NCBI RefSeq assembly: GCF_015644725.1
Contig: NZ_CP064795.1
Span: 1,424,501-1,488,500 of the forward strand
Direction: 5' to 3'
Origin: Salinimonas marina
GTDB taxonomy: Bacteria; Pseudomonadota; Gammaproteobacteria; Enterobacterales; Alteromonadaceae
Length of the DNA stretch: 64,000 nucleotides
Below are positions 1 through 64,000 of the stretch, one piece after another. The notes under the pieces were generated by a model. It worked only from the letters and a program-made list of their open reading frames with translations. It ran no database searches and was not told where the DNA came from. The first letter of the stretch is position 1, and the number at the start of each line of letters is the position of its first letter. The position numbers were made by a program, and so were the translations under genes.

Positions 1-1
1 A

Positions 2-679
2 CGTCCTCAGGTTGGGCGGGTAGTGGTCAGTTGCTTTGGCAGTAACATCGCCCGTTTAATTTCACTTGCCTATGTGGCGAAAAATACCAATCGCTATATG
101 GCGTTGTTCGGCCGCTCGTTACTTAATATGTACAGTATCGCCCGTAAAATGGGGCTCTGGCCTGACGATTTATCTCTGGTAGAGCCTTCACATCTTGGTT
201 ATTTGCCTCCTCACGAGGTGCTGGCCGTGGCTACCGGCAGTCAGGGCGAAGCAAGGGCCGCGCTGGGTCGTATCGCCAAAGACTCACATCCGCATTTGAC
301 GTTGGACAAAGGTGACATGGTCATTTTTTCCAGCATTATTATTCCGGGGAATGAGACGGCGGTGACCGGGCTGGTGCGTCAGTTTGAAGCGCAGGGGGTT
401 ACTACCCTGCTAAGTGAAAATAGTACTTTGCCAATCCATGCCAGTGGTCACCCGTGCGCCGAAGAGCTGGCATTGATGTATGAGTGGGTGCGACCGCAAA
501 TTGCCATTCCGGTGCATGGAGAGCCTGAACATCTTGAGGCGCATGCAATGGTAGCCAAAGCCACCGGTGTACGAAAGCGTCAGGTAGGCTTAAATGGAGA
601 TCTCTATCGTTTAGCGCCACTTCCCAGTATTCGTCGACAAGTGGTTAAAACCGGTCGGATTGCGCTTAGACGCGAGTAA
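2..679 (+). CDS. RNase J-like beta-CASP metallo-hydrolase, C-terminal part
   Basis: The reading frame is open from the left edge, so only the last 225 or so residues are present; the metal-binding HxHxDH motif of the beta-lactamase fold lies outside the window. What is visible fits the beta-CASP half of the RNase J / RNA-metabolising family: a segment with YMALFGRSLLNMYSIA, a conserved SSIIIPGNE strand, the histidine motif HASGHP and the PVHGEPEHL motif that supplies late metal ligands. Family members are 5'-3' exo- and endoribonucleases acting in the cytoplasm. The C-terminal extension of true RNase J that helps dimerise appears short or absent. Family assignment is strong; the exact substrate is inferred. 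A GTG at position 23 could look like a start but coding continues upstream of it. Confidence 0.85.
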   Translation, partial: RPQVGRVVVSCFGSNIARLISLAYVAKNTNRYMALFGRSLLNMYSIARKMGLWPDDLSLVEPSHLGYLPPHEVLAVATGSQGEARAALGRIAKDSHPHLTLDKGDMVIFSSIIIPGNETAVTGLVRQFEAQGVTTLLSENSTLPIHASGHPCAEELALMYEWVRPQIAIPVHGEPEHLEAHAMVAKATGVRKRQVGLNGDLYRLAPLPSIRRQVVKTGRIALRRE

Positions 680-982
680 CCCTATCTCTGTTACAAAGAG
701 TACCTAAAAAGACGCTACAAGCCTATGATTCTGCTGTATTTATGTTCAATAAGAGTATAAGCTGGTGGTTATATACCCTTGAAAAATGCAGTGCATCGGA
801 CCTTTCCCGCCGTGACTAATTTGAGTTCATAAGCCGTTTACTGTCGCTATAACCACCTTTTTATATGCGAACGCGCGCTTATTGTTCGCAAAGGTATAAA
901 AAATCAGACCGGGGGAAGGGATAGCAACTCGTCAGGCGATACTATTTTGGTATAGTAATCGATAGACTGATTAGAATAATAA
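680..982. other. Intergenic region without recognised feature
   Basis: About 300 bases of AT-rich DNA between the RNase J-like gene and the large signalling gene. It must hold the promoter of the downstream gene, but I see no convincing -35/-10 pair, no terminator hairpin with a T tract and no credible short gene. Confidence 0.5.
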
Positions 983-3900
983 ATGGACAGTTACTCGGTG
1001 AAAACGGTATTTGACCTCTTCAGGTTTTTGCAAGTTGCAGTACGTGCTTTGCGAGGCCCTAAAACCAGCCAGAACCTACTTCTCATCTGGCTCGGATTTA
1101 GTCTATACCTGTCGACGGGCGCAATTGCCGCTCCCGTACTCTCTGAACCTCAGTTTAAACGTTTATCTACGCATCAGGGCCTGACTCAGGACACTATTCT
1201 GGATATCCTGATTGATAACGACGGCTTTGTCTGGTTTGCTACTGAAGGCGGACTTGGCCGGTGGGATGGCTATAATTTTTTAACCATCAAGGGTCCCAAT
1301 GATGTTTTTGTCAACGCCAGTATTGAAAAGCTGTTCCTGGACTCTGCTCAAAAACTTTGGATCAGTACCCTGTCATCGGGTGTATATACACTGGATCTCC
1401 ACACTCAGGCCATAAACCGTATTATCGATCGACAAGCCCGTTCTGAGACTTCGTGGAGTCAGACGGGGCGCGCATTCATTGAAGACAGCAACAGTAATAT
1501 TTATGTGGCGCTGGACCATGAGGTGGTCTTTATTAGCGCCCGGGATAACAAACCAAAAACTCTGGCGGTGCTGCCACAGCCTCTTCGCGATAAGGATAAC
1601 CTGATACGCGATATCTGGTTAACAGACAAGTATCTGTATATCGCCAGCTCCAGCGGCTTATTTGCAAAGCGCCGGGATATGCCCCAGGCCCCCTTATTGC
1701 CAATTGAGTATTTACCTTTGGCTGAGCGCAATATCAGCAATCTGAACAGTAAATTTTTGTGGCTGGATAGGCAACAGCGGTTCTGGGTGGCCACCGTGCA
1801 GGGCGTATTCGCGATACCCCTGCCAGATTTAGAGGCGGCCCTTGATAAAAATACCCAGGCCCGATTTACTGCTGTGGATGAAACCCTCAATGTTTGGGAA
1901 GTGGTGCAAAAAGAAGACGACAGCTTCTGGCTGGCGTCGTCTTCAGGGCTTTATTCGTTAAAACAAAATGCCTCAGGGACCTGGCAAAAGATTCATATTT
2001 TGCAGCCCGATGCCGGTGATGTAGAACTGGCCAAGAAAACCATACGGACGCTGGCCCAGGATAAAGGCGGAAATCTGTGGTTGGGCACCGAACTTGGTGG
2101 TGCCCTGTTTTGGTCGCCCGAAACCTTAACCATCAACACCATACAAAATCATCTTAATCGTGAAACGGATGTGTTAAGCGACAACACCGTATGGAGTTTT
2201 CATCAGTCAGATGCAAACACCCTGTGGGTGGGCACCGCCAATGGCCTGACCCGCCTGGCGCTGGATACCATGAAAAGTGATTTTTTTCTGCAATCTGGCG
2301 ATAGTTATAGCAATATTGAAAGTGAAATTACTGACATTGTTCCCGCCCCCGATGGCAAATTGTTTTTACGTACTTTCGAAGGTATTCGCCTTTTTGATCC
2401 TGCTGCCAATACCTTAAGCTTTCTTCCCACTAACCGGGCCGAAGATGACGCAGTAGTCAAAGCGGGGACCTATAGCATGAGCCTGGGACCTGATGGATGG
2501 CTGTACATTATGGGTCACAGTTTTTTTCGTTATAACCCGAAAAGTTATGAACTTGAACCGCTACCATTTGCAGAGCAGGGGGTTTCCACCCAAACAGCGA
2601 TCGGCTTTTTAGGGTTTTCGGAAAAGCTAGGCAATCAAATGTTGTTTGCCACCAGTGATGCTCTATGGCTTTTGGACACCCACAGTTTACAGAGCCAGAT
2701 TCTGTATAAATACCAGGCATTGGAAAAGAATAATTCGGTAGCCATTTCGTCCTGGGGTATTGATGATTTCAATACGCTATGGCTGGGCTTTCCGCGCTTT
2801 GGGTTAATTGGCATCGATCTTCAAAGCCGTGAAGTTACCCATCGTTTTAATAGTGACAATGTGTTGAATACCAATGTGGTGTATGGGGTAACACTTGATA
2901 AGGCTAACAATATCTGGTTTAGCTCGCATCAGGGTGTATACCGGTTTTCGCCCCGTAATCAGCTCATCAAAAACTACAGTTACGGTAAAGAGCTGACGGT
3001 TTCCGAGTTCAACGATGGGGCGTCGGTGTTACTCGAAGACGGAAAAATTGCATTTGGTTCAACCCGCGGGGTGGTGATTTTTGACCCTATGTCGCTTATT
3101 AACAATCACGACCAGCCCAGAATCAAACAAAGCATGGCTATCACCGGGGTAGGATTGTCCTCGCGCGCGTTGACCCTGCCGTTAAATAATCTAAATGGCA
3201 GACATCTGGAGATGGCACATAATGACTTTGGGATTGTCATAAACTTTTCGTCAATGGTGTCAGACTCGGCCGGTCGGGAAAATTATCTGTATACCCTTAG
3301 CCGGGATCAGAATATCGTCAGTCAGGATGTGACCACTAACGGGGTGGCTTCTTTTGCTTTTCTGGCGCCGGGCAAATATCGCTTTGAGGTAAGACCTGCA
3401 ACCGCTCATTTTAGCTATGATATCACCCCGGCTTCTATCACCTTTACCATTGCTTACCCACCGTTTCGTTCTCCTTTTGCCTACGCCATGTATGCAATGG
3501 GCGCACTTATTTTATTATTCTTGTATTTTTCTCATCGGCAACAGCAACTTCGGCGGCAAGCCAGTACTGAGCGACAGTTACGGCTAATGGGTCAGGCGTT
3601 CAGGCAAACCCGGGACTGGGTGGTGGTCTTTGACCCCGATTCATCGCCCATCGCAGCTAATCCTGCTTTTTGTGCCATTTTTGGCCTGAATTCGAAAGCG
3701 AAGTTAAATCATCAGTGGGAGAAGTTACGGCTTAAACGGCCTGAGTTACCTCAAAAACTGCAGGCCCCGCTCAAGGCCTTGCAGCCTGGGGAGTTTTTAA
3801 AAGAAGAAACGCAACTGGCCGGGGTCAACGGTCAGCAATTTGATGTGTTAATCGACATTACTGCGGTAACAGCAGAAGAGCAGGCCGGGCAGGTGGACCA

Positions 3901-5275
3901 TTTCCTGGTGGTTATTTCGGATATCTCTGAACAAAAACGGGCGGAACGAAAGTTATTAAAACTGGCAAGCTTTGACAATCTTACCGGCCTGGTAAACCGC
4001 AGTTTGTTGTTAGACAGACTGGAGCACGCGCTGGCCCATGCGGCTAATCATCAATTGCAGGTCGCGGTACTGTTTGTGGACCTGGATCGCTTCAAGAGCA
4101 TAAACGATACGCTGGGCCATGATTACGGTGACAAACTGTTAAAAGTAATCGCCGGGCGGATGCAAAACCTGGCCAGTAAAGATGACACGGTGGCTCGTCT
4201 GGGTGGCGACGAATTTGTCATAGTGTTGGAAGATGTCGGCAGAACCCAGCATATCAACTCGTTTGTTGGAAAACTGATAGAGGCGGTAGAGACGCCAATC
4301 TCGCTAGGCGAAGAAATTATTAGCACATCCTGCAGTGTGGGCATTGCATTTTACCCTGAAGATGCCGGCGCCCCTTCGGAGTTGTTAAAGCAAGCCGACG
4401 TGGCGATGTACAGTGCCAAAAAAGATAAGGTTAACCGTTTTACCTACTACACCAGTGAGTTAAACGAACGTGCCCGGGAGCAGCTTAAACTTGAAAATCG
4501 GGTAAAACGCGCCTATCAGCAAAATGCTTTTGAAAACCATTATCAGCCGATTATGGATGCCCTTACCAGTAAACCTGAAGGCGTGGAATTATTGCTGCGG
4601 TGCAATATGGACGACGAGGCTCTGTACCCTGACCAGTTTATTCCGGTACTGGAGCAGTTAAGATATATTGTTGATGTTACCCGCCATGCGATTTCACGGG
4701 CGCTGGATGATGCGCAGCGTTGGCGTGCTTCAGGTTTTACCGGCTATGTCGCGATTAATATATCGGCGCTGCAATTCAGGGCCAACTTACACCTTGAGCT
4801 GTTGTGTGATGCCATGGCTGCCCGCGGGCTTCCCCGCTCAGCGCTGCGTTTCGAAATTACCGAAGGCGCGTTGATGGAAGACTCTAGCCGGGTGGTGGAA
4901 CAGCTTAAAACCTTTCAAAATGCAGGGTTCAAGCTGGCCTTAGATGATTTTGGCACAGGGTACTCTTCGCTAAGTTATCTCAGGCGGTTTCCATTAGATG
5001 TACTAAAAATCGATCGTAGTTTTATCATGGCGCTGGGGCAAAATGCTCAGGCGGATGCGCTGGTCGAAACCAGTATTAAACTGGCACAGACGTTTAATAT
5101 GGAGTGCGTGGCAGAGGGTGTTGAAGAGCCGGGGCAGGCCGGACGGCTGACTCAGATGGGCTGCCACATTCAGCAGGGCTATTTGTACGCGAAAGCCATG
5201 CCGGCGCATGAGATAGATACGCTGTTCGAGCGCCACTTCTCATCGCCGGACTCCACAGGCGCTAAGCCGGTTTGA
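983..5275 (+). CDS. Propeller sensor with PAS, GGDEF and EAL domains (cyclic-di-GMP signalling)
   Basis: This 1430-residue protein starts with a hydrophobic export segment near residues 30-50, followed by a long periplasmic region rich in two-component-regulator propeller repeats (W-x-G/A-T-x-x-G-L patterns such as FVWFATEGGLGRWDG and LWVGTANGLTRL). A Y_Y_Y-type domain comes next (about 745-825), then one membrane segment near 833-852, a PAS domain (about 865-980), a GGDEF domain with the intact motif GGDEF at 1074-1078, and an EAL domain. The EAL signature reads ELLLR from Glu1202, so the second residue is changed but the catalytic Glu stays. The DDFGTGYSSL, NISALQF, FEITE and VAEGVE motifs are all present, so both synthase and phosphodiesterase activities are possible. 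Its ligand is unknown. The gene ends inside the 3' end of the opposite-strand gene (14-base overlap). Confidence 0.93.
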   Translation: MDSYSVKTVFDLFRFLQVAVRALRGPKTSQNLLLIWLGFSLYLSTGAIAAPVLSEPQFKRLSTHQGLTQDTILDILIDNDGFVWFATEGGLGRWDGYNFLTIKGPNDVFVNASIEKLFLDSAQKLWISTLSSGVYTLDLHTQAINRIIDRQARSETSWSQTGRAFIEDSNSNIYVALDHEVVFISARDNKPKTLAVLPQPLRDKDNLIRDIWLTDKYLYIASSSGLFAKRRDMPQAPLLPIEYLPLAERNISNLNSKFLWLDRQQRFWVATVQGVFAIPLPDLEAALDKNTQARFTAVDETLNVWEVVQKEDDSFWLASSSGLYSLKQNASGTWQKIHILQPDAGDVELAKKTIRTLAQDKGGNLWLGTELGGALFWSPETLTINTIQNHLNRETDVLSDNTVWSFHQSDANTLWVGTANGLTRLALDTMKSDFFLQSGDSYSNIESEITDIVPAPDGKLFLRTFEGIRLFDPAANTLSFLPTNRAEDDAVVKAGTYSMSLGPDGWLYIMGHSFFRYNPKSYELEPLPFAEQGVSTQTAIGFLGFSEKLGNQMLFATSDALWLLDTHSLQSQILYKYQALEKNNSVAISSWGIDDFNTLWLGFPRFGLIGIDLQSREVTHRFNSDNVLNTNVVYGVTLDKANNIWFSSHQGVYRFSPRNQLIKNYSYGKELTVSEFNDGASVLLEDGKIAFGSTRGVVIFDPMSLINNHDQPRIKQSMAITGVGLSSRALTLPLNNLNGRHLEMAHNDFGIVINFSSMVSDSAGRENYLYTLSRDQNIVSQDVTTNGVASFAFLAPGKYRFEVRPATAHFSYDITPASITFTIAYPPFRSPFAYAMYAMGALILLFLYFSHRQQQLRRQASTERQLRLMGQAFRQTRDWVVVFDPDSSPIAANPAFCAIFGLNSKAKLNHQWEKLRLKRPELPQKLQAPLKALQPGEFLKEETQLAGVNGQQFDVLIDITAVTAEEQAGQVDHFLVVISDISEQKRAERKLLKLASFDNLTGLVNRSLLLDRLEHALAHAANHQLQVAVLFVDLDRFKSINDTLGHDYGDKLLKVIAGRMQNLASKDDTVARLGGDEFVIVLEDVGRTQHINSFVGKLIEAVETPISLGEEIISTSCSVGIAFYPEDAGAPSELLKQADVAMYSAKKDKVNRFTYYTSELNERAREQLKLENRVKRAYQQNAFENHYQPIMDALTSKPEGVELLLRCNMDDEALYPDQFIPVLEQLRYIVDVTRHAISRALDDAQRWRASGFTGYVAINISALQFRANLHLELLCDAMAARGLPRSALRFEITEGALMEDSSRVVEQLKTFQNAGFKLALDDFGTGYSSLSYLRRFPLDVLKIDRSFIMALGQNAQADALVETSIKLAQTFNMECVAEGVEEPGQAGRLTQMGCHIQQGYLYAKAMPAHEIDTLFERHFSSPDSTGAKPV

Positions 5276-7508
5276 TGGTTAGCGGGATGGGCAATTCATG
5301 AAAGCGCTGCCCGGTAGCGGCAAACAAGGCATTAGCCAGGGCTGGCGCGAAAGGTGGAGTGGGGGGCTCACCGACACCGCCGGGCGCCGCTTCACTTTGA
5401 ATAATCTGTATATCGAATTCCGCCGGCGCATGCTGAATTCTGGCCACCTGATAGTTGTGGAAATTTGATTGCTCAATTTTTCCATCCTGGGCGGTGATTT
5501 CTCCGATGGCGCAACTTAGCCCATAAATGGAGCCGCCTTCGCACTGTGCTTTAACATGCTCAGGATTAACCACGGTACCGGCATCAATACACACATAAGC
5601 TTTGGGGATGCGCCACTTTCCGGACTCGTCTACGGTGACCTCAACAATGGTGGCCACGTAGCTCAAAAAAGAGCGATGCGCCGCTAACCCCAAAAAGCGT
5701 TTGTCTTTGTGCCGGTTATCCCAATCGGCGGCTGCAGTGACCTTATCAATCACCGCATGTAAACGTTGGGTGTCTATAGGGTATTTATCTAATGGATCCC
5801 CATAATTGTCATATTCGGCGCCTTCTGCGGCCAAATCAATATGCCTTGGCTTACCAATGAGCTGCTTCAGATGTTCTTTCGGATCCTGATTGGCCGCCGA
5901 AGCCAGTTCATCGGCAAAGGTGTGAATAGCATAGGCATGATAAACATTGGCCACCGAACGTAACCAGCCTATTCGAACATGGTTATCGGCTTTGCCTTTT
6001 TCCAGCTGTATATTGGGAACATCGAAAGGGTTATCGATAAAGCCAAGACGTAACTCGCCGGCACTGGGCGTATTTGCTCCTTTGGCAAAAGTTGAGCTGA
6101 TGGTAGGGAAAACCGTATTGTGATGCCAGGCGATGGTTTTGCCGTTTTCATCCAGACCGGCTTCGATATGCTGGGCACTGACGGTATGATAAAACCCGTG
6201 CTGAACATCATCTTCACGACGCCAGATAACTTTGACCGGGCGTCCAGCCTGCTTGGCCAGCAACGCTGCCTCTGCGGCAAAATCCGGCTTGGATTTACGT
6301 CCGAACCCACCTCCTAGTAAGGTTACGTGAATAATCACTTTTTCTTTGGGCACGCCCAATACCTGGGCTACCAAATCCTGTGCAGCCTGAGGGTTTTGGG
6401 TACTGGTCCACACTTCCACTTTATCATCGGTAACCCTGGCAGCGGCCGCAGGTGGCTCCATTGGCGCCTGAGATAACAGGGGGGCGTAATAGGTTGCAGA
6501 GAGGCGCTTATGGGCAGTTTCCAGCGCTTTAGGCGCGTCGCCTTTTTGACGAACCACTTCGCCTTTAGCCTTGGCGGTCTTCATCAACTCTGCTTTTTCC
6601 TGGCTTGACTGATACTGACTATGTTCGTTTGAAGACCATTTTATATCCAGCGCTTTCACCCCTTCCATCGCTGCCCAGGTGTTGGTGGCCAGAACCGCGA
6701 CCCCGCCCAGTGGCAAGAAGTTTGCCGGGGCACTGGCTGTTTTAAGGGTAATAACATCGACTACCTGCTTCATCGCGCGGGTTTTTTTATCATCGATATT
6801 CTTTGGTTCGGTAAACATCACGGGCGGCCGCTGGATTACCGCAATAAGCATATCCTTCAGGTCTACATCCTGGCCAAACACCGTATCGCCGCTAATGATT
6901 TTGTGCATATCAATACTGCGCACGCCCTTACCGACATACTGCCAGTCACTTCTTGCTTTCGGGGTGACTGCCGTTTCTTCTGGCACGGGCAAGGTGGCCG
7001 CCACGCTCACCAGTTGTGAAAAATCAACTTGTTTACCCGATGCGGCATGCACCACCTTGTGATCTTTTAAGCTACATTCTTCCGGCTTTACCTTCCAGCC
7101 TTTAGCCGCGGCCTGGCGCAGCATATGCGCCGCAGTGGCGCCGGCCAGTTGCAAGCGTTCCAGATTACGGCGGATACTGCGAGAACCATCGGTATTTTGA
7201 TCGCCATATTTCTCATCCCCGGGGGCTTGTTCGGTTCGCACCCGGTGCCAGTCAGCACTGAGCTCATCGGCGATGATCTGAGTAATAGAGGTTCTGATTT
7301 GCTGACCCATTTCTGAACGATGGCATGTTACTACCAGGGTGCCGTCAGCTTCGATGGCCACGAAAACATTCGGGGTAAGTTGCTCGGTCAGCTGAGGCTC
7401 ATTGGCCAGCGCCAGGCTCTTAGGCGCCAGACTTACGCCCAGAGCAAAGCCACCGCCAAGGGAAACATTTTTTAAAAACGCGCGACGCGATAAGCTTGGA
7501 GTATTCAT
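5262..7508 (-). CDS. Molybdopterin-binding large subunit of an aldehyde/isoquinoline-type oxidoreductase
   Basis: A 748-residue member of the xanthine-dehydrogenase superfamily, IorB type. The N terminus carries a twin-arginine signal (SRRAFLK at residues 7-13 followed by a hydrophobic stretch and an Ala-rich cleavage region), so the folded cofactor-loaded enzyme is probably exported to the periplasm. A glycine-rich cofactor loop GGGFGRK and the catalytic-glutamate motif GGVGEP (Glu714) are visible. It is encoded directly after the 2Fe-2S subunit with an ATGA overlap, forming a two-gene unit. Such enzymes hydroxylate aldehydes or N-heterocycles and pass electrons through the small subunit to a cytochrome or another acceptor; the substrate cannot be read from the sequence. 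The cofactor supply genes lie about 19 kb away in the same window. Confidence 0.92.
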
Positions 7509-7963
7509 GCTTTGTCACCCCCGGCAACCTGTTTGATGGCTTTTTTGATGCGTGGATAAGTACCGCAACGACAAATATTGCCCGACATCGCCTGGTCTAT
7601 TTCTTTATCATCAGGGGTGGGCGTAGAGGCGAGTAAAGACGCCGCCTGCATTATCTGACCACTTTGGCAGTAGCCGCATTGAGGCACATCGTTCTCGGCC
7701 CAGGCAATTTGCAACGGATGCTCATGATTTTTATCCAAACCCTCTATGGTGGTGACGGTTTTGTCTTTGACCGCAGCCATAGGCAGGCGGCAGGAGCGGG
7801 TGGCATTTCCATCTACATGCACAGTGCAGGCGCCGCACAAGGCCATACCGCATCCGTATTTAGTACCTTTCATGGCCAGCTCATCACGCAAATACCACAG
7901 CAGCGGCATTTGTGGGTCACCATCGAATTCATGAGTTTGGTTATTGATTTTCAGGGTAATCAT
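7505..7963 (-). CDS. 2Fe-2S small subunit of the molybdenum hydroxylase
   Basis: A 152-residue IorA/CoxS-type ferredoxin-like protein. The N-terminal plant-type cluster is bound by Cys38, Cys43, Cys46 and Cys58 (pattern CGMALCGAC then SC) and the C-terminal four-helix cluster by Cys96, Cys99, Cys131 and Cys133 (CGYC and CRC). All eight cysteines are present, so the subunit should be functional. It is the first gene of a two-gene unit and its TGA stop overlaps the ATG of the large subunit. It lacks its own signal peptide; the known behaviour of this family is hitch-hiking export with the Tat-tagged large subunit. Length is normal for the family (about 150-160 residues). Confidence 0.95.
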
Positions 7964-8141
7964 GGGGAAGTTCCGTCAATTGTTTAGGTTAGAGCACCAT
8001 GCTTTTATAGCCGAGTCAACCAACAATAGACCACAAGTGGCGGTATTGTCATTAGTGTCGACAGCTGGATATATAGCCGCCATGAGTCACCAGGGCAGGT
8101 GAAGGGTGGGGGATTAAAATATGCCGGATAACGGGTGGGTG

Positions 8142-8187
8142 TCCGGTAAGCTTTGCTTCCGGTAAGCTTTGGGCGGTAAGTTTTATT
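8142..8187. repeat. Short tandem repeat, 16-base period
   Basis: The 14-mer TCCGGTAAGCTTTG occurs at 8142-8155 and again at 8158-8171, followed by a partial third copy (CGGTAAGTTTT). It lies in the noncoding gap between the 2Fe-2S gene and the acyl-CoA ligase gene. The 65-codon open frame that crosses this area shows no protein-like features and was not called. Confidence 0.7.
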
Positions 8188-8335
8188 CAGGCAAACGACG
8201 CATTAGTTCTTATTCCCACCCTCCGGGCCGCGCAAACATAAAGCCGTTGAATCCGGCTACGTGCCCTGGACCAATGCAGATGCTTAACAGTGAAATGGCT
8301 GTATTGATAGAGTGTGTGTCCAATTTGTTAAGAAA

Positions 8336-8549
8336 GTGGCTGTCCATAAAGTATCACATGAGGTGATCGATAAGGAGGTCTGCAGTAAATGGCCTGGTGG
8401 ATGAGCAGAAAAACATAAACAAATGCAGGCGACAGATAAATAAAATTTCTGTGTAAAACTATCTGAAGACAGCGCGAGTACGGTAAGACGCTATCTTTAA
8501 TCAATAAAAGAAGGCCACGTGAAACACTAAAAACTTATTGGACAGCCAC
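8336..8549. mobile_element. MITE-like or REP-pair element bounded by inverted GTGGCTGTCC ends
   Basis: GTGGCTGTCCATAAAGT begins at 8336, and the reverse complement of the right end, finishing at 8549, reads GTGGCTGTCCAATAAGT. The two ends match at 15 of 17 positions, including 11 identical outer bases. The roughly 190-base interior has no credible gene. The same motif recurs near the RAYT transposase gene at 10.9 kb and in the array at 31.3-31.8 kb, so I interpret this as a nonautonomous element or a REP-type palindromic pair. A flanking target duplication was not evident. Confidence 0.5.
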
Positions 8550-8672
8550 ATCTATACGTGTGGCTTATCGCGCTGTATGAAAAGTAATTATGCGAATATG
8601 CTTGTAGCATAAAACCGGCTTATTATATATTTGTGAACAATGTGTTAAACCTGAAGCGCAAAGGAAGAAACT

Positions 8673-10343
8673 ATGCCGCTGGATTTTACTGCCACAGAGG
8701 TATCGGCTGTTACAAAAACGCCTCTGAGTATGTTGTACAAATGGGAACAGGAGCGTGCCGACGAGCCGTTTTTACACCAGCCGCGAGAAGGAAAGCTACA
8801 AACTTATAGCTGGGCTGAGGTAGGTAACCAGGCTCGCCGGGTGGCGACTCGTTTACAACAAATGGATTTAGAGCCCGGTAGTCGTATCGCCATCTTTGCG
8901 AAAAATTGTGCGGAGTGGTTTATCACAGACCTGGGCATCATGCTGGCTGGCTATGTGTCGGTCCCGATATTTGGGTCTGCCGGAGAAAGCACGATTCAGT
9001 ACGTTGTGAAACATGCTGACGTAAAGCTGATGTTTATCGGGAAACTGGATAATTCGGAAGCACAGCTTGCTGCAATTCCAGACGCTTGCCCTACCGTGCG
9101 CTTCCCATACCCGGGGATTTCGAAAGGACAGGACTGGCAAGAGTTTCTCGACTGCGAACCTTTAGAGGATAATCCTGAGCCTCATGTAGATACTGTGATG
9201 ACCATAATCTACACCTCAGGCAGCACAGGTCAGCCTAAAGGGGTGGTGCACACCTACCAAACTGCCTGCTGGGCGGCGCAAAATTCGTTATCATCTTTAA
9301 CGATGAGCGCAAAAGATCGTTTGTTGAGTTACCTGCCTTTAGCTCATATCACAGAACGGGTGCTGGTGGAGCTGGCTTCCTTTTATGGTGGACCACAAAT
9401 TTTCTTCGTTGAATCACTCGATACATTTCAACGTGATGTACATGCTTGTCAGCCAACATTGTTTATATCTGTGCCACGTTTATGGACTAAGTTTCAGATG
9501 GGCGTGCTGGCCAAAATGCCTCAGAAAAAGCTCGACTTTCTACTAAGAATACCCATCATAAAAAATATAATTTCTCGCAAGATACGCCAGGGCCTGGGGC
9601 TGGACAAAGCCCGGTTCTGGGCAAGCGGTTCGGCGCCGCTTGCGCCCTCGATCATTCGCTGGTTTCACAAAATCGGCATTGATATATCAGAAGGCTGGGG
9701 CATGACTGAAAATAGTGCGTATGGCAGTGCCAGTGTTCCATTCAGAGAAGATAAAATCGGCTGCATTGGCAAAGCCTACCAGGGAGTGGACATTCGCTTA
9801 TCCACCGAGGGAGAAATCCAGGTTAAGTCACCTTGCAATATGGTGGAATATTATCTGGAACCAGAGAAAACGGTTGAAGCCTTCACCACCGATGGATTTT
9901 TAAAAACAGGTGACAAAGGTGAAATGGACGACGAAGGCTATATCCGCATTACCGGCCGGCTTAAAGATATATTCAAAACAGCTAAAGGAAAGTATGTTAC
10001 GCCGTCGCCTATTGAGGCTGCGCTAATGGTCAACTCATTAATAGAACAGGTTTGTGTGACCGGAACCAATTTGCCACAACCTGTGGGGTTGCTGGTATTA
10101 AGTGAGCCGGCTAAGCAATACGGTAAGGCGGAAATCAGTCAAAAACTGGAGAAAACCTTCGATAAAGTGAACAGCAAGCTCGAAAGTCATCAAAAGCTAG
10201 ATCATTTAATAGTGGTAGATGAACCCTGGACCATTGAAAACGGGCTGCTGACGCCAACACTAAAAGTCAAACGTCATGTGCTGGAAGCGCATTATGATGA
10301 AATGATTCACGCTTCCTATCACGATAAGATTGTATTTGTGTAA
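8673..10343 (+). CDS. AMP-dependent acyl-CoA synthetase (long-chain fatty acid type)
   Basis: A 556-residue ANL-superfamily adenylating enzyme. The phosphate-binding motif IYTSGSTGQPKGVV lies at about residues 178-191, the ATP-binding EGWGMTE motif near 335, and the hinge/adenylate motif (TGDKGEMDDEGYIRITGRLKDIFKTAKGKY region) at about 410-440. The alanine- and proline-rich FWASGSAPL motif also fits long-chain acyl-CoA ligases. It would activate a fatty or other carboxylic acid to an acyl-CoA using ATP and coenzyme A. An AAGGAAGA ribosome-binding site sits about 7 bases before the ATG. The gene stands alone between two noncoding, repeat-bearing gaps and is followed by a long hairpin. Chain length preference cannot be judged. 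Confidence 0.92.
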   Translation: MPLDFTATEVSAVTKTPLSMLYKWEQERADEPFLHQPREGKLQTYSWAEVGNQARRVATRLQQMDLEPGSRIAIFAKNCAEWFITDLGIMLAGYVSVPIFGSAGESTIQYVVKHADVKLMFIGKLDNSEAQLAAIPDACPTVRFPYPGISKGQDWQEFLDCEPLEDNPEPHVDTVMTIIYTSGSTGQPKGVVHTYQTACWAAQNSLSSLTMSAKDRLLSYLPLAHITERVLVELASFYGGPQIFFVESLDTFQRDVHACQPTLFISVPRLWTKFQMGVLAKMPQKKLDFLLRIPIIKNIISRKIRQGLGLDKARFWASGSAPLAPSIIRWFHKIGIDISEGWGMTENSAYGSASVPFREDKIGCIGKAYQGVDIRLSTEGEIQVKSPCNMVEYYLEPEKTVEAFTTDGFLKTGDKGEMDDEGYIRITGRLKDIFKTAKGKYVTPSPIEAALMVNSLIEQVCVTGTNLPQPVGLLVLSEPAKQYGKAEISQKLEKTFDKVNSKLESHQKLDHLIVVDEPWTIENGLLTPTLKVKRHVLEAHYDEMIHASYHDKIVFV

Positions 10344-10349
10344 CAGACC

Positions 10350-10381
10350 TGTGCTGTTAGCAGATATTTGCTGACAGCACA
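10350..10381 (+). terminator. Long hairpin after the acyl-CoA ligase gene
   Basis: The 32 bases from TGTGCTGTTAGCAG to ACAGCACA form a near-complete palindrome with only G-T wobble mismatches and a short AT loop, seven bases after the stop codon. There is no T tract, so it may be an RNA-stabilising or Rho-assisted 3' structure rather than a simple intrinsic terminator. Confidence 0.6.
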
Positions 10382-10898
10382 GCGCATTCAAATCTCCGCT
10401 ATTTACGCCCCTGCTTGTATTTTAAAAAGCCGGTTTCCCGTATCTAACCGGGCCCTGTTGGGAATATGTTTTAATCTGTTTTGCTGGCAGTGGTTTTCAT
10501 GGGCTATTTCATCATAGACACCCACTGCGGTTACTGGTTTCCAAACCCCACATTTAAGCCCCAAACATCAAGGTCTCAGACAACCACTCTCAGACTCACC
10601 CTGGAAGTCTGGCCATGGACACTCACATCCATAGTTGCAGCATTGGTTTAGATGGCTGCGCTTTGAGAGGTCAGTGGCGATTCACACAGGTACGCCAAAC
10701 CAGGTACGCCAGACAGCCACTATGAAGCCCACCTCCCTCGGGAGTGAATTTAAGGCGCCGTGATTGTAGTCAGAGGGTGGAACCTCAAAGCCTGGCAAGC
10801 TCGAGTACTACATTGAGATTTAAGTACTGAAGTACAGTAGCAATCTTTTTATAGAGTCTGCACAGTTAGCTCCATTGCTAAGCTGAAGGCCGCCCCAT
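10382..10898. other. Noncoding DNA upstream of the RAYT transposase gene
   Basis: About 520 bases with no credible gene. It has short repeated words (GGTACGCCA twice between 10688 and 10710) and an AGACAGCCAC copy at 10711-10720 that matches the reverse complement of the dispersed GTGGCTGTCC motif with one change. This composition fits the flanks expected of a REP-associated transposase gene. Confidence 0.5.
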
Positions 10899-11846
10899 AT
10901 GCCACGTCCTCGAAAATGTTTAATATCTTTAGACGACACACCCTATTACCACTGTATTTCTCGCTGTGTCCGCAAAGCATATTTGTGTGGTAAAGACCGG
11001 TTGAGCGGTAAAAGTTTTGAACACCGTCGTCATTGGGTCGAACAGAGGATTCTGTTTCTAGGCTCGGTTTTTTCTATTGATGTTTGTGCCTATGCTGTGA
11101 TGAGCAACCATACGCACCTGGTGTTGTTCGTAAATAAGGCTGCTGCTCTGAATTGGACAGATTTGGAAGTTCTCAAGCGTTGGCATAAATTGCATAAAGG
11201 TACGCTATTAACTCGCCAATATGTAAACGAAAGTAAGCGTAAATCGATGAGTAAGCTGCAGATTAACTCAGTCAAAGCTACAGTAGAAGTGTATAGACAT
11301 CGCTTGTTTGATATAAGCTGGTTTATGCGACTACTAAATGAGTACATCGCGCGCAAAGCTAATAAAGAAGAGGGGTGTACAGGGCGTTTTTGGGAGGGCC
11401 GCTTCAAGTCCCAGGCGTTACTCGATGAAGCGGCGCTATTGGCATGTATGACTTATGTGGATTTGAATCCAGTGCGCGCAAATATTGCGAAAAGCCCCGA
11501 CTCTTCGGCCTATACCAGCATCAAGAAACGGTTAAGTGCAGCCAGACACAAATCACAGCCTATTCGATTGTGTCACTTTAAAATCGCTTCCGATGCATCA
11601 GTTCCTGCAGGGCTGCCCTTCTCGTTGAACGACTATCTAGGGCTGGTGAGGTTCACTCATCAACGGCTTATTGCTGGCAGTGAGGTCTGTAAATCTATCG
11701 AAATAGCTGCCTTAAAGAAATTTCACCTTTCAGCGGGGGACTGGCAAAGTCTGGTGGCTGCTATCGAACAGAGATTTAGTACCCAAATTAGTATCGGCAT
11801 TGCTCGCTCTCGAAGGGTGGTAGGTTTAGTCGTCGCTCTTCACTAA
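10899..11846 (+). CDS. REP-associated tyrosine transposase-like protein (RAYT, IS200/Y1 family)
   Basis: A 315-residue HUH-type single-strand nuclease. The N terminus has the family opening PYYHCISRCVRKAYLCG, the metal-binding HUH motif is His71-Thr-His73 within AVMSNHTHLVLF, and the likely nucleophile is Tyr149 in NEYIARKAN. The downstream GRFWEGRFKSQ and YVDLNPVRA motifs are typical of RAYTs in marine gammaproteobacteria. Such proteins act on short palindromic REP sequences instead of carrying classic terminal repeats, and are often kept as single-copy domesticated genes. The surrounding gaps contain repeated GTGGCTGTCC-like motifs that could be its targets. The last 21 bases overlap the convergent CreA-like gene, so the 3' end of one gene lies within the other. 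Confidence 0.9.
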   Translation: MPRPRKCLISLDDTPYYHCISRCVRKAYLCGKDRLSGKSFEHRRHWVEQRILFLGSVFSIDVCAYAVMSNHTHLVLFVNKAAALNWTDLEVLKRWHKLHKGTLLTRQYVNESKRKSMSKLQINSVKATVEVYRHRLFDISWFMRLLNEYIARKANKEEGCTGRFWEGRFKSQALLDEAALLACMTYVDLNPVRANIAKSPDSSAYTSIKKRLSAARHKSQPIRLCHFKIASDASVPAGLPFSLNDYLGLVRFTHQRLIAGSEVCKSIEIAALKKFHLSAGDWQSLVAAIEQRFSTQISIGIARSRRVVGLVVALH

Positions 11847-12293
11847 GCCATAGGCTTTACTGTTCCACAATGGGACGGTCGACAAACTGTGCTTGTAGCT
11901 GCCGGAAGACTCTTTGGTGGAGTATGAAACGTACATCAATGTTTGAGATTGCTTGTCATAAATCCGACGTACTTTCATATTCTTAAAAAAGACACTTTTA
12001 GATTTTTTGAAAACAATCTCGCCTGAAGACGACTTGTCAATTTCCTCAATCATCTGGGCGGTAATATCTCCGGTCTGACGACAGGCAATTGAACTATCTG
12101 AAGGATCAGAAAAATCCAGATCGGCTTCCACACTAGAGATATGACATGTGACGCCGGTCACCACCGGGTCCTTCAAAGAGTCTATTTTAATATCTTTGGT
12201 AGTAAATAATCCCAATGAGACATCTCCAACCTCGCTATCACCGCAACCGACAAGACTTCCGGCTATCGCCACCATCAACAAATTTCGTAACAT
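11826..12293 (-). CDS. creA: CreA-family lipoprotein
   Basis: A 155-residue protein with an N-terminal lipoprotein signal ending in LVGC (Cys17), so it should be a lipid-anchored envelope protein. The body matches the CreA family pattern: DPVVTGVTCHISS, then DSSIACRQTG, GEIVFKKSKSVFFKNMKVRRIYD and YVSYSTKE, followed by STVPLW. CreA is widespread but its function is not established; E. coli CreA is periplasmic without lipidation, so the lipobox here is a difference. The C-terminal codons overlap the convergent transposase gene by 21 bases; family resemblance ends around STVPLW, so the last dozen residues (NSKAYGLVKSDD) may be a tail acquired from the neighbouring element. Confidence 0.85.
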   Translation of the reverse strand: MLRNLLMVAIAGSLVGCGDSEVGDVSLGLFTTKDIKIDSLKDPVVTGVTCHISSVEADLDFSDPSDSSIACRQTGDITAQMIEEIDKSSSGEIVFKKSKSVFFKNMKVRRIYDKQSQTLMYVSYSTKESSGSYKHSLSTVPLWNSKAYGLVKSDD

Positions 12294-12765
12294 AGTTATG
12301 CCTTCTTATTAATAATCTTGTGTACAAAACTCGATTCTATCGCTTTTTATGTGAGGACGGTGGTTTAGGGTCAGTTTTTCTCAATATTAGCCTGGTACTC
12401 TCGACAAAATTACCTAACCCAACGCACACAACGACCGGCTCGAAACAGTTTCCTTAAGCTAGAAAATGACTGATCTTTGGGCATCCACAATGAAGAATTT
12501 CAAAATAGGTTTCAGGACATCCACAATTAGGGAAAAGTAGAATTAGAAAAAAGCACCGCTGGACAGCCACTCGCAGGGAACACAAAGCCCTACAAAAGTG
12601 ACTGTCTATGTTTCGTCTGTGTTTCGAAATTTAGATACTTGCAGCTAAGTGAGTGTCCAGGAACCAGGCGTCCAGGAACCAGGCGTCCAGGGCCCAGGCG
12701 GCCAGACTCTAGTGGGAAGTGGCTGTCCCGGATATATACATGGGTGGCGCAAGCCTGCCCGGCAG
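12294..12765. other. Repeat-bearing noncoding gap between creA-like gene and dUTPase
   Basis: About 470 bases without a credible gene. It contains GGACATCCACAATTAGGG at 12514-12531, a related GGCATCCACAAT at 12480-12491, GGACAGCCAC at 12561-12570, GTGACTGTC at 12599-12607 and GTGGCTGTCC at 12719-12728. The copies lie in both orientations, as expected of REP-like elements. A separate 15-base tandem repeat is listed on its own. Confidence 0.6.
12655..12705. repeat. 15-base tandem repeat, three copies plus a partial
   Basis: GTCCAGGAACCAGGC occurs at 12655-12669 and 12670-12684, then with two changes as GTCCAGGGCCCAGGC at 12685-12699, followed by GGCCAG. It is noncoding and lies just before a GTGGCTGTCC copy. 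Confidence 0.9.
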
Positions 12766-13419
12766 CTAGCTGGGATAGCGTAAGCGCAAGCCTTCGTAAA
12801 CCATTTCGCTGTAGGTTTTTTCGTTGATGTCTAAGGCATCTAACACTTCTACCAAATGTTCATTGTCTTCCCGGCCGTTCCAGGTTTTTACATAGGAACC
12901 TTCTTTGTAGCCGTTATCCTGACGGAAAAAATTAAGCACATTTTTGCCGACATATTGGCGGTATAATTCATCGGCGGACATTTCGCACTGATTCACAATT
13001 TTCATAAACAACGAGACATTAAACCGCTTTGCGGCGCACAGTCCTGCCATCAGTTCTAAATTGTCCAGCAGGGGTTGTTCGGCAAAGTAATAGGTCGCGC
13101 CATCAAAATCGAGATTGTCATAAGACGCGGCAAGTTCTTCGGACAATTGTGTCGCAGCCTGCTCAATATCCCCATGATACCGGATTAAAAAATCTGACAG
13201 AGCAAAATGCCAGATATCCACCAACTCCATCTGCAGCTGCGCCAGATCTTTGGTTTGCGCTTTCCACCATTTCCACCCGTGGTGTTCAATGGCTTCCACC
13301 GACTCCACCATTGCAGCGCGTAAATAGCCATAGCCGGCATTGAGCCATTCAGGGTTTACCTTTGAATTCATCTTGTCCTGTAAAGACAACATGGTGGCAA
13401 TGTGTTGTTGAGTCAGCAT
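12766..13419 (-). CDS. Dimeric all-alpha dUTP diphosphatase (MazG-like superfamily)
   Basis: A 217-residue protein of the type 2 dUTPase / all-alpha NTP pyrophosphatase superfamily, cytoplasmic, hydrolysing dUTP to dUMP and pyrophosphate to keep uracil out of DNA. The metal-binding residues appear as ESVEAIEHHGWKWWK and MELVDIWHFALSD (ExxE and ExxD patterns). The open frame extends 20 codons upstream of the chosen ATG, but those residues (rich in Leu, Tyr and Phe) do not look like family sequence. The ATG at 13419 has an AAGG element about 12 bases ahead and begins MLTQQHIATMLSLQDKMN, the normal start of the family. It is transcribed away from recC. Confidence 0.88.
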   Translation of the reverse strand: MLTQQHIATMLSLQDKMNSKVNPEWLNAGYGYLRAAMVESVEAIEHHGWKWWKAQTKDLAQLQMELVDIWHFALSDFLIRYHGDIEQAATQLSEELAASYDNLDFDGATYYFAEQPLLDNLELMAGLCAAKRFNVSLFMKIVNQCEMSADELYRQYVGKNVLNFFRQDNGYKEGSYVKTWNGREDNEHLVEVLDALDINEKTYSEMVYEGLRLRYPS

Positions 13420-13594
13420 TCTTGAAAAACCTTGGGCAAAAATGTAATTGTACCTAAGCGACAAACGACTGAAAAGCATCCTCTATATCAATTTGGCCAG
13501 GCGCGGGTGGCACAGCAGAAACTCAGGTTGAGCGCTAGAGTTCGCCGATAATATCTTTTACTATGATCAAAACAATTTATAACAATGGCTTACC

Positions 13595-16500
13595 TTGCTT
13601 GCACTTTACCCTTCAAACAAACTTGAACATCTGAGCTTTTTGCTTGGCGCCCTGATCAAGCAACAACCCGGGCCCCGTTGCAAGCCGAAACCATCCTGGT
13701 GGAAAGTCCCGGAATGCAGCATTGGCTGAACATGGAGCTGGCCCGAGAGCAGGGCATTGCGATGAATCTGTCCTTTCCCTTGCCTACCCGGTTTATGTGG
13801 AATACTGCCCGACAGGTGCTGGGCGAGGATAAAGTACCGCGCCAATCGGTGTACCGGCGTGAAGTATTGGTGTGGCGAATCGAAAAGCTTATTCAGGAGC
13901 CTGAGTTTTGCGCCTTGCCCGAAGCGCAGCCGGTGTGCCGGTACTGGCAACATATTGAAGATACCGACGAGCAGGCGGTGCAACGGTTACAGTTTGCAAC
14001 GGCGTTAGCCGATGTGTTTGAACAATACCAGCTATACCGGCCTGAATGGTTGTTTGCCTGGGAAGCCAATACCACAGTGCTGTCTGACAGCGAGGATGAA
14101 CGATGGCAGGCGGCAATCTGGCAGCGCCTGGTAGAGGAGGCGCCGCTGCATCCGGCCCGTTTGCATCAGCAAGCCGTCACTACTTTGCACGAACAGGGTT
14201 GCGACGCGTTGCCCGCACGGATCATTGTTTTTGCGATTAACACCATGGCCCCGCAATTGGTGCAGTTTTTTGATGCACTGGCGCAGCATACTGACATTCA
14301 TCTGTTTCACTTAAATCCCAGCGTGTCCTATTGGGGGGAAACCAAGAGCGATCGTGAGCGCGCCCGCTTATTGCGCGAACAGGGCATCGCTCAGTGGCAG
14401 GAGACCAGCCAGGACAATCCGCTGCTGGGCAACCTGGGTAAACAGGGTCGTGATTTATTCAATTTGCTCACCGAACTCGATACCTTTGAAGTCAGTGCGT
14501 TTGATGTTGAAGCTCCCGAGGCGTCAGCCAGTGCCAGCACCTTGTTGAATCAGCTTCAGCAGGATATCTTACACGCCCGGCCCGCCAATGCCGGCCGTCA
14601 GTCCGTTGCTAGCGACGACAGTATTACTTTGATAAAAGCGCACAGCCCGCTTCGCGAAGTGCAGGCATTGCATGATTATCTGTTGTATCAAATGCAACAA
14701 AGCCCGGACCTGGCGCCTGGTGATATTGTGGTGATGTGCCCGGCCATTGAAGACTATGCGCCATTAATCGATGCAGTTTTTCATCGGGTTGGCACGTCGG
14801 CCCCGGCGCAAAGCACACCTCCGCGTATTGTATGTTCGATTGCCGATCGCTCGCCGCTGGATGCTGAACCATTGATTGCGGCTTTTCTGAGTTTACTAAG
14901 CCTGCCTGACAGTCGTTTCGAAGTTTCCAAAATTATGGATTATTTGCGTCTGGATGCCATGCGCAAAAAGTTTGGCCTGGCCGCAGAAGATCTTGATCTT
15001 ATGCAATACTGGTTAGAGCAGGCCCATGTGCATTGGGGGCTGGATGGTCAGCATAAACGCCAGGTCACCCGGCAGGTGGACGACAGCTACGCATTTAGCT
15101 GGTACTGGGGGCTGGAACGCTTACTTACCGGAATGGCTCTGGGCGACAGCGCGCTCATCTATAACAACATGCTTAGTGTGCCCCATGTAGAAGGGCAAAA
15201 CAGCGTGGTGCTGGGCAAGCTAATAAGCCTGGTCAGCCAGCTTAAGCACTACGCCGGGGAGCTTAACCAGGCGCGTACAGCCCAGGATTGGCATCAATTT
15301 TTAATGACCATGCGCACCGACTGCTTTGAGCCGGATAACGACCAACTGGATGTATGGGAAAGTATCAGTAAGGCCACCGCCGATCTTGCCGCCCACTGTG
15401 ATGAAGCCGGTTACGAGGCACTGCTTACCCTCAGACAAATAAAAGAAGTTCTGGTAAAGCGGTTTTCATCACCAGATGCAGGTAATCACTTTTTGACCGG
15501 CCAGGTAACTTTTTGCTCCATGCTGCCCATGCGCAGTATTCCCTTCAAGGTCGTGTGCATTCTGGGCTTAAATGATGGTGAGTTTCCCCGGCAATCCCAG
15601 CCCATCAGCATTGACCTGATGGCCAACAGCAGCCGCAAGATTGGTGATCGGTCCAGGCGTCTTGAAGATCGTTACCTGTTTTTAGAAGCGTTAATATCGG
15701 CCCGGACTCATCTGTATCTGAGCTATCAGGCAAACAGCGCCCAGGACAACAGTGAACGCCAACCCTCTTTGGTTCTGGCGGAATTTCAACAGGTATTAAC
15801 GGCTTATAGCCCAGCCGCGGGCGAACCTCAACAACTGTCTTTGCACCCCTTCAGCGTAGCAGGGTTTCAGCGTTCGCAGCCGGGCTTCGAAAAAGGCTGG
15901 CTGCGCCTGGCGCAGGCCATTGCTGTTTATCATGAGCAGCCGATAGGCACGTTCAGTCCATTGCCTGACCCGCGCCTGCCCGACAGCATCAGCCCGGCTG
16001 AAATGGCCCGGGCGTTGTGCCAGCCGTTTAAGTATTTTGCCAATCAGCAACTGGGGTTGTATTTAGAAGCCGCTCAGCCGGGCTTAAATGATGCAGAGCC
16101 TTTTAGTGCTAATAATCTCACCCGTTTTCAGACCTTAAGCGCATTGAATGAAGCCCGGCACGAACAACGCGACCCGGCACAAATTCTCAATCAAACCCAG
16201 CTTTCAGGTGACTTACCCACCACCCCGCTGGCAACAGAGCTACTTGAACAGTGGGATCGCGCCTCTGAGTTGATGATGGCGCAGGTACACTCTCAAAGGC
16301 TTATTGAAAAAGCCTACAGCTGGTATTGCGGCCAAAGTCAGTTGACCACTACGGTGTGGCAACAGGACACTCAGCAAAATCCGCCGCAAACCCTGGACAC
16401 CCACTTTTTGGTTACCTGGCACAGCGGTGCGCAAAATACGTCGCGCTTGCTACAGCAATACATCAGTATGCTGATGGCAAATGCCCAGGGCGAGCATGTG

Positions 16501-16902
16501 GGTATGTTAAGTTTTTATTGTAAATGGAAAAAAGGGGAGCCTGAGCTTCATAAGGCTACGTTTGAACCCTGCAGCCCCGAAACCGCCGACCATTTACTTA
16601 ATAAACTGGCACAGGCGTTTATGGCGCTGCACCAGCAACCCATGGCCTGGCTGGCGGATGTGGCGCTGACCTTACTGCGAAAATCCAAAGAGCAGCCGCT
16701 TGACGAGTGGGGCTTACGCAGTGACGCCCAGTTTGAATGGCAAAAAATCTGGGAAGGCAACAGCATGAGTGCCGGTTTAAAAGAAGATACTTATCTGCAG
16801 TGGTTTTTTCCTCATGGTCTGGCGCTCGCCGACTTACCGCTCCAACAGTACGAAGCTCTATTTCGGCCATTGCTTAATCAGTATTCGGAGAAAAAGTTAT
16901 GA
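13595..16902 (+). CDS. recC: RecC subunit of exodeoxyribonuclease V (one frameshift as sequenced)
   Basis: RecC is the subunit of RecBCD that recognises Chi and splits the duplex during double-strand break repair. The uninterrupted frame starts at 13678, but the family N terminus (LYPSNKLEHLSFLLGALI) is encoded just upstream in another frame. The frames join if one C is added to the CCCC run at 13673-13676, giving about 1102 residues, normal for RecC. No ATG is in frame ahead of it; TTG at 13595 is the most likely start. The core motif ILVESPGMQHWL and the inactive-helicase region ILGLNDGEFPRQ are clear. The stop overlaps the recB start as ATGA, so recC-recB-recD form one operon. I read the break as an assembly error, since recB and recD show the same defect. 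Confidence 0.9.
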
Positions 16903-19900
16903 GTGGCCATATTCCCGTCACAGCCAGGCCGTTAGACGTTACGAGCATGCCGTTATCGGGCCGGCACCTGATTGAAGCGAGCGCCGGCACCGGCAAAACA
17001 TTCAATATCACCCGGCTGTATTTGCGTTTACTGTTAGAAAAAAAGCTTACCGTACAGCAAATTCTGGTAATGACGTTTACCAATGCTGCTACCGAGGAAA
17101 TCCGCGGGCGTATTGCCGAAACCTTACGCGAGGCGGCGATGCTGTGGCGCACGGGAGCCGAACAGGGGCAGTTGCCCGACACCGCCGATCCGGTTTTTTG
17201 CGCGCTGTACGCTGAATTTCATGAGCCTGTTCATCAAAGTATTATTGAAGCGGCCTTGCTGGAGCTGGATGAAGCTGCGGTGTTCACCATACATGGTTTT
17301 TGCCACCGTATTTTATCAGAACTGGCGTTTACCAGCGCCGCAGCGATGCAATTGTCACTTTCTACCGATACCCGCGCCTTGTATTTGCAGGCGGCGCAGG
17401 ACTGGATCCGCCAGCAGGCTAAAGACGCCGAAGCCTATCTTCAGCTTATGCAACAGGGCTGGCATACGCCTGAAACCTTGCTCAACACCTTTGAAAGCGC
17501 GATACGCTCGGGCTTAACGCCCCGCTTTTTGAGCCCGGAGCAAATTCAGAGTCAGGCGCACGAAGCAATACAGCAATACCGCGAGCAATTGCAGTCAGAT
17601 TTTCAGGCACTGGAAACCGAACTTGCGCCTTATTTCAGTGATATCGAAACCAACCTGGTGGCTGCAGTAAAAGACCCGGCCGTCAGGCATGCCCAGTGGC
17701 AGGATATTCTTGAGTGGCTGGCGGTCAGAGAAGCACAACCTCTGCCTGCCGACTTTAATAAATTTGCCCACCACAGTCGCTTTAAGTCGTGCCCGGAACT
17801 TAAACCTGTCTTCGCCCGTCTGCGTGAATTCGCCAACAACATTAAAAAGGTGCTGGCCGAGCAACAAAAACAACAGGACACGATGCTGGAGCAGGCGCCC
17901 ACCATGCAGATTATTGCACAGGGCTTTGACTTTATCCGCCAGCATGTGGCCCGACAAAAGCGCCAGCAGGGGTAGTGGACTTTGATGATTTGATTGCGTT
18001 ACTGGCCGAGCAGGTAAATGCGCCGGATACGCCGCTCGCCATCCAGCTACGCCAGAAGTATCCGGCAGCGTTGATTGATGAATTTCAGGATACTGACGCC
18101 AGCCAGTACCAGATTCTATCGAATATTTATCAGCCCCAGTGTCCTCAGGTATTGCTGATGATTGGGGATCCCAAGCAAGCCATTTACGGGTTTCGTGGCG
18201 GTGATATCTTTACCTACCTGGAGGCGGGTCAAAGCGCCGACCACCGCTGGGTAATGGATACGAACTGGCGTTCCACCGCGCCCATGGTGGCCAGCTACAA
18301 CCGGTTATTCTATGGGGCGCCATTAACCGGTGCGCCTGCTGATGTGTTCGGATTTGGTATTACTTACGAACCGGTGGAAGCCACCCCCACGCCAAAGCCA
18401 ACAAGGCATTATTGTGTGACGAGGCGCCGGGGCGAGCTGCGCTCACTTACGCTTGCGTGGATACCAGTGAAATGGGCGATAAACCGGCCAAAGGCCAGTT
18501 GCAACAGCAATTGGCACGCTGGGTGGCCGATGAGATTGTACGTCTGCTTAATGGCGCCCGCCTGGGCGAAGACGCGTTACAGCCTCAGGATATCGCTATT
18601 CTGGTTCGAAGTGGCCCCGAGGCGGCCGTGGTGCAAAATGCCCTGCGCCGGGTCAATCTGGCCTCGGTGTTTTTGAGTAACCGTACCAATTTGTTTGCCT
18701 CGCACGAAGCTCAGGATTTGTACCGGGTGTTGGACGGCATCTGGCATTATCAGCAATCTCACCGGTTGTCGGCCGCCTTATCCAGTCCCCTGTTTGGCTT
18801 GTCCCATGCGCAGCTGACCAATCTGTTGTACCACGAGGACGATAATGCATGGGAAGCGATGATGGATGAGGTGCTGTTACTGCGCCAGATGTGGCAACAA
18901 CGTGGTTGTATGACCCTGATTCTGTATTTGCTGGAAGAGCACTTTGCATCTTTTGAAGACAGTATGGAACGGCGTCTGACAAACTATTTGCATCTGGCCG
19001 AAGTGCTGGAGCGCGAGTCAGCTGTGCAGGAGCATGCGCAGCAACTGCTGATCTGGTTGCACCGCCAAATCAGTGAGCCGCAATTGGCGCAGGAGCAAAT
19101 CCAGCGCCTGGAAAGTGATGCACAACTGATTCAGCTGGTTACCCAGCATGGCTCAAAAGGCCTGGAATACCCCATCGTGTTTGTGCCGTTTGCCAGCGAT
19201 TATCGTGACCCGGCAAAAGTCGGCAAACAGTATCAGGCAATGTATCGCTATTATGATGAACAAACCGCTGGGCTGACATTATTGCTGGGGCGCAGTGACC
19301 GTGCTATTGAACGGGTGCGGCGAGAAGGCAACGCCGAGTCTACCCGGTTGTTGTATGTAGCGGTAACCCGCGCGGCGCAGCGCTGCTACTTAGGAGTGGC
19401 GCCGTTTGAAAATCATCAGCAAAGCGCGCTGGCTCAGGCGTTAGACCTGGGTGAGGCCCAGGACTGGTCACAGGCCATTGATCGGGTGATTGCTGAAGGT
19501 GGTGAGCATACCGCCTGCACTTCGGTACCGGTTAGCCTGCCGGTTCGCGCTTTACAACAACAAGAGGCCCCAAACCACCCACTCAGTGTCGATACCTTTA
19601 CCGGTGAGGTCACCGAGCGCTGGCGCTTGTATTCGTTTTCAGCGCTGGCCCGGCGGCAGATGGTGGTCAACCGTACCCGCCGCGAAGCTGAGCTGGATAA
19701 TGCCCGACTGCTGGCTGACGAGGCAAACGAGAGCGACACGGCGAGCCTGCCATTTCGGTTTCGATTTACCAAAGGTGCCGCCGCCGGTAATTTGCTGCAC
19801 GATATTCTGGAACATTGTGATTTTACTCAGCCTGACTGGCAGAGCGGGGCCATGGATATGGCCCAACGATTTGGCGTTGAACACAACCAGTTGCCAAACT

Positions 19901-20481
19901 TTTTTCAATGGCTTGATGAGGTCCTGGCGGCGCCGCTCAACAATGACGGTTTAACGCTGGATTCATTGCCAGAGACAGCAACCCTGCGCGAAGCAGAGTT
20001 TTATTTTCCATTGAATACCGTCAATCTGTTTCAGCTTAACCAGTTTCTGGCAGGCTATCGCCAGCAGGCTGCCGGCCAGGGGCCGTTTATGGTAAATCTG
20101 GATACCAAAAAGCTTGAAGGTCTGATGCATGGGTTTATTGATTTGATCTTTGTATTCGAGGGACGCTATTTTGTGGCCGATTACAAATCCACTCATCTGG
20201 GTGACAGTTATGCCGGTTACCAGCAAGCCCGGCTTACCCAGAACAATCAGCATCATTTATACGATCTGCAGTACTTAATTTATGCGGTGGCTCTGCATCG
20301 TTATCTGCAAACCAAACTGCCCGGTTATCATCCTTCCAGCCATTTTGGTGGCGTGTATTATTTATACCTGCGGGGCATGCACCCGGATAATCAGGAGCAT
20401 CAGGGGGTTTATCATGCCCGGCCCACAGATGAGCAGTTGCTGGCGTTAGATGCTATTTTTAAACATGCAGAGGCAAGCTAA
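16899..20481 (+). CDS. recB: RecB subunit of exodeoxyribonuclease V (two frameshifts as sequenced)
   Basis: RecB is the 3'-5' helicase and nuclease of RecBCD. The Walker A motif EASAGTGKT ends at residue 34, the helicase motif GDPKQAIYGFRGGDIF is near 18160, and the nuclease motif VADYKSTHLG is near 20175. The gene is cut into three frames. Adding one G to the GGGG run at 17969-17972 restores QQGVVDFDDLIALL, and adding one C to the CCCCC run at 18384-18388 restores VEATPHAKANKALLCDE. The corrected product is about 1194 residues, the usual RecB length, with no other lesion. Both defects lie in homopolymers. Recombination would be lost if they were real. The gene follows recC with an ATGA overlap and abuts recD. 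Confidence 0.93.
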
Positions 20482-22361
20482 ATGAAACACAAGATGTTTG
20501 CCGACACCCTGGCATTGTTGGCCGGTATAGAAGCCATCGACTATTGGTTTGCCGGGCAGTTTACCCCGCAGGAAAATGAACAACAGCAAGACTGGTTTAT
20601 GCTGCTGGTGGGATTAAGTGTATTTCAACGCCAGGGGCATACCTGTGCAGATTTACGCCAGTTGGCGGGAAAGCGTTTTTTTGATGATGCGGAACAGTCG
20701 TTACCAGGCTGGCAGTATCCGGACCTGGACCGGCTTGCAACAGTGGCCGCCGAGGGAGTGAACCTGCCGCAGGTGGGGCCGGCGTTAATGCTGATTGGTA
20801 CCAGATTGTATAGTGGTCGTTACTGGCAATTTGAACAGGATATTGCCACCGCGCTGGCCCCAAAAATTATCAGCCAGCCTTTAAACAGCTCCCAATATCA
20901 GGCGCTTGAAAATGTATGGCCGGTATTGTTTAACACTGACAAAAGTGACACTCAGGATTGGCAGCAGGTGGCCACGGCCAGCGCGCTGCAACAAGGTTTT
21001 ACCATCATCAGCGGCGGGCCAGGGACCGGCAAAACCTATACCGTGACCCGTTTATTGCTGGCGCTGCAAACCATCGCCAGCCAGACCGTCCGCATAGTAC
21101 TTGCAGCGCCCACAGGTAAAGCGGCGCAGCGGATGAACGAGTCCATCACCGCCAGCCTGCAACAGCTTGATGGGAAGCTTGATGAGACATTGGTCGCCGC
21201 GATCCCCACCAATGCCGTAACCCTGCACCGGTTATTAGGGATTAACCGGTATGGCATTGATACCCGCCGGCATCAGCGCAATCTGTTGCACTGCGATGTG
21301 TTGATTGTTGATGAAGCCTCAATGATAGATATGGCGTTGATGGCACGCCTGGTGCGTGCCTTACCTGACACGGCGAGGCTGGTATTGGTAGGCGATGCGG
21401 ACCAGTTGCCGGCGGTGGAGTCAGGCAATGTACTGGAAGCTTTAACCGGCCCGCAGTCCTTTGCCGGGGTAAGCACGGGGCTGGCTAGCCATCTTACCCG
21501 GCTGTGCCCCCATCTTCCGGAACCTGAAACGACCAGTAAGAGCCGTGATTTTGTGCAGAGGCTGCAGGTTAGTCGGCGGTTTGCCGGGCATCTGGCCAAT
21601 GTCGCCACCGCTATCCGTCAGGGCGATAGCGACCAGGCGTGGCAACATATTCATACCTGTAGTGGTGCCGCCAGCGACCAGATATACGCGAATGAACAGG
21701 TACAGTCACTTGACGATGAGGCATTTGAACAGCACTTTGACCGGTTTGCCCGTGCGTGCTTTAGCGCGCAGCTGGATCCCACCCTCGGGCCGCAACAAGC
21801 GCTGATCGCGATGAATCGATGTCGTTGGCTTACGCCGGTGCGCCGGGGCCCCTTTGGGGTGGAAACCCTTAATCAGCGCATTGAACAGGCACTTAAGGTT
21901 TACCGGGGGCCGGTCAGTATATGCACTACGCCGGACGTCCGGTGATGGTGGTCGAAAATAACTATGCTCAGCAACTATTCAATGGTGATGTTGGCATTAT
22001 ATGGCCGGATGAGAACCAGCAGCTGAAAGCCTGGTTTGCCAGCGACATCGGTCTGCGCTCGATTAGCCTTACCCGGCTGCCTGCGGTGGAAACCGTATTT
22101 GCGATGACAGTTCACAAATCTCAGGGTTCAGAATTTGAGCAGGTGGTGATGTTACTGCCAGAGACAGGCAGTGCGCAAATCGCCAGTTTATGCAGTCGGG
22201 AGCTGTTGTACACCGGCATTACCAGGGCCAAAAAAGGCTGTACCCTTATAGGCACGGCTGAGCGCTTTAAGGGGATGGTGGGCCGACGCCAGCTACGTTT
22301 TTCGGGGTTGGCTGAAGTACTTGAACACCACGCGCAGCAATCAGCTACAAGGCCCGACTGA
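20482..22361 (+). CDS. recD: RecD subunit of exodeoxyribonuclease V (one frameshift as sequenced)
   Basis: RecD is the 5'-3' superfamily 1 helicase of RecBCD. Walker A is SGGPGTGKT at residues 177-185, the DEAS Walker B motif follows near 21310 (LIVDEASMID), and the C-terminal MTVHKSQGSEF and YTGITRAKKG motifs are present. The frame breaks near 21909; adding one G to the GGGGG run at 21905-21909 joins VYRGAGQYMHYAGRPVMVV and gives about 626 residues, close to other RecD proteins. The ATG follows the recB stop directly. As in recC and recB, the break sits in a homopolymer and is probably a consensus error. Confidence 0.93.
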
Positions 22362-22496
22362 GCCAGGTGCGGCTATGTGATGTAACCGCTTCAGCGTAGC
22401 TGACGCGGCTCGTTTTTACCGGACATCGATTTTTATTCGGTTGCAGGTGCTGCAACCAAAGTTATAGCTTTATGTTGACTCAAAACAGGGAGAACA

Positions 22497-24880
22497 ATGG
22501 TGCGTAAATGGTGGGCGTTAGCGTTAATTCTGAACTGCTCGGTAGTCTGGGCAGCATTACCCGGGATACAAGAATTCACCCGGGATATGTCTTATAAAGA
22601 GGGTTTTATTCCGTTTTATTACGATAAGGCCAGTGACAAAGTGTACCTGGAATTGTCGCGCTTTGATGCACCGTTATTGTTTCAAAGTTCATTGCCTTAT
22701 GGGGTAGGCTCAAACGATATCGGCCTGGATCGCGGTCAGTTAGGCGACACGCGTCTGGTGCAGTTTGAACGCTATGGCCACAAGGTCATGTTGAAACAGC
22801 TCAACACCCGGTTTCGGGCCCAAACCGATAACCAGGCAGAACAGGACAGTGTACAGGAAGCCTTTGCTGACTCTGTTATTGCCGGATTTAAAGTGGTGGC
22901 CGGCACCGACGATACGGTGCTTATTAATTACACTCCCTATTTGCTTACCGACGTTCACGGTATCGCCCTGCGGTTAGAACAAACCGGGCAGGGGAGCTAT
23001 AAAGCCGACGCTGGTCGTAGCGGCGTGTTCCTGCCCGCACCAAAGCGTTTGAGAAAAATACCGAGTTAGAAGCGCTGGTGACCTTCGGGGGCAGCAATCC
23101 GGGCAAATATGTACAGGCAGTGACCCCGGATCCCACCAGTATTACCGTGCATCTTCATCATAGCTTTATCGCGCTTCCCGACGACGGCTATGAGCCGCGG
23201 GCCTATCATCCCTACAGTGGTTACTGGAAAACCAGCTTTTTTGATTATGCCACCGGTATCAGTGAACCATTAGAGCAGCGCTACATTACCCGTCATCGCC
23301 TGGCCAAAAAAGATGTCGGGGCGAAACAATCAGAGCCGGTTGAGCCTATTGTGTATTACCTGGATCCGGGGATTCCCGAGCCGGTGATGAGCGCGCTTAA
23401 AGATGGCGCCAGCTGGTGGAACCAGGCGTTTGAGGCGGCTGGGTATACCAATGCCTTTCAGGTGAAGGTGTTACCCGCAGACGCCGACCCGATGGACGTG
23501 CGCTACAATGTGATTCAGTGGGTGCACCGGGCCACACGAGGCTGGTCCTATGGTAGCTCGGTTGTTGATCCGCGCACCGGCGAGATCATCAAAGGGCATG
23601 TGACCCTGGGATCGCTTCGGGTCCGCCAGGATTATCTGATTGCCCTGGGGCTGACCAGTCCGTTTGCTGATACCAAACAAACCGACGAGCAGCAGCAGAT
23701 GGCATTGGATCGCATTCGTCAGTTGTCAGCCCATGAGGTAGGCCATACTCTGGGGGTCGCTCATAACTTTGCGGCAAGCGAAGATGGCCGCGAATCGGTG
23801 ATGGATTATCCGCACCCGCAAATTACCCTAAACAATGGCGAAATCTCCCTGGCCAATGCTTACGATAAAGGCATGGGGCAGTGGGACCTGCATGCGATTG
23901 CCTATGGTTATCAGGATTACCCCGAGGAGGCCCAGGAGCAGGCCGGACTTGCCCGGCAGATTAAACAAAGCCGGGAGGCGGGACTCAGCTTTAAAACTGA
24001 CTTTGATACCCGTTCATCTGCCAGCGCGTCGGCCAACGGCCATCTGTGGGAAAACGGCGCCGATCCGTTGCAAGAGTTGAACAAAATGGTGCGGATCCGG
24101 GAACTGGCACTGCAGAACATGGGCCTTGCTACTTTACCTGACAACCGCAGTTTGTCGGCCCTTGAAGATGCCCTGGTGCCGGTATATCTGCTGCATCGGT
24201 TTGCGGTGGTCGCCGCCGCTAAACAGGTGGGCGGACTGGTTTATGAATACGAGCAAAAAGGGGATTATGCGAAGCCGAAGGGACAACAACCGGTGGCAGC
24301 AGCAATTCAGAAACAGGCAATAAAAGCCGTTTTGGATACCACCACCGCGGAATTTTTGCGGTTACCCGAGTCACTTATCAAGCTGATCCCGCCGACTGCC
24401 TATGGCGATGATATTACCCGTGAACATTTCAACGGACGTATGGGGCTGCCCCTGGATCCGGTATCTGCTGCCGCCTCGGCAGCAAACTACAGTCTGGGAC
24501 TGCTGCTCACCCCGCAGCGGCTTAACCGGTTGGCCTGGCAGGCGAGTCAGGCGCGCGGACTGCCGGGCGTGCATGCCCTCACATTACGCATTTTTGAGCA
24601 GCACTGGTATAACAACAAAAGCGCCGACTACGGCTTGCAGAAGCGTTTGCGTATGGTCGCACTCAATGCCGTAATGCAAGCGGTGCAAAACCCGGAGCTG
24701 GCGCCGGAGGTCAGACTGGAAATGCAGTCGGTATTGTATAAATTCACTGACTGGCTTAAACAAGACAGTGGCCTGATGGAAGCCGGGGTGCTGCATCAGC
24801 AGATGACCCATTACTGGCAGACCGGCCAGTGGCAGGCAGGCTTTGAGGTGCCGGCGTTGCCCCCAGGCTCCCCCATCTGA
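22497..24880 (+). CDS. Secreted zinc-dependent metalloprotease, DUF5117/DUF4953-like (one frameshift as sequenced)
   Basis: The protein begins with a clear Sec signal peptide (MVRKWWALALILNCSVVWA) and an AGGGAG ribosome-binding site lies 6 bases before the ATG. The N-terminal region resembles the DUF5117 domain (EGFIPFYYDKASDKVYLEL), and the central catalytic motif HEVGHTLGVAHNF at about 23732-23770 is the extended HExxHxxGxxH zinc site of metzincin-like proteases, followed by SVMDYPHP. The frame is broken near 23036; adding one C to the CCC run at 23034-23036 joins LPRTKAFEKNTELEALVTF and yields about 794 residues. The substrate is unknown. The gene lies 135 bases after recD and converges on the AstE-like gene. 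I expect the real gene to be intact. Confidence 0.87.
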
Positions 24881-24897
24881 AATACCCCGTTGCAGGC

Positions 24898-24921
24898 AGA
24901 CGGACCCGGGCGGGTTCGTCT
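24898..24921. terminator. Hairpin between convergent genes
   Basis: AGACGGACCC and GGGTTCGTCT pair around a GGGC loop with one wobble. It lies between the stops of two convergent genes and touches the stop codon of the minus-strand gene. No T tract follows on either strand, so termination by it is uncertain. Confidence 0.4.
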
Positions 24922-26049
24922 ACTCGCTTTCGGTTAAGGTGTAATACTGGGTAAAGACCTTGTACAACTGCGTACCGCTTAGTACCGACGCGGACGGGAA
25001 GTGCAAAATAGGAATGAGGTCGCACGGCGCGGTTAGAGTAAACGTTGCGTTTTCATTATCCAGCTCATCGATATTCAGCACCCGGGCCAGTGGCTCGCCT
25101 TTACTGACCGGGCTGCCCGGGCGCGCGCAGTATTCCACCATGCCGCCAAAATCGGTGTACAGGGTTTTATAATTTGCCAGCTCCACACCTACCCGACGCA
25201 TTGCTTTGGGTTGAAAGCGTGTTTCATTCAATACCCCGCGCTGATTCAGATAAGTAAGAATGCTGATGGCGTCCTGTTCACCGTCATCAAAATGAACCAC
25301 TTCCTGAGACCCCATCTCCAGGGTCATCGCTTCGATGCCAAAATCCGGCGTCTCGCCGAAGCGTTCAGCCAGTGCGGATTGCAACGTCCACCACGGGCAA
25401 AAGGTGGCTTCGTCCAGGGCCCCGGCAAAAACATTAGGAATAAATATACAGTGCTCGATGTTAAAGCAGTAGGCCGCGGCGCGGGCATTCTGCGGGATAT
25501 AGATATGCCGCGCCGAGACCGGGCCGTTATGTAAATCCAGCACATAATCAGCATCAACCGCCAGCCGCTGCAATTGCAAGTTGAGTTGTTGGGCCAGTCC
25601 CAGGCCCCAGGGCGACGCCAGCTTGTCTTCGATAGCCTCTTGCCAGTAAGCGCGAAAGCGTTGTTTGATTTGGCTCACGGGAGTACCGGATGCTACCGTC
25701 GCGGCAAACTCGAGTACCCGCGACTCATCATAAAAGTAACCCCGGTTCCAGTTGGTCCCATTCACCGGATCGAAGCGGCCCAGGGTGTACTCACCTGCTT
25801 TAATGTTGGTACCGATAGGATTGCAGTTGGGCACCAGTATCACTTCCCCTGAACCGCCAGCTTTTTTAGCTTTTGCAATAAATGAAAAATAACCACATTG
25901 CCCTGAACTTCGGCGCCGTGGATAGAGCTTTGAATATACACTTTGGGGCCAGGCCGCCCGGCGGTCAGCCGGTAAACCGGGACATTCATATTGCGACCCG
26001 AAGCATTTTGAGCCACCACCAAATGCGATTTGGTTACGGTAACGGACAT
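24920..26049 (-). CDS. Succinylglutamate desuccinylase/aspartoacylase-like zinc hydrolase (one frameshift as sequenced)
   Basis: This is an M14-like AstE/AspA family protein. Zinc-site features are SSIHGAEVQGN in the N-terminal part and VLDLHNGP later; NCNPIGTNI and a TLEMG motif with a possible catalytic Glu are also visible. A C-terminal barrel-like domain (KGEPLARVLN region) completes it. The frame is cut after LQKLKKLAVQG; adding one base to the run at 25846-25849 (GGGG on the coding strand) restores QGEVILVPNCNPIG and about 376 residues in all. I chose the ATG at 26049 because an AAGGGGATG element precedes it and the upstream residues look noncoding. Family members remove acyl groups from amino acids; the exact substrate is unknown. 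It lies just beyond the moeB stop on the same strand (80 bases), so the two may be cotranscribed. Confidence 0.85.
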
Positions 26050-26129
26050 ATCATCCCCTTGGAGAAAACAGAAAAAAAATGGCGTTGCGGCAGGAAATCC
26101 TGGTTTACCAGCACTCAGCGCAAGGCTTG

Positions 26130-26885
26130 TCAGGGACTTCCACACACGCTGCAAGCGGCTGACTTTGGCACCGTGAAAGTTTGCCACTGATGACAAAGCG
26201 CATCAAACAAAACCAGCTTACCTAAGGGCGGCTGGCCAAATTGTGCCAGCAGCTGCATGGCAATCAGGGCCTGTTGCAGGCCGATGATGGCGACCACTGG
26301 CGAAAAAATGCCCGACTCGGTACAGCTTGATACCGGGTCCGTAAACAGGTTGCCCAGACAGTGGTAACAGGGCATATCCGGCTCAAACCGGCTCACAAAC
26401 AACTGGCCTTCAAAGCGAATGGCGGCGCCACTTACCAGCGGCGTCAACGCATTAACACAGCTGTGATTGATTTGTTCCCGGGCAGTTTTATGGTCGGTGC
26501 AATCCAGTACCACATCGTGTTGGCGGGCCAGCGCATCCAGCTGCTGCGGATCAGGCCGGTAGTCACGGCAGTTTATCTGGCAGTCAGGGTTAAGTTGCTG
26601 CAACCGCTGCCTGGCAGCGGTTACCTTTGACTGGCCCACACTGGCATCGGTAAACAGGATCTGCCGGGGCAGGTTAGTGGCACTGACCGTATCGTCATCC
26701 ACCAGGGTGATCTGACCCACACCGCTGGCGACCAGGGACTGGGCCGCATGACAGCCCAGTCCCCCGACACCCATTACCAGCACCCTGGCATTTAACAAGC
26801 GCTCCTGGCCGTCCAGATCAATCTGTGGCAGCACGATTTGGCGGTTGTAACGCATTGCCTGGATTTTATTAAGACTATCAGACAT
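26130..26885 (-). CDS. moeB: Molybdopterin-synthase adenylyltransferase MoeB
   Basis: A 251-residue ThiF/MoeB/HesA protein that adenylates the C-terminal Gly of MoaD so that it can be thiocarboxylated. The N-terminal RYNRQIVLPQ motif, the nucleotide loop MGVGGLG at residues 38-44, the DDD segment, the LPRQILF segment with the adenylating Arg, and two zinc-binding CxxC pairs (CYHC and CSVC near the C terminus) are all present. Length is typical of MoeB. It is divergent from moaB with a 104-base gap that must hold both promoters, which supports a MoaD-related role over ThiF. A catalytic Cys candidate lies in SSCTESG. Confidence 0.92.
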   Translation of the reverse strand: MSDSLNKIQAMRYNRQIVLPQIDLDGQERLLNARVLVMGVGGLGCHAAQSLVASGVGQITLVDDDTVSATNLPRQILFTDASVGQSKVTAARQRLQQLNPDCQINCRDYRPDPQQLDALARQHDVVLDCTDHKTAREQINHSCVNALTPLVSGAAIRFEGQLFVSRFEPDMPCYHCLGNLFTDPVSSCTESGIFSPVVAIIGLQQALIAMQLLAQFGQPPLGKLVLFDALCHQWQTFTVPKSAACSVCGSP

Positions 26886-26989
26886 ACAAATGAGGGAATT
26901 TCAGAAATTTACCGGCCACGTTATAGCCACACTGGTTACTGGTACGATAACATTACCTTATTCGTTTCTTTTTGTCTGTTAAGAAAATT

Positions 26990-27499
26990 ATGTCGCAAGC
27001 TGCTGTTTCGCTTAATATAGCTGTACTAACGGTGTCTGATACCCGCACCGTCGCTGATGATAAATCCGGTCAGTATCTGGTTGATGCGCTAAAGGAAGCG
27101 GGTCATGTACTGGTGGACCGCGCCATTGTGAAAGACGATATCTACCAGCAGCGAGCCGTCGTCTCTGACTGGATTGCCCGGGACGACGTGCAGGCGGTGA
27201 TCAGCACAGGCGGCACCGGCTTTACCGGGCGTGATTCTACTCCTGAAGCATTAAGTGTGCTGTTCGATAAAACCGTAGATGGCTTTGGCGAGCTATTTCG
27301 TCAGTTAAGCTATGCAGAAATAGGCACCGCCACGATTCAATCACGGGCGTTGGCGGGTTTTGCAAATTCGACGGTCATTTTTTGCCTGCCAGGTTCAACC
27401 GGCGCCTGCCGTACGGGCTGGCAAAAGATTATCCGCAGCCAGCTCGACGCGCAGTTTCGGCCGTGTAACTTTGTCGGCCACCTGACCGGAGTCCTCTAA
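26990..27499 (+). CDS. moaB: Molybdenum cofactor biosynthesis protein MoaB
   Basis: A 169-residue MoaB/Mog-family protein that binds molybdopterin and is related to the adenylylation step before molybdenum insertion. Family motifs are LTVSDTRT, the ISTGGTGFTGRDSTPEA loop, and FCLPGSTGACRTGW. I chose the ATG at 26990; an upstream ATG six codons earlier (26972) lacks better support, and the chosen length matches E. coli MoaB. It is the first gene of the moaB-moaC-moaD-moaE-modA-modB-modC series; the next gene overlaps its stop. No moaA is present in this window, so the first step of the pathway must be encoded elsewhere. Confidence 0.93.
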   Translation: MSQAAVSLNIAVLTVSDTRTVADDKSGQYLVDALKEAGHVLVDRAIVKDDIYQQRAVVSDWIARDDVQAVISTGGTGFTGRDSTPEALSVLFDKTVDGFGELFRQLSYAEIGTATIQSRALAGFANSTVIFCLPGSTGACRTGWQKIIRSQLDAQFRPCNFVGHLTGVL

Positions 27500-27981
27500 T
27501 GAGCCAGCTTAGTCATCTGAATCAGCAGGGTGAAGCCAATATGGTGGATGTGTCGGACAAACCCGTCACCACCCGGGAAGCCACAGCCCAGGGCTTCTTA
27601 GTGGTCAGTCAGGAGGTGATCGAAGCGATCAGTGACGCGCGTATTGCTAAAGGTGATGTATTTGCGGTGGCGCGTATCGCTGGTATCCAGGGCGCCAAAC
27701 GCTGCAGTGATTTAATTCCGCTGTGTCATCCCCTGGCGCTGTCTAAGGTTGATGTTCAGTTTGAGATTGATACCGCCCAAAACCGCATAAAAGTGGTGTG
27801 CTGGTGTAAGCTAAATGGTCAGACCGGCGTAGAAATGGAAGCACTGACCGGCGTTAACATTGCCTTGTTGACACTGTTTGATATGTGTAAGGCGCTTGAC
27901 CCGGGAATGCGAATCGATGATGTTGGGGTAACCGATAAGCAAGGCGGGAAAACCGGCCACTGGAGACGTGACACCGTATGA
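27499..27981 (+). CDS. moaC: Cyclic pyranopterin monophosphate synthase MoaC
   Basis: A 160-residue MoaC. It converts the MoaA product 3',8-cyclo-GTP into cyclic pyranopterin monophosphate. Conserved segments seen are MVDVSDKPVTTREA near the start, KGDVFAVARIAGIQGAKR, the LIPLCHPLALSKV active-site region and the GVEMEALTGVNIALLTLFDMCK segment with the catalytic Lys near KALD. Start ATG overlaps the moaB stop (TAATG) and the stop overlaps the moaD start as ATGA, so translational coupling is likely. Confidence 0.96.
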   Translation: MSQLSHLNQQGEANMVDVSDKPVTTREATAQGFLVVSQEVIEAISDARIAKGDVFAVARIAGIQGAKRCSDLIPLCHPLALSKVDVQFEIDTAQNRIKVVCWCKLNGQTGVEMEALTGVNIALLTLFDMCKALDPGMRIDDVGVTDKQGGKTGHWRRDTV

Positions 27982-28223
27982 TCACTATTAAAACCTTTGC
28001 CCAGGTACGCGAGCTCAGTGGCTGTGCAGAAACGACTGCACTCTGGCAGCCGGATATGACCGTCAGCAGCCTGATGACGCAGCTGGTTAATCAGGACCCC
28101 GCGTGGTCGCAAGCGTTCTCCGGAAAGGTGCTTACAGCGGTAAATCAGACCATTTGTAGCACCGGGCAACCACTGAACGATAACGACGAGGTGGCTTTTT
28201 TTCCACCGGTAACCGGCGGTTAA
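27978..28223 (+). CDS. moaD: Molybdopterin synthase sulfur-carrier subunit MoaD
   Basis: An 81-residue ubiquitin-like sulfur carrier. It ends in the required Gly-Gly (FFPPVTGG), the C terminus that MoeB adenylates and that carries the thiocarboxylate used by MoaE. The NDNDEVAFFPPV segment is typical of the family. It overlaps moaC by four bases and is followed after one base by moaE, the partner subunit. Confidence 0.95.
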   Translation: MITIKTFAQVRELSGCAETTALWQPDMTVSSLMTQLVNQDPAWSQAFSGKVLTAVNQTICSTGQPLNDNDEVAFFPPVTGG

Positions 28224-28224
28224 T

Positions 28225-28695
28225 ATGTTTGCCCATATCTGCACGCAAGACTTCAACCAGCAAGCTTTATATGATGCCTTATTGGCGCAGTCACACCCGA
28301 TGCCCGGGGCGATAGTGACATTTACCGGCCTGGTGCGTGACTTTAACGCCAGTGGCGCTATTGACGGCATGAGCCTGGAGCATTATCCGGGGATGACAGA
28401 AAAAGCCATGCTCAGCCTGTTGGAGCAGGCCAGCCAGCGGTTTGGCCTGGCCGGGGCAGGGGCGGTACACCGGGTGGGCAAGCTGGCAAACTTTGAGCAA
28501 ATTGTCTGGGTTGGTTGCAGTGCTGCGCATCGCCAGGATGCCTTCGATGCCGCCAGTTTTGTCATGGATACCCTAAAACAGGCGGTGCCGATATGGAAAC
28601 AAGAATATCAGCAGGGCCAGGCCCGGTGGGTGGCACCGAAGGCCAGTGATGAACAGGCTGCTATGGCCTGGCTGGGCTCCTTCACAGATAAATAA
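28225..28695 (+). CDS. moaE: Molybdopterin synthase catalytic subunit MoaE
   Basis: A 156-residue MoaE, which with MoaD inserts the dithiolene sulfurs to form molybdopterin. Seen are GAIVTFTGLVRDFN, LEHYPGM, VHRVGKL, the SAAHRQDAF segment and the late active-site KQEYQQG followed by RWV; the two lysine/arginine-rich catalytic elements are in place. It lies one base after moaD and 14 bases before modA. Confidence 0.96.
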   Translation: MFAHICTQDFNQQALYDALLAQSHPMPGAIVTFTGLVRDFNASGAIDGMSLEHYPGMTEKAMLSLLEQASQRFGLAGAGAVHRVGKLANFEQIVWVGCSAAHRQDAFDAASFVMDTLKQAVPIWKQEYQQGQARWVAPKASDEQAAMAWLGSFTDK

Positions 28696-28709
28696 CCAGG
28701 GATAAAATA

Positions 28710-29498
28710 ATGGGGGTATTCGGTTTTGGTCTTCTGCGGCGCGGGAGCCTTTTCCTGACAGGGATGATGATATTGTGGTGTGGTGCGGTTCAGGCAGCCC
28801 CTCAGCCTTTGCATATTGCAGTAGCAGCCAACTTTGCCGAGCCAGCGCGTCTGATAGCCCGGCAATTTACCGATACGTACCATATTCCCACCCGCATCAC
28901 CGTAGCCTCCAGCGGTACCCTGTATGTTCAAATTACCCATGGGGCGCCATTTGATGTGTTTTTGTCGGCCGATGCCCGGCGCCCCCGCCAGCTGGTAGCG
29001 CAGCAACAGGCACATGCTGACTCTCTGCATTCTTATGCCCGGGGGCAGCTGGTGTATCTAACCCGCGGTCCTGCGCCACGTACGACTTCCCAGCTAAGCC
29101 GGCAATTACGGCAAAGTGACAGTCGGCTGGCCATGGCAAATCCCCGGTTGGCACCCTATGGGCTGGCCGCGAAACAGACCTTGCAGGCTCTGCAACTTTG
29201 GGAAGGGCAGAAGCTGGTGCCGGTGCTGGGCAAAAATGTATTGCAGGCCGTGCAGTATTTTCGGCTGAACACCGTGGCGCACGCCCTGGTGGCCGCTTCA
29301 CAACAGCCACAAGGGGAATACCAGCAGTTTGTGGTGCCTGCCAGTTTATATAAACCTATTATTCAGCAACTGGTGATCCCCGTGAGCGCCACGGAACCGG
29401 GCAGCGCCCGCAAGTTTATTGGCTTTTTGCTCTCTGATGCGGTGCAGCGGCAGCTGACCCAGTGGGGCTATTTGTGTGTCCGGGACGTATGTCAATGA
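28710..29498 (+). CDS. modA: Molybdate ABC transporter periplasmic binding protein ModA
   Basis: A 262-residue protein with a signal peptide of about 29 residues (hydrophobic LFLTGMMILWCGAVQAA). The mature part opens LHIAVAANFAEPARLIARQF and contains VASSGTLYVQI and GAPFDVFLSADA, the oxyanion-binding serines of ModA. It captures molybdate or tungstate in the periplasm for the ModBC pump. It directly follows moaE, so uptake and cofactor synthesis appear to be expressed together. Its TGA overlaps the modB ATG. Confidence 0.95.
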   Translation: MGVFGFGLLRRGSLFLTGMMILWCGAVQAAPQPLHIAVAANFAEPARLIARQFTDTYHIPTRITVASSGTLYVQITHGAPFDVFLSADARRPRQLVAQQQAHADSLHSYARGQLVYLTRGPAPRTTSQLSRQLRQSDSRLAMANPRLAPYGLAAKQTLQALQLWEGQKLVPVLGKNVLQAVQYFRLNTVAHALVAASQQPQGEYQQFVVPASLYKPIIQQLVIPVSATEPGSARKFIGFLLSDAVQRQLTQWGYLCVRDVCQ

Positions 29499-30175
29499 CT
29501 GGTGACTGGTCAGTGATTTGGCTCACCCTGAAACTGGCAGGGATCACCAGCGTGTTATTGTTAGTTATTGCTACGCCTCTGGCATGGTGGCTGGCGCGTT
29601 GGCAGCATCGCTTCAAACACTGGGTGTTAGCCGTAATAGCGCTGCCTTTGATATTGCCGCCCACCGTGCTGGGATTTTATTTGCTTATTGCCTTTGCTCC
29701 TGATGCCTGGCTGGGGCAGGTTTGGCAAGGCCTGACCGGCACTCAGCTAGCTTTTTCTTTTAGCGGATTGGTGCTGGGGTCGCTGATTTATTCGCTGCCC
29801 TTTGCGGTGCAGCCGCTGTATACCGGCTTTACCGGACTGGATAAACGCTATCTGGAGGTCGCACACACCCTGGGAATGAGCCGCTATGCCTGTTTTCGGC
29901 GCATTGTCATGCCTCTGTGCCAGTCGTATTTTATTATCGCCTTCGGGCTGAGCTTTGCCCATACCATCGGTGAATTTGGGGTGGTGCTGATGATTGGCGG
30001 CAATATTCCGCAGCATACCCAGGTGGTGTCGATTGCTTTGTATGACCATGTGGAGGCGGGTGATTATCGCAGTGCCCATACACTGGCATTCGGACTGTTG
30101 GTGTTTTCTTTTGCGCTTCTTAGTCTGTTATACCGGTTTAACCGCGGAGGAGGCCGGCAGTGGAATTTTCGGTAA
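29495..30175 (+). CDS. modB: Molybdate ABC transporter permease ModB
   Basis: A 226-residue inner-membrane permease with about five to six membrane segments, starting WSVIWLTLKLAGITSVLLLV. The ABC-permease coupling loop appears as EVAHTLGMSRYACFRRIVMPL followed by GLSFAHTIGEFGVVLMIGGN, the EAA motif area that contacts ModC. I chose ATG 29495, which overlaps the modA stop as ATGA; ATG 29489 is in frame two codons upstream and also possible. The next gene starts inside its last codons. Confidence 0.94.
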   Translation: MTGDWSVIWLTLKLAGITSVLLLVIATPLAWWLARWQHRFKHWVLAVIALPLILPPTVLGFYLLIAFAPDAWLGQVWQGLTGTQLAFSFSGLVLGSLIYSLPFAVQPLYTGFTGLDKRYLEVAHTLGMSRYACFRRIVMPLCQSYFIIAFGLSFAHTIGEFGVVLMIGGNIPQHTQVVSIALYDHVEAGDYRSAHTLAFGLLVFSFALLSLLYRFNRGGGRQWNFR

Positions 30176-31190
30176 GCTTTACCCCCGCCGCCGACTTTAG
30201 TCTTGATATTCAAATACCCGGTAACCGCCAGGAGGGGTTTTTGGGACTCACAGGGCCTTCTGGGCGGGTAAAAGTACTTTGTTGCGTTGTCTGGCCGGAC
30301 TTGAAGAACACGCCACCGTGTCAGGCAACTGGCAGTCTGTTGAATGGAATAAGGCAAGGGTCGGGTTGGTATTTCAGGATTCGCTCCTGTTTCCGCATCT
30401 GTCAGTGGGGCAAAATCTGTTACTGTCCAACGATTTTGCCCGGAAGCAAACCCATTGGTTTGATGAAGTGGTGTTAGGCTGCCAGTGTAACCATCTGCTG
30501 CAGCGCATGCCTGCCAGCTTGTCCGGCGGTGAAGCTCAGCGGGTGGCCCTGGCGCGGGCGATTCTCAATTCGCCGGATATCTTGCTATTGGATGAGCCGG
30601 TGAGCGCTCTCGATACCCATACCCGTCATGCCATCCTGAGTTATTTACGCACCCTGGCCGCCGGTGGCTTGCCAATATTACTGGTCAGTCACGACTTATC
30701 TGATTTGTCAGTGTATTGTCCGTCGCTGGTGTACATTGAGGCGGGTCGCTGTGTCTTCTATGATCAGACTCAAAAGGTGCTGGATGAGGTGTACCAACAT
30801 TCAAAATCTATGGCCACCACGCGTTTTGGGTTATTACAGGGCCCGGTTGTCGAGACGCATCCACATGGGCTGGTGGAGTTTTGCTGTGAGGGCCAGAGCT
30901 TGTTTGCCGAATACCCTTTTATTCATAATGAGCAGGTGGCATTGTCGATTGCTGCCGGGGCGGTCACCATTGACCGGGAATTGAACGCGGCCAGCAGTGC
31001 TACCAACTGTTTTGTGTGTGTGGTGCTGGCGGTGAAGCCTGAGGAAAATGGCCACTTTCTGGTGGCGCTGGGCTGTGGCCAAACCCGACTCTATGCACGG
31101 CTCAACGCCATCGCCTACACGCAGCTGAATTTACAAACGGGCGAGCAGGTGGCTGCCCGTTTTGCCACTCATTCCTTTGATGCGACTTGA
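30160..31190 (+). CDS. modC: Molybdate ABC transporter ATPase ModC (one frameshift as sequenced)
   Basis: ModC powers ModB and usually carries a C-terminal molybdate-binding Mop-like domain. The start is GTG at 30160, preceded by GGAGGAGG about 8 bases away, overlapping the modB end by 16 bases. The Walker A loop is broken: adding one G to the GGG run at 30262-30264 restores GLTGPSGAGKSTLLRCLAGLE. The signature LSGGEAQRVALARA, Walker B ILLLDEPVSALD and the switch His in LVSHD are intact in the longer frame, and the corrected product is about 343 residues. The C-terminal part (LARLNAIAYTQLNL region) fits the regulatory domain. The coding frame continues open for 40 codons past the TGA stop; see the separate entry. 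Confidence 0.93.
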
Positions 31191-31313
31191 ATCCGTGACC
31201 ACCTGAGCCCGGGCAATATTGGTCAGGCCTGGTCGGCATCAGAGCACAAGAGTTCGTTCCAGTTAGACAACTTTCCCATCTTGCAAACCGGCCGTGAGTT
31301 TGCCCGCCCGTAA
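31191..31313 (+). other. Open, protein-like tail in frame after the modC stop
   Basis: Immediately after the modC TGA, the same frame stays open for 40 codons and ends at TAA 31311-31313. The translation looks protein-like (for example SPGNIGQAWSASEHK and FPILQTGREFARP). It has no start codon of its own and I do not recognise the family. It could be the end of a deleted gene, a read-through tail or chance. Treat as unexplained. Confidence 0.3.
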
Positions 31314-31333
31314 CTAAACGCCCCAGGCCATCT

Positions 31334-31805
31334 GGTTACCTGAACCTTTGCATCTTACGGCATGTCGCAAAGCGCGATGATCGTTGAGGGTAACCGCATA
31401 ACGAACATTATCCCGTCCAGGTACATCGACAGCCCATGAGTCGGTGTTTGCTTCACTACAGCGATGTGATGATAGGGAGTGACTGTCCACAATTGATAAG
31501 GAGTTACAGTGATAAGAAGTGACTGTCCACAATCACTGGCATCGGGTTACCTGAACCTTCGCATCTTACGGCATGTCGCAATGCGCGATGATCGTTGAGG
31601 GTAGTCGCATAACGAACATTATCCCCTCCAGGTGCATCGACAGCCCATGAGGGGGGGCAATGCCAAGATGTAATGATGGGGGATGATTGTCCAAGATTGA
31701 TAAGAAGTGACTGTCCACGCTTGATATCCAGGTACATCGACACCCCATGAGTCGGTGTTTGCTTCACTACAGCGATGTGATGATAGGGAGTGACTGTCCA
31801 CAATT
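31334..31805. repeat. Duplicated noncoding repeat array with GTGACTGTCCAC motifs
   Basis: A unit starting GGTTACCTGAACC at 31334 runs to about 31500. Its first part recurs at 31545-31650 with few changes, and its second part (from CCAGGTACATCGACA to GACTGTCCACAATT) at 31417-31494 recurs at 31728-31805 nearly unchanged. GTGACTGTCCAC is found four times: 31479-31490, 31519-31530, 31707-31718 and 31790-31801. Several minus-strand open frames of 60-99 codons across the array repeat one another and look like products of the duplication rather than genes. The following 400 bases up to 32213 hold no other feature that I can support. Confidence 0.85.
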
Positions 31806-32213
31806 ACTCTTCTTAATCACTTCTGAGCTAACAGCCTGCGGCCCGCTCAGCAGCACGGTACAGTGGCAGCTCTGAATGCTCCTGCACTATGCATGTGGTG
31901 CAGCACACATCCACACTTTCAAAATATTGGTATTCACCCGGAGTGTGAGTGGAGGTAAAGAGCGGGCTATGGGTCTTGTTGCGATAGGGACACTGATAAA
32001 GGAGGAATAAAGTGGCGGGCAGAAAGAATCTTCTTGTGACAAAAGAACACAGCAGCCACTACCACAGCGCGTCACGAACTGCTGTTGATTGAGCTGGCTC
32101 AATCAAACGGTAATAACCAGATAACAAGGGTGAATGGCGCTTTATTCAGAATATTAATTAAACTTATCACCCGGCTTCCCCTAGTATGGAAAAAAACACA
32201 ATACGCAGTGGTT

Positions 32214-32882
32214 ATGACAGACATTTATCTGGTGCGCCATGGTCAGGCTTCATTTGGCCATGAAAATTATGATGTACTGAGTGAATTAGGGCATAAACAG
32301 GCGCGCTGGCTGGGAGAGTGGATGTCTGCAGCGGGGCTGCAATTTGACCATTTTTACAGTGGCACCCTGATGCGACAGCAACATACTCTGCATGCGCTTA
32401 CCGACGCTTTGCAACAGCCGGCAACAGAGTGTCTGCCGCAATTTAACGAATTCGATTTTATGCAGGTGGTTAATGCATTTTTAAAGCAGAATCCTGACCA
32501 AAATCATCAACAACCCGATCGCCGGTTTTGGTTCAAAACTTTGCGAAAAAGTATGCAGGCGTGGTCCAGTGGCGAGCTTAGCGTAGGTGAACATGCCGAA
32601 ACCTGGCCAGAGTTTCTGGGGCGGGTGCGAGACGGGCTCAATCAGGTGATGAGTGAGCAGCACGAGCGTGTGGTGGTCACTACCAGTGGCGGTGTTATTG
32701 CCGGTGCTGTAGGCCTGGCTCTGGGATTATGTGCGCAGGATATCATTAAGCTGAATCTGCAGATCCAAAATACCAGTATTACCCGGCTTATCGCCAAACC
32801 TCAAAGTTGGGCGTTGCACAGTTTTAATACGGTTCCTCATCTAAGCTCACCAGAACGGGCACAACACATCACTTATGCGTAA
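32214..32882 (+). CDS. Histidine phosphatase family protein
   Basis: A 222-residue phosphoglycerate-mutase-like phosphatase. The catalytic RHG motif is in [12 protein letters not shown] at residues 4-15 and the C-terminal VVTTSGGVI stands in the place of the second catalytic segment; the usual His there appears replaced, which could alter activity. I start at ATG 32214 because the preceding 43 codons are not family-like. The stop is 14 bases before an acyl-CoA dehydrogenase gene and the set 32.2-36.2 kb reads in one direction, suggesting an operon. Similar phosphatases often accompany ACAD10/11-like genes, but the substrate is unknown. Confidence 0.85.
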
Positions 32883-32896
32883 GTGAAGGAGACACA

Positions 32897-34117
32897 ATGC
32901 ACTTCGAATACAATGAAAAAACCACCCGGCTCGCAGAGCAGCTGACCGCCTTTATGGACCAGCATGTGTATCCCATAGAACAGGAATACAGCACCTTGTT
33001 CAGTGAGCCTCACCATCAATGGCGTACTCCGGAAGTAATGGATGAGCTTAAACAAAAAGCCCGCGCCGAAGGCTTATGGAATTTATTTTTGCCAGAAGAG
33101 TATCAGCCTTATGGCGCTGGCCTGACCAACCTGGAATACGCCCCGCTGTGTGAAATTATGGGGCGGGTATTGTTCAGCTCGGAAATATTTAATTGCAGTG
33201 CGCCGGATACCGGCAATATGGAAGTGCTGGCCAAGTACGGCAGTTCAGCACAGCAACAAGCCTGGCTCACGCCGCTGTTAGAAGGCCAGATTCGTTCTGC
33301 CTTTGCCATGACCGAGCCGGATGTGGCCTCGTGTGATGCCACCAATATTGAAACATCTATCCGCCGCGACGGCGATAACTATGTCATCAATGGCCGTAAA
33401 TGGTATACCAGCGGGGCGATGAACGATAACTGCAAAATACTGATTGTCATGGGTAAAACCGATCCAAATGCGCCTCGACATCAACAGCAGTCGCAGATAC
33501 TGGTGCCCATGGATACCCCCGGCGTCAATATTGTGCGGCCCATGTCGGCCATGAATATGCTGGATGAGCCAATCGGCCATGCGGAAATTGTGTTCGACAA
33601 TGTCAGGGTACCTGCACAGAATATTATTTTGGGCGAAGGTCGAGGGTTTGAAATTGCCCAGGGGCGGTTGGGGCCGGGCCGAATTCATCATTGTATGCGC
33701 TTGATAGGCTGCGCCCAGCGGGCCCTGGAGATGGCATGTGAGCGGGTGAATCAACGTGTGGCCTTTGGCAAACCGCTTGCCAAACAACAGTCAGTACGCG
33801 AGTCTATTGCACAGATGCACTGTGATATAGAGCAGGCCCGCTTACTGACCATGAAAGCCGCCGACCAGATGGATCGTCATGGTAATAAAGTGGCCAAAGA
33901 TATTATTGCGGCGATCAAAATTGTGGCGCCTAAAATGGCCTGCCGGGTTATCGATGAGGCCATTCAGATGTTTGGCGGCATGGGCACCAGTCAGGACACG
34001 CCATTGGCAGCGATGTATGCCTATGCCAGGACCATACGCCTGGCGGACGGTCCGGATCAGGTGCATATGATGCAATTGGGTAAAAGCCTGATAGAAAAAA
34101 GGCAGGGAGATAAGTAA
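32897..34117 (+). CDS. Acyl-CoA dehydrogenase, ACAD10/11-like
   Basis: A 406-residue flavin enzyme that would form the first double bond of an acyl-CoA in the matrix of a catabolic pathway. The FAD- and substrate-binding motif [16 protein letters not shown] and the C-terminal [18 protein letters not shown] segment are clear. Its sequence resembles the dehydrogenase part of ACAD10/11 proteins, and the next gene encodes the kinase-like part, which in eukaryotes is fused to it. An AAGGAG element precedes the ATG. It follows the phosphatase gene by 14 bases and precedes the kinase gene by 3 bases. Confidence 0.92.
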
Positions 34118-34120
34118 CCA

Positions 34121-35169
34121 ATGAAAGTAAGTCAGCTCGATGTTGTGGCGCTTAACCGGTACTTAAAAGCCGAAGTTCCTGAACTTGGCGAGATCACCGG
34201 GTATGAAAAATTCAGTGGCGGTCAGTCAAACCCAACCTTTTTGTTGTCCACCACCAACGGTCGATATGTTCTGCGTCGCCAGCCCCCGGGGCGCTGTTAA
34301 AGTCCGCCCATGCGGTAGACCGTGAATATACAGTGATGCAGGCGCTGGGCAACACCAGGGTGCCTGTGCCACAAATGCTGCATCTGTGTCAGGACAGTAC
34401 GGTGATTGGCAGCCTGTTTTTTATCATGGAGTTTGTAGAAGGAACCATTTACTGGGAAGCAGCGCTGAGTAAAGTCGATGACAATACTGCCCGGGGACAG
34501 ATGTATGATGCCATGAATCAAACCCTGGCAGCCTTGCATGACATAAACCCGGCCAGCATTGGTCTTGAAAACTTTGGTAAGCCGGGCAACTACTTTGCTC
34601 GTCAGGTCGATCGCTGGACGACTCAGTATCGTGCCTCGCAAACCCAGGATCTCGAGCCCATGGAAGCGCTGATTACGTACCTGAACCACAATATTCCCGC
34701 CGATGACGGGCAGGTGGCATTGGTACATGGCGACTTTCGTCTGGATAACATGATATTTAGCAATGAGCAGCCGGATAAGATTCTGGCGGTGCTGGACTGG
34801 GAACTATCCACATTAGGCCATCCATTTGCCGACCTGGCGTATCAGTGTATGCAATTACGCCTGCCTGCCAATTTACCGCAGGCCCCTGGCCTGGGCGGAT
34901 TGGCTCGCGCTGACCTTGGAATTCCGACCGAGCGTGAGTATGTGCAAAGCTATTGCCAGCGACGAAATATCGACGGGATTGAAAACTGGCCGTTTTATCT
35001 GGCTTTCAGCTTTTTCAGACTCGCCGCCATTATCCAGGGCGTAGTTAAGCGAGCCCGTGATGGTAACGCATCAAGCGATAAAGCCGCCGAAATGGATCGT
35101 ATGGTCGCGCCGCTGGCAACGATGGCGATGGATGTGGTAAACAAGGAGCAGCCTAATGTCCAATTCTAA
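34121..35169 (+). CDS. Aminoglycoside-phosphotransferase-like kinase, ACAD10/11-type (one frameshift as sequenced)
   Basis: A member of the APH/choline kinase fold. The catalytic loop HGDFRLDNM and the metal-binding VLDWELSTLGHP are intact. The sequence breaks near 34291; adding one G to the GGGG run at 34288-34291 joins RRQPPGALLKSAHAVDREY and gives about 349 residues from ATG 34121. In related ACAD10/11 proteins this kinase phosphorylates 4-hydroxyacyl-CoAs so that the dehydrogenase can isomerise them. The pairing with an acyl-CoA dehydrogenase and a phosphatase suggests a 4-hydroxy-acid or lactone degradation route here; that is inference. It overlaps the next gene by 14 bases. Confidence 0.9.
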
Positions 35170-36154
35170 AATATCAACCATGCAAGCAGTGCAATGTCAT
35201 CAGTTTGGACCGGTCAGTGATTTAACCGTAGAGTCGATTTCCCTGCCACAACCCGGTCCCCACGAGATACGTATACAGACACATGCCTGCGGGGTGAACT
35301 TTCCTGACGCGCTGATGGTCCAGGGCAAATATCAGTTAACCCCGGATTTTCCGTTTACGCCGGGGTGTGAAGTAGCAGGCACCGTCAGTGCTATCGGTGA
35401 CCAGGTTAAACATTTTTCGGTAGGCCAGAAAGTGGCCGCGGTATGCCAGCTGGGCGGGTTTGCCGAATATGTCGTTGTCCCTGCTCAGCAGGTGCTGCCC
35501 GTTCCTGACTTTATTGATATGAAAGAAGCCGCGGCGTTAATTACGGCGCACGCGACGGCGCATCACGCATTGAAGCAGCGGGCTGATTTACAGCCAGGTG
35601 AGACCCTGGTAGTCACCGGAGCGGCAGGCGGTACCGGGCTGGCGGCGGTGCAAATAGGGAAGGCTATGGGGGCCCGGGTTATCGCGGTGTGTTCAGATGA
35701 GGCTAAGTTAGCGCTGGCCAGAGAAAACGGCGCCGATGAGGGCATCAATTATAGCCAGAATGACTTTAAAGAAGAGTTGAAGCGTCTGACTAACGGCAAG
35801 GGCGCAGACGTGGTCTATGAATGTGTCGGTGGCGCTACCTTCGATACCTTAAGTCGCAGTATGGCGTGGGCAGGACGGCTGCTGGTGGTAGGCTTTGCCA
35901 GTGGCACCATCCCCAAATTGCCGGTAAATTTAGCGTTGGTAAAAGGCTATGCGTTGGTCGGGGTCTTCTGGGGTGTTTTTACCCAAAAATCCCCAGAGGT
36001 TTTTATGCAGAATATGCAGGAACTGCTGGGTTGGTATCAGCAACACAAAGTGAAAGTGATTATTGACAGCACCTATTCGCTGAATGAAGTGAGTAATGCG
36101 CTGCAAAAGCTGACCGACAGAGCGGTAAAAGGAAAACTGGTGTTATTGCCGTAA
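35156..36154 (+). CDS. NADPH:quinone oxidoreductase family protein
   Basis: A 332-residue medium-chain dehydrogenase/reductase of the quinone oxidoreductase type without structural zinc. The Rossmann motif is VVTGAAGGTGLAAVQIG near residues 150-166; the N-terminal HACGVNFPDALMVQGKY and PGCEVAGTV segments are typical. It uses NADPH to reduce quinones or enoyl substrates. It overlaps the end of the kinase gene and is the last gene before a strong bidirectional terminator, so it is probably part of the acyl-CoA operon. Confidence 0.92.
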   Translation: MSNSKISTMQAVQCHQFGPVSDLTVESISLPQPGPHEIRIQTHACGVNFPDALMVQGKYQLTPDFPFTPGCEVAGTVSAIGDQVKHFSVGQKVAAVCQLGGFAEYVVVPAQQVLPVPDFIDMKEAAALITAHATAHHALKQRADLQPGETLVVTGAAGGTGLAAVQIGKAMGARVIAVCSDEAKLALARENGADEGINYSQNDFKEELKRLTNGKGADVVYECVGGATFDTLSRSMAWAGRLLVVGFASGTIPKLPVNLALVKGYALVGVFWGVFTQKSPEVFMQNMQELLGWYQQHKVKVIIDSTYSLNEVSNALQKLTDRAVKGKLVLLP

Positions 36155-36182
36155 CGGTGTACTTAAACCATTATATGTTTAT

Positions 36183-36217
36183 AAAAAACAGGACCTGAGG
36201 TCCTGTTTTTTGTTTTT
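36183..36217. terminator. Strong bidirectional intrinsic terminator
   Basis: AAAAAACAGGACC and GGTCCTGTTTTTT pair around a TGA loop, with a T tract on both strands. It lies between the convergent quinone oxidoreductase and SDR genes. Confidence 0.93.
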
Positions 36218-36266
36218 ATCCGCCGATTTCTTCTACGTCAAATTCTGAGGCAAGAAGGACACTGTG

Positions 36267-37034
36267 TTACCAGGCGCTCATACCACCATCCAGGGCTATC
36301 GCCTGGCCATTCATAAAGCTGTTGCCCGGCGACAACATCAACACCATGGTGTTAACCACTTCCTGAGGATCGGCCATGCGTTTCATAGGGCTGCCGATGG
36401 CCAATTGTGCACGGCTTTCTTCTGAAGTAAACCCGCCCAGATTTAACAGGTTGGTGGGGCTGAAAAACGGACAGATGGCATTAACTCTGACATTTTTACG
36501 GCCATATTCCACTGCCGCGGTTTTAGTAATGCCGGTGACACCATGTTTGGCCGCCGCATAGGGCGCTGCTTTGGGGGCGCCGCCTAAACCTGCCATGGAA
36601 CTTACATTCAGTACATGTCCTTTGCCATTGGCGATCATCGCCGGAATCTGGTGCTTCATGCCAAACAATACGCCTTTGAGGTTCACCCCCAGCTGCAAGT
36701 CGATGGTGGCTTCATCCATGGTATGCAACGCGCCCGGTTCGTGTGCAATACCGGCATTGTTCACCGCAATATCAAGCTGGCCATAACTTTCAAGGGCCAG
36801 TCTGACCAGGGCTTCACTGGTGCTTTCTTTAGCAATATCGCCAGCCATGCTCACCACGTCGGCACTGGCTTCGCGTAAATCTTTGACGGTTTGTGCCAGT
36901 TTTTCTTCATTGATGTCGGATAACACCAGCTTGCAGCCCCGATAGGCCAGGGCATCGGCCAGTAACCGGCCAAAGCCGTCAGCGGCACCAGTGATAAGGG
37001 CGACCTGGCCCTGAAAATTTAGCAGTGGATCCAT
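36267..37034 (-). CDS. Short-chain dehydrogenase/reductase
   Basis: A 255-residue NAD(P)-dependent SDR. The cofactor motif TGAADGFG starts at residue 15, NNAGIAHEP follows near residue 90, and the catalytic YAAAK lies near residue 158. An adjacent Ser in NVSSMAGLGG supplies the catalytic serine. It lies between two acyl-CoA catabolic units on the opposite strand, so it may reduce or oxidise a hydroxyacyl-CoA-like compound; the substrate is unknown. The two convergent units share the terminator at 36.2 kb. Confidence 0.92.
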   Translation of the reverse strand: MDPLLNFQGQVALITGAADGFGRLLADALAYRGCKLVLSDINEEKLAQTVKDLREASADVVSMAGDIAKESTSEALVRLALESYGQLDIAVNNAGIAHEPGALHTMDEATIDLQLGVNLKGVLFGMKHQIPAMIANGKGHVLNVSSMAGLGGAPKAAPYAAAKHGVTGITKTAAVEYGRKNVRVNAICPFFSPTNLLNLGGFTSEESRAQLAIGSPMKRMADPQEVVNTMVLMLSPGNSFMNGQAIALDGGMSAW

Positions 37035-37287
37035 GAACTTTATTCCTTAAAAAATGATGTCTAGCCCTGTTATTACGTGCTGAAGGGTAATTGTCAAATG
37101 TTGTGTCGCCTCAGACATTCTGCATAGGCAGTGAGGCACCGCCGCTTCACCGGGGTTGTACCCTTGTATTCAATCTAGTGATAGATGCCTATCAGCCCAA
37201 TCAACTTGGCTGATTGAACCAGCTTACTTAGTATCGGTAACCAACAGAAAATGTTGTCAGACCAGTTATCTTCAAGGCAGGCTATTC

Positions 37288-39081
37288 ATGGAAAATTATC
37301 AATCTCCCCAGCGCGACGCACAGTTTGTCGCCTATGAACTTTTCGACTTTCAGAGTCATTATGACCGCTTAGGTTTTTCCGAAGCGTCTCAGGATCTGGT
37401 GAAAGCGATCCATACCGAAGCCGCTAAGTTTGCAGACAATATTTTGGCGCCGATCAATCAGATAGGGGATCAGCAAGGGTGTACCTTTGATGAAGGCACC
37501 GTGACCACCCCTAAGGGGTTTAAAGAAGCGTACCAGCAATATGTGGAAGGTGGCTGGCCGAGTATGTCGCATCCAGAAAAGTGGGGCGGCCAGGGTCTGC
37601 CTTATTCGCTGTCAACCTCAATTGCCGAGTACTTTTCCGGTGCTAACCATGCCTGGGCGATGTACCCGGGTTTGTCGCAAGGCTGTATTTCGACCATTTT
37701 GAGCCACGGCACCGAGGAACAAAAAGCCCGGTTTTTACCAAAACTCATCGAGGGTCAGTGGGCCGGGACCATGTGTCTGACCGAAGCCCATTGTGGTTCG
37801 GATCTGGGTTTGTTGCGTTGTAAGGCAAAACCCAATGAGGATGGCTCGTATTCACTGACCGGCACCAAAATTTTCATCTCTGCTGGCGAACACGACCTTG
37901 CCGATAATATTGTACACGTGGTGCTGGCACGCCTGCCCGATGCCCCCGCCGGCACCAAAGGTATTTCGCTGTTTATTGTGCCAAAATTCAATGTTACTGA
38001 AGATGGCGAGGTAGCGGATAGAAATCAGGTCACCTGCGGCAGCATCGAGCATAAAATGGGTATCAATGGCAGTGCCACCTGTGTCATCAACTTTGATAAC
38101 GCCAAAGGCTTTCTGATTGGCGCAGAAAACCGTGGTCTCAACTGTATGTTTACCTTTATGAATGTGGCGCGAATTGGTACCGGTCTGGAGGGCATGGCCG
38201 CCAGTGAAGCAGCATTACAGGGTGCTTTACGCTACGCCCAGGACCGGGTTCAGTTCCGCTCGCCGACCCAACGCGATGGTACCGCTCCGGCCGATGAAAT
38301 TATTGTGCATCCGGATGTACGCCGCATGTTGTTAACCCAGAAGGCTTTTGCCGAAGGCGGACGCGCGCTGGCTTACTACTGCATGCAGCAAGTGGATGTC
38401 TCCCAGCACAGTGAGTCCGCTGAAAAACAGCAACTGGCTGAAGCCCGGCTGGCGCTGTTGACCCCTATTGTAAAAGCCTTTTTGACCGAGACCGCTCAGG
38501 AAGCCACCAGTTATGGTATTCAGGTGTTTGGCGGGCATGGGTATGTCAGGGAGTGGGGGATGGAGCAGCTGGCCCGGGATACCCGCATCAGCACCTTATA
38601 TGAAGGTACCACCGGTATTCAGGCGTTAGATTTACTGGGCCGCAAGGTACTGGGTTCAAACGGCGAGCTGCTCAGTGTGTATATTAAAGAAATCAGTGAT
38701 TATTGTGAGGCTTTCAATGGTGATGTGCCTCAGCAGCACTGGTGCGATACCCTGCAGGGCTATATGCAGCAATGGCAGGAACTGACGCACCATGTGGGCA
38801 GCCAGGCTGCTACCAACCCTGATGAGCTTGGCGCCGCGTCGGTGGACTATCTGATGTATTCCGGTTACGTGACGTTTGCCTACTACTGGCTGAGAATGGC
38901 CACTACTGCCAGTACCAAATTGGCTGAAGGGGCCACTGAGACCGATTTTTATCAGGGCAAAATAGAAACAGCCCGGTTTTTCTTTGAGCGCCTGCTGCCA
39001 CGCAGTCAGTCTCATGCGGCCGGAGTTAAGGCGGGAGCAGCCAGCCTGATGTCTATCGGGGAAAGCATGTTTAAAGCCTGA
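37288..39081 (+). CDS. Acyl-CoA dehydrogenase with extended C terminus (DmdC/AcdA-like)
   Basis: A 597-residue member of the long acyl-CoA dehydrogenase group that includes 3-methylmercaptopropionyl-CoA dehydrogenase. Seen are the substrate/FAD motif TMCLTEAHCGSDLG, GTKIFISAGEHDL, the CSIEHKMGINGSATC-like block and the catalytic area YEGTTGIQALDLLGRK near residue 445. I choose ATG 37288 because an AAGGCAG ribosome-binding site precedes it and the upstream residues are not family-like. Other DMSP genes are not seen, so a DmdC role is only one possibility; long- or branched-chain acyl-CoA is as likely. It ends at a strong terminator. Confidence 0.92.
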   Translation: MENYQSPQRDAQFVAYELFDFQSHYDRLGFSEASQDLVKAIHTEAAKFADNILAPINQIGDQQGCTFDEGTVTTPKGFKEAYQQYVEGGWPSMSHPEKWGGQGLPYSLSTSIAEYFSGANHAWAMYPGLSQGCISTILSHGTEEQKARFLPKLIEGQWAGTMCLTEAHCGSDLGLLRCKAKPNEDGSYSLTGTKIFISAGEHDLADNIVHVVLARLPDAPAGTKGISLFIVPKFNVTEDGEVADRNQVTCGSIEHKMGINGSATCVINFDNAKGFLIGAENRGLNCMFTFMNVARIGTGLEGMAASEAALQGALRYAQDRVQFRSPTQRDGTAPADEIIVHPDVRRMLLTQKAFAEGGRALAYYCMQQVDVSQHSESAEKQQLAEARLALLTPIVKAFLTETAQEATSYGIQVFGGHGYVREWGMEQLARDTRISTLYEGTTGIQALDLLGRKVLGSNGELLSVYIKEISDYCEAFNGDVPQQHWCDTLQGYMQQWQELTHHVGSQAATNPDELGAASVDYLMYSGYVTFAYYWLRMATTASTKLAEGATETDFYQGKIETARFFFERLLPRSQSHAAGVKAGAASLMSIGESMFKA

Positions 39082-39123
39082 TTACCGGTCGGTAGTCTAG
39101 CTGGTTAGAGCAAGTATGCTTAA

Positions 39124-39150
39124 AACGGGGCCATCACGGCCCCGTTTTTG
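39124..39150 (+). terminator. Intrinsic terminator after the acyl-CoA dehydrogenase gene
   Basis: ACGGGGCC, ATCA and GGCCCCGT form a GC-rich hairpin followed by TTTTTG, 43 bases after the stop. Confidence 0.93.
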
Positions 39151-39272
39151 TGTGCGTCTGGCACGGTAGGGTGCATTTGAGCGGTTGTAACGGGTGATAC
39201 CGCAAACCAACCTCGGTTAATACCCGGATTGATGCTAATAATATATTTCACGGTTTTGAGGTTAAAGATATA

Positions 39273-40763
39273 ATGAGTATTAAAGGGTTATTCTTAGCGG
39301 CAACCACCCTGGGATCGTTTCAGACGTTTGCCGACAGCGTCTGGACGCCGGTGATACAACACGACCTTACGCATATTTACACCACTGTTAAAGATAACCA
39401 CCCTGAGTATGTTGATACACAAAATGACTATTTCAGGCAGTGGCTTGAACAGGGATACCAGCAAGGATTAAAAAATGCTGAGGCCGCTGAATCGCTTAAT
39501 GATGCGATGACCCTCATTAGCACCTATGTTGCCGGTTTTGCCGATGGTCACTTTTTTTTGCATCTGAACTACCAACCAAAAACGATAAAATGGGCAGGCA
39601 TTCAAATACGACGTTTTGGTTACGACTACCGGGTTGATTACACCGACAGTTCATTTTCTGCATCAATGCCTGCACACCGGGCAAGGCTGGTTTCGTGTGA
39701 TGGTCAGCTGGCTGAAGACATCATGAACAATGAGGTACTCAAGGCTCGCTTCAATGCCCCTGACCTGAACTCAGCCAAAGTACGATACGCGCCAATGCTT
39801 CTGGCCGATGACGGTCTGGGACAGCGCACGTACTTCAGTCACTGCCGCTTTGAACACAATGAAAAAAACCGCGACTACACACTTGAATGGAAGACCGTTT
39901 TAGTCAGTGACTACACTCAAAAGACCACCTCGCCATTTACCCCGCCTGACTACAGTTTTACCATTGTAGCGCGAGACAAGTATTGGATTACCCTGCCGGG
40001 CTTTTCTCCGGATAATAACGAGAAGGACACATTGCGCAGCATTTTTAAGAAGATCGCCGCGGTGCGCACCACTGCCAGTCATTTTGTAGTGGATGTGAGA
40101 GGCAATGGTGGCGGTAATTCTCAATGGGGGGTGGAGGCAGCGAAAGCATTGTATGGTGACGCTTTTATTGAAAAATATCAGCAAGCACATTCTGATGAAA
40201 GCTATGCGTTGTGGCGGGTGAGTAATGACAATATCCAATACCTGCACAATGCTTTACCGGGGATAGAAGAGCAATTTGGTAAAGCCAGTGAGGCATACAC
40301 TGCCTTTACCGCGCTGGTGGCTAATATGAAAAGGACACTTGAGCAGGGAGATAAATTAATCCGGCAAGGAGGCGAAACGTCTTCAGTGCAATCTGCGTCT
40401 ATCAAATCGTCAGCCGAGGCGTCGTCCACGTTACCGGCTGCCGCCACCCAGGCGAAAATTTTGTTTGTTACCGACTCCAGATGTGGCAGTGCCTGTCTTG
40501 ACTTTGTAGATTTAATGCTGGGATTACCTAATGTGGTACATGTTGGGCACGAAACCAGCGCCGATACTGTGTATACGGATGTTCGTCCGGGGCAACTGCC
40601 CAGTGGCCTGGGGCGCTATTCCCTGGCGCAAAAGGTATACCGGGACCGGCCGCGAAAGCACAATGAAAGCTATGTACCAACGCATTTTTATCCTGGTGAT
40701 ATTGGCAACGCTGACAGGTTAAAACAATGGCTGTTTGAGGAAGGGGTTGAACCGTTGCAGTAG
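39273..40763 (+). CDS. Exported S41-like (tail-specific protease family) peptidase
   Basis: A 496-residue protein with an N-terminal export signal (LFLAATTLGSFQTFADS). The C-terminal half shows an S41-like core: FVVDVRGNGGGNSQWG and the segment ILFVTDSRCGSACLDFVDLM, where Ser in CGSAC is the predicted nucleophile, then TSADTVYTDVRPGQLPSGLG. The N-terminal domain is not recognised. No PDZ domain is visible. It may process periplasmic peptides, but the general lysine of the dyad is not certain. It has its own upstream gap of about 120 bases after the terminator. Confidence 0.8.
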   Translation: MSIKGLFLAATTLGSFQTFADSVWTPVIQHDLTHIYTTVKDNHPEYVDTQNDYFRQWLEQGYQQGLKNAEAAESLNDAMTLISTYVAGFADGHFFLHLNYQPKTIKWAGIQIRRFGYDYRVDYTDSSFSASMPAHRARLVSCDGQLAEDIMNNEVLKARFNAPDLNSAKVRYAPMLLADDGLGQRTYFSHCRFEHNEKNRDYTLEWKTVLVSDYTQKTTSPFTPPDYSFTIVARDKYWITLPGFSPDNNEKDTLRSIFKKIAAVRTTASHFVVDVRGNGGGNSQWGVEAAKALYGDAFIEKYQQAHSDESYALWRVSNDNIQYLHNALPGIEEQFGKASEAYTAFTALVANMKRTLEQGDKLIRQGGETSSVQSASIKSSAEASSTLPAAATQAKILFVTDSRCGSACLDFVDLMLGLPNVVHVGHETSADTVYTDVRPGQLPSGLGRYSLAQKVYRDRPRKHNESYVPTHFYPGDIGNADRLKQWLFEEGVEPLQ

Positions 40764-40841
40764 TTTATTCAGGCGGTATCGAGGATGAGCGCCTTACGGT
40801 TTGTGGGACAACATGTACAAATAAGGGTGCTATAACGGGAT

Positions 40842-40860
40842 GCGGCCCCGGAGGGGCCGC
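40842..40860. terminator. GC-rich hairpin between convergent genes
   Basis: GCGGCCCC, GGA and GGGGCCGC form an eight-base-pair stem between the stops of the S41-like gene and the DUF3718 gene. A T tract is missing, so its role as a terminator is uncertain. Confidence 0.4.
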
Positions 40861-40923
40861 GGAGTGCGGGCGAACCCGCTACCATGTTGAAATGATTACA
40901 TGGTGCAACATCCTGGCGCAAGC

Positions 40924-41319
40924 CTAGATGCGTTGTTGAATTTCGCTGGCGATAGGGCTGGTCTGAAAACCATTTTCCGCAATCCATGCCTGTAGTGTTT
41001 TACCATCTGACTCAGGATTTTGTAGCTCACGTGAAGGCATTTTCTTAACCAGCAGTGTACCAACCTCAACTGAGTTGCTTTGAATCGCCGTGCGAATCAG
41101 GCTTTGGCCATTGCACGAAATTCCAGAATAATAATCGTGTAGCTTCAGACGGTAATCTGATTGTACCGCACGCATTTTTTTGCGCAGTTCGCCTTTATCA
41201 TCTGCTTCTACGATAGTGCAGATATTAGCCAGAGCATTTTCGATGCTGGCGTTGGCCGTGCCGCAGAACAATAGTGACGCTGCAGCGATAGATAGAGATG
41301 CTTTAACAATTTTCAACAT
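40924..41319 (-). CDS. DUF3718 domain protein, exported
   Basis: A 131-residue protein with a signal peptide (SLSIAAASLLFCGTANA). The mature part shows the DUF3718 pattern: ICTIVEADDKGELRKKM, then CNGQSLIRTA with two conserved cysteines that could form a disulfide. The family is found in Alteromonadales and related groups and has no established function. The C-terminal 40 residues after the domain are not recognised. It is monocistronic and faces the S41-like gene. Confidence 0.85.
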   Translation of the reverse strand: MLKIVKASLSIAAASLLFCGTANASIENALANICTIVEADDKGELRKKMRAVQSDYRLKLHDYYSGISCNGQSLIRTAIQSNSVEVGTLLVKKMPSRELQNPESDGKTLQAWIAENGFQTSPIASEIQQRI

Positions 41320-42329
41320 GGTTACATCCTTTGTGAGAAAGTTCGTTCCGAAGACGGTGTGTTTGTTCGGGAGCTATTAGAAGCGATCTTATCGTTCAGA
41401 AAAACAGCAACGGCGATACTAAGGTATGCAGGATGATAACGTAAAGGCCCAATTTCATTAAGGTTAAAATGTAAACAATTGAAAAATAAGAGATATGTAG
41501 TATACGTAAATGGTAGCATGTTTTGGTTATTTTGTATTATCTATCCTATTTCAAATAATAAAGTGCTAATTATATCTTTCCTTGGATTGCGCGCACGCAC
41601 AGACCGGCCTTACCAGTATAGATCTTCACACCCTGGCGGGACGCTTAAGAGATACCCATAGCCATCAAAAGATTGTTTGCAAGGGGGCAAATAAATGAGA
41701 CCTGTTGGCGTGGGCGGCGGTTTGGGTGGGTCTTGGCAGTAAACCCTGCCCGTAGGGCCGGGCCAGTTACAGGACATGGTGAGACAGTGTTCGTGACCCG
41801 CATTGCCTCCGGTATCTTGTTTTTTCCAGGCTTACCTTTCCAGCTAGTGGTTCGAGCATTTTAGGGGGCACCGTGGCAGACCCGCGCCCGGCAGCCCTGG
41901 TATAGAAAAGCTGGTGTAGGAAGCCCGGTATAGAAAGCCCGGTATAAGCAGCCGGTAGAGTAATGCGGGCAATGTGAGAGGCGAATCTATTGGTGCTGCA
42001 AGGTTTTGCAGACGCCGCCACGGGCCGGGATAACCATTCGCGCGCGGCTGTTAACGCCACCCTTTGGACGTACCGGCGTTGCCTGCCAACAAGCGTCCTG
42101 CTGCTACCGCAAGCATCAGTCATTCACTCACAATGCCTAACATGAGCTAACGGTGCTCCGACGGTTCTGATATACGTCCTCCGCTGGTGTACTGGTTAAC
42201 CCGGCCAGGTGTTTTACTGAAACGGAAACTGAAATGGCAATAAAAACGGCGACGGCACCGCACCATAAAATTAAGGCTTGCACGTAGCCCGTACAGGGTA
42301 GGCGCAGCAGCTGCGGTAGACAGGCCGCT
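41320..42329. other. Noncoding gap with degenerate short repeats
   Basis: About 1 kb between two minus-strand genes. At 41893-41957 the word GCCCGGTATAGAAA and variants recur several times (GCCCTGGTATAG, GCCCGGTATAGA, GCCCGGTATAAG, GCCGGTAGAG). Open frames at 41767-42123 and 42137-42460 on the minus strand were examined, but neither has a recognisable family or consistent start; the area may be gene remnants. The DUF3718 promoter should lie near 41330-41480. Confidence 0.5.
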
Positions 42330-43292
42330 CTAGTGGGGCTGATAGGCACGGGCCACATCCATAATCTGCTCGCGCATCCAGATATGGGCCTGGTCATGAT
42401 CGGCACTGACATGCCAATATAGAAAATACTCAATAGGAGGCAGCTCGAACGGCATATCATAAATAGCTAAATCATAGTGTTTTGCTAAATGATAGGGCAT
42501 ACAGGTAATTAAATCGGTTTTCACCACCGTACTTGGAACCGTGAGAAAGTGTTGCCCCCGCATCACAATACGTCTGCGTTTGCCGAGTTTATCTAATGCC
42601 ACATCAATTGGTCCCGGCCCGGTTTTACGTTGGGAGACATTGATATGGCCGAGTTTTAAAAAGGTTTCCAGGCTTAAGCCGTCGGCCAGCGCTGGATGAT
42701 TTTTACGCGCCAATACCACAAGGTTGTCATCAGCAATTTTTTGTTTACACAGGTGCGGATCGGCAAAAGTGGAGGCGTCGGCGAAAAAATCGAGACTGCC
42801 GCTGGCCATCGCAGAGACAATATTAGCCCGGCTTACATCATAGTTTGTCAGGCTGATCCCAGGCGCCACATCCTGTAACTGTGCCATTAATCGCGGCATG
42901 ATACTGACTTCCAGTAAATCCCGGCTGGCAAAGTTGAAAGCCTTTTCGGAGGTCAGTGGATTAAACACATGGCTTTCCTGCACACTGGTGCGCAATAGCT
43001 TCAAGGCTTCTCGGGCCGGCACAATGATATTTTGTGCCACCGGCGTGGGTGTCATGCTATGGCCAGTTCGCACAAACAGTGGATCGTTAAGCATATCCCG
43101 CAGCCGGGACAGTGAATTACTCACCGCCGGCTGAGTGATACACAGAACATCGGCGGCTTTCGTCAGACTTCCGGCGGTGTAAATGGCGTCAAATACCGCA
43201 AACAGATTCAGATCTATCCGGTTTAAGTTTACCGGTAACGCAGAACGCATTTTTTCCACTGCCCTATATCCCTGGTTAGTTTTATTAATCAC
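42330..43292 (-). CDS. LysR-family transcriptional regulator
   Basis: A 320-residue protein. The N-terminal winged helix-turn-helix is clear (NLNRIDLNLFAVFDAIYTAGSLTKAADVLCITQPAVSNSLSRLR). The C-terminal part is a LysR substrate-binding domain, of the type close to NodD/NahR-like regulators. Either M1 at 43292 or M15 at 43250 could be the start; the second gives the commoner length. No target gene is adjacent: it is separated from neighbours by long gaps on both sides, so its regulon is unknown. Confidence 0.9.
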   Translation of the reverse strand: MINKTNQGYRAVEKMRSALPVNLNRIDLNLFAVFDAIYTAGSLTKAADVLCITQPAVSNSLSRLRDMLNDPLFVRTGHSMTPTPVAQNIIVPAREALKLLRTSVQESHVFNPLTSEKAFNFASRDLLEVSIMPRLMAQLQDVAPGISLTNYDVSRANIVSAMASGSLDFFADASTFADPHLCKQKIADDNLVVLARKNHPALADGLSLETFLKLGHINVSQRKTGPGPIDVALDKLGKRRRIVMRGQHFLTVPSTVVKTDLITCMPYHLAKHYDLAIYDMPFELPPIEYFLYWHVSADHDQAHIWMREQIMDVARAYQPH

Positions 43293-43449
43293 TGTATTTT
43301 ATTAATAAAAGGCCTGAACATTCAACAGCCTGATAACACATTTCGGTCTAACAGGGGCGTAGGCGGGTTAAATCAGAAAATTGTTGAGGCGTTTTTAAAA
43401 AAGGTAGCGCGCTAAAGCGCCGAAGGAAAAGAAATAGAATAATACAAGA

Positions 43450-43490
43450 AAAGCAAAAAAATAGGCGAGCACCACCTGGGGTGCTCGCCT
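43450..43490 (-). terminator. Intrinsic terminator after the entericidin-like gene
   Basis: On the minus strand AGGCGAGCACCCC and its complement make a stem around a short loop, followed by ATTTTTTTGCTTTT. It lies 20 bases after the stop of the small lipoprotein gene. Confidence 0.9.
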
Positions 43491-43509
43491 GAGTCAAATA
43501 CTGAAGTAC

Positions 43510-43677
43510 TTAGTTTGATGCATCGTCGGCAGTTTCAGAAATTTCCTCGCCCGCTGATTCGATGTCTTCACCAGCGCCTTCCATTGTGGCACAACCCGTC
43601 AGCAACGAAGATAGGAATGCCGCCAGCACGACAAAATAACGGGCATTTAGCATTTTGGTGTTTTGCAGTGATTTCAT
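43510..43677 (-). CDS. Entericidin-like small lipoprotein
   Basis: A 55-residue protein, too short for usual length cut-offs. The N terminus is a lipoprotein signal ending LLTGC (Cys29), followed by the entericidin motif ATMEGAGEDIESAGEEI. Entericidins A and B are small membrane lipoproteins with stress-related and bacteriolytic or protective roles in E. coli; here only the family resemblance is shown. The start at 43677 is 24 bases after the stop of the MscS gene on the same strand, so it is probably cotranscribed with that osmotic-stress channel. A terminator follows. Confidence 0.85.
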   Translation of the reverse strand: MKSLQNTKMLNARYFVVLAAFLSSLLTGCATMEGAGEDIESAGEEISETADDASN

Positions 43678-43701
43678 GATTTATTTCCTTCTAGAGTGAT
43701 T

Positions 43702-44688
43702 TTAATTGTCTGCTTCAGCATTATCCGCATCATCAGACGGGTTACTACTGGTACCCCTGGTTGCGGTGGTACCGTTATCTGAGTGAGTTTCAGACTTTCT
43801 GGAACTCAGCATCGTATTCAGTTTTTCGCCCCGTTTGGCATCAAAATCCAGTGTCCGAATGGGGAAGGGGATCAAAATGTCAGCTTCATTCAGGGTCCGT
43901 TGAATCGTCACAATGGCATCGTGACGTGCCTCCATAAACCCGGTTTCACCCGGGTAAGTAATCCAGAACCACACCAGCAGATTAATACTGGAATCACCAA
44001 ATCCTTCGGCATAAACCGTGGTTTCGTCTTTCTTTATTACGTAATCTTTTGCATTTAGTGCTTCTGTTAATATGTCTCTGGCCCGTGCAGGATCATCAGC
44101 ATAGGAAATACCTACCGGAATTTCTATCCGGCGAACACCCAATACCGAGTAGTTGGTCATGATGTTGCGAAACAGTATTTTATTCGGAATGATTTCCCGT
44201 TGACCATGAAACGTCTGCACCAAAGTATTTCTTAAATTGATGGACTCCACATTACCAAATACACCCTCGGCGCTGATCACGTCGCCAATTTCGAAGGGCT
44301 TGCGAATGCCCATGGCGATACCGGCAATAAAGTTTTCAGTCAGATCCTGAAAGGCAAAGCCAATCGCCAGGCCTACAATCCCGGCGCCCGCCAGCAACGA
44401 AGTCACCGTCCCTTGTAAACCCACAAAGTCCAGGGCAATAAAGACCCCGGCGGCCAAAATCACAACTTTAGCGATGGCGGTAATGAGGTCGGCGATTTGT
44501 CTGGACTCGAAGGTGCGCCGAAGAATTTTTTGAATGACATTACCTGCGACCTTGGCCAGGATGCCAAAGAACACAGCGATAAAAATTGCCACGACAATAT
44601 TGGGCAAGTGCTTGATGCCTTCTTTAAGCCAGGTTTCCAGCTTGCCGTTGATCAGCGAATATACTTCGTTTATTCGTGGAATATCCAT
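43702..44688 (-). CDS. MscS-family mechanosensitive ion channel
   Basis: A 328-residue small-conductance mechanosensitive channel. Three N-terminal membrane segments are followed by the pore-lining helix with GLAIGFAFQDLTENFIAGI and the DVISAEGVFGNVESINLRNT beta domain. It would open on hypo-osmotic shock to let solutes out. I choose ATG 44688 (MDIPRINEV) because GAGGAG lies five bases upstream; the TTG four codons earlier is weaker. The C-terminal tail is Ser/Thr-rich. The gene is followed at 24 bases by an entericidin-like lipoprotein gene, a plausible stress-related pair. Confidence 0.93.
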   Translation of the reverse strand: MDIPRINEVYSLINGKLETWLKEGIKHLPNIVVAIFIAVFFGILAKVAGNVIQKILRRTFESRQIADLITAIAKVVILAAGVFIALDFVGLQGTVTSLLAGAGIVGLAIGFAFQDLTENFIAGIAMGIRKPFEIGDVISAEGVFGNVESINLRNTLVQTFHGQREIIPNKILFRNIMTNYSVLGVRRIEIPVGISYADDPARARDILTEALNAKDYVIKKDETTVYAEGFGDSSINLLVWFWITYPGETGFMEARHDAIVTIQRTLNEADILIPFPIRTLDFDAKRGEKLNTMLSSRKSETHSDNGTTATRGTSSNPSDDADNAEADN

Positions 44689-45011
44689 GGGACTCCTCAA
44701 TGGTTACCTTTGCTGGCCTGCGCAGCCATGGTTCAATAATAGTTCCTGCCTGTGAGTTTTTACTAAGTTTCTGTTTATGAGGACTAATTTGAATAGTAGC
44801 TACGCATTATTTCCCCAAAAGTTTTATCCAAACGAGAAAATCATCCTGTGGGGGAAGATTTAGCCTGCTAACGGTCTTATAAACGAGGATGTAAAGATAA
44901 ATGAGCGGCGTGAGTAAAAAAGGTCATGGCCTCGACGGTCAGGAAGTCGCATCCAAAGCACAGATTTGCTACAAAAGATAAAGCCTAAGTACAAAGCGGG
45001 AGAATAAGGTT

Positions 45012-45317
45012 GTGTCTCAAAAAATGACAGAAGAACAAATCAACGGTGCGCTTGAACAATTAAATAATCAAATTAGTGATGACACCCGTTGGGTACGTGA
45101 GGGCGACACCATCAAAAAAACCTTTGTGTTTAAAAGTTTTATCCGGGCGTTTGGCTGGATGTCGCAAATTGCTATCTGGGCAGAAAAACTGCGTCACCAC
45201 CCTGAATGGTTCAATGTGTATAACAAAGTCGACGTCACCCTTACCACTCACGATGTCGAAGGGTTGAGCGAACTCGACTTTAAACTGGCAGAAAAAATGG
45301 AAAAATTTGGCCGTTAA
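45012..45317 (+). CDS. phhB: Pterin-4a-carbinolamine dehydratase
   Basis: A 101-residue protein of the PhhB/DCoH family that dehydrates 4a-hydroxytetrahydrobiopterin after aromatic amino acid hydroxylation. The active-site motif HHPEW at residues 61-65 and [13 protein letters not shown] confirm the family. The start is GTG at 45012 with GGGAG ahead; an ATG four codons later is also possible. No phenylalanine hydroxylase gene is visible in the window, so its partner is elsewhere or it serves another pterin. Confidence 0.92.
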
Positions 45318-45411
45318 AGCACAATGCTGATTAAAACCGCGGGATTAGTAATCAATCTGAGCAATTATTCTGCGGTTAGTAAAAAACTAACTAAATAAAC
45401 CAATCAGGGGC

Positions 45412-45439
45412 TTGCCAAGCATTAGTCCCTATGTATAAT
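45412..45439 (+). promoter_or_regulatory. Sigma-70 promoter of the initiator tRNA cluster
   Basis: TTGCCA at 45412-45417 and a perfect TATAAT at 45434-45439 are separated by 16 bases, 57 bases ahead of the first tRNA. The bases after the -10 box (ACGCACC) are fairly GC-rich, as in growth-rate-controlled stable RNA promoters. Confidence 0.8.
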
Positions 45440-45496
45440 ACGCACCACTTGAGCGGAGCAGGTCACCAGGACCACACGTTCAAATGATAGTTCGGA

Positions 45497-45573
<77 letters not shown>

Positions 45574-45646
45574 AACATCTGATTGAACAAAATACAGGTT
45601 CAGTCGTAGTAGTATCTAGCAACATTATGTTGTAAAAAGTTTCTGG

Positions 45647-45723
<77 letters not shown>

Positions 45724-45754
45724 TTTTCATAATCCAGAAATTAACCAGTTCAGA

Positions 45755-45831
<77 letters not shown>

Positions 45832-45837
45832 CATTTG

Positions 45838-45867
45838 AAGCCACTCAATTTGAGTGGCTTTTTTTGT
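45838..45867 (+). terminator. Intrinsic terminator of the tRNA cluster
   Basis: AAGCCACTCAA, a short TT-containing loop and TTGAGTGGCTT are followed by TTTTTT. Confidence 0.94.
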
Positions 45868-46114
45868 ATCTGGTGTTTTATTTTACCAGCCCTTGGCCTT
45901 AAAAGTACCAATGGGTATTGGTCTGCACACGCTTTAGCAAATCTTCATACCTCAGTTGTGCCTCACAGTTGATACAGTGGCAGCATTGATTCAATGTGCT
46001 TATGTGATTATTGATCTATCTTTGAAACGATGCCGGTTGCCTTAAGCGGGGACAGCAATCAGCGTTGAGTTTCAAAGTGCTCATCAGTCTTATCTAAAAG
46101 GATGTTCAGACAAT

Positions 46115-49100
46115 ATGCAATTTGTCGATTGGGTAGTGAACTTTTTTCAGGTTTCGCCAAACGCGTTAGTCCTCACAGGCTCCTATTCGGCCTCGTTAAT
46201 TGGCCTGTCTCTTACCATCGCTATCTTTGCTTCCTTTATGGCGTTTACCGTGGCGCATCAGGCTGCAACCGCCGCCAGTCGTTTGCAAAAGCAACTGCTG
46301 TTATTAGTGGGGAGTATGGCTTTAGGGGTGGGGATCTGGGGCATGCATTTTGTTGGCATGCTGGCCTTTGATTTATCTACCCCGGTACAATATGACTTGC
46401 GAAATACTTTTTTGTCCTTCATTCCCGGCTGGTTGGCTGCATGGGTCGCGTTAAGCCTGTTAACCAGTAAAACCATTCATCTGCGACAAATATTAATGGG
46501 CGGGTTTTTAACCGGCGCGGGCATCGGCTCTATGCATTATACCGGTATGGCGGCGATGGAGATGGCCCCATTACTAAAATACAACGCCACTGTGTTTGGT
46601 CTTTCTATCATTGTTGCCGTGGTGCTGGCGATGCTGGCCATCTGGATCCGGTTCGGTCTGGCCCGGGTGCAGCGACTTTCCGGAGCGCATTATCGGGTGA
46701 TTGGTGCTGCCAGTGTGGTCATGGGCCTGGCCATCGGTGCCATGCATTATACCGGCATGTCAGCCGCGCGTTTTGTCGCCCCAGCCGGGGTTGATTTGCC
46801 TCAGCAGCAGGGACATATTTCTGTGTTACTGGCCGCTATGGTGGCTTTTTTGATCGTGGTTTTTATTGCCGTGGTGCTGGGCGTCAGTGTCCTGGTTAAA
46901 TACCGAAATGCTTCAAAAGAAGCCAAGCAAAGTCAGCGTACCCTGTTAGCAATGATGGATACCGCGGTAGATGGCATCCTTACATTTGATGGTCGCGGTA
47001 AAATACTGAATGCCAACCCGGCTGTGTGCGAGATTACCGGTTACAGTCGCGAAGAACTGCTAAACCAGAATGTCCGTTTGTTGATTCCCGAAAACCGGCG
47101 TCGTATCTACGATCCGGCACTTGACGCTAATAAGCTCAATAGCCTGAAAAGTAAAATTATGAATGGCAACCAGGATCGTCAGGCCTTGCATAAAAACGGC
47201 CACCTGGTGCCTATTCGAGTTGGCGTTGGACACACCAAAGTGGCTGACAAGGATTATTATGTAGCGTTTTTAAGCGACATCCGTGAACGCATCAGTATGG
47301 AAAAACAGCTACGCAGTAACGAAGCAAAGTTTCGGTCCTTTTTTGATAATGTCCCCGGTCTGGCTTACCGGTGCCTGGATGAACCCGGTGGGCCGATGTT
47401 ATTTGTTACTGATGCTATTAAAGCCATGACCGGTTATCCGGCCAGTGACTTTGTGTTACCCAATCCTCGCCGTAGCTTTTTAGATTTGTATCATCCGGAT
47501 GACTTGCCGACCATTGCTAAAGCTAACGGCAACAAAAAAACATTTGTTCTTGAGTATCGCATAATACATCGAGATGGCTCGATTCGCTGGTTTCGGGAGC
47601 AGGGCGTCGCGGTGCAAAGTGAAGAAGAAAATGTGCGATGGCTTGATGGGTTCATCTTTGATATCACTGAGCGCCGTACCATGGAAAATGAATTGGTTCA
47701 GGCGAAGGTCGCCGCCGAGCAAGCAGCGTCTGCGCGTTCCTCGTTTTTAGCCAATATGAGCCATGAAATCAGAACGCCGATGAATGCGATTATTGGCTTT
47801 AGTGACCTGATGTTGCATGAAGCCCTAAACAAAGAACAGCACAAGCATGTGGTAACAATCAACCGCTCTGCCCGTTCGTTGTTGCACCTGTTAAACGATA
47901 TTCTGGACAGCGCCAAACTGGATAAAGGCAAGTTGGATCTGGATCTTCGTAATTTTGTCTTAACTGAAGAAGTCGATACGGTCGTCAGTACGTTCTGGCT
48001 GGAAGCCAAGCGAAAGTCGCTGGAGCTTGAAATTGTTATGGAAGACGGCTTGGAACCGGTGTACAACGGCGCGCCTGAAAGAATACGTCAGGTGCTGGGT
48101 AACCTTATCAATAATGCGGTTAAATTTACCGAACAAGGCAGTATTACGTTAAAGGTTGGTCCGGCTAAATCTGGGTTTATCGGGTTTACTATTCGCGATA
48201 CGGGGATAGGAATGAGCAAAGAACAACTGGCACGGGTTTTTGATGCCTTTGCCCAGGCCGATGCTACCATGAGCCGCAAATTTGGCGGAACCGGCTTAGG
48301 CACCACCATCAGTAAACAACTGGTAGAGCTGATGGGCGGCAGGATTTCAGCTAAAAGTGAACCAGGCCACGGCAGTGAGTTTTATTTTGAGTTGCCGCTG
48401 GCTGCGGCCAATGCTGATGAGCGCTGCATCAGTGATAGTGAGCTGGAGGTTCCGGCCCAGCACATTTTGGTAGTCGATGACATCCGCCAGAACATCGATC
48501 TGATATGCCTGTTACTCAAGCGCCACGGCCATTCGACCGAAGTAGCCCGAAATGGTCAGGAAGCGCTGGACTTAATGGCCTGCCGCGATTTCGATTTGGT
48601 GTTAATGGATTTACAGATGCCGGTACTCGATGGCCTTAGCGCAGCACGTCAACGCCGAGAATATGAACGTCAGAACCAGCTGCCACAATTGCCTTTTATT
48701 GCGCTTACCGCCAGCGTTCTGGTGCAGGATAAAAACGCGGCGATGAATGCCGGTATGGAAGGCTTTGCTAACAAGCCGATTGATTATGAGCAGTTAAATC
48801 GGGAAATGGCCCGGGTGCTGGGACTGATTGAAGACCTTCCGCTGTCACCAACTGAACAGCCGCAAAACGATACCGATATGCAAATGGTAGACTGGGCTAA
48901 AGGCGAGCTGTTATGGGGCAACCAAGGGGCCCATGTTGAAGAAATACGTCGTTTTTTAAACGGTTTTGATATGGCCTTTTCAAGTTTGCAAAATGCGGTG
49001 GCGACCGGAGATACCCAGGCCATAAAATCGATAAGCCACTCATTAAAAGGAGTGACCGGTAATCTTGGGTTGAATATGCTGATGACCAGTTTCAGGCAAT

Positions 49101-49465
49101 TAGAGCAAAGTGCCTCACACTCTGGTAAAGCCCAGGATTTGTTGGATATGGCAGCCATTCAGGTGAAGTACCTTCACAATGAGCCTGCGCTTATTAAACC
49201 AGCTCAACCAGCAGGTCGGGACGGGCAGTTTGATGCAGAGACGTTGTACGAGGCCTTGCAAATACTGCACACCAGCGTCATCCAAAACCAGGTGAATGAA
49301 GTGCACCTTGAAGCACTACAAGCCATGCCTGCGGGGGAGTTTGCCTCGCAACTTCAAAGTGTGCTGACCGACATTGATGATTTTGAATTTGAACACGCCG
49401 CAAATAAATTGACAGTCTTGCTAGGGAAGTTGCAGGAAGTAGCACATGAGGAACAACCATGCTAA
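46115..49465 (+). CDS. MHYT-PAS hybrid sensor histidine kinase with receiver and Hpt domains
   Basis: A 1116-residue membrane kinase. The N-terminal seven-segment MHYT sensor shows the repeated motif in its three copies (GMHFVGM, SMHYTGM, AMHYTGM), proposed in this family to bind copper and sense gases. Two PAS domains follow (about 275-390 and 400-520), then HisKA with the phospho-acceptor His550 in ANMSHEIRTPMN, an HATPase domain with DTGIGMSKEQL and GGTGLGT, a receiver with Asp832 in VLMDLQMP and an Hpt domain with His975 in SHSLKG. This supports an intramolecular His-Asp-His relay. The gene overlaps the following HD-GYP response regulator by seven bases, so that protein is its likely output. 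It lies between the tRNA cluster and rimP. Confidence 0.94.
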   Translation: MQFVDWVVNFFQVSPNALVLTGSYSASLIGLSLTIAIFASFMAFTVAHQAATAASRLQKQLLLLVGSMALGVGIWGMHFVGMLAFDLSTPVQYDLRNTFLSFIPGWLAAWVALSLLTSKTIHLRQILMGGFLTGAGIGSMHYTGMAAMEMAPLLKYNATVFGLSIIVAVVLAMLAIWIRFGLARVQRLSGAHYRVIGAASVVMGLAIGAMHYTGMSAARFVAPAGVDLPQQQGHISVLLAAMVAFLIVVFIAVVLGVSVLVKYRNASKEAKQSQRTLLAMMDTAVDGILTFDGRGKILNANPAVCEITGYSREELLNQNVRLLIPENRRRIYDPALDANKLNSLKSKIMNGNQDRQALHKNGHLVPIRVGVGHTKVADKDYYVAFLSDIRERISMEKQLRSNEAKFRSFFDNVPGLAYRCLDEPGGPMLFVTDAIKAMTGYPASDFVLPNPRRSFLDLYHPDDLPTIAKANGNKKTFVLEYRIIHRDGSIRWFREQGVAVQSEEENVRWLDGFIFDITERRTMENELVQAKVAAEQAASARSSFLANMSHEIRTPMNAIIGFSDLMLHEALNKEQHKHVVTINRSARSLLHLLNDILDSAKLDKGKLDLDLRNFVLTEEVDTVVSTFWLEAKRKSLELEIVMEDGLEPVYNGAPERIRQVLGNLINNAVKFTEQGSITLKVGPAKSGFIGFTIRDTGIGMSKEQLARVFDAFAQADATMSRKFGGTGLGTTISKQLVELMGGRISAKSEPGHGSEFYFELPLAAANADERCISDSELEVPAQHILVVDDIRQNIDLICLLLKRHGHSTEVARNGQEALDLMACRDFDLVLMDLQMPVLDGLSAARQRREYERQNQLPQLPFIALTASVLVQDKNAAMNAGMEGFANKPIDYEQLNREMARVLGLIEDLPLSPTEQPQNDTDMQMVDWAKGELLWGNQGAHVEEIRRFLNGFDMAFSSLQNAVATGDTQAIKSISHSLKGVTGNLGLNMLMTSFRQLEQSASHSGKAQDLLDMAAIQVKYLHNEPALIKPAQPAGRDGQFDAETLYEALQILHTSVIQNQVNEVHLEALQAMPAGEFASQLQSVLTDIDDFEFEHAANKLTVLLGKLQEVAHEEQPC

Positions 49466-50451
49466 ATACACAACGTACCGCAACGTTGTTACTGGTGGAT
49501 GATGAGCCGGTTAACTTAAGGGTACTAAAGCAGCTACTCGGTGCGCACTATAATCTGGTATTTGCAAAAAATGGTGAGGAAGCCATACGTCTGGCTACCT
49601 CGCAATTGCCTGATCTGATTTTACTGGATGTGATGATGCCGGGCATGACCGGCTTTGAAGTTTGTCAGTCGCTGAAACTCAGAACCGAAACCCGGGCAAT
49701 CCCGATAATTTTTGTTACCGCCTTGAGTGAGGAACATGATGAGGCCCGTGGCTTTGAAGTCGGAGGGGTGGATTATGTGACCAAACCAATTTCACCCTCA
49801 GTGGTTCAGGCCAGGGTCAAAACCCATTTGTCCCTGATGCAGGCAGACGAGCTTAAACGCACCCGTTTGCAGGTCATCCAGCGATTGGGCCGGGCGGCCG
49901 AATACAAAGACAACGAAACCGGCATGCACGTGCTGCGAATGAGTCACTTTTCAAAAGTATTGGCGCTGGCCTGGGGGTTTTCAGCGGATCAGGCCGATAT
50001 TTTGTTGCATGCGGCACCGATGCACGACATTGGCAAAATTGGCATTCCCGATGCTATTTTGCAAAAGCCGGACAGACTGACGGATGAGGAGTACGAAATC
50101 ATGAAAACCCATCCGCTCATCGGCGCAGAAATTCTTGGGGATGCGAACTCTAAATTATTGCAAATTGCCAAGTCGGTGGCATTAACCCATCACGAAAAAT
50201 GGGATGGCACGGGCTATCCAAATGGTCTAAAGGGTGAACAAATTCCCATTGAGGGCCGTATAGTGGCAGTAGCGGATGTGTTTGATGCACTAACCAGTAA
50301 GCGTCCCTATAAAGGTGCCTGGACACTGGAACAGACGCTGGCCGAAATGCGCGCCCAGAAAGGCCGGCATTTTGAACCCAGGCTGGTGGACCTACTGGAG
50401 CAGAACCTGGATGAAATTCTGACTATCAAAGCGCAGTTTGAAGATGACTGA
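49459..50451 (+). CDS. HD-GYP response regulator (cyclic-di-GMP phosphodiesterase)
   Basis: A 330-residue two-domain protein. The N-terminal receiver carries the phospho-acceptor Asp57 in LILLDVMMPG with DD near residue 15, and the C-terminal HD-GYP domain carries HD at 189-190 in HDIGKIGIP and GYP at 252-254 in WDGTGYPNGL. Both are intact, so it should hydrolyse cyclic-di-GMP when phosphorylated. Its ATG lies inside the end of the hybrid kinase gene, indicating coupling. With the GGDEF-EAL protein at the left end of the window, this makes two cyclic-di-GMP modules in 64 kb. Confidence 0.95.
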   Translation: MLNTQRTATLLLVDDEPVNLRVLKQLLGAHYNLVFAKNGEEAIRLATSQLPDLILLDVMMPGMTGFEVCQSLKLRTETRAIPIIFVTALSEEHDEARGFEVGGVDYVTKPISPSVVQARVKTHLSLMQADELKRTRLQVIQRLGRAAEYKDNETGMHVLRMSHFSKVLALAWGFSADQADILLHAAPMHDIGKIGIPDAILQKPDRLTDEEYEIMKTHPLIGAEILGDANSKLLQIAKSVALTHHEKWDGTGYPNGLKGEQIPIEGRIVAVADVFDALTSKRPYKGAWTLEQTLAEMRAQKGRHFEPRLVDLLEQNLDEILTIKAQFEDD

Positions 50452-50632
50452 GCCGCGCGGTTGCTAAGTTACTTCAGAGCCAGTATACTATGCGCACATA
50501 ACCAGCTGGAGTAAGCATTAGCTATGCGTACTTATGTTTTTCCAGCCGTTTTTTGTTGTTAGGCATTAACATGGCAACAACAAAAAATGTGTGCAACTGC
50601 CAGTCTGGTAGTCTGGGTTCAGTTTTTTTCCA

Positions 50633-50660
50633 AAAAGCCCCGCTGGTCCGGGGCTTTTTG
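50633..50660 (+). terminator. Intrinsic terminator before the rimP operon
   Basis: AAAAAGCCCCG, CTGGTC and CGGGGCTTTTT make a strong hairpin with T tract. It separates the HD-GYP gene from rimP. A second, weaker GGGC-loop-GCCC stem followed by seven T at 50712-50731 lies only 18 bases before the rimP start and could act as an attenuator or be incidental. Confidence 0.85.
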
Positions 50661-50748
50661 TTGTATCGACTTTGAGCCGTAGCTGCTCAGACAGGGTGTT
50701 AATTATCAGTTGGGCTTTAGGCCCTTTTTTTGTTTTTGGAGGTTAGGA

Positions 50749-51207
50749 TTGGCAAAGCTTGAAGATAAGCTGACCGAAATGCTGGAGCCGGCGGTAGAGG
50801 CGTTGGGCTTCGAACTTGTGGGTGTCGAGTATGTTCGTGCTGGTAAGCACTCAATTTTGCGAGTGTATATTGAGCATGAGAATGGCATCACCGTAGATGA
50901 TTGTGCGGACGTCAGTAATCAAGTTAGCGCAATCCTGGACGTCGAAGATCCCATTAGCAATGAATATAATCTGGAAGTTTCTTCCCCCGGTATGGAACGG
51001 CCGCTGTTCAAAGAAAAACACTTTGCAGACGCGGTCGGTGAAATCGTACAGATTCGTCTGACAATGCCCATGGATAACAGACGCAACTTTAAAGGACCAT
51101 TACTTGCCTGTGAAAACGGCACGGTAAGTATTGAAGTGGATGGCCAGCAGTTCCAGTTAGCTGTGGCGAATATCGATAAAGCTAACGTTGTTCCCACATT
51201 CGACTAA
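50749..51207 (+). CDS. rimP: Ribosome maturation factor RimP
   Basis: A 152-residue RimP, which assists 30S subunit assembly. The family opening [43 protein letters not shown] and VDGQQF segments are clear. The proper start is the TTG at 50749, with GGAGG six bases earlier; starting at 50710 would add a nonfamily stretch that belongs to the attenuator-like leader. It is the first gene of the nusA-infB operon. A TTG start together with a stem-loop close by may keep expression low. Confidence 0.93.
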
Positions 51208-51253
51208 CGGAACAGTACGCGCTTTCATATCAGGAAGCATTAGTGAGGCGAAC

Positions 51254-52747
51254 ATGAATAAAGAAATTTTGTTAGTGGCGGAAGCCGTTTCAAATGAAAA
51301 ACAAGTGCCCCGGGAAAAGATTTTTGAAGCATTGGAATTTGCTATTGCCAGTGCGACTAAGAAAAAGAACGAAGGCGACATAGAAGTACGGGTCAGTATT
51401 GATCAGCGTACCGGCGATTTTGATACATTTCGTCGCTGGTTAGTGATTGAAGATGATCAGGAACAAACCAACCCGTATGCAGAAATTACGATTTCTGCAG
51501 CGCAGGTCGACGAACCCGATCTGCAACTGGGCGATTATGTTGAAGAACAGATTGAATCAATTAAATTCGACCGCATAACTACTCAGACCGCCAAACAGGT
51601 TATCGTGCAAAAGGTTCGTGAAGCCGAACGGGCACAAATGATTGCCGAGTACGAAGACAAGGTTGGCGAACTGGTTACCGGTACAATTAAGAAAGTAAAT
51701 CGTGACAACATCATTGTTGATTTAGGCAACAACGCCGAAGGCGTTATCTATCGTGATGATATGTTGCCGCGCGAAACCTTCCGTCCAGGCGACCGGGTGC
51801 GCGGATTACTGTATGTTATTCGCCCCGAAGCACGTGGCGCGCAGTTGTTTATCAGCCGGACTCATCCAGACATGCTGGTTGAGCTGTTCCGCTTAGAAGT
51901 GCCGGAAATTGCAGAAGAAACTCTGGAAATTAAATCGGCAGCGCGGGATCCGGGTTCGCGGGCAAAAATCGCGGTTAAAACCAACGACAAACGTCTTGAT
52001 CCGGTTGGGGCGTGTGTGGGTATGCGTGGTTCACGTGTACAGGCGGTTTCGGGTGAACTTGGCGGTGAGCGGGTTGATATTGTGCTGTGGGATGAAAATC
52101 CGGCGCAGTTTGTTATCAATGCTATGGCCCCGGCCGAAGTTGCCTCTATCGTGGTTGATGAAGACAATAACACCATGGATGTGGCGGTAGAAGCCGACAA
52201 CCTGGCACAGGCCATTGGCCGTAGCGGACAAAATGTGCGTCTGGCCAGTCAGTTGACCGGTTGGGAGCTAAACGTGATGACCATTGATGATCTCAATGCG
52301 AAGCACGAAGAAGAAAACTCAAAAGTGTTGAAGCTGTTCACAGAATATCTGGACATTGATGAAGATTTTGCCGGTGTGCTGGTGGACGAAGGATTCAGTA
52401 CGCTGGAAGAAGTGGCCTATGTGCCTGTAAGCGAACTGCTGGCCATTGAAGGGCTGGATGAAGATATGGTCGAAGAGCTGCGTAATCGTGCCCGTGCAGT
52501 ATTGACCACTAAGGCGCTGGCCAGTGAAGAATCACTGGAAGGTGCCGAGCCAACTGAAGCCTTGCTGAATTTAGAAGGCATGAGCAAACATGTCGCATAT
52601 CTACTGGCCAGCCGCGGCATCACCGACTTAGAAGAGTTGGCAGAGCAGGGCACAGACGATATAAGCGATATTGATGAACTAGACGAAGAGAGCGCCGGTA
52701 AACTTATCATGGCTGCCCGTAATATCGTCTGGTTTAATGAAGAATAA
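51254..52747 (+). CDS. nusA: Transcription termination/antitermination protein NusA
   Basis: A 497-residue NusA with normal domain order: N-terminal RNA-polymerase-binding domain, S1 domain (near residues 130-200, [21 protein letters not shown]), two KH domains ([14 protein letters not shown] and [14 protein letters not shown]), and two acidic C-terminal repeats typical of gammaproteobacterial NusA. I choose ATG 51254 ([13 protein letters not shown]), 46 bases after rimP. It modulates pausing, termination and antitermination, and interacts with lambda N-like and rRNA antitermination factors. infB follows by 24 bases. Confidence 0.97.
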
Positions 52748-52771
52748 GGTCAACAAGGGGATAAACACGTA

Positions 52772-55377
52772 ATGGCAGAAGTATCTGTAGAAAAGCTCGC
52801 CAGTGACATCGGAACGACCGTTGACCGTCTGGTTACTCAGTTTAAAGATGCAGGCATCACTAAAGATGCAAATGAACAGGTGACCGAAGACGAGAAACGA
52901 CAGCTTCTTGATCATCTGAGCAAGCAACACGGCAGTACCGGTGGCATTAGCGAGCCAAGCCGCATGACACTGCAACGTAAAACCACCAGTACGCTGAGTG
53001 TAGGCAAATCAAAGTCAGTCAAGGTTGAAGTACGTAAGAAGCGTACCTACGTTAAACGTAGCGACATTGAAGAGCAGAAGCGTCAGGAAGAAGAAGCTCG
53101 TCTGCAACAGGAAGCAGAAGAAAAAGCGGCTGCCGAAGCGGCAGAAGCAAAACGTATTGCCCAGGAAAAGGCCCGTCAGGAAGCCGAAGCGAAAAAAGCG
53201 GCTGATGAAGCGGCAAAAGCAAAACGTGAAGCTCAGAAAGAAGCATCAGCAGAGCAACCTGCCGGCAAGCCTGAAGCCGAGATGAGTGCTGAAGAAAAAG
53301 CCGAAGCCGAAGCTGCCCGTAAAGAAGAAGAGCGTCTTCGCCAGGCTCAGGAGTCTGAAGCACAGAAGAAATACGAAGAAGAAGCAAAGCGTGCAGCTGA
53401 AGAAGCTCGTAAACTGGCTGAAGAAAATGAGCGTCGCTGGAAAGAAGAAGAAGAGCGCCGCAAACGTCAGGAAGCCGAAGAAGTACACTTGCATTCTAAT
53501 CGTTATGCGCAACAGGCTGAAGATGAACAGGATCAGCAGGTTGAGCGCACCCCACGACGTCGTAAGAAGTCGAAGAAAAACGCAGGAGAACATTTGAAGC
53601 AAAGCTTTAATAAACCAGCACAACCCGTAGAACGTGTTGTGAAAATAGGCGCAACCATTACGGTTGGCGAACTTGCCAGTCGACTGGCGGTCAAGTCTAA
53701 TACTGTTATCAAGACCATGATGAAAATGGGCGAGATGGCAACCATTAACCAGGTTCTCGACCAGGAAACTGCCGTATTGGTGGTTGAAGAAATGGGTCAC
53801 AAATATGAACTGGTTAATGACAATGCACTTGAAGAAGAATTGTTAGCCGAAGGCACCGACGGTGAAATTGTACCGCGAGCGCCGGTGGTAACCATCATGG
53901 GTCACGTTGACCATGGTAAAACCTCATTACTGGATTACATTCGCCGCGCGAAAGTTGCTGCAGGCGAAGCCGGTGGTATTACCCAGCACATTGGTGCTTA
54001 TAAGGTTCAGTCAGATAATGGCGATGTCACCTTCCTGGATACACCAGGACACGCCGCGTTTACCGCCATGCGTGCACGTGGTGCGACCGCCACCGATATC
54101 GTTATTCTGGTCGTGGCCGCCGACGATGGCGTAATGCCGCAAACCAAAGAAGCAGTACAACACAGCCGCGCTGCGGGTGTGCCACTGATTGTTGCGGTTA
54201 ACAAGATGGACAAAGAATCAGCTGACCCAGAGCGGGTTAAAACTGAGCTGTCTCAGCTTGAAGTTATCTCTGAAGAGTGGGGCGGTGAGCACCAGTTTGT
54301 GAATGTTTCTGCCAAAACCGGTATGGGCGTTGACCAGCTGCTGGAAGCCATCAACCTGCAGGCGGAACTGCTAGACCTTAAAGCCGTTGAAAAAGGCCCG
54401 GGTCGCGGTATTGTTATTGAGTCTCGTCTGGATAAAGGGCGTGGACCAGTTGCTTCGGTACTGATTCAGGAAGGCGAGCTACGCGCTGGCGATATCCTGT
54501 TGTGTGGTGAAGAATATGGCCGTGTTCGTGCGATGCGCGATGAAAACGGCATTGAGATTAAAGTGGCTGGCCCTCTACTCCGGTAGAAGTGCTGGGCTTA
54601 TCGGGTGTACCGGTTGCTGGTGAAGACGCCGCAGTAGTGAACGACGAGCGTAAGGCCCGTGAAGTTGCTTCTAAGCGCCATCAGAAAAAACGCGAGATTA
54701 AACTGGCCCGTCAGCAGAAAGCTAAACTTGAAAACATGTTCTCAAACATGGCCTCAGGTGAAGTCAGCGAGCTGAACATCGTCCTTAAAGCGGATGTACA
54801 AGGTTCCGTAGAAGCCATCGCCGAGTCACTGGCGAAGCTGTCGACCAGCGAAGTTAAGGTCAACATCGTGGGTAGTGGTGTTGGTGGTATTACAGAAACC
54901 GACGCCACGCTGGCAGCCGCTTCTGGCGCTATCGTAGTTGGCTTTAATGTCCGTGCTGATGCCTCAGCGCGTCGCGTACTGGAAAGCGAAGAAATTGACC
55001 TGCGCTATTACAGCGTTATTTATAATCTGATTGATGAAGTGAAAGCGGCCATGAGTGGTATGCTGGCACCAGAATTCAAACAGGAAATCATTGGTCTGGC
55101 TCAAGTACGTGATGTCTTTAAGTCGCCGAAGCTGGGTGCGATTGCCGGCTGTATGGTTACTGAAGGCGTGATTAAACGTAGTGCACCGATCCGGGTTCTG
55201 CGTGAAAACGTTGTAATCTATGAAGGTGAGCTTGAGTCACTGCGCCGCTTCAAAGACGACGTACAGGATGTACGTAACGGTATGGAGTGTGGTATCGGCG
55301 TTAAGAACTACAACGATGTTAAGGTCGGAGACCAAATCGAGGTGTTCCAGGTGATTGAGGTTGCCCGCGAGATTTAA
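52772..55377 (+). CDS. infB: Translation initiation factor IF-2 (one frameshift as sequenced)
   Basis: IF-2 is the GTPase that positions initiator tRNA on the ribosome. The charged Lys/Glu-rich linker (about residues 75-280) and GTPase motifs [20 protein letters not shown] and [10 protein letters not shown] are all present. The sequence breaks near 54574; adding one T in the CCCT region restores [17 protein letters not shown] and gives about 868 residues, normal for the family. infB is essential, so the break must be an error in the sequence or assembly. It follows nusA and precedes an internal terminator and rbfA. Confidence 0.97.
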
Positions 55378-55401
55378 TCTGCGGCAAGCACATTAGATAA
55401 A

Positions 55402-55427
55402 GCGGGGGCCAGGCGCCCCCGTTTTTG
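55402..55427 (+). terminator. Intrinsic terminator between infB and rbfA
   Basis: CGGGGGC and GCCCCCG form a GC stem followed by TTTTTG, about 25 bases after the infB stop. It sits inside the usually continuous operon and may allow partial termination. Confidence 0.85.
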
Positions 55428-55456
55428 TCTGTGTAATATATATAGGAGTTTTTATC

Positions 55457-55852
55457 ATGGCACGCGAATTTTCCCGTACTGACCGTGTAGGTCAGCAGGT
55501 ACATAAAGAAGTCGCCAGTATCATTCAAAACGAGTACAAACATCGTATTGGTGATATGCCCCTCATTACCGTTTCTGATGTAGAAGTGTCGCGGGATCTT
55601 GCTCACGCTAAAGTCTTTGTGACGATTTATGGTGAAGAGGTCGATCATAAAGCGCAGGTTAAACAGCTGGAAGACAACAAAGGCTTCATGCGTAGTCTGC
55701 TGGCCAAACGTTTGCGAATGCGTTCCGTTCCTAATCTGCATTTCTTTGAAGACACCTCGATTACTGAAGGTATTCGTATGTCTTCGCTGGTCTCAGAAGT
55801 TGTGGCCAAAGATAAGGCCCGTCAACAAGACTCAGGTGAAGAGCAGGAGTAA
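55457..55852 (+). CDS. rbfA: Ribosome-binding factor A
   Basis: A 131-residue RbfA that binds late 30S precursors during 16S rRNA processing. Family segments are REFSRTDRVGQQVHKEVASIIQNE and SRDLAHAKVFVTIYG, and the VPNLHFFEDTSITEGIRMSSL tail. An AGGAG ribosome-binding site precedes the ATG. The stop codon abuts the truB ATG directly. Confidence 0.96.
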   Translation: MAREFSRTDRVGQQVHKEVASIIQNEYKHRIGDMPLITVSDVEVSRDLAHAKVFVTIYGEEVDHKAQVKQLEDNKGFMRSLLAKRLRMRSVPNLHFFEDTSITEGIRMSSLVSEVVAKDKARQQDSGEEQE

Positions 55853-56830
55853 ATGGCAAAACGTCGTAAGGGCCGTGCCATCAATGGAATTGTCTTATTA
55901 GACAAACCGGTGGGCGGCTCGTCAAATCAGCTGTTACAAAAAGTGCGCTGGCTGTATCAGGCGCAAAAGGCCGGACATACCGGCGCACTGGACCCGTTGG
56001 CCAGTGGTATGCTGCCCATTTGCCTTGGCGAAGCCACCAAGTTTTCTCAGTTTTTACTCGAAGCGGAAAAAACCTATGAGGTAACGGCCAGGCTGGGTGT
56101 GCGAACTACTACTTCAGATGCCGATGGCGAGATTGTTGAAGAAAACCCCGTTAATGTTACGGACGCTCAGGTCACCCAGACGTGCCTGAGCTTTCTGGGT
56201 AAAAGTAAACAGATCCCGTCCATGTTTTCTGCGCTCAAATATCAGGGCAAGCCGTTGTATCATTATGCCCGTCAGGGTATCGAGGTGCCTCGGGAACCCC
56301 GCGATATTGAAATCTTTGAGTTGGAGATCAAGCGTATTGCATTGCCTGAGGTTGAGCTACGCGTAAAATGTAGCAAAGGTACGTATATCCGCTCCCTGGT
56401 GGACGATATTGGTCAACAGCTTGGCTGTGGTGCCTACGTAACTCGCCTGCATCGCACCGAAGTCGCCGATTACCCCACCGCCAATATGGTGACCATCGAG
56501 CAACTGGAAGCGCTGCGTGGAGATGATGAACAACAGCCCGACTTCGAGGCGCTGGATGCTTTACTGGTGCCAATGCAGAGTGCGGTTTGCCGGTTACCGG
56601 CAATCCATATTGATGCGGCTCAGCGTCAGCGTTTTGACAATGGTCAGAGTGTTACTGACCCGTCCGGGCCTGAAATTCAGGAACATGAATTTTACCAGGT
56701 GTACGATACCAGTAACGATGACGCGCTGTTTCTGGGGGTAGGCGAAGGGGTGAAGACGCCAATGGACCAACCTGCGTTTCGCGGCACCGACAAAATATTT
56801 GTCAGCCCCAAACGACGGGTGGTTTTTTAG
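55853..56830 (+). CDS. truB: tRNA pseudouridine(55) synthase
   Basis: A 325-residue TruB, which forms pseudouridine 55 in the T loop of tRNAs. The opening [20 protein letters not shown] and the catalytic [15 protein letters not shown] with the nucleophile Asp (in ALDPLA) are unmistakable. The [19 protein letters not shown] block is also present. It abuts rbfA without a gap and precedes the promoter of rpsO. Confidence 0.97.
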
Positions 56831-56859
56831 TTAAAAACCCACGGTAAGGCAATTTACCC

Positions 56860-56887
56860 TTGCGTCACTGCGCTGTGTCATTATAAT
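56860..56887 (+). promoter_or_regulatory. Promoter of rpsO
   Basis: TTGCGT at 56860-56865 and a perfect TATAAT at 56882-56887 with 16 bases between, 68 bases before the rpsO start. Confidence 0.75.
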
Positions 56888-56954
56888 ACGCGCTCTTCAT
56901 AAGTTGGCTGAATTAGTGATCGGCCAACTTTCACATCCTTATTAGGAGAACACT

Positions 56955-57224
56955 ATGTCACTAACTAAAAAAGAAACTGCGGACATCGTAGCCGATTACG
57001 GCGTAAAAGAAGGTGATACCGGTTCACCAGAAGTTCAAATCGCGCTGTTGACTCACAACATCGGTAAACTTCAGTCTCACTTTGCTGCACACAAACAAGA
57101 TCACCATTCTCGTCGTGGTCTGCTGCGCATGGTTAGCCAGCGTCGTAAGCTTCTTGATTACCTGAAAGGCAAAAATGCCCAGGGTTATCTGGATCTGATC
57201 AAGCGTCTGGGCATCCGTCGCTAA
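56955..57224 (+). CDS. rpsO: Ribosomal protein S15
   Basis: An 89-residue S15, an early 30S assembly protein that binds 16S rRNA helices. The sequence, from [25 protein letters not shown] to [12 protein letters not shown], is complete. It has its own promoter and terminator. In most gammaproteobacteria pnp follows rpsO; here the next 6 kb contain no pnp gene. Confidence 0.98.
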
Positions 57225-57238
57225 GATAAGATTTGCTG

Positions 57239-57268
57239 AAAAAGCGCTCCTCGGAGCGCTTTTTTTGT
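57239..57268 (+). terminator. Intrinsic terminator after rpsO
   Basis: AAAGCGCTCC, TC and GGAGCGC form a tight stem followed by seven T. Confidence 0.94.
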
Positions 57269-57370
57269 GCCTGAAGATTAGTGCTTGAAAAGCTGTCGAC
57301 TTATTTTCCGCACCTAGGTATGGTCATTCGGTAATCAATTATCAGAAACTCACGGATGAAACAGGCGTGA

Positions 57371-57681
57371 GTGATACTACCCGCATTACTATGTAGCGGT
57401 TGTGCAGCCATATTGACTGTTGATCCTAAATACGATCGGGTTCCCATAGCTACGCTGGCAATAAAAGTTATTGAAAAGAAATTCCGAGAGTCTACAGCGG
57501 CGTGCTGTATAACTTTTGTATGTTTTATGGCGAGCCCGGACAATATGTGAATTCAAATGCCCGGCCCAGTGCAGTGACCTATATTTTGGTGGATACCGCA
57601 TTGTCATTCGCAGCGGACACGATAATCATTCCCTATACGGCTACGCAGCAGGCCCGTAAAGGCAACATCAAGGTCAATTGA
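57371..57681 (+). pseudogene. YceK/YidQ-like lipoprotein (frameshifted as sequenced)
   Basis: A lipoprotein-like start is seen: after GTG 57371 the frame reads a short hydrophobic piece then LLCSGCAAILTVDPKYDR, a lipobox. About 110 bases later the matching frame changes: PRVYSGVLYN, then TYILVDTALSFAADTIIIPYT, fit the YceK/YidQ (DUF1375) family, whose members are about 75-110 residues. Adding one A at the AAA run at 57479-57481 joins the two parts (KIPRVYSGV) and gives about 103 residues. An ATG five codons upstream is cut off by a TGA. It may be a real gene spoiled by a sequence error or a decaying gene. Confidence 0.6.
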
Positions 57682-57807
57682 AAATTATAATACTAATTAG
57701 TTAAATAATAGCAGTAACTTCGTCAAAAAGGTTCGCTGCTATTTTTGTGTTCTCACCTGAGGTGCTCTTAGTATTTTTCCAGTCATTGTCATACGGAATA
57801 TTGATTA

Positions 57808-58284
57808 ATGAAAGCGTGTTCCCGGAAGATTTTTTTACTAGTGATAGCAGCTTGTTTATTATCTGGCTGTGCAAAAGGTAAAATTGATATCTTAAATCCA
57901 CAGGGGCAGGTCATTGGGGCGTGTTCTGCGAACTTTGACTGGCATTGGTACGGTGCACAGGACTTGGTCAATTATCTGCTTTATCTGTGTGCCAAAAGCC
58001 ATCAAGACAACGGCCGCGTGGTAGCAAATTCGGCTATTTTAAAAATGACTATACGCTAGCCGAGGCCCCAAAAGGGTCAAAGCTGGAACAACCAAAATGC
58101 CTACCAACAGTTCAAGGCAGGCCAGTTCTCAGAACAAAAATATGGCTACCTGTTAGCAGCAATGGAATACGTGTTTATTTTGAAAAAACAAAAGGTCAGT
58201 AAGCAGTTTAATGCCGGGTTAATCAGTTCAAAGGAATATCATAAACAAATTAGCGAAGCCGAAAGGGCATTTAACGGAGAGTAG
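57808..58284 (+). pseudogene. Uncharacterised lipoprotein with two compensating frameshifts as sequenced
   Basis: The N terminus (LVIAACLLSGC) is a clear lipoprotein signal. The uninterrupted frame ends after 83 codons at 58059, but two shifts, one near 58041 and an opposite one near 58070, reconnect it to a second half in the original frame ending at TAG 58282-58284. The joined product would be about 158 residues. The C-terminal piece (FNAGLISSKEYHKQISEAERAF) resembles a SHOCT-type short C-terminal motif. I do not recognise the middle. Because the opposite shifts cancel, the real gene may be intact. Confidence 0.5.
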
Positions 58285-58348
58285 TCGGTGTCTGTGATTT
58301 GTCATACTCAATAGCCTGGCAGCGACGACTCATTGATAAGGAAACACG

Positions 58349-58599
58349 ATGGGATACAAATTCACATACTTCCCCAGCCAATTATCACCAATATAAAAAC
58401 CGTATTCGAGGCCACATTCGTTGAATTTTCTATATGTATTGTCTGCGGTATCCTGGCTTACGTTAGCTATGGCGAGCTGTTGCAGATTTTTCTACCCTTT
58501 TTGATTGTTGCTCTGACCTGCTTGTTTTTGACCATTCACAATATCTACGTCATGGTAAAAGGTATTCTTAAGAGCAAAGCAAAAAAAGAACACGAATAG
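58349..58599 (+). CDS. Small two-segment membrane protein, uncertain start
   Basis: A hydrophobic open frame with two membrane segments (FSICIVCGILAYVSYG and LLQIFLPFLIVALTCLFLTI) and a basic tail. The uninterrupted frame starts at TTG 58333 without a proper ribosome-binding site. ATG 58349 has AAGGAAA about 8 bases before it and would join the hydrophobic part if one base were missing near 58382. The function is unknown and the family is not recognised. Confidence 0.45.
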
Positions 58600-59114
58600 A
58601 CTTATGCAGGCCAACGCAGCTGCGCTCGCATTTCTGTCATAATTCGTCGCAAGGTAATTCAGGCTGTGACTTTCTGGGTTAGCTATATCAAGTGGCTTAC
58701 AACGCATAGTAAATTTTCAAAACCAGATGGCCTGAGGTCGACAATATCCACAAGCGAGCTATCAATATCCAGTGCCGGCTGCCTGAAAGCATCAGAAAGC
58801 CGGGAGTTTTAAGGAAATCCTTTGTGGCTATTGCTGTTGCCCAATGAACAGCACTTATCACCTGGTCTCACACCGCCCGGCAATCCGGCGATTATCATTA
58901 TTTCTTATCGTTATCGTTGTCAGGGGTAACACGAACAATTCCCCGTGAATGCTCGCATGTGGCTCGAAGAATAAGATTTGTGACCTGGCGATGTTTAACT
59001 GCCTTGTTACGACGCATGTTCGTAGCGTTATTTTTTCAAGGAGCGGTCAATCTGTCCCCGTTAGAAGCTAAAAATTGCTATTATATTCCAACATTCAATA
59101 CACGAGACTTAACG
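58600..59114. other. Noncoding gap without recognised feature
   Basis: About 500 bases with no credible gene, tRNA or hairpin with T tract. A 116-codon open frame starting at 58917 covers the end of this gap, but only its last 50 codons look protein-like, and these are listed separately. Confidence 0.4.
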
Positions 59115-59267
59115 ATGGCAAAATTTGATGACAGGGTTAAAGAACTGGTCGAAAAACACCCGAATCTGACCAAGGATGAGGCGATTAAAATCGTAACCGA
59201 CAAGAACGAACGAAAGAAAAAGAAAAGAGTGGAAAAATCAGATAGAGGTAGCGCTAAGAAACCCTAA
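59115..59267 (+). CDS. Small highly charged protein of unknown function
   Basis: A 50-residue protein starting at ATG 59115 (MAKFDDRVKELVEKHPNL). It is rich in Lys and Glu, with a Lys/Arg-rich end. The longer frame upstream is not protein-like, so this start is preferred, but no strong ribosome-binding site was seen. I do not recognise the family; basic charge would fit nucleic-acid or membrane contact. Confidence 0.5.
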   Translation: MAKFDDRVKELVEKHPNLTKDEAIKIVTDKNERKKKKRVEKSDRGSAKKP

Positions 59268-59508
59268 CAACGAAGAGAATGATCCGCCAACTCTTTAAGG
59301 TTGAGGCGCCTGGCTTATACTATTTGCTCTGAGTTGGCTGAGCCGTGGTATGCCTGTATTACGAAGCTTCGCTACCTGGCTTCGATCTCAACCCGCTTTA
59401 TATCCCTCCTGCTATCTCGCTACCGCGATAAAGCGCGCGCCGTTGACGTTGCGCTGCGATAGCGTCGATTCCGTTAACTGGCCTTGCTAACGCTTTTTTA
59501 GAGGCCTG

Positions 59509-60414
59509 CTAGACCAGACTGGTTACGTTATCCCGACACTCTTCCTCGGCCAGCTCCACCTCTATAGTGGTATTGGCAAAGCCGAACGGCTGTAAGGCAT
59601 CTGCAACCTGTTTTTTCAGGTTGTTGTAGTCCTCCAGTGAAGAACAGTGACTTATCACATGCGCGCTCACCACATGATGCTCGCCATCTAACGACCAGAT
59701 ATGCAACTGATGAATTTCCTGTACCTGAGGGATATTCAAAAGTTGTTGTTCTACCTCTTCAACCGCTGGCGAGGTGGGGGAGGCTTGAAAAAACAGTTTT
59801 AGGGTTTGAGCCCCGTGTCTGATTACGTTTACCATGATAAACAGCGTAAATGCCACAGACAACAAAGGATCTAAAATAGGCCAGGCTACAAATTGCATAA
59901 TAATAGCGACAATCATGACCGCCACCCAACCCAGCACATCTTCCAATAGATGCCAGTTCAATACTTTTTCGTTGAGTGTATGGCCCCCGTGTAGTTTGTA
60001 AGCGGCAAAGCCATTTACCGCAATCCCTAACACTGCCAGCACCATCATTCCTTCTGTTTGGGGCATCTGGGGAGCCAGTAAGCGGGGGATGGCCTCACTG
60101 AGCACCCACATCGAACCGATAGTCAGCACCAGGGTGTTGATCAGCGCCCCAGATAAACTAAGACGTTTATAGCCATAGGTAAATTGGTGGTTTGCTTTTT
60201 TATGGCCGAGTTTATTCAATACCCAGGCGCTGCCAATCGAAATGGTGTCGCCCAAATCATGCACAGCATCAGCCATTATGGCCGTACTGTTGGTGAGCCA
60301 GCCGCCGATAAACTCCACAATCGTAAAGCCAAAATTAAGAAAAAATGCCCAGCCAATTTTTTCTGAGCTATGATCATCGTGATGAAAGTGATGGTGTGCA
60401 TGCTGGTGTGACAT
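59509..60414 (-). CDS. Cation diffusion facilitator family transporter
   Basis: A 301-residue CDF protein. It begins with a His-rich tail (HAHHHFHHDDHSSE), has six membrane segments, the metal-site HxxxD motif in ADAVHDLGD and a cytoplasmic C-terminal domain (HQLHIWSLDGEHHVVSAHV). Such proteins expel Zn, Co or Cd in exchange for protons; the metal is not certain. The gene stands alone. A ribosome-binding site AAGGA precedes the start on the minus strand. Confidence 0.93.
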   Translation of the reverse strand: MSHQHAHHHFHHDDHSSEKIGWAFFLNFGFTIVEFIGGWLTNSTAIMADAVHDLGDTISIGSAWVLNKLGHKKANHQFTYGYKRLSLSGALINTLVLTIGSMWVLSEAIPRLLAPQMPQTEGMMVLAVLGIAVNGFAAYKLHGGHTLNEKVLNWHLLEDVLGWVAVMIVAIIMQFVAWPILDPLLSVAFTLFIMVNVIRHGAQTLKLFFQASPTSPAVEEVEQQLLNIPQVQEIHQLHIWSLDGEHHVVSAHVISHCSSLEDYNNLKKQVADALQPFGFANTTIEVELAEEECRDNVTSLV

Positions 60415-60633
60415 CGAAATATCCTTACTGCCTCAAAGCTGCCGGAACTTAAGTTTCCGCATGGCTTGCCTACCATATGGCTTTATTGTAGCTTAGTTTG
60501 CGAAGGGCTGCGGGATGGAATTTGTGGGTTAAATTACCGTTCTACGAGCTTTTGGAAGCATACATAAGCCCGGCGTCAACGGCTTACGTGCAGGTGGTTC
60601 GGGAACTTGCCGCTGAGGTGCCAGCACCGCGCA

Positions 60634-60673
60634 TTTATAAAAAAACCGCCGGGGTCGCCGGCGGTTTTTATAA
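60634..60673. terminator. Bidirectional intrinsic terminator
   Basis: TTATAAAAAAACCGCCGG pairs with CCGGCGGTTTTTATAA, with GGTCG at the loop and T tracts on both strands. It ends the minus-strand coiled-coil gene and could also stop transcription from the left. Confidence 0.92.
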
Positions 60674-60705
60674 AGTGCTGATGCTAAAGCATCTGAACTA
60701 TACTG

Positions 60706-61500
60706 TTAATTTGATGGCGCCTGGCCACCCGGAGAACTGATGACCTTGGTCGCAATACTACGAATTTCGTTTTCCATTGAGCTGATACGATTCGCCAGGG
60801 TATTGTTACGTTTTTCCAACACGCTCAGTTTGTCATTCACATTTTGAACATTCTGCCGCGTCTGACTTTTATCATTATTTACCTGGTCTAAAGCCACGTT
60901 CAGAGCCAGGATTTCATCAGCCAGGGACGCTTGCTGATTTTTCATCGAGGTTAACCGGCTTTGATGTGTCTTCACATCATCTGCCACGCTGCTAATGGAG
61001 CCGTTAAGATCTTTTTGCATGCTATTAACTTTTGCGCCCAAATCCGTAATTTCTTTTTGGTTTCGACGCCAGGCCGACGCCCAGAGCTTGTCCATTTGCT
61101 CCCATAATTCTTTTGATTTTTCCGCCAGCTCATTAACCTTTACTTGTAAGGCCACAGTAGACTCGCCCATTTCTTCATCGGTAGCCGAAAGCTTGCGTTC
61201 CAGCTCGGCGATACGATCTTCTGCCTGCAGGGCGACGGCTTGCTGTTGCTGCAGCAGTGTGTACAAATAGTAACACCCACCCAAACCAGCCAGTGCCAGC
61301 AACAATACCAGCACTACCAGAATAGTACTGGCACCGCCCTTACTCTTTGGCTCAGGAGAACCTGGGTCAGAGGAGGCCGGAGCCGGCTCATCGGGCTTTA
61401 TGGTATGTGCAGCAGTATGCCGTTTTTTTTCGTAATCGCGACGATCTTCTTCATCCAGTCGAATAGTAGGGAAATCATCGTTTCTTGAATCGTTTGCCAT
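60706..61500 (-). CDS. Membrane-anchored coiled-coil protein of unknown function
   Basis: A 264-residue protein. An acidic N-terminal region (MANDSRNDDFPTIRLDEED) and a Pro/Ser-rich linker precede one membrane segment (TILVVLVLLLALAGLGGCYYLY, about residues 56-77). The rest is a long heptad-rich coiled coil (LERKLSATDEEMGE to KLSVLEKRNN) presumably in the periplasm. I choose ATG 61500 with AAGAGAG upstream over an earlier ATG. Family known only as hypothetical in Alteromonadales; a structural or cell-envelope role is possible. Confidence 0.8.
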   Translation of the reverse strand: MANDSRNDDFPTIRLDEEDRRDYEKKRHTAAHTIKPDEPAPASSDPGSPEPKSKGGASTILVVLVLLLALAGLGGCYYLYTLLQQQQAVALQAEDRIAELERKLSATDEEMGESTVALQVKVNELAEKSKELWEQMDKLWASAWRRNQKEITDLGAKVNSMQKDLNGSISSVADDVKTHQSRLTSMKNQQASLADEILALNVALDQVNNDKSQTRQNVQNVNDKLSVLEKRNNTLANRISSMENEIRSIATKVISSPGGQAPSN

Positions 61501-61752
61501 AACTCTCTTTACTTCTGATATATTTGGCGAAATTAACACTATGAGAAAAGCATGTTAGCGTGATTTCTGTGCTAATACCATAGTTTCAGCGGTGTTCCTG
61601 CAGGTTTAACCGCAAGACGATAGTCGCAATAAAGCACCCACCATTTGTCCTTCCCGCTCGGCATACCGACAGCGGCTTTGGGGTATGGATAAAGTTATAA
61701 GCAAAAATTGTGCGCAGTAGGCTATGAGTTTTTATATGCACGGCTCGTGCAT

Positions 61753-61777
61753 GAAAAAAGGGGCCGAAGGCCCCTTG
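61753..61777 (-). terminator. Intrinsic terminator after the GNAT-nitrilase gene
   Basis: On the minus strand AAGGGGCC, TTC and GGCCCCTT form a hairpin followed by TTTT. Confidence 0.9.
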
Positions 61778-61794
61778 TGTGAGTGCGAACCTGA

Positions 61795-63351
61795 TTAGGA
61801 ACGATTACCAATCCATTCAACCCGGTACAAGTCGCGACGGCGGTCAAGATAATTTCGTACCGACCCTTCGTTTTGTAAACGGGTGAGTTTGTCCAAATCC
61901 AAATCGACAATCAACGTCATTTCCGTATTTGGGGTGGTTTCCGACACAATTGCATCATGCGGAAAAGCAAAATCGGATGGGGAATAAACCGCCGACTGAC
62001 CATACTGAATATCGACATTGTCCACTTTAGGCAAGTTACCTACGCTACCGGCAATGGCGACATAGCATTCGTTTTCGATGGCGCGGGCCTGTGCACAGCG
62101 TTGTACCCGTAAGAAACCATTTTTTGTATCGGTCCAAAACGGCACGAACAAAATTTGCATTTCCTGTTCGGCCAGAATACGCGACAGTTCCGGAAATTCA
62201 ACATCGTAGCAAATCAGTACCCCAATGCGTCCAAAGTCGGTATCAAAGGTTTTCAAGCTGTCGCCACCTTTCATGATCCAGTCTTTTTTCTCATGCGGCG
62301 TGGGGTGCAATTTGTACTGGCTCTCTATGGTGCCGTCTCGCTTGCACACATAGGCGACATTGTACAACTCATCTTCTTCAATTACCGGCATAGAGCCTGC
62401 GATGATAGTAATGTTGTACGACACCGCCAAGTGCGAAACCGCGGTCAGAATTTCGTCGGTGTAGGTGGCTAGATGCCAAATTGCATCAATTGACGATGGG
62501 TCCGGGCTCAATCCCATCAGTGGTGCATTAAAAAACTCTGGGAACAGGGCCACATCACAGCCATAATCTGACAATGCATCGACAAAATATTCAACTTGCT
62601 GAAGCAGTTCTTCAACATTATTGAAGTAGCGCATCTGCCATTGAATTAAGCCTATACGGGCATTCGACTTTTTGGCGCTAATAAGCAGCGGTGTGTTTGG
62701 CTCGTAATAAATGTTATGCCACTGCAAGAGGGTGGCATAACCCTTAGAGTCTTCATCCTGCGGCAAATAGGCGGTCATCACCTGCTTCACCTCAAAGCCG
62801 TTGGCGAGCTGAAAGGTTAAGATAGGATCGTATATATCTTTTGATTTGACTTGCTCGATATATTCATAGGGTGTCATCAACGAAGAATAATTGGTGTAAT
62901 TGGGGATCCGCCCACCGGCCATAATTGACTTTAGGTTGAGATTTCGACACAAATCTTTGCGTGCCTCGTACAACCGTCGACCTAAACGCAGACCCCGGTA
63001 ATTTGGACATACAATAACTTCGACCCCGTAAAGCACATCGCCGTTTGGATCATGCGTGGTCAGGTAGGCATCACCGGTAATTTCATCATAGCTGTGCTTA
63101 TCGCCAAACTGGTCATAATCGACAATGACAGAGATAGCAAACGCAACCACTTTGCCCTTGTCTTCGATACAAATCTGGCCATCGGGAAAGGTGGTTACCT
63201 GGGCTTTAAAATTACGGTAGGGCCAGGCACCGCCCACTTTGGCGTACACCCTGTCCATTAACTCTCTTACATCATTATAGTCATCCAGCCTTAAATTTCT
63301 AAGCTCCAGATGATGTTCGGTATCTTCCACCGAGGTTTGATCCTGACTCAT
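61795..63351 (-). CDS. GNAT acetyltransferase-nitrilase fusion protein
   Basis: A 518-residue fusion. The N-terminal half (about residues 15-210) is a GNAT N-acetyltransferase: the acetyl-CoA loop is CPNYRGLRLGRRLYEARKDL. The C-terminal half is a carbon-nitrogen hydrolase with the Glu-Lys-Cys triad in VALFPEFFNA, HPTPHEKKDW and GVLICYDVEFPEL. Such fusions are widespread but their joint substrate is not established; an amide-cleaving step coupled to acetylation is possible. The gene ends with a terminator and starts about 200 bases before the divergent oxygenase gene. Confidence 0.93.
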   Translation of the reverse strand: MSQDQTSVEDTEHHLELRNLRLDDYNDVRELMDRVYAKVGGAWPYRNFKAQVTTFPDGQICIEDKGKVVAFAISVIVDYDQFGDKHSYDEITGDAYLTTHDPNGDVLYGVEVIVCPNYRGLRLGRRLYEARKDLCRNLNLKSIMAGGRIPNYTNYSSLMTPYEYIEQVKSKDIYDPILTFQLANGFEVKQVMTAYLPQDEDSKGYATLLQWHNIYYEPNTPLLISAKKSNARIGLIQWQMRYFNNVEELLQQVEYFVDALSDYGCDVALFPEFFNAPLMGLSPDPSSIDAIWHLATYTDEILTAVSHLAVSYNITIIAGSMPVIEEDELYNVAYVCKRDGTIESQYKLHPTPHEKKDWIMKGGDSLKTFDTDFGRIGVLICYDVEFPELSRILAEQEMQILFVPFWTDTKNGFLRVQRCAQARAIENECYVAIAGSVGNLPKVDNVDIQYGQSAVYSPSDFAFPHDAIVSETTPNTEMTLIVDLDLDKLTRLQNEGSVRNYLDRRRDLYRVEWIGNRS

Positions 63352-63552
63352 ATACTGCCTCTACAATTACAGCTAATAATGCCGTAACAATGAACCACTT
63401 ACATAAGATATCTTATACCCTGCGCGCAGGTATTTGGATTAGGTTTTAGTGTCTTCAGTGTGAATAAAAAAGCGCTGTAAAGTCATTGCCATAAACCAAC
63501 GGATGACGTATAAACTGGCGTTTTGTATTGACTCATTTGCAGGATACCCTAA

Positions 63553-64000
63553 ATGCCTCACAGTAGTATGTCTGACGCGGCATCCACTAACGATCACGCA
63601 TTGTTTGAGCGCATCGCCGTCCAGCTTCAACAGCAGGGTTACAGCATACAGCCAAATGCCTTATCGCCGGTTATGGCAGACGCGCTTTATCAGTATCAAT
63701 GTGCCTTAGGCCAGGATTATTTTGCAGAAGCCGGGATAGGACGCAAACAGAAGTTTCATAAAAACGAGAGCATTCGAACCGACAAGGTTTGCTGGATTGA
63801 TGGATCCAGCGAGACGGGTTCTCAGTGGTTAAACTGGTGTAATGACTTAAAAACCTATCTTAACCGGCGGCTATTTATGGGGCTGTTTTCATTTGAAAGT
63901 CATTTTGCCTATTACCGGCCAGGTGACTTTTACAAACGCCATTATGATGCCTTTAAAGGCGCTTCTAATCGCGTGTTGTCGATGGTGACGTATCTGAATC
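63553..64000 (+). CDS. 2OG-Fe(II) oxygenase family protein, partial
   Basis: The frame from ATG 63553 runs off the right edge with 149 residues visible. The segment FAYYRPGDFYKRHYDAFKG carries the HxD metal motif (His, then Asp two residues later) of prolyl-4-hydroxylase-like dioxygenases, and SNRVLSMVTYLN fits the next strand. The distal His and Arg lie outside the window. It resembles the SM-20/PHD2-like bacterial group. The start has only a weak ribosome-binding site; ATG 63568 is an alternative. Confidence 0.85.
   Translation, partial: MPHSSMSDAASTNDHALFERIAVQLQQQGYSIQPNALSPVMADALYQYQCALGQDYFAEAGIGRKQKFHKNESIRTDKVCWIDGSSETGSQWLNWCNDLKTYLNRRLFMGLFSFESHFAYYRPGDFYKRHYDAFKGASNRVLSMVTYLN

What the first reader, a model, noticed from the sequence alone, without database searches (positions are those of the whole stretch)
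13595..55377. Nine single-base deletions break otherwise full-length genes
recC, recB (twice), recD, the zinc protease, the AstE-like gene, modC, the kinase-like gene and infB are each interrupted. In every case one missing base restores the protein exactly, and every corrected length is divisible by three. Eight of nine sites lie in G or C runs of three to five bases. infB is essential, so it cannot really be broken. This points to consensus indel errors in the assembly, not pseudogenes, and anyone annotating this DNA automatically would lose RecBCD and IF-2.
Basis: partly seen in the sequence, partly recalled or inferred. Interest (0 to 1): 0.7.

Follow-up and report, generated by a model that had tools for sequence, protein, structure and literature searches.

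The report
Sequencing errors that fake broken genes
Eight genes in this marine bacterium's DNA look broken at nine places, but the breaks are almost certainly single letters lost when the genome was assembled, so they are ordinary sequencing errors and not real biology.

Summary
The window lies in a 3.77-Mb single-contig Alteromonas genome. Frameshift-aware alignment to three relatives finds each of the nine breaks, in eight genes, each equal to one missing base. They are not special to this region: 260 kb around and including the window holds 35 such sites in 180,775 aligned coding bases, after four dropped rows. Relatives compared with each other by tblastn gave 0 joints in 123,260 and 0 in 122,293 bases. 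33 of 35 sites have a G or C run of three or more close by (random 23.5%), 26 of 35 a run of four or more (random 5.8%). Independently of coding, rRNA copies of this genome differ by six one-base gaps in G/C runs, one inside the conserved 23S stretch GACGGAAAGACCCC. The broken genes have no other lesion and the same purifying selection as unbroken ones. So: uncorrected consensus deletions, about one per 5 kb of coding DNA, not a biological feature. Raw reads were not available, so the final proof is missing.

The parts
13595..16902 (+). recC, one apparent break near 13673 beside GGGCCCC
   Evidence: TIGR01450 match of 13678-16902; one base missing against G009, G004 and G065
16899..20481 (+). 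recB, two apparent breaks, near 17973 (GGGG) and 18386 (CCCCC)
   Evidence: UvrD and PD-(D/E)XK domains on the pieces; 58 of 58 other genomes of the genus searched keep recB in one open frame of at least 1194 aa
20482..22350 (+). recD, one apparent break between about 21901 and 21913 (GGGGG); end approximate
   Evidence: RecD_N and AAA_19 domains
22497..24880 (+). zinc metalloprotease-like gene (DUF5117 and met-zincin DUF4953), one apparent break near 23037 (CCC)
   Evidence: DUF5117 is split over the two pieces
24920..26050 (-). AstE/AspA-like gene, one apparent break near 25850 (GGGG on the coding strand); 5' end approximate
   Evidence: PF24827
30160..31190 (+). modC, one apparent break near 30265 (GGGCGGG)
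   Evidence: ABC_tran and TOBE domains on 30279-31190
34121..35169 (+). phosphotransferase (kinase-like) gene next to an acyl-CoA dehydrogenase, one apparent break near 34292 (CCCCCGGGG)
   Evidence: PF01636 on 34333-35169, acyl-CoA dehydrogenase domains on 32897-34117
52772..55377 (+). infB (IF-2), one apparent break near 54575 (CCC); pieces of 604 and 262 aa
   Evidence: TIGR00487 matches profile positions 2-319 and 326-585 on the two pieces; one 868-aa ORF in A. lipotrueiana; 78 of 80 fetched relatives have a frame of at least 800 aa

Best explanation
The nine breaks are consensus errors in the assembly: single bases dropped at short G or C runs. The living cell very probably carries intact recC, recB, recD, infB and the others. 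In the 260 kb tested there is about one such error per 5.2 kb of aligned coding sequence, which would be about 700 in the genome if uniform (extrapolation). Shown: the missing bases, their one direction, their G/C-run context, their spread over 260 kb, similar gaps in rRNA, intact copies in relatives, no other lesion, normal selection. Inferred: that the source is an insufficiently polished long-read assembly, because a 3.77-Mb genome with several rRNA operons is held as a single contig. The platform is not known.
For: 35 of 35 merged sites in the 260-kb block are missing bases, 1 per 5,165 aligned coding bases; tblastn controls between relatives 0 joints in 123,260 and 0 in 122,293 bases. 26 of 35 sites have a G/C run of 4 or more nearby against 5.8% of random coding positions, binomial tail 2.5e-25; A/T runs of 4 or more are at 2 of 35 against 14.4%. 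rRNA copies of the genome differ by six one-base gaps in G/C runs of 4 to 6; the short form of GACGGAAAGACCCCGTGAACC occurs in 1 of 60 genomes, this one, at one place, beside three places with the long form; the long form occurs in 35 of 60. prfC at 2.66 Mb is also split into two frames (number of missing bases not tested). pN/pS against G065: 13 broken genes median 0.110, 60 unbroken 0.140, Mann-Whitney p=0.60. 0 of the eight window genes has a stop codon in its aligned codons. 58 of 58 other genomes of the genus keep recB in one frame.
Against: No reads and no second assembly of this strain were available. G/C runs of 4 and 5 are not depleted; they are commoner here (361.5 and 70.4 per 100 kb) than in G009 (240.0, 48.5) and G004 (235.4, 49.2). 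The lack of A/T sites differs from the nanopore profile in PMC12007338 (section read), where A/T runs dominate. Six of 35 sites lie in the 12.5-kb recC-to-AstE stretch: binomial p=0.028 by bases, 0.072 by G/C runs, region chosen after the fact. Two of the six rRNA gaps share one column (two copies each way) and may be true variation.
Confidence: 0.97

Rival explanations
1. Real pseudogenes: a strain that has recently lost recBCD and neighbouring genes by slippage deletions.
For: Mild excess of sites in the recC-to-AstE stretch (6 of 35). A very recent loss would leave no trace in selection or other lesions.
Against: infB is hit too; pN/pS is the same as in unbroken genes; none of the eight genes has a stop codon or further frame break; the same kind of gap occurs in rRNA and in many genes outside.
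Confidence: 0.02
2. A real mutator or slippage-prone strain with many true G/C-run deletions, rescued by ribosomal or transcriptional slippage.
For: One direction and a run context fit slippage as well as they fit sequencing error.
Against: About 35 sites in 260 kb including infB would hardly be viable (inference); slippage at G/C runs of 3-5 is not known to me as an efficient rescue (recalled); rRNA cannot be rescued by translation; relatives do not show it.
Confidence: 0.005
3. Naturally split or programmed-frameshift genes, for example an IF-2 made of two chains: the second frame's GTG (54589) lies just after the first frame's stop (54586).
For: The position of that GTG.
Against: Not conserved: A. 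lipotrueiana has one 868-aa infB ORF and 78 of 80 fetched relatives a frame of at least 800 aa (of the other two, L081 runs off its contig and L073 has 452 aa, not followed up). recB is in one frame in 58 of 58.
Confidence: 0.003

Closest known systems
Gene-fragmenting indel errors of long-read bacterial assemblies (Kastor, PMC12007338; abstract and section 6 seen)
   Same: False deletions at short homopolymers, there most often after runs of four to five, breaking genes into apparent pseudogenes across a genome.
   Different: There A/T runs are the commonest context with about half as many at G/C, and insertions occur; here A/T runs are not enriched and the 35 merged sites include no extra base.
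Gene decay in pseudogene-rich genomes (for example Aliivibrio salmonicida, PMC2627896; listing with start of abstract seen)
   Same: Frameshifts in otherwise complete genes.
   Different: Here no relaxed selection and no further lesions in the eight genes, and similar gaps in rRNA.

Membership tests
Homopolymer-deletion consensus error | One direction of error (deletions) | tested here: met
   35 of 35 merged sites missing (one 'extra' row was among the four dropped); 17 missing, 0 extra against G065
Homopolymer-deletion consensus error | Sites at homopolymer runs above chance | tested here: met
   33 of 35 at G/C runs of 3 or more, random 23.5%; 26 of 35 at 4 or more, random 5.8%
Homopolymer-deletion consensus error | Spread over the genome, also in RNA genes | tested here: met
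   260-kb block; rRNA copies near 0.43, 0.57 and 1.23 Mb; prfC split at 2.66 Mb. The rest of the genome was not examined.
Homopolymer-deletion consensus error | Accurate reads support the longer run | not testable with these tools
   no reads held
Pseudogene | Relaxed selection or further lesions in the broken gene | tested here: not met
   pN/pS median 0.110 (13 broken) against 0.140 (60 unbroken), p=0.60; no aligned stop codon in the eight window genes
Programmed frameshift or split gene | Break conserved in relatives | tested here: not met
   recB in one frame in 58 of 58 other genomes; infB frame of at least 800 aa in 78 of 80

The most novel reading that the evidence does not exclude
A living Alteromonas strain that really carries hundreds of G/C-run deletions, in rRNA and essential genes alike, and tolerates them by slippage during transcription or translation.
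Probability: 0.005. Interest if true: 0.9.

Novelty: not a real feature. Interest (0 to 1): 0.1.

Why it matters
Only as a quality warning: taken at face value this assembly would suggest the loss of RecBCD, IF-2 and release factor 3 and would inflate a pseudogene count. Comparing the genome's own rRNA copies is a check that needs no reference.

Tried and rejected
Run-length spectrum: I expected G/C runs of 4-6 to be depleted in this assembly; runs of 4 and 5 are instead commoner than in G009 and G004, so this gave no support.

Clustering around recBCD as a sign of real locus decay: p=0.028 by bases and 0.072 by G/C runs, region chosen after seeing the data. Rejected as weak; the G+C content there is also higher.

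Rows dropped before the count of 35: four events (three missing, one extra), three from query ORFs that also gave an event between control relatives (g004_90891, g009_148671, g004_136726) and one from an ORF beside the tRNA-Met cluster (g004_153538). One kept event (1,843 bases before the window) comes from a small ORF, g004_106456, that later also gave an event in a control, so it is doubtful; without it the count is 34. Two candidates seen only against G065 (20,098 bases before the window, and 57446) are not in the 35. One of the 21 tblastn joints with G004 is from a dropped ORF. The reverse tblastn, own ORFs on G009, gave 3 joints that I did not inspect.

Seven scattered 20-kb samples of the own genome (L116-L122) were used only for run-length counts and, for three of them, ORF lists, because I held no matching reference stretches.

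The sequencing platform could not be identified.

Full report
What the DNA is. The window is bases 1,424,501-1,488,500 of a 3,765,169-base, single-contig genome rated 99.95% complete. The infB C-terminal piece is 97% identical to Alteromonas lipotrueiana PS_109 and 88-93% to seven further Alteromonas in the list (80 best of a capped list). DNA identity to A. lipotrueiana over 48.6-57.3 kb is 82%. So it is an Alteromonas, a marine bacterium; among the 58 other genomes of the genus searched, the nearest by the recB piece is G065 at 84%. G065 has a contig of the same length (225,764) as the PS_109 contig and is probably that strain (inference).

Check of the nine breaks. ORFs of two relatives, G009 and G004, from the matching region were searched by tblastn against 260 kb of the own genome. 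Places where one protein continues in another frame numbered 21 with each reference (132,426 and 154,870 bases covered); with the same method G004 proteins on G009 and G009 proteins on G004 gave 0 and 0 (123,260 and 122,293 bases). Eight of the nine sites were among them. A frameshift-aware aligner then found all nine, including modC, and found them again with G065, where the eight proteins are 71-96% identical. Each is one missing base, and the contexts contain G/C runs of three to five. The eight genes' alignments to G065 contain no stop codon and no other frame break.

Not local. Merging G009 and G004 results gave 35 distinct sites in the 260-kb block, after four dropped rows, all missing bases, 1 per 5,165 aligned coding bases. 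Nine are in the window, which has 49,815 aligned coding bases, so the window is no worse than its surroundings. Taking the longest G/C run near each site, the hits against the number of such runs in aligned coding DNA were 7 against 3,106 (length 3), 19 against 685 (length 4), 7 against 127 (length 5) and 0 against 14 (length 6), lengths as they stand in the assembly; two sites have only shorter runs nearby. A/T runs of length 5 to 8, 705 in number, had no site close by.

Controls with the sensitive aligner were not quite empty: between relatives it gave 1 missing + 1 extra in 41,456 codons and 1 missing in 41,524, 1 extra in 30,358 and 3 missing + 2 extra in 28,992, in small or poorly matching ORFs. 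Against this genome it gave 27 missing in 45,072, 26 missing + 1 extra in 51,859 and 17 missing in 32,287.

rRNA as an independent test. The genome has four 23S matches and three full 16S copies plus a partial one. Outside longer variable blocks, which I did not examine base by base, the copies show six one-base gaps, all in G/C runs of four to six: one in a 16S copy, five in 23S copies, of which two are at one column and may be true variation. One further 16S difference of two bases is not in a run. One 23S copy lacks a C in GACGGAAAGACCCCGTGAACC, which I recall as part of the peptidyl-transferase loop. The short form was found in 1 of 60 genomes (this one, one place; its other three places have the long form), the long form in 35 of 60; 24 of 60 have neither exact form apart from those, presumably because rRNA is unassembled or differs elsewhere in the pattern (the own genome is counted in both).

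Other genes. The release factor 3 gene prfC at 2.66 Mb is cut into ORFs of 68 and 471 aa that match positions 3-66 and 62-527 of prfC models; whether one base is missing was not tested. infB is essential and prfC is not in Escherichia coli (both recalled).

Selection. Against G065, over genes with at least 150 aligned codons, pN/pS of 13 broken genes has median 0.110 and of 60 unbroken genes 0.140 (Mann-Whitney p=0.60). Segments on both sides of the breaks stay low in most genes (infB 0.049 and 0.025; recB 0.172, 0.066, 0.137); the short first segment of modC is 0.607. This speaks against old pseudogenes, not against very recent ones.

Relatives. recB is in one open frame of at least 1194 aa in 58 of 58 other genomes of the genus (own: 712). 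infB has a frame of at least 800 aa in 78 of 80 fetched relatives.

Verdict. What I add is the controls, the spread outside the window, the rRNA evidence and the G/C specificity. The last is not the profile described for nanopore assemblies in PMC12007338 (abstract and section 6 seen), where deletions at A/T runs are about twice as common as at G/C runs, so the platform stays open. The assembly itself is unnamed, so I could not look for a paper on it; a search for Alteromonas with complete genome, frameshift and homopolymer listed two papers, neither about it by title. After the return for checking I lowered the weight of prfC and of one candidate tenth break and added the missed controls; the odds did not need changing.

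Noticed in passing
window 57356-57682: A small lipoprotein-like gene (127-aa ORF in G065) has both an apparent missing base near 57446, not in a clear G/C run, and an aligned stop codon: unlike the nine, it may be a truly decayed or wrongly called gene.
   Followed up: partly
L148-L151 (23S rRNA copies of the own genome): Three of four 23S copies carry extra blocks of 114 and 103 nt, and one of them a further 91 nt; the copy at 3.73 Mb has none of these. They resemble intervening sequences (recalled).
   Followed up: no
L179 2501-2867 (own genome, about 432.5 kb): The 16S gene of this rRNA operon is present only from position 1170 to 1536, at 99.7% identity, upstream of a 23S gene: a truncated gene or a misassembled repeat.
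   Followed up: partly
L073: A Pseudoalteromonas contig in the named collection has an infB frame of only 452 aa that does not start at the contig edge held: perhaps the same kind of error elsewhere.
   Followed up: no
window 45497-45831: Three tRNA-Met genes in tandem.
   Followed up: no
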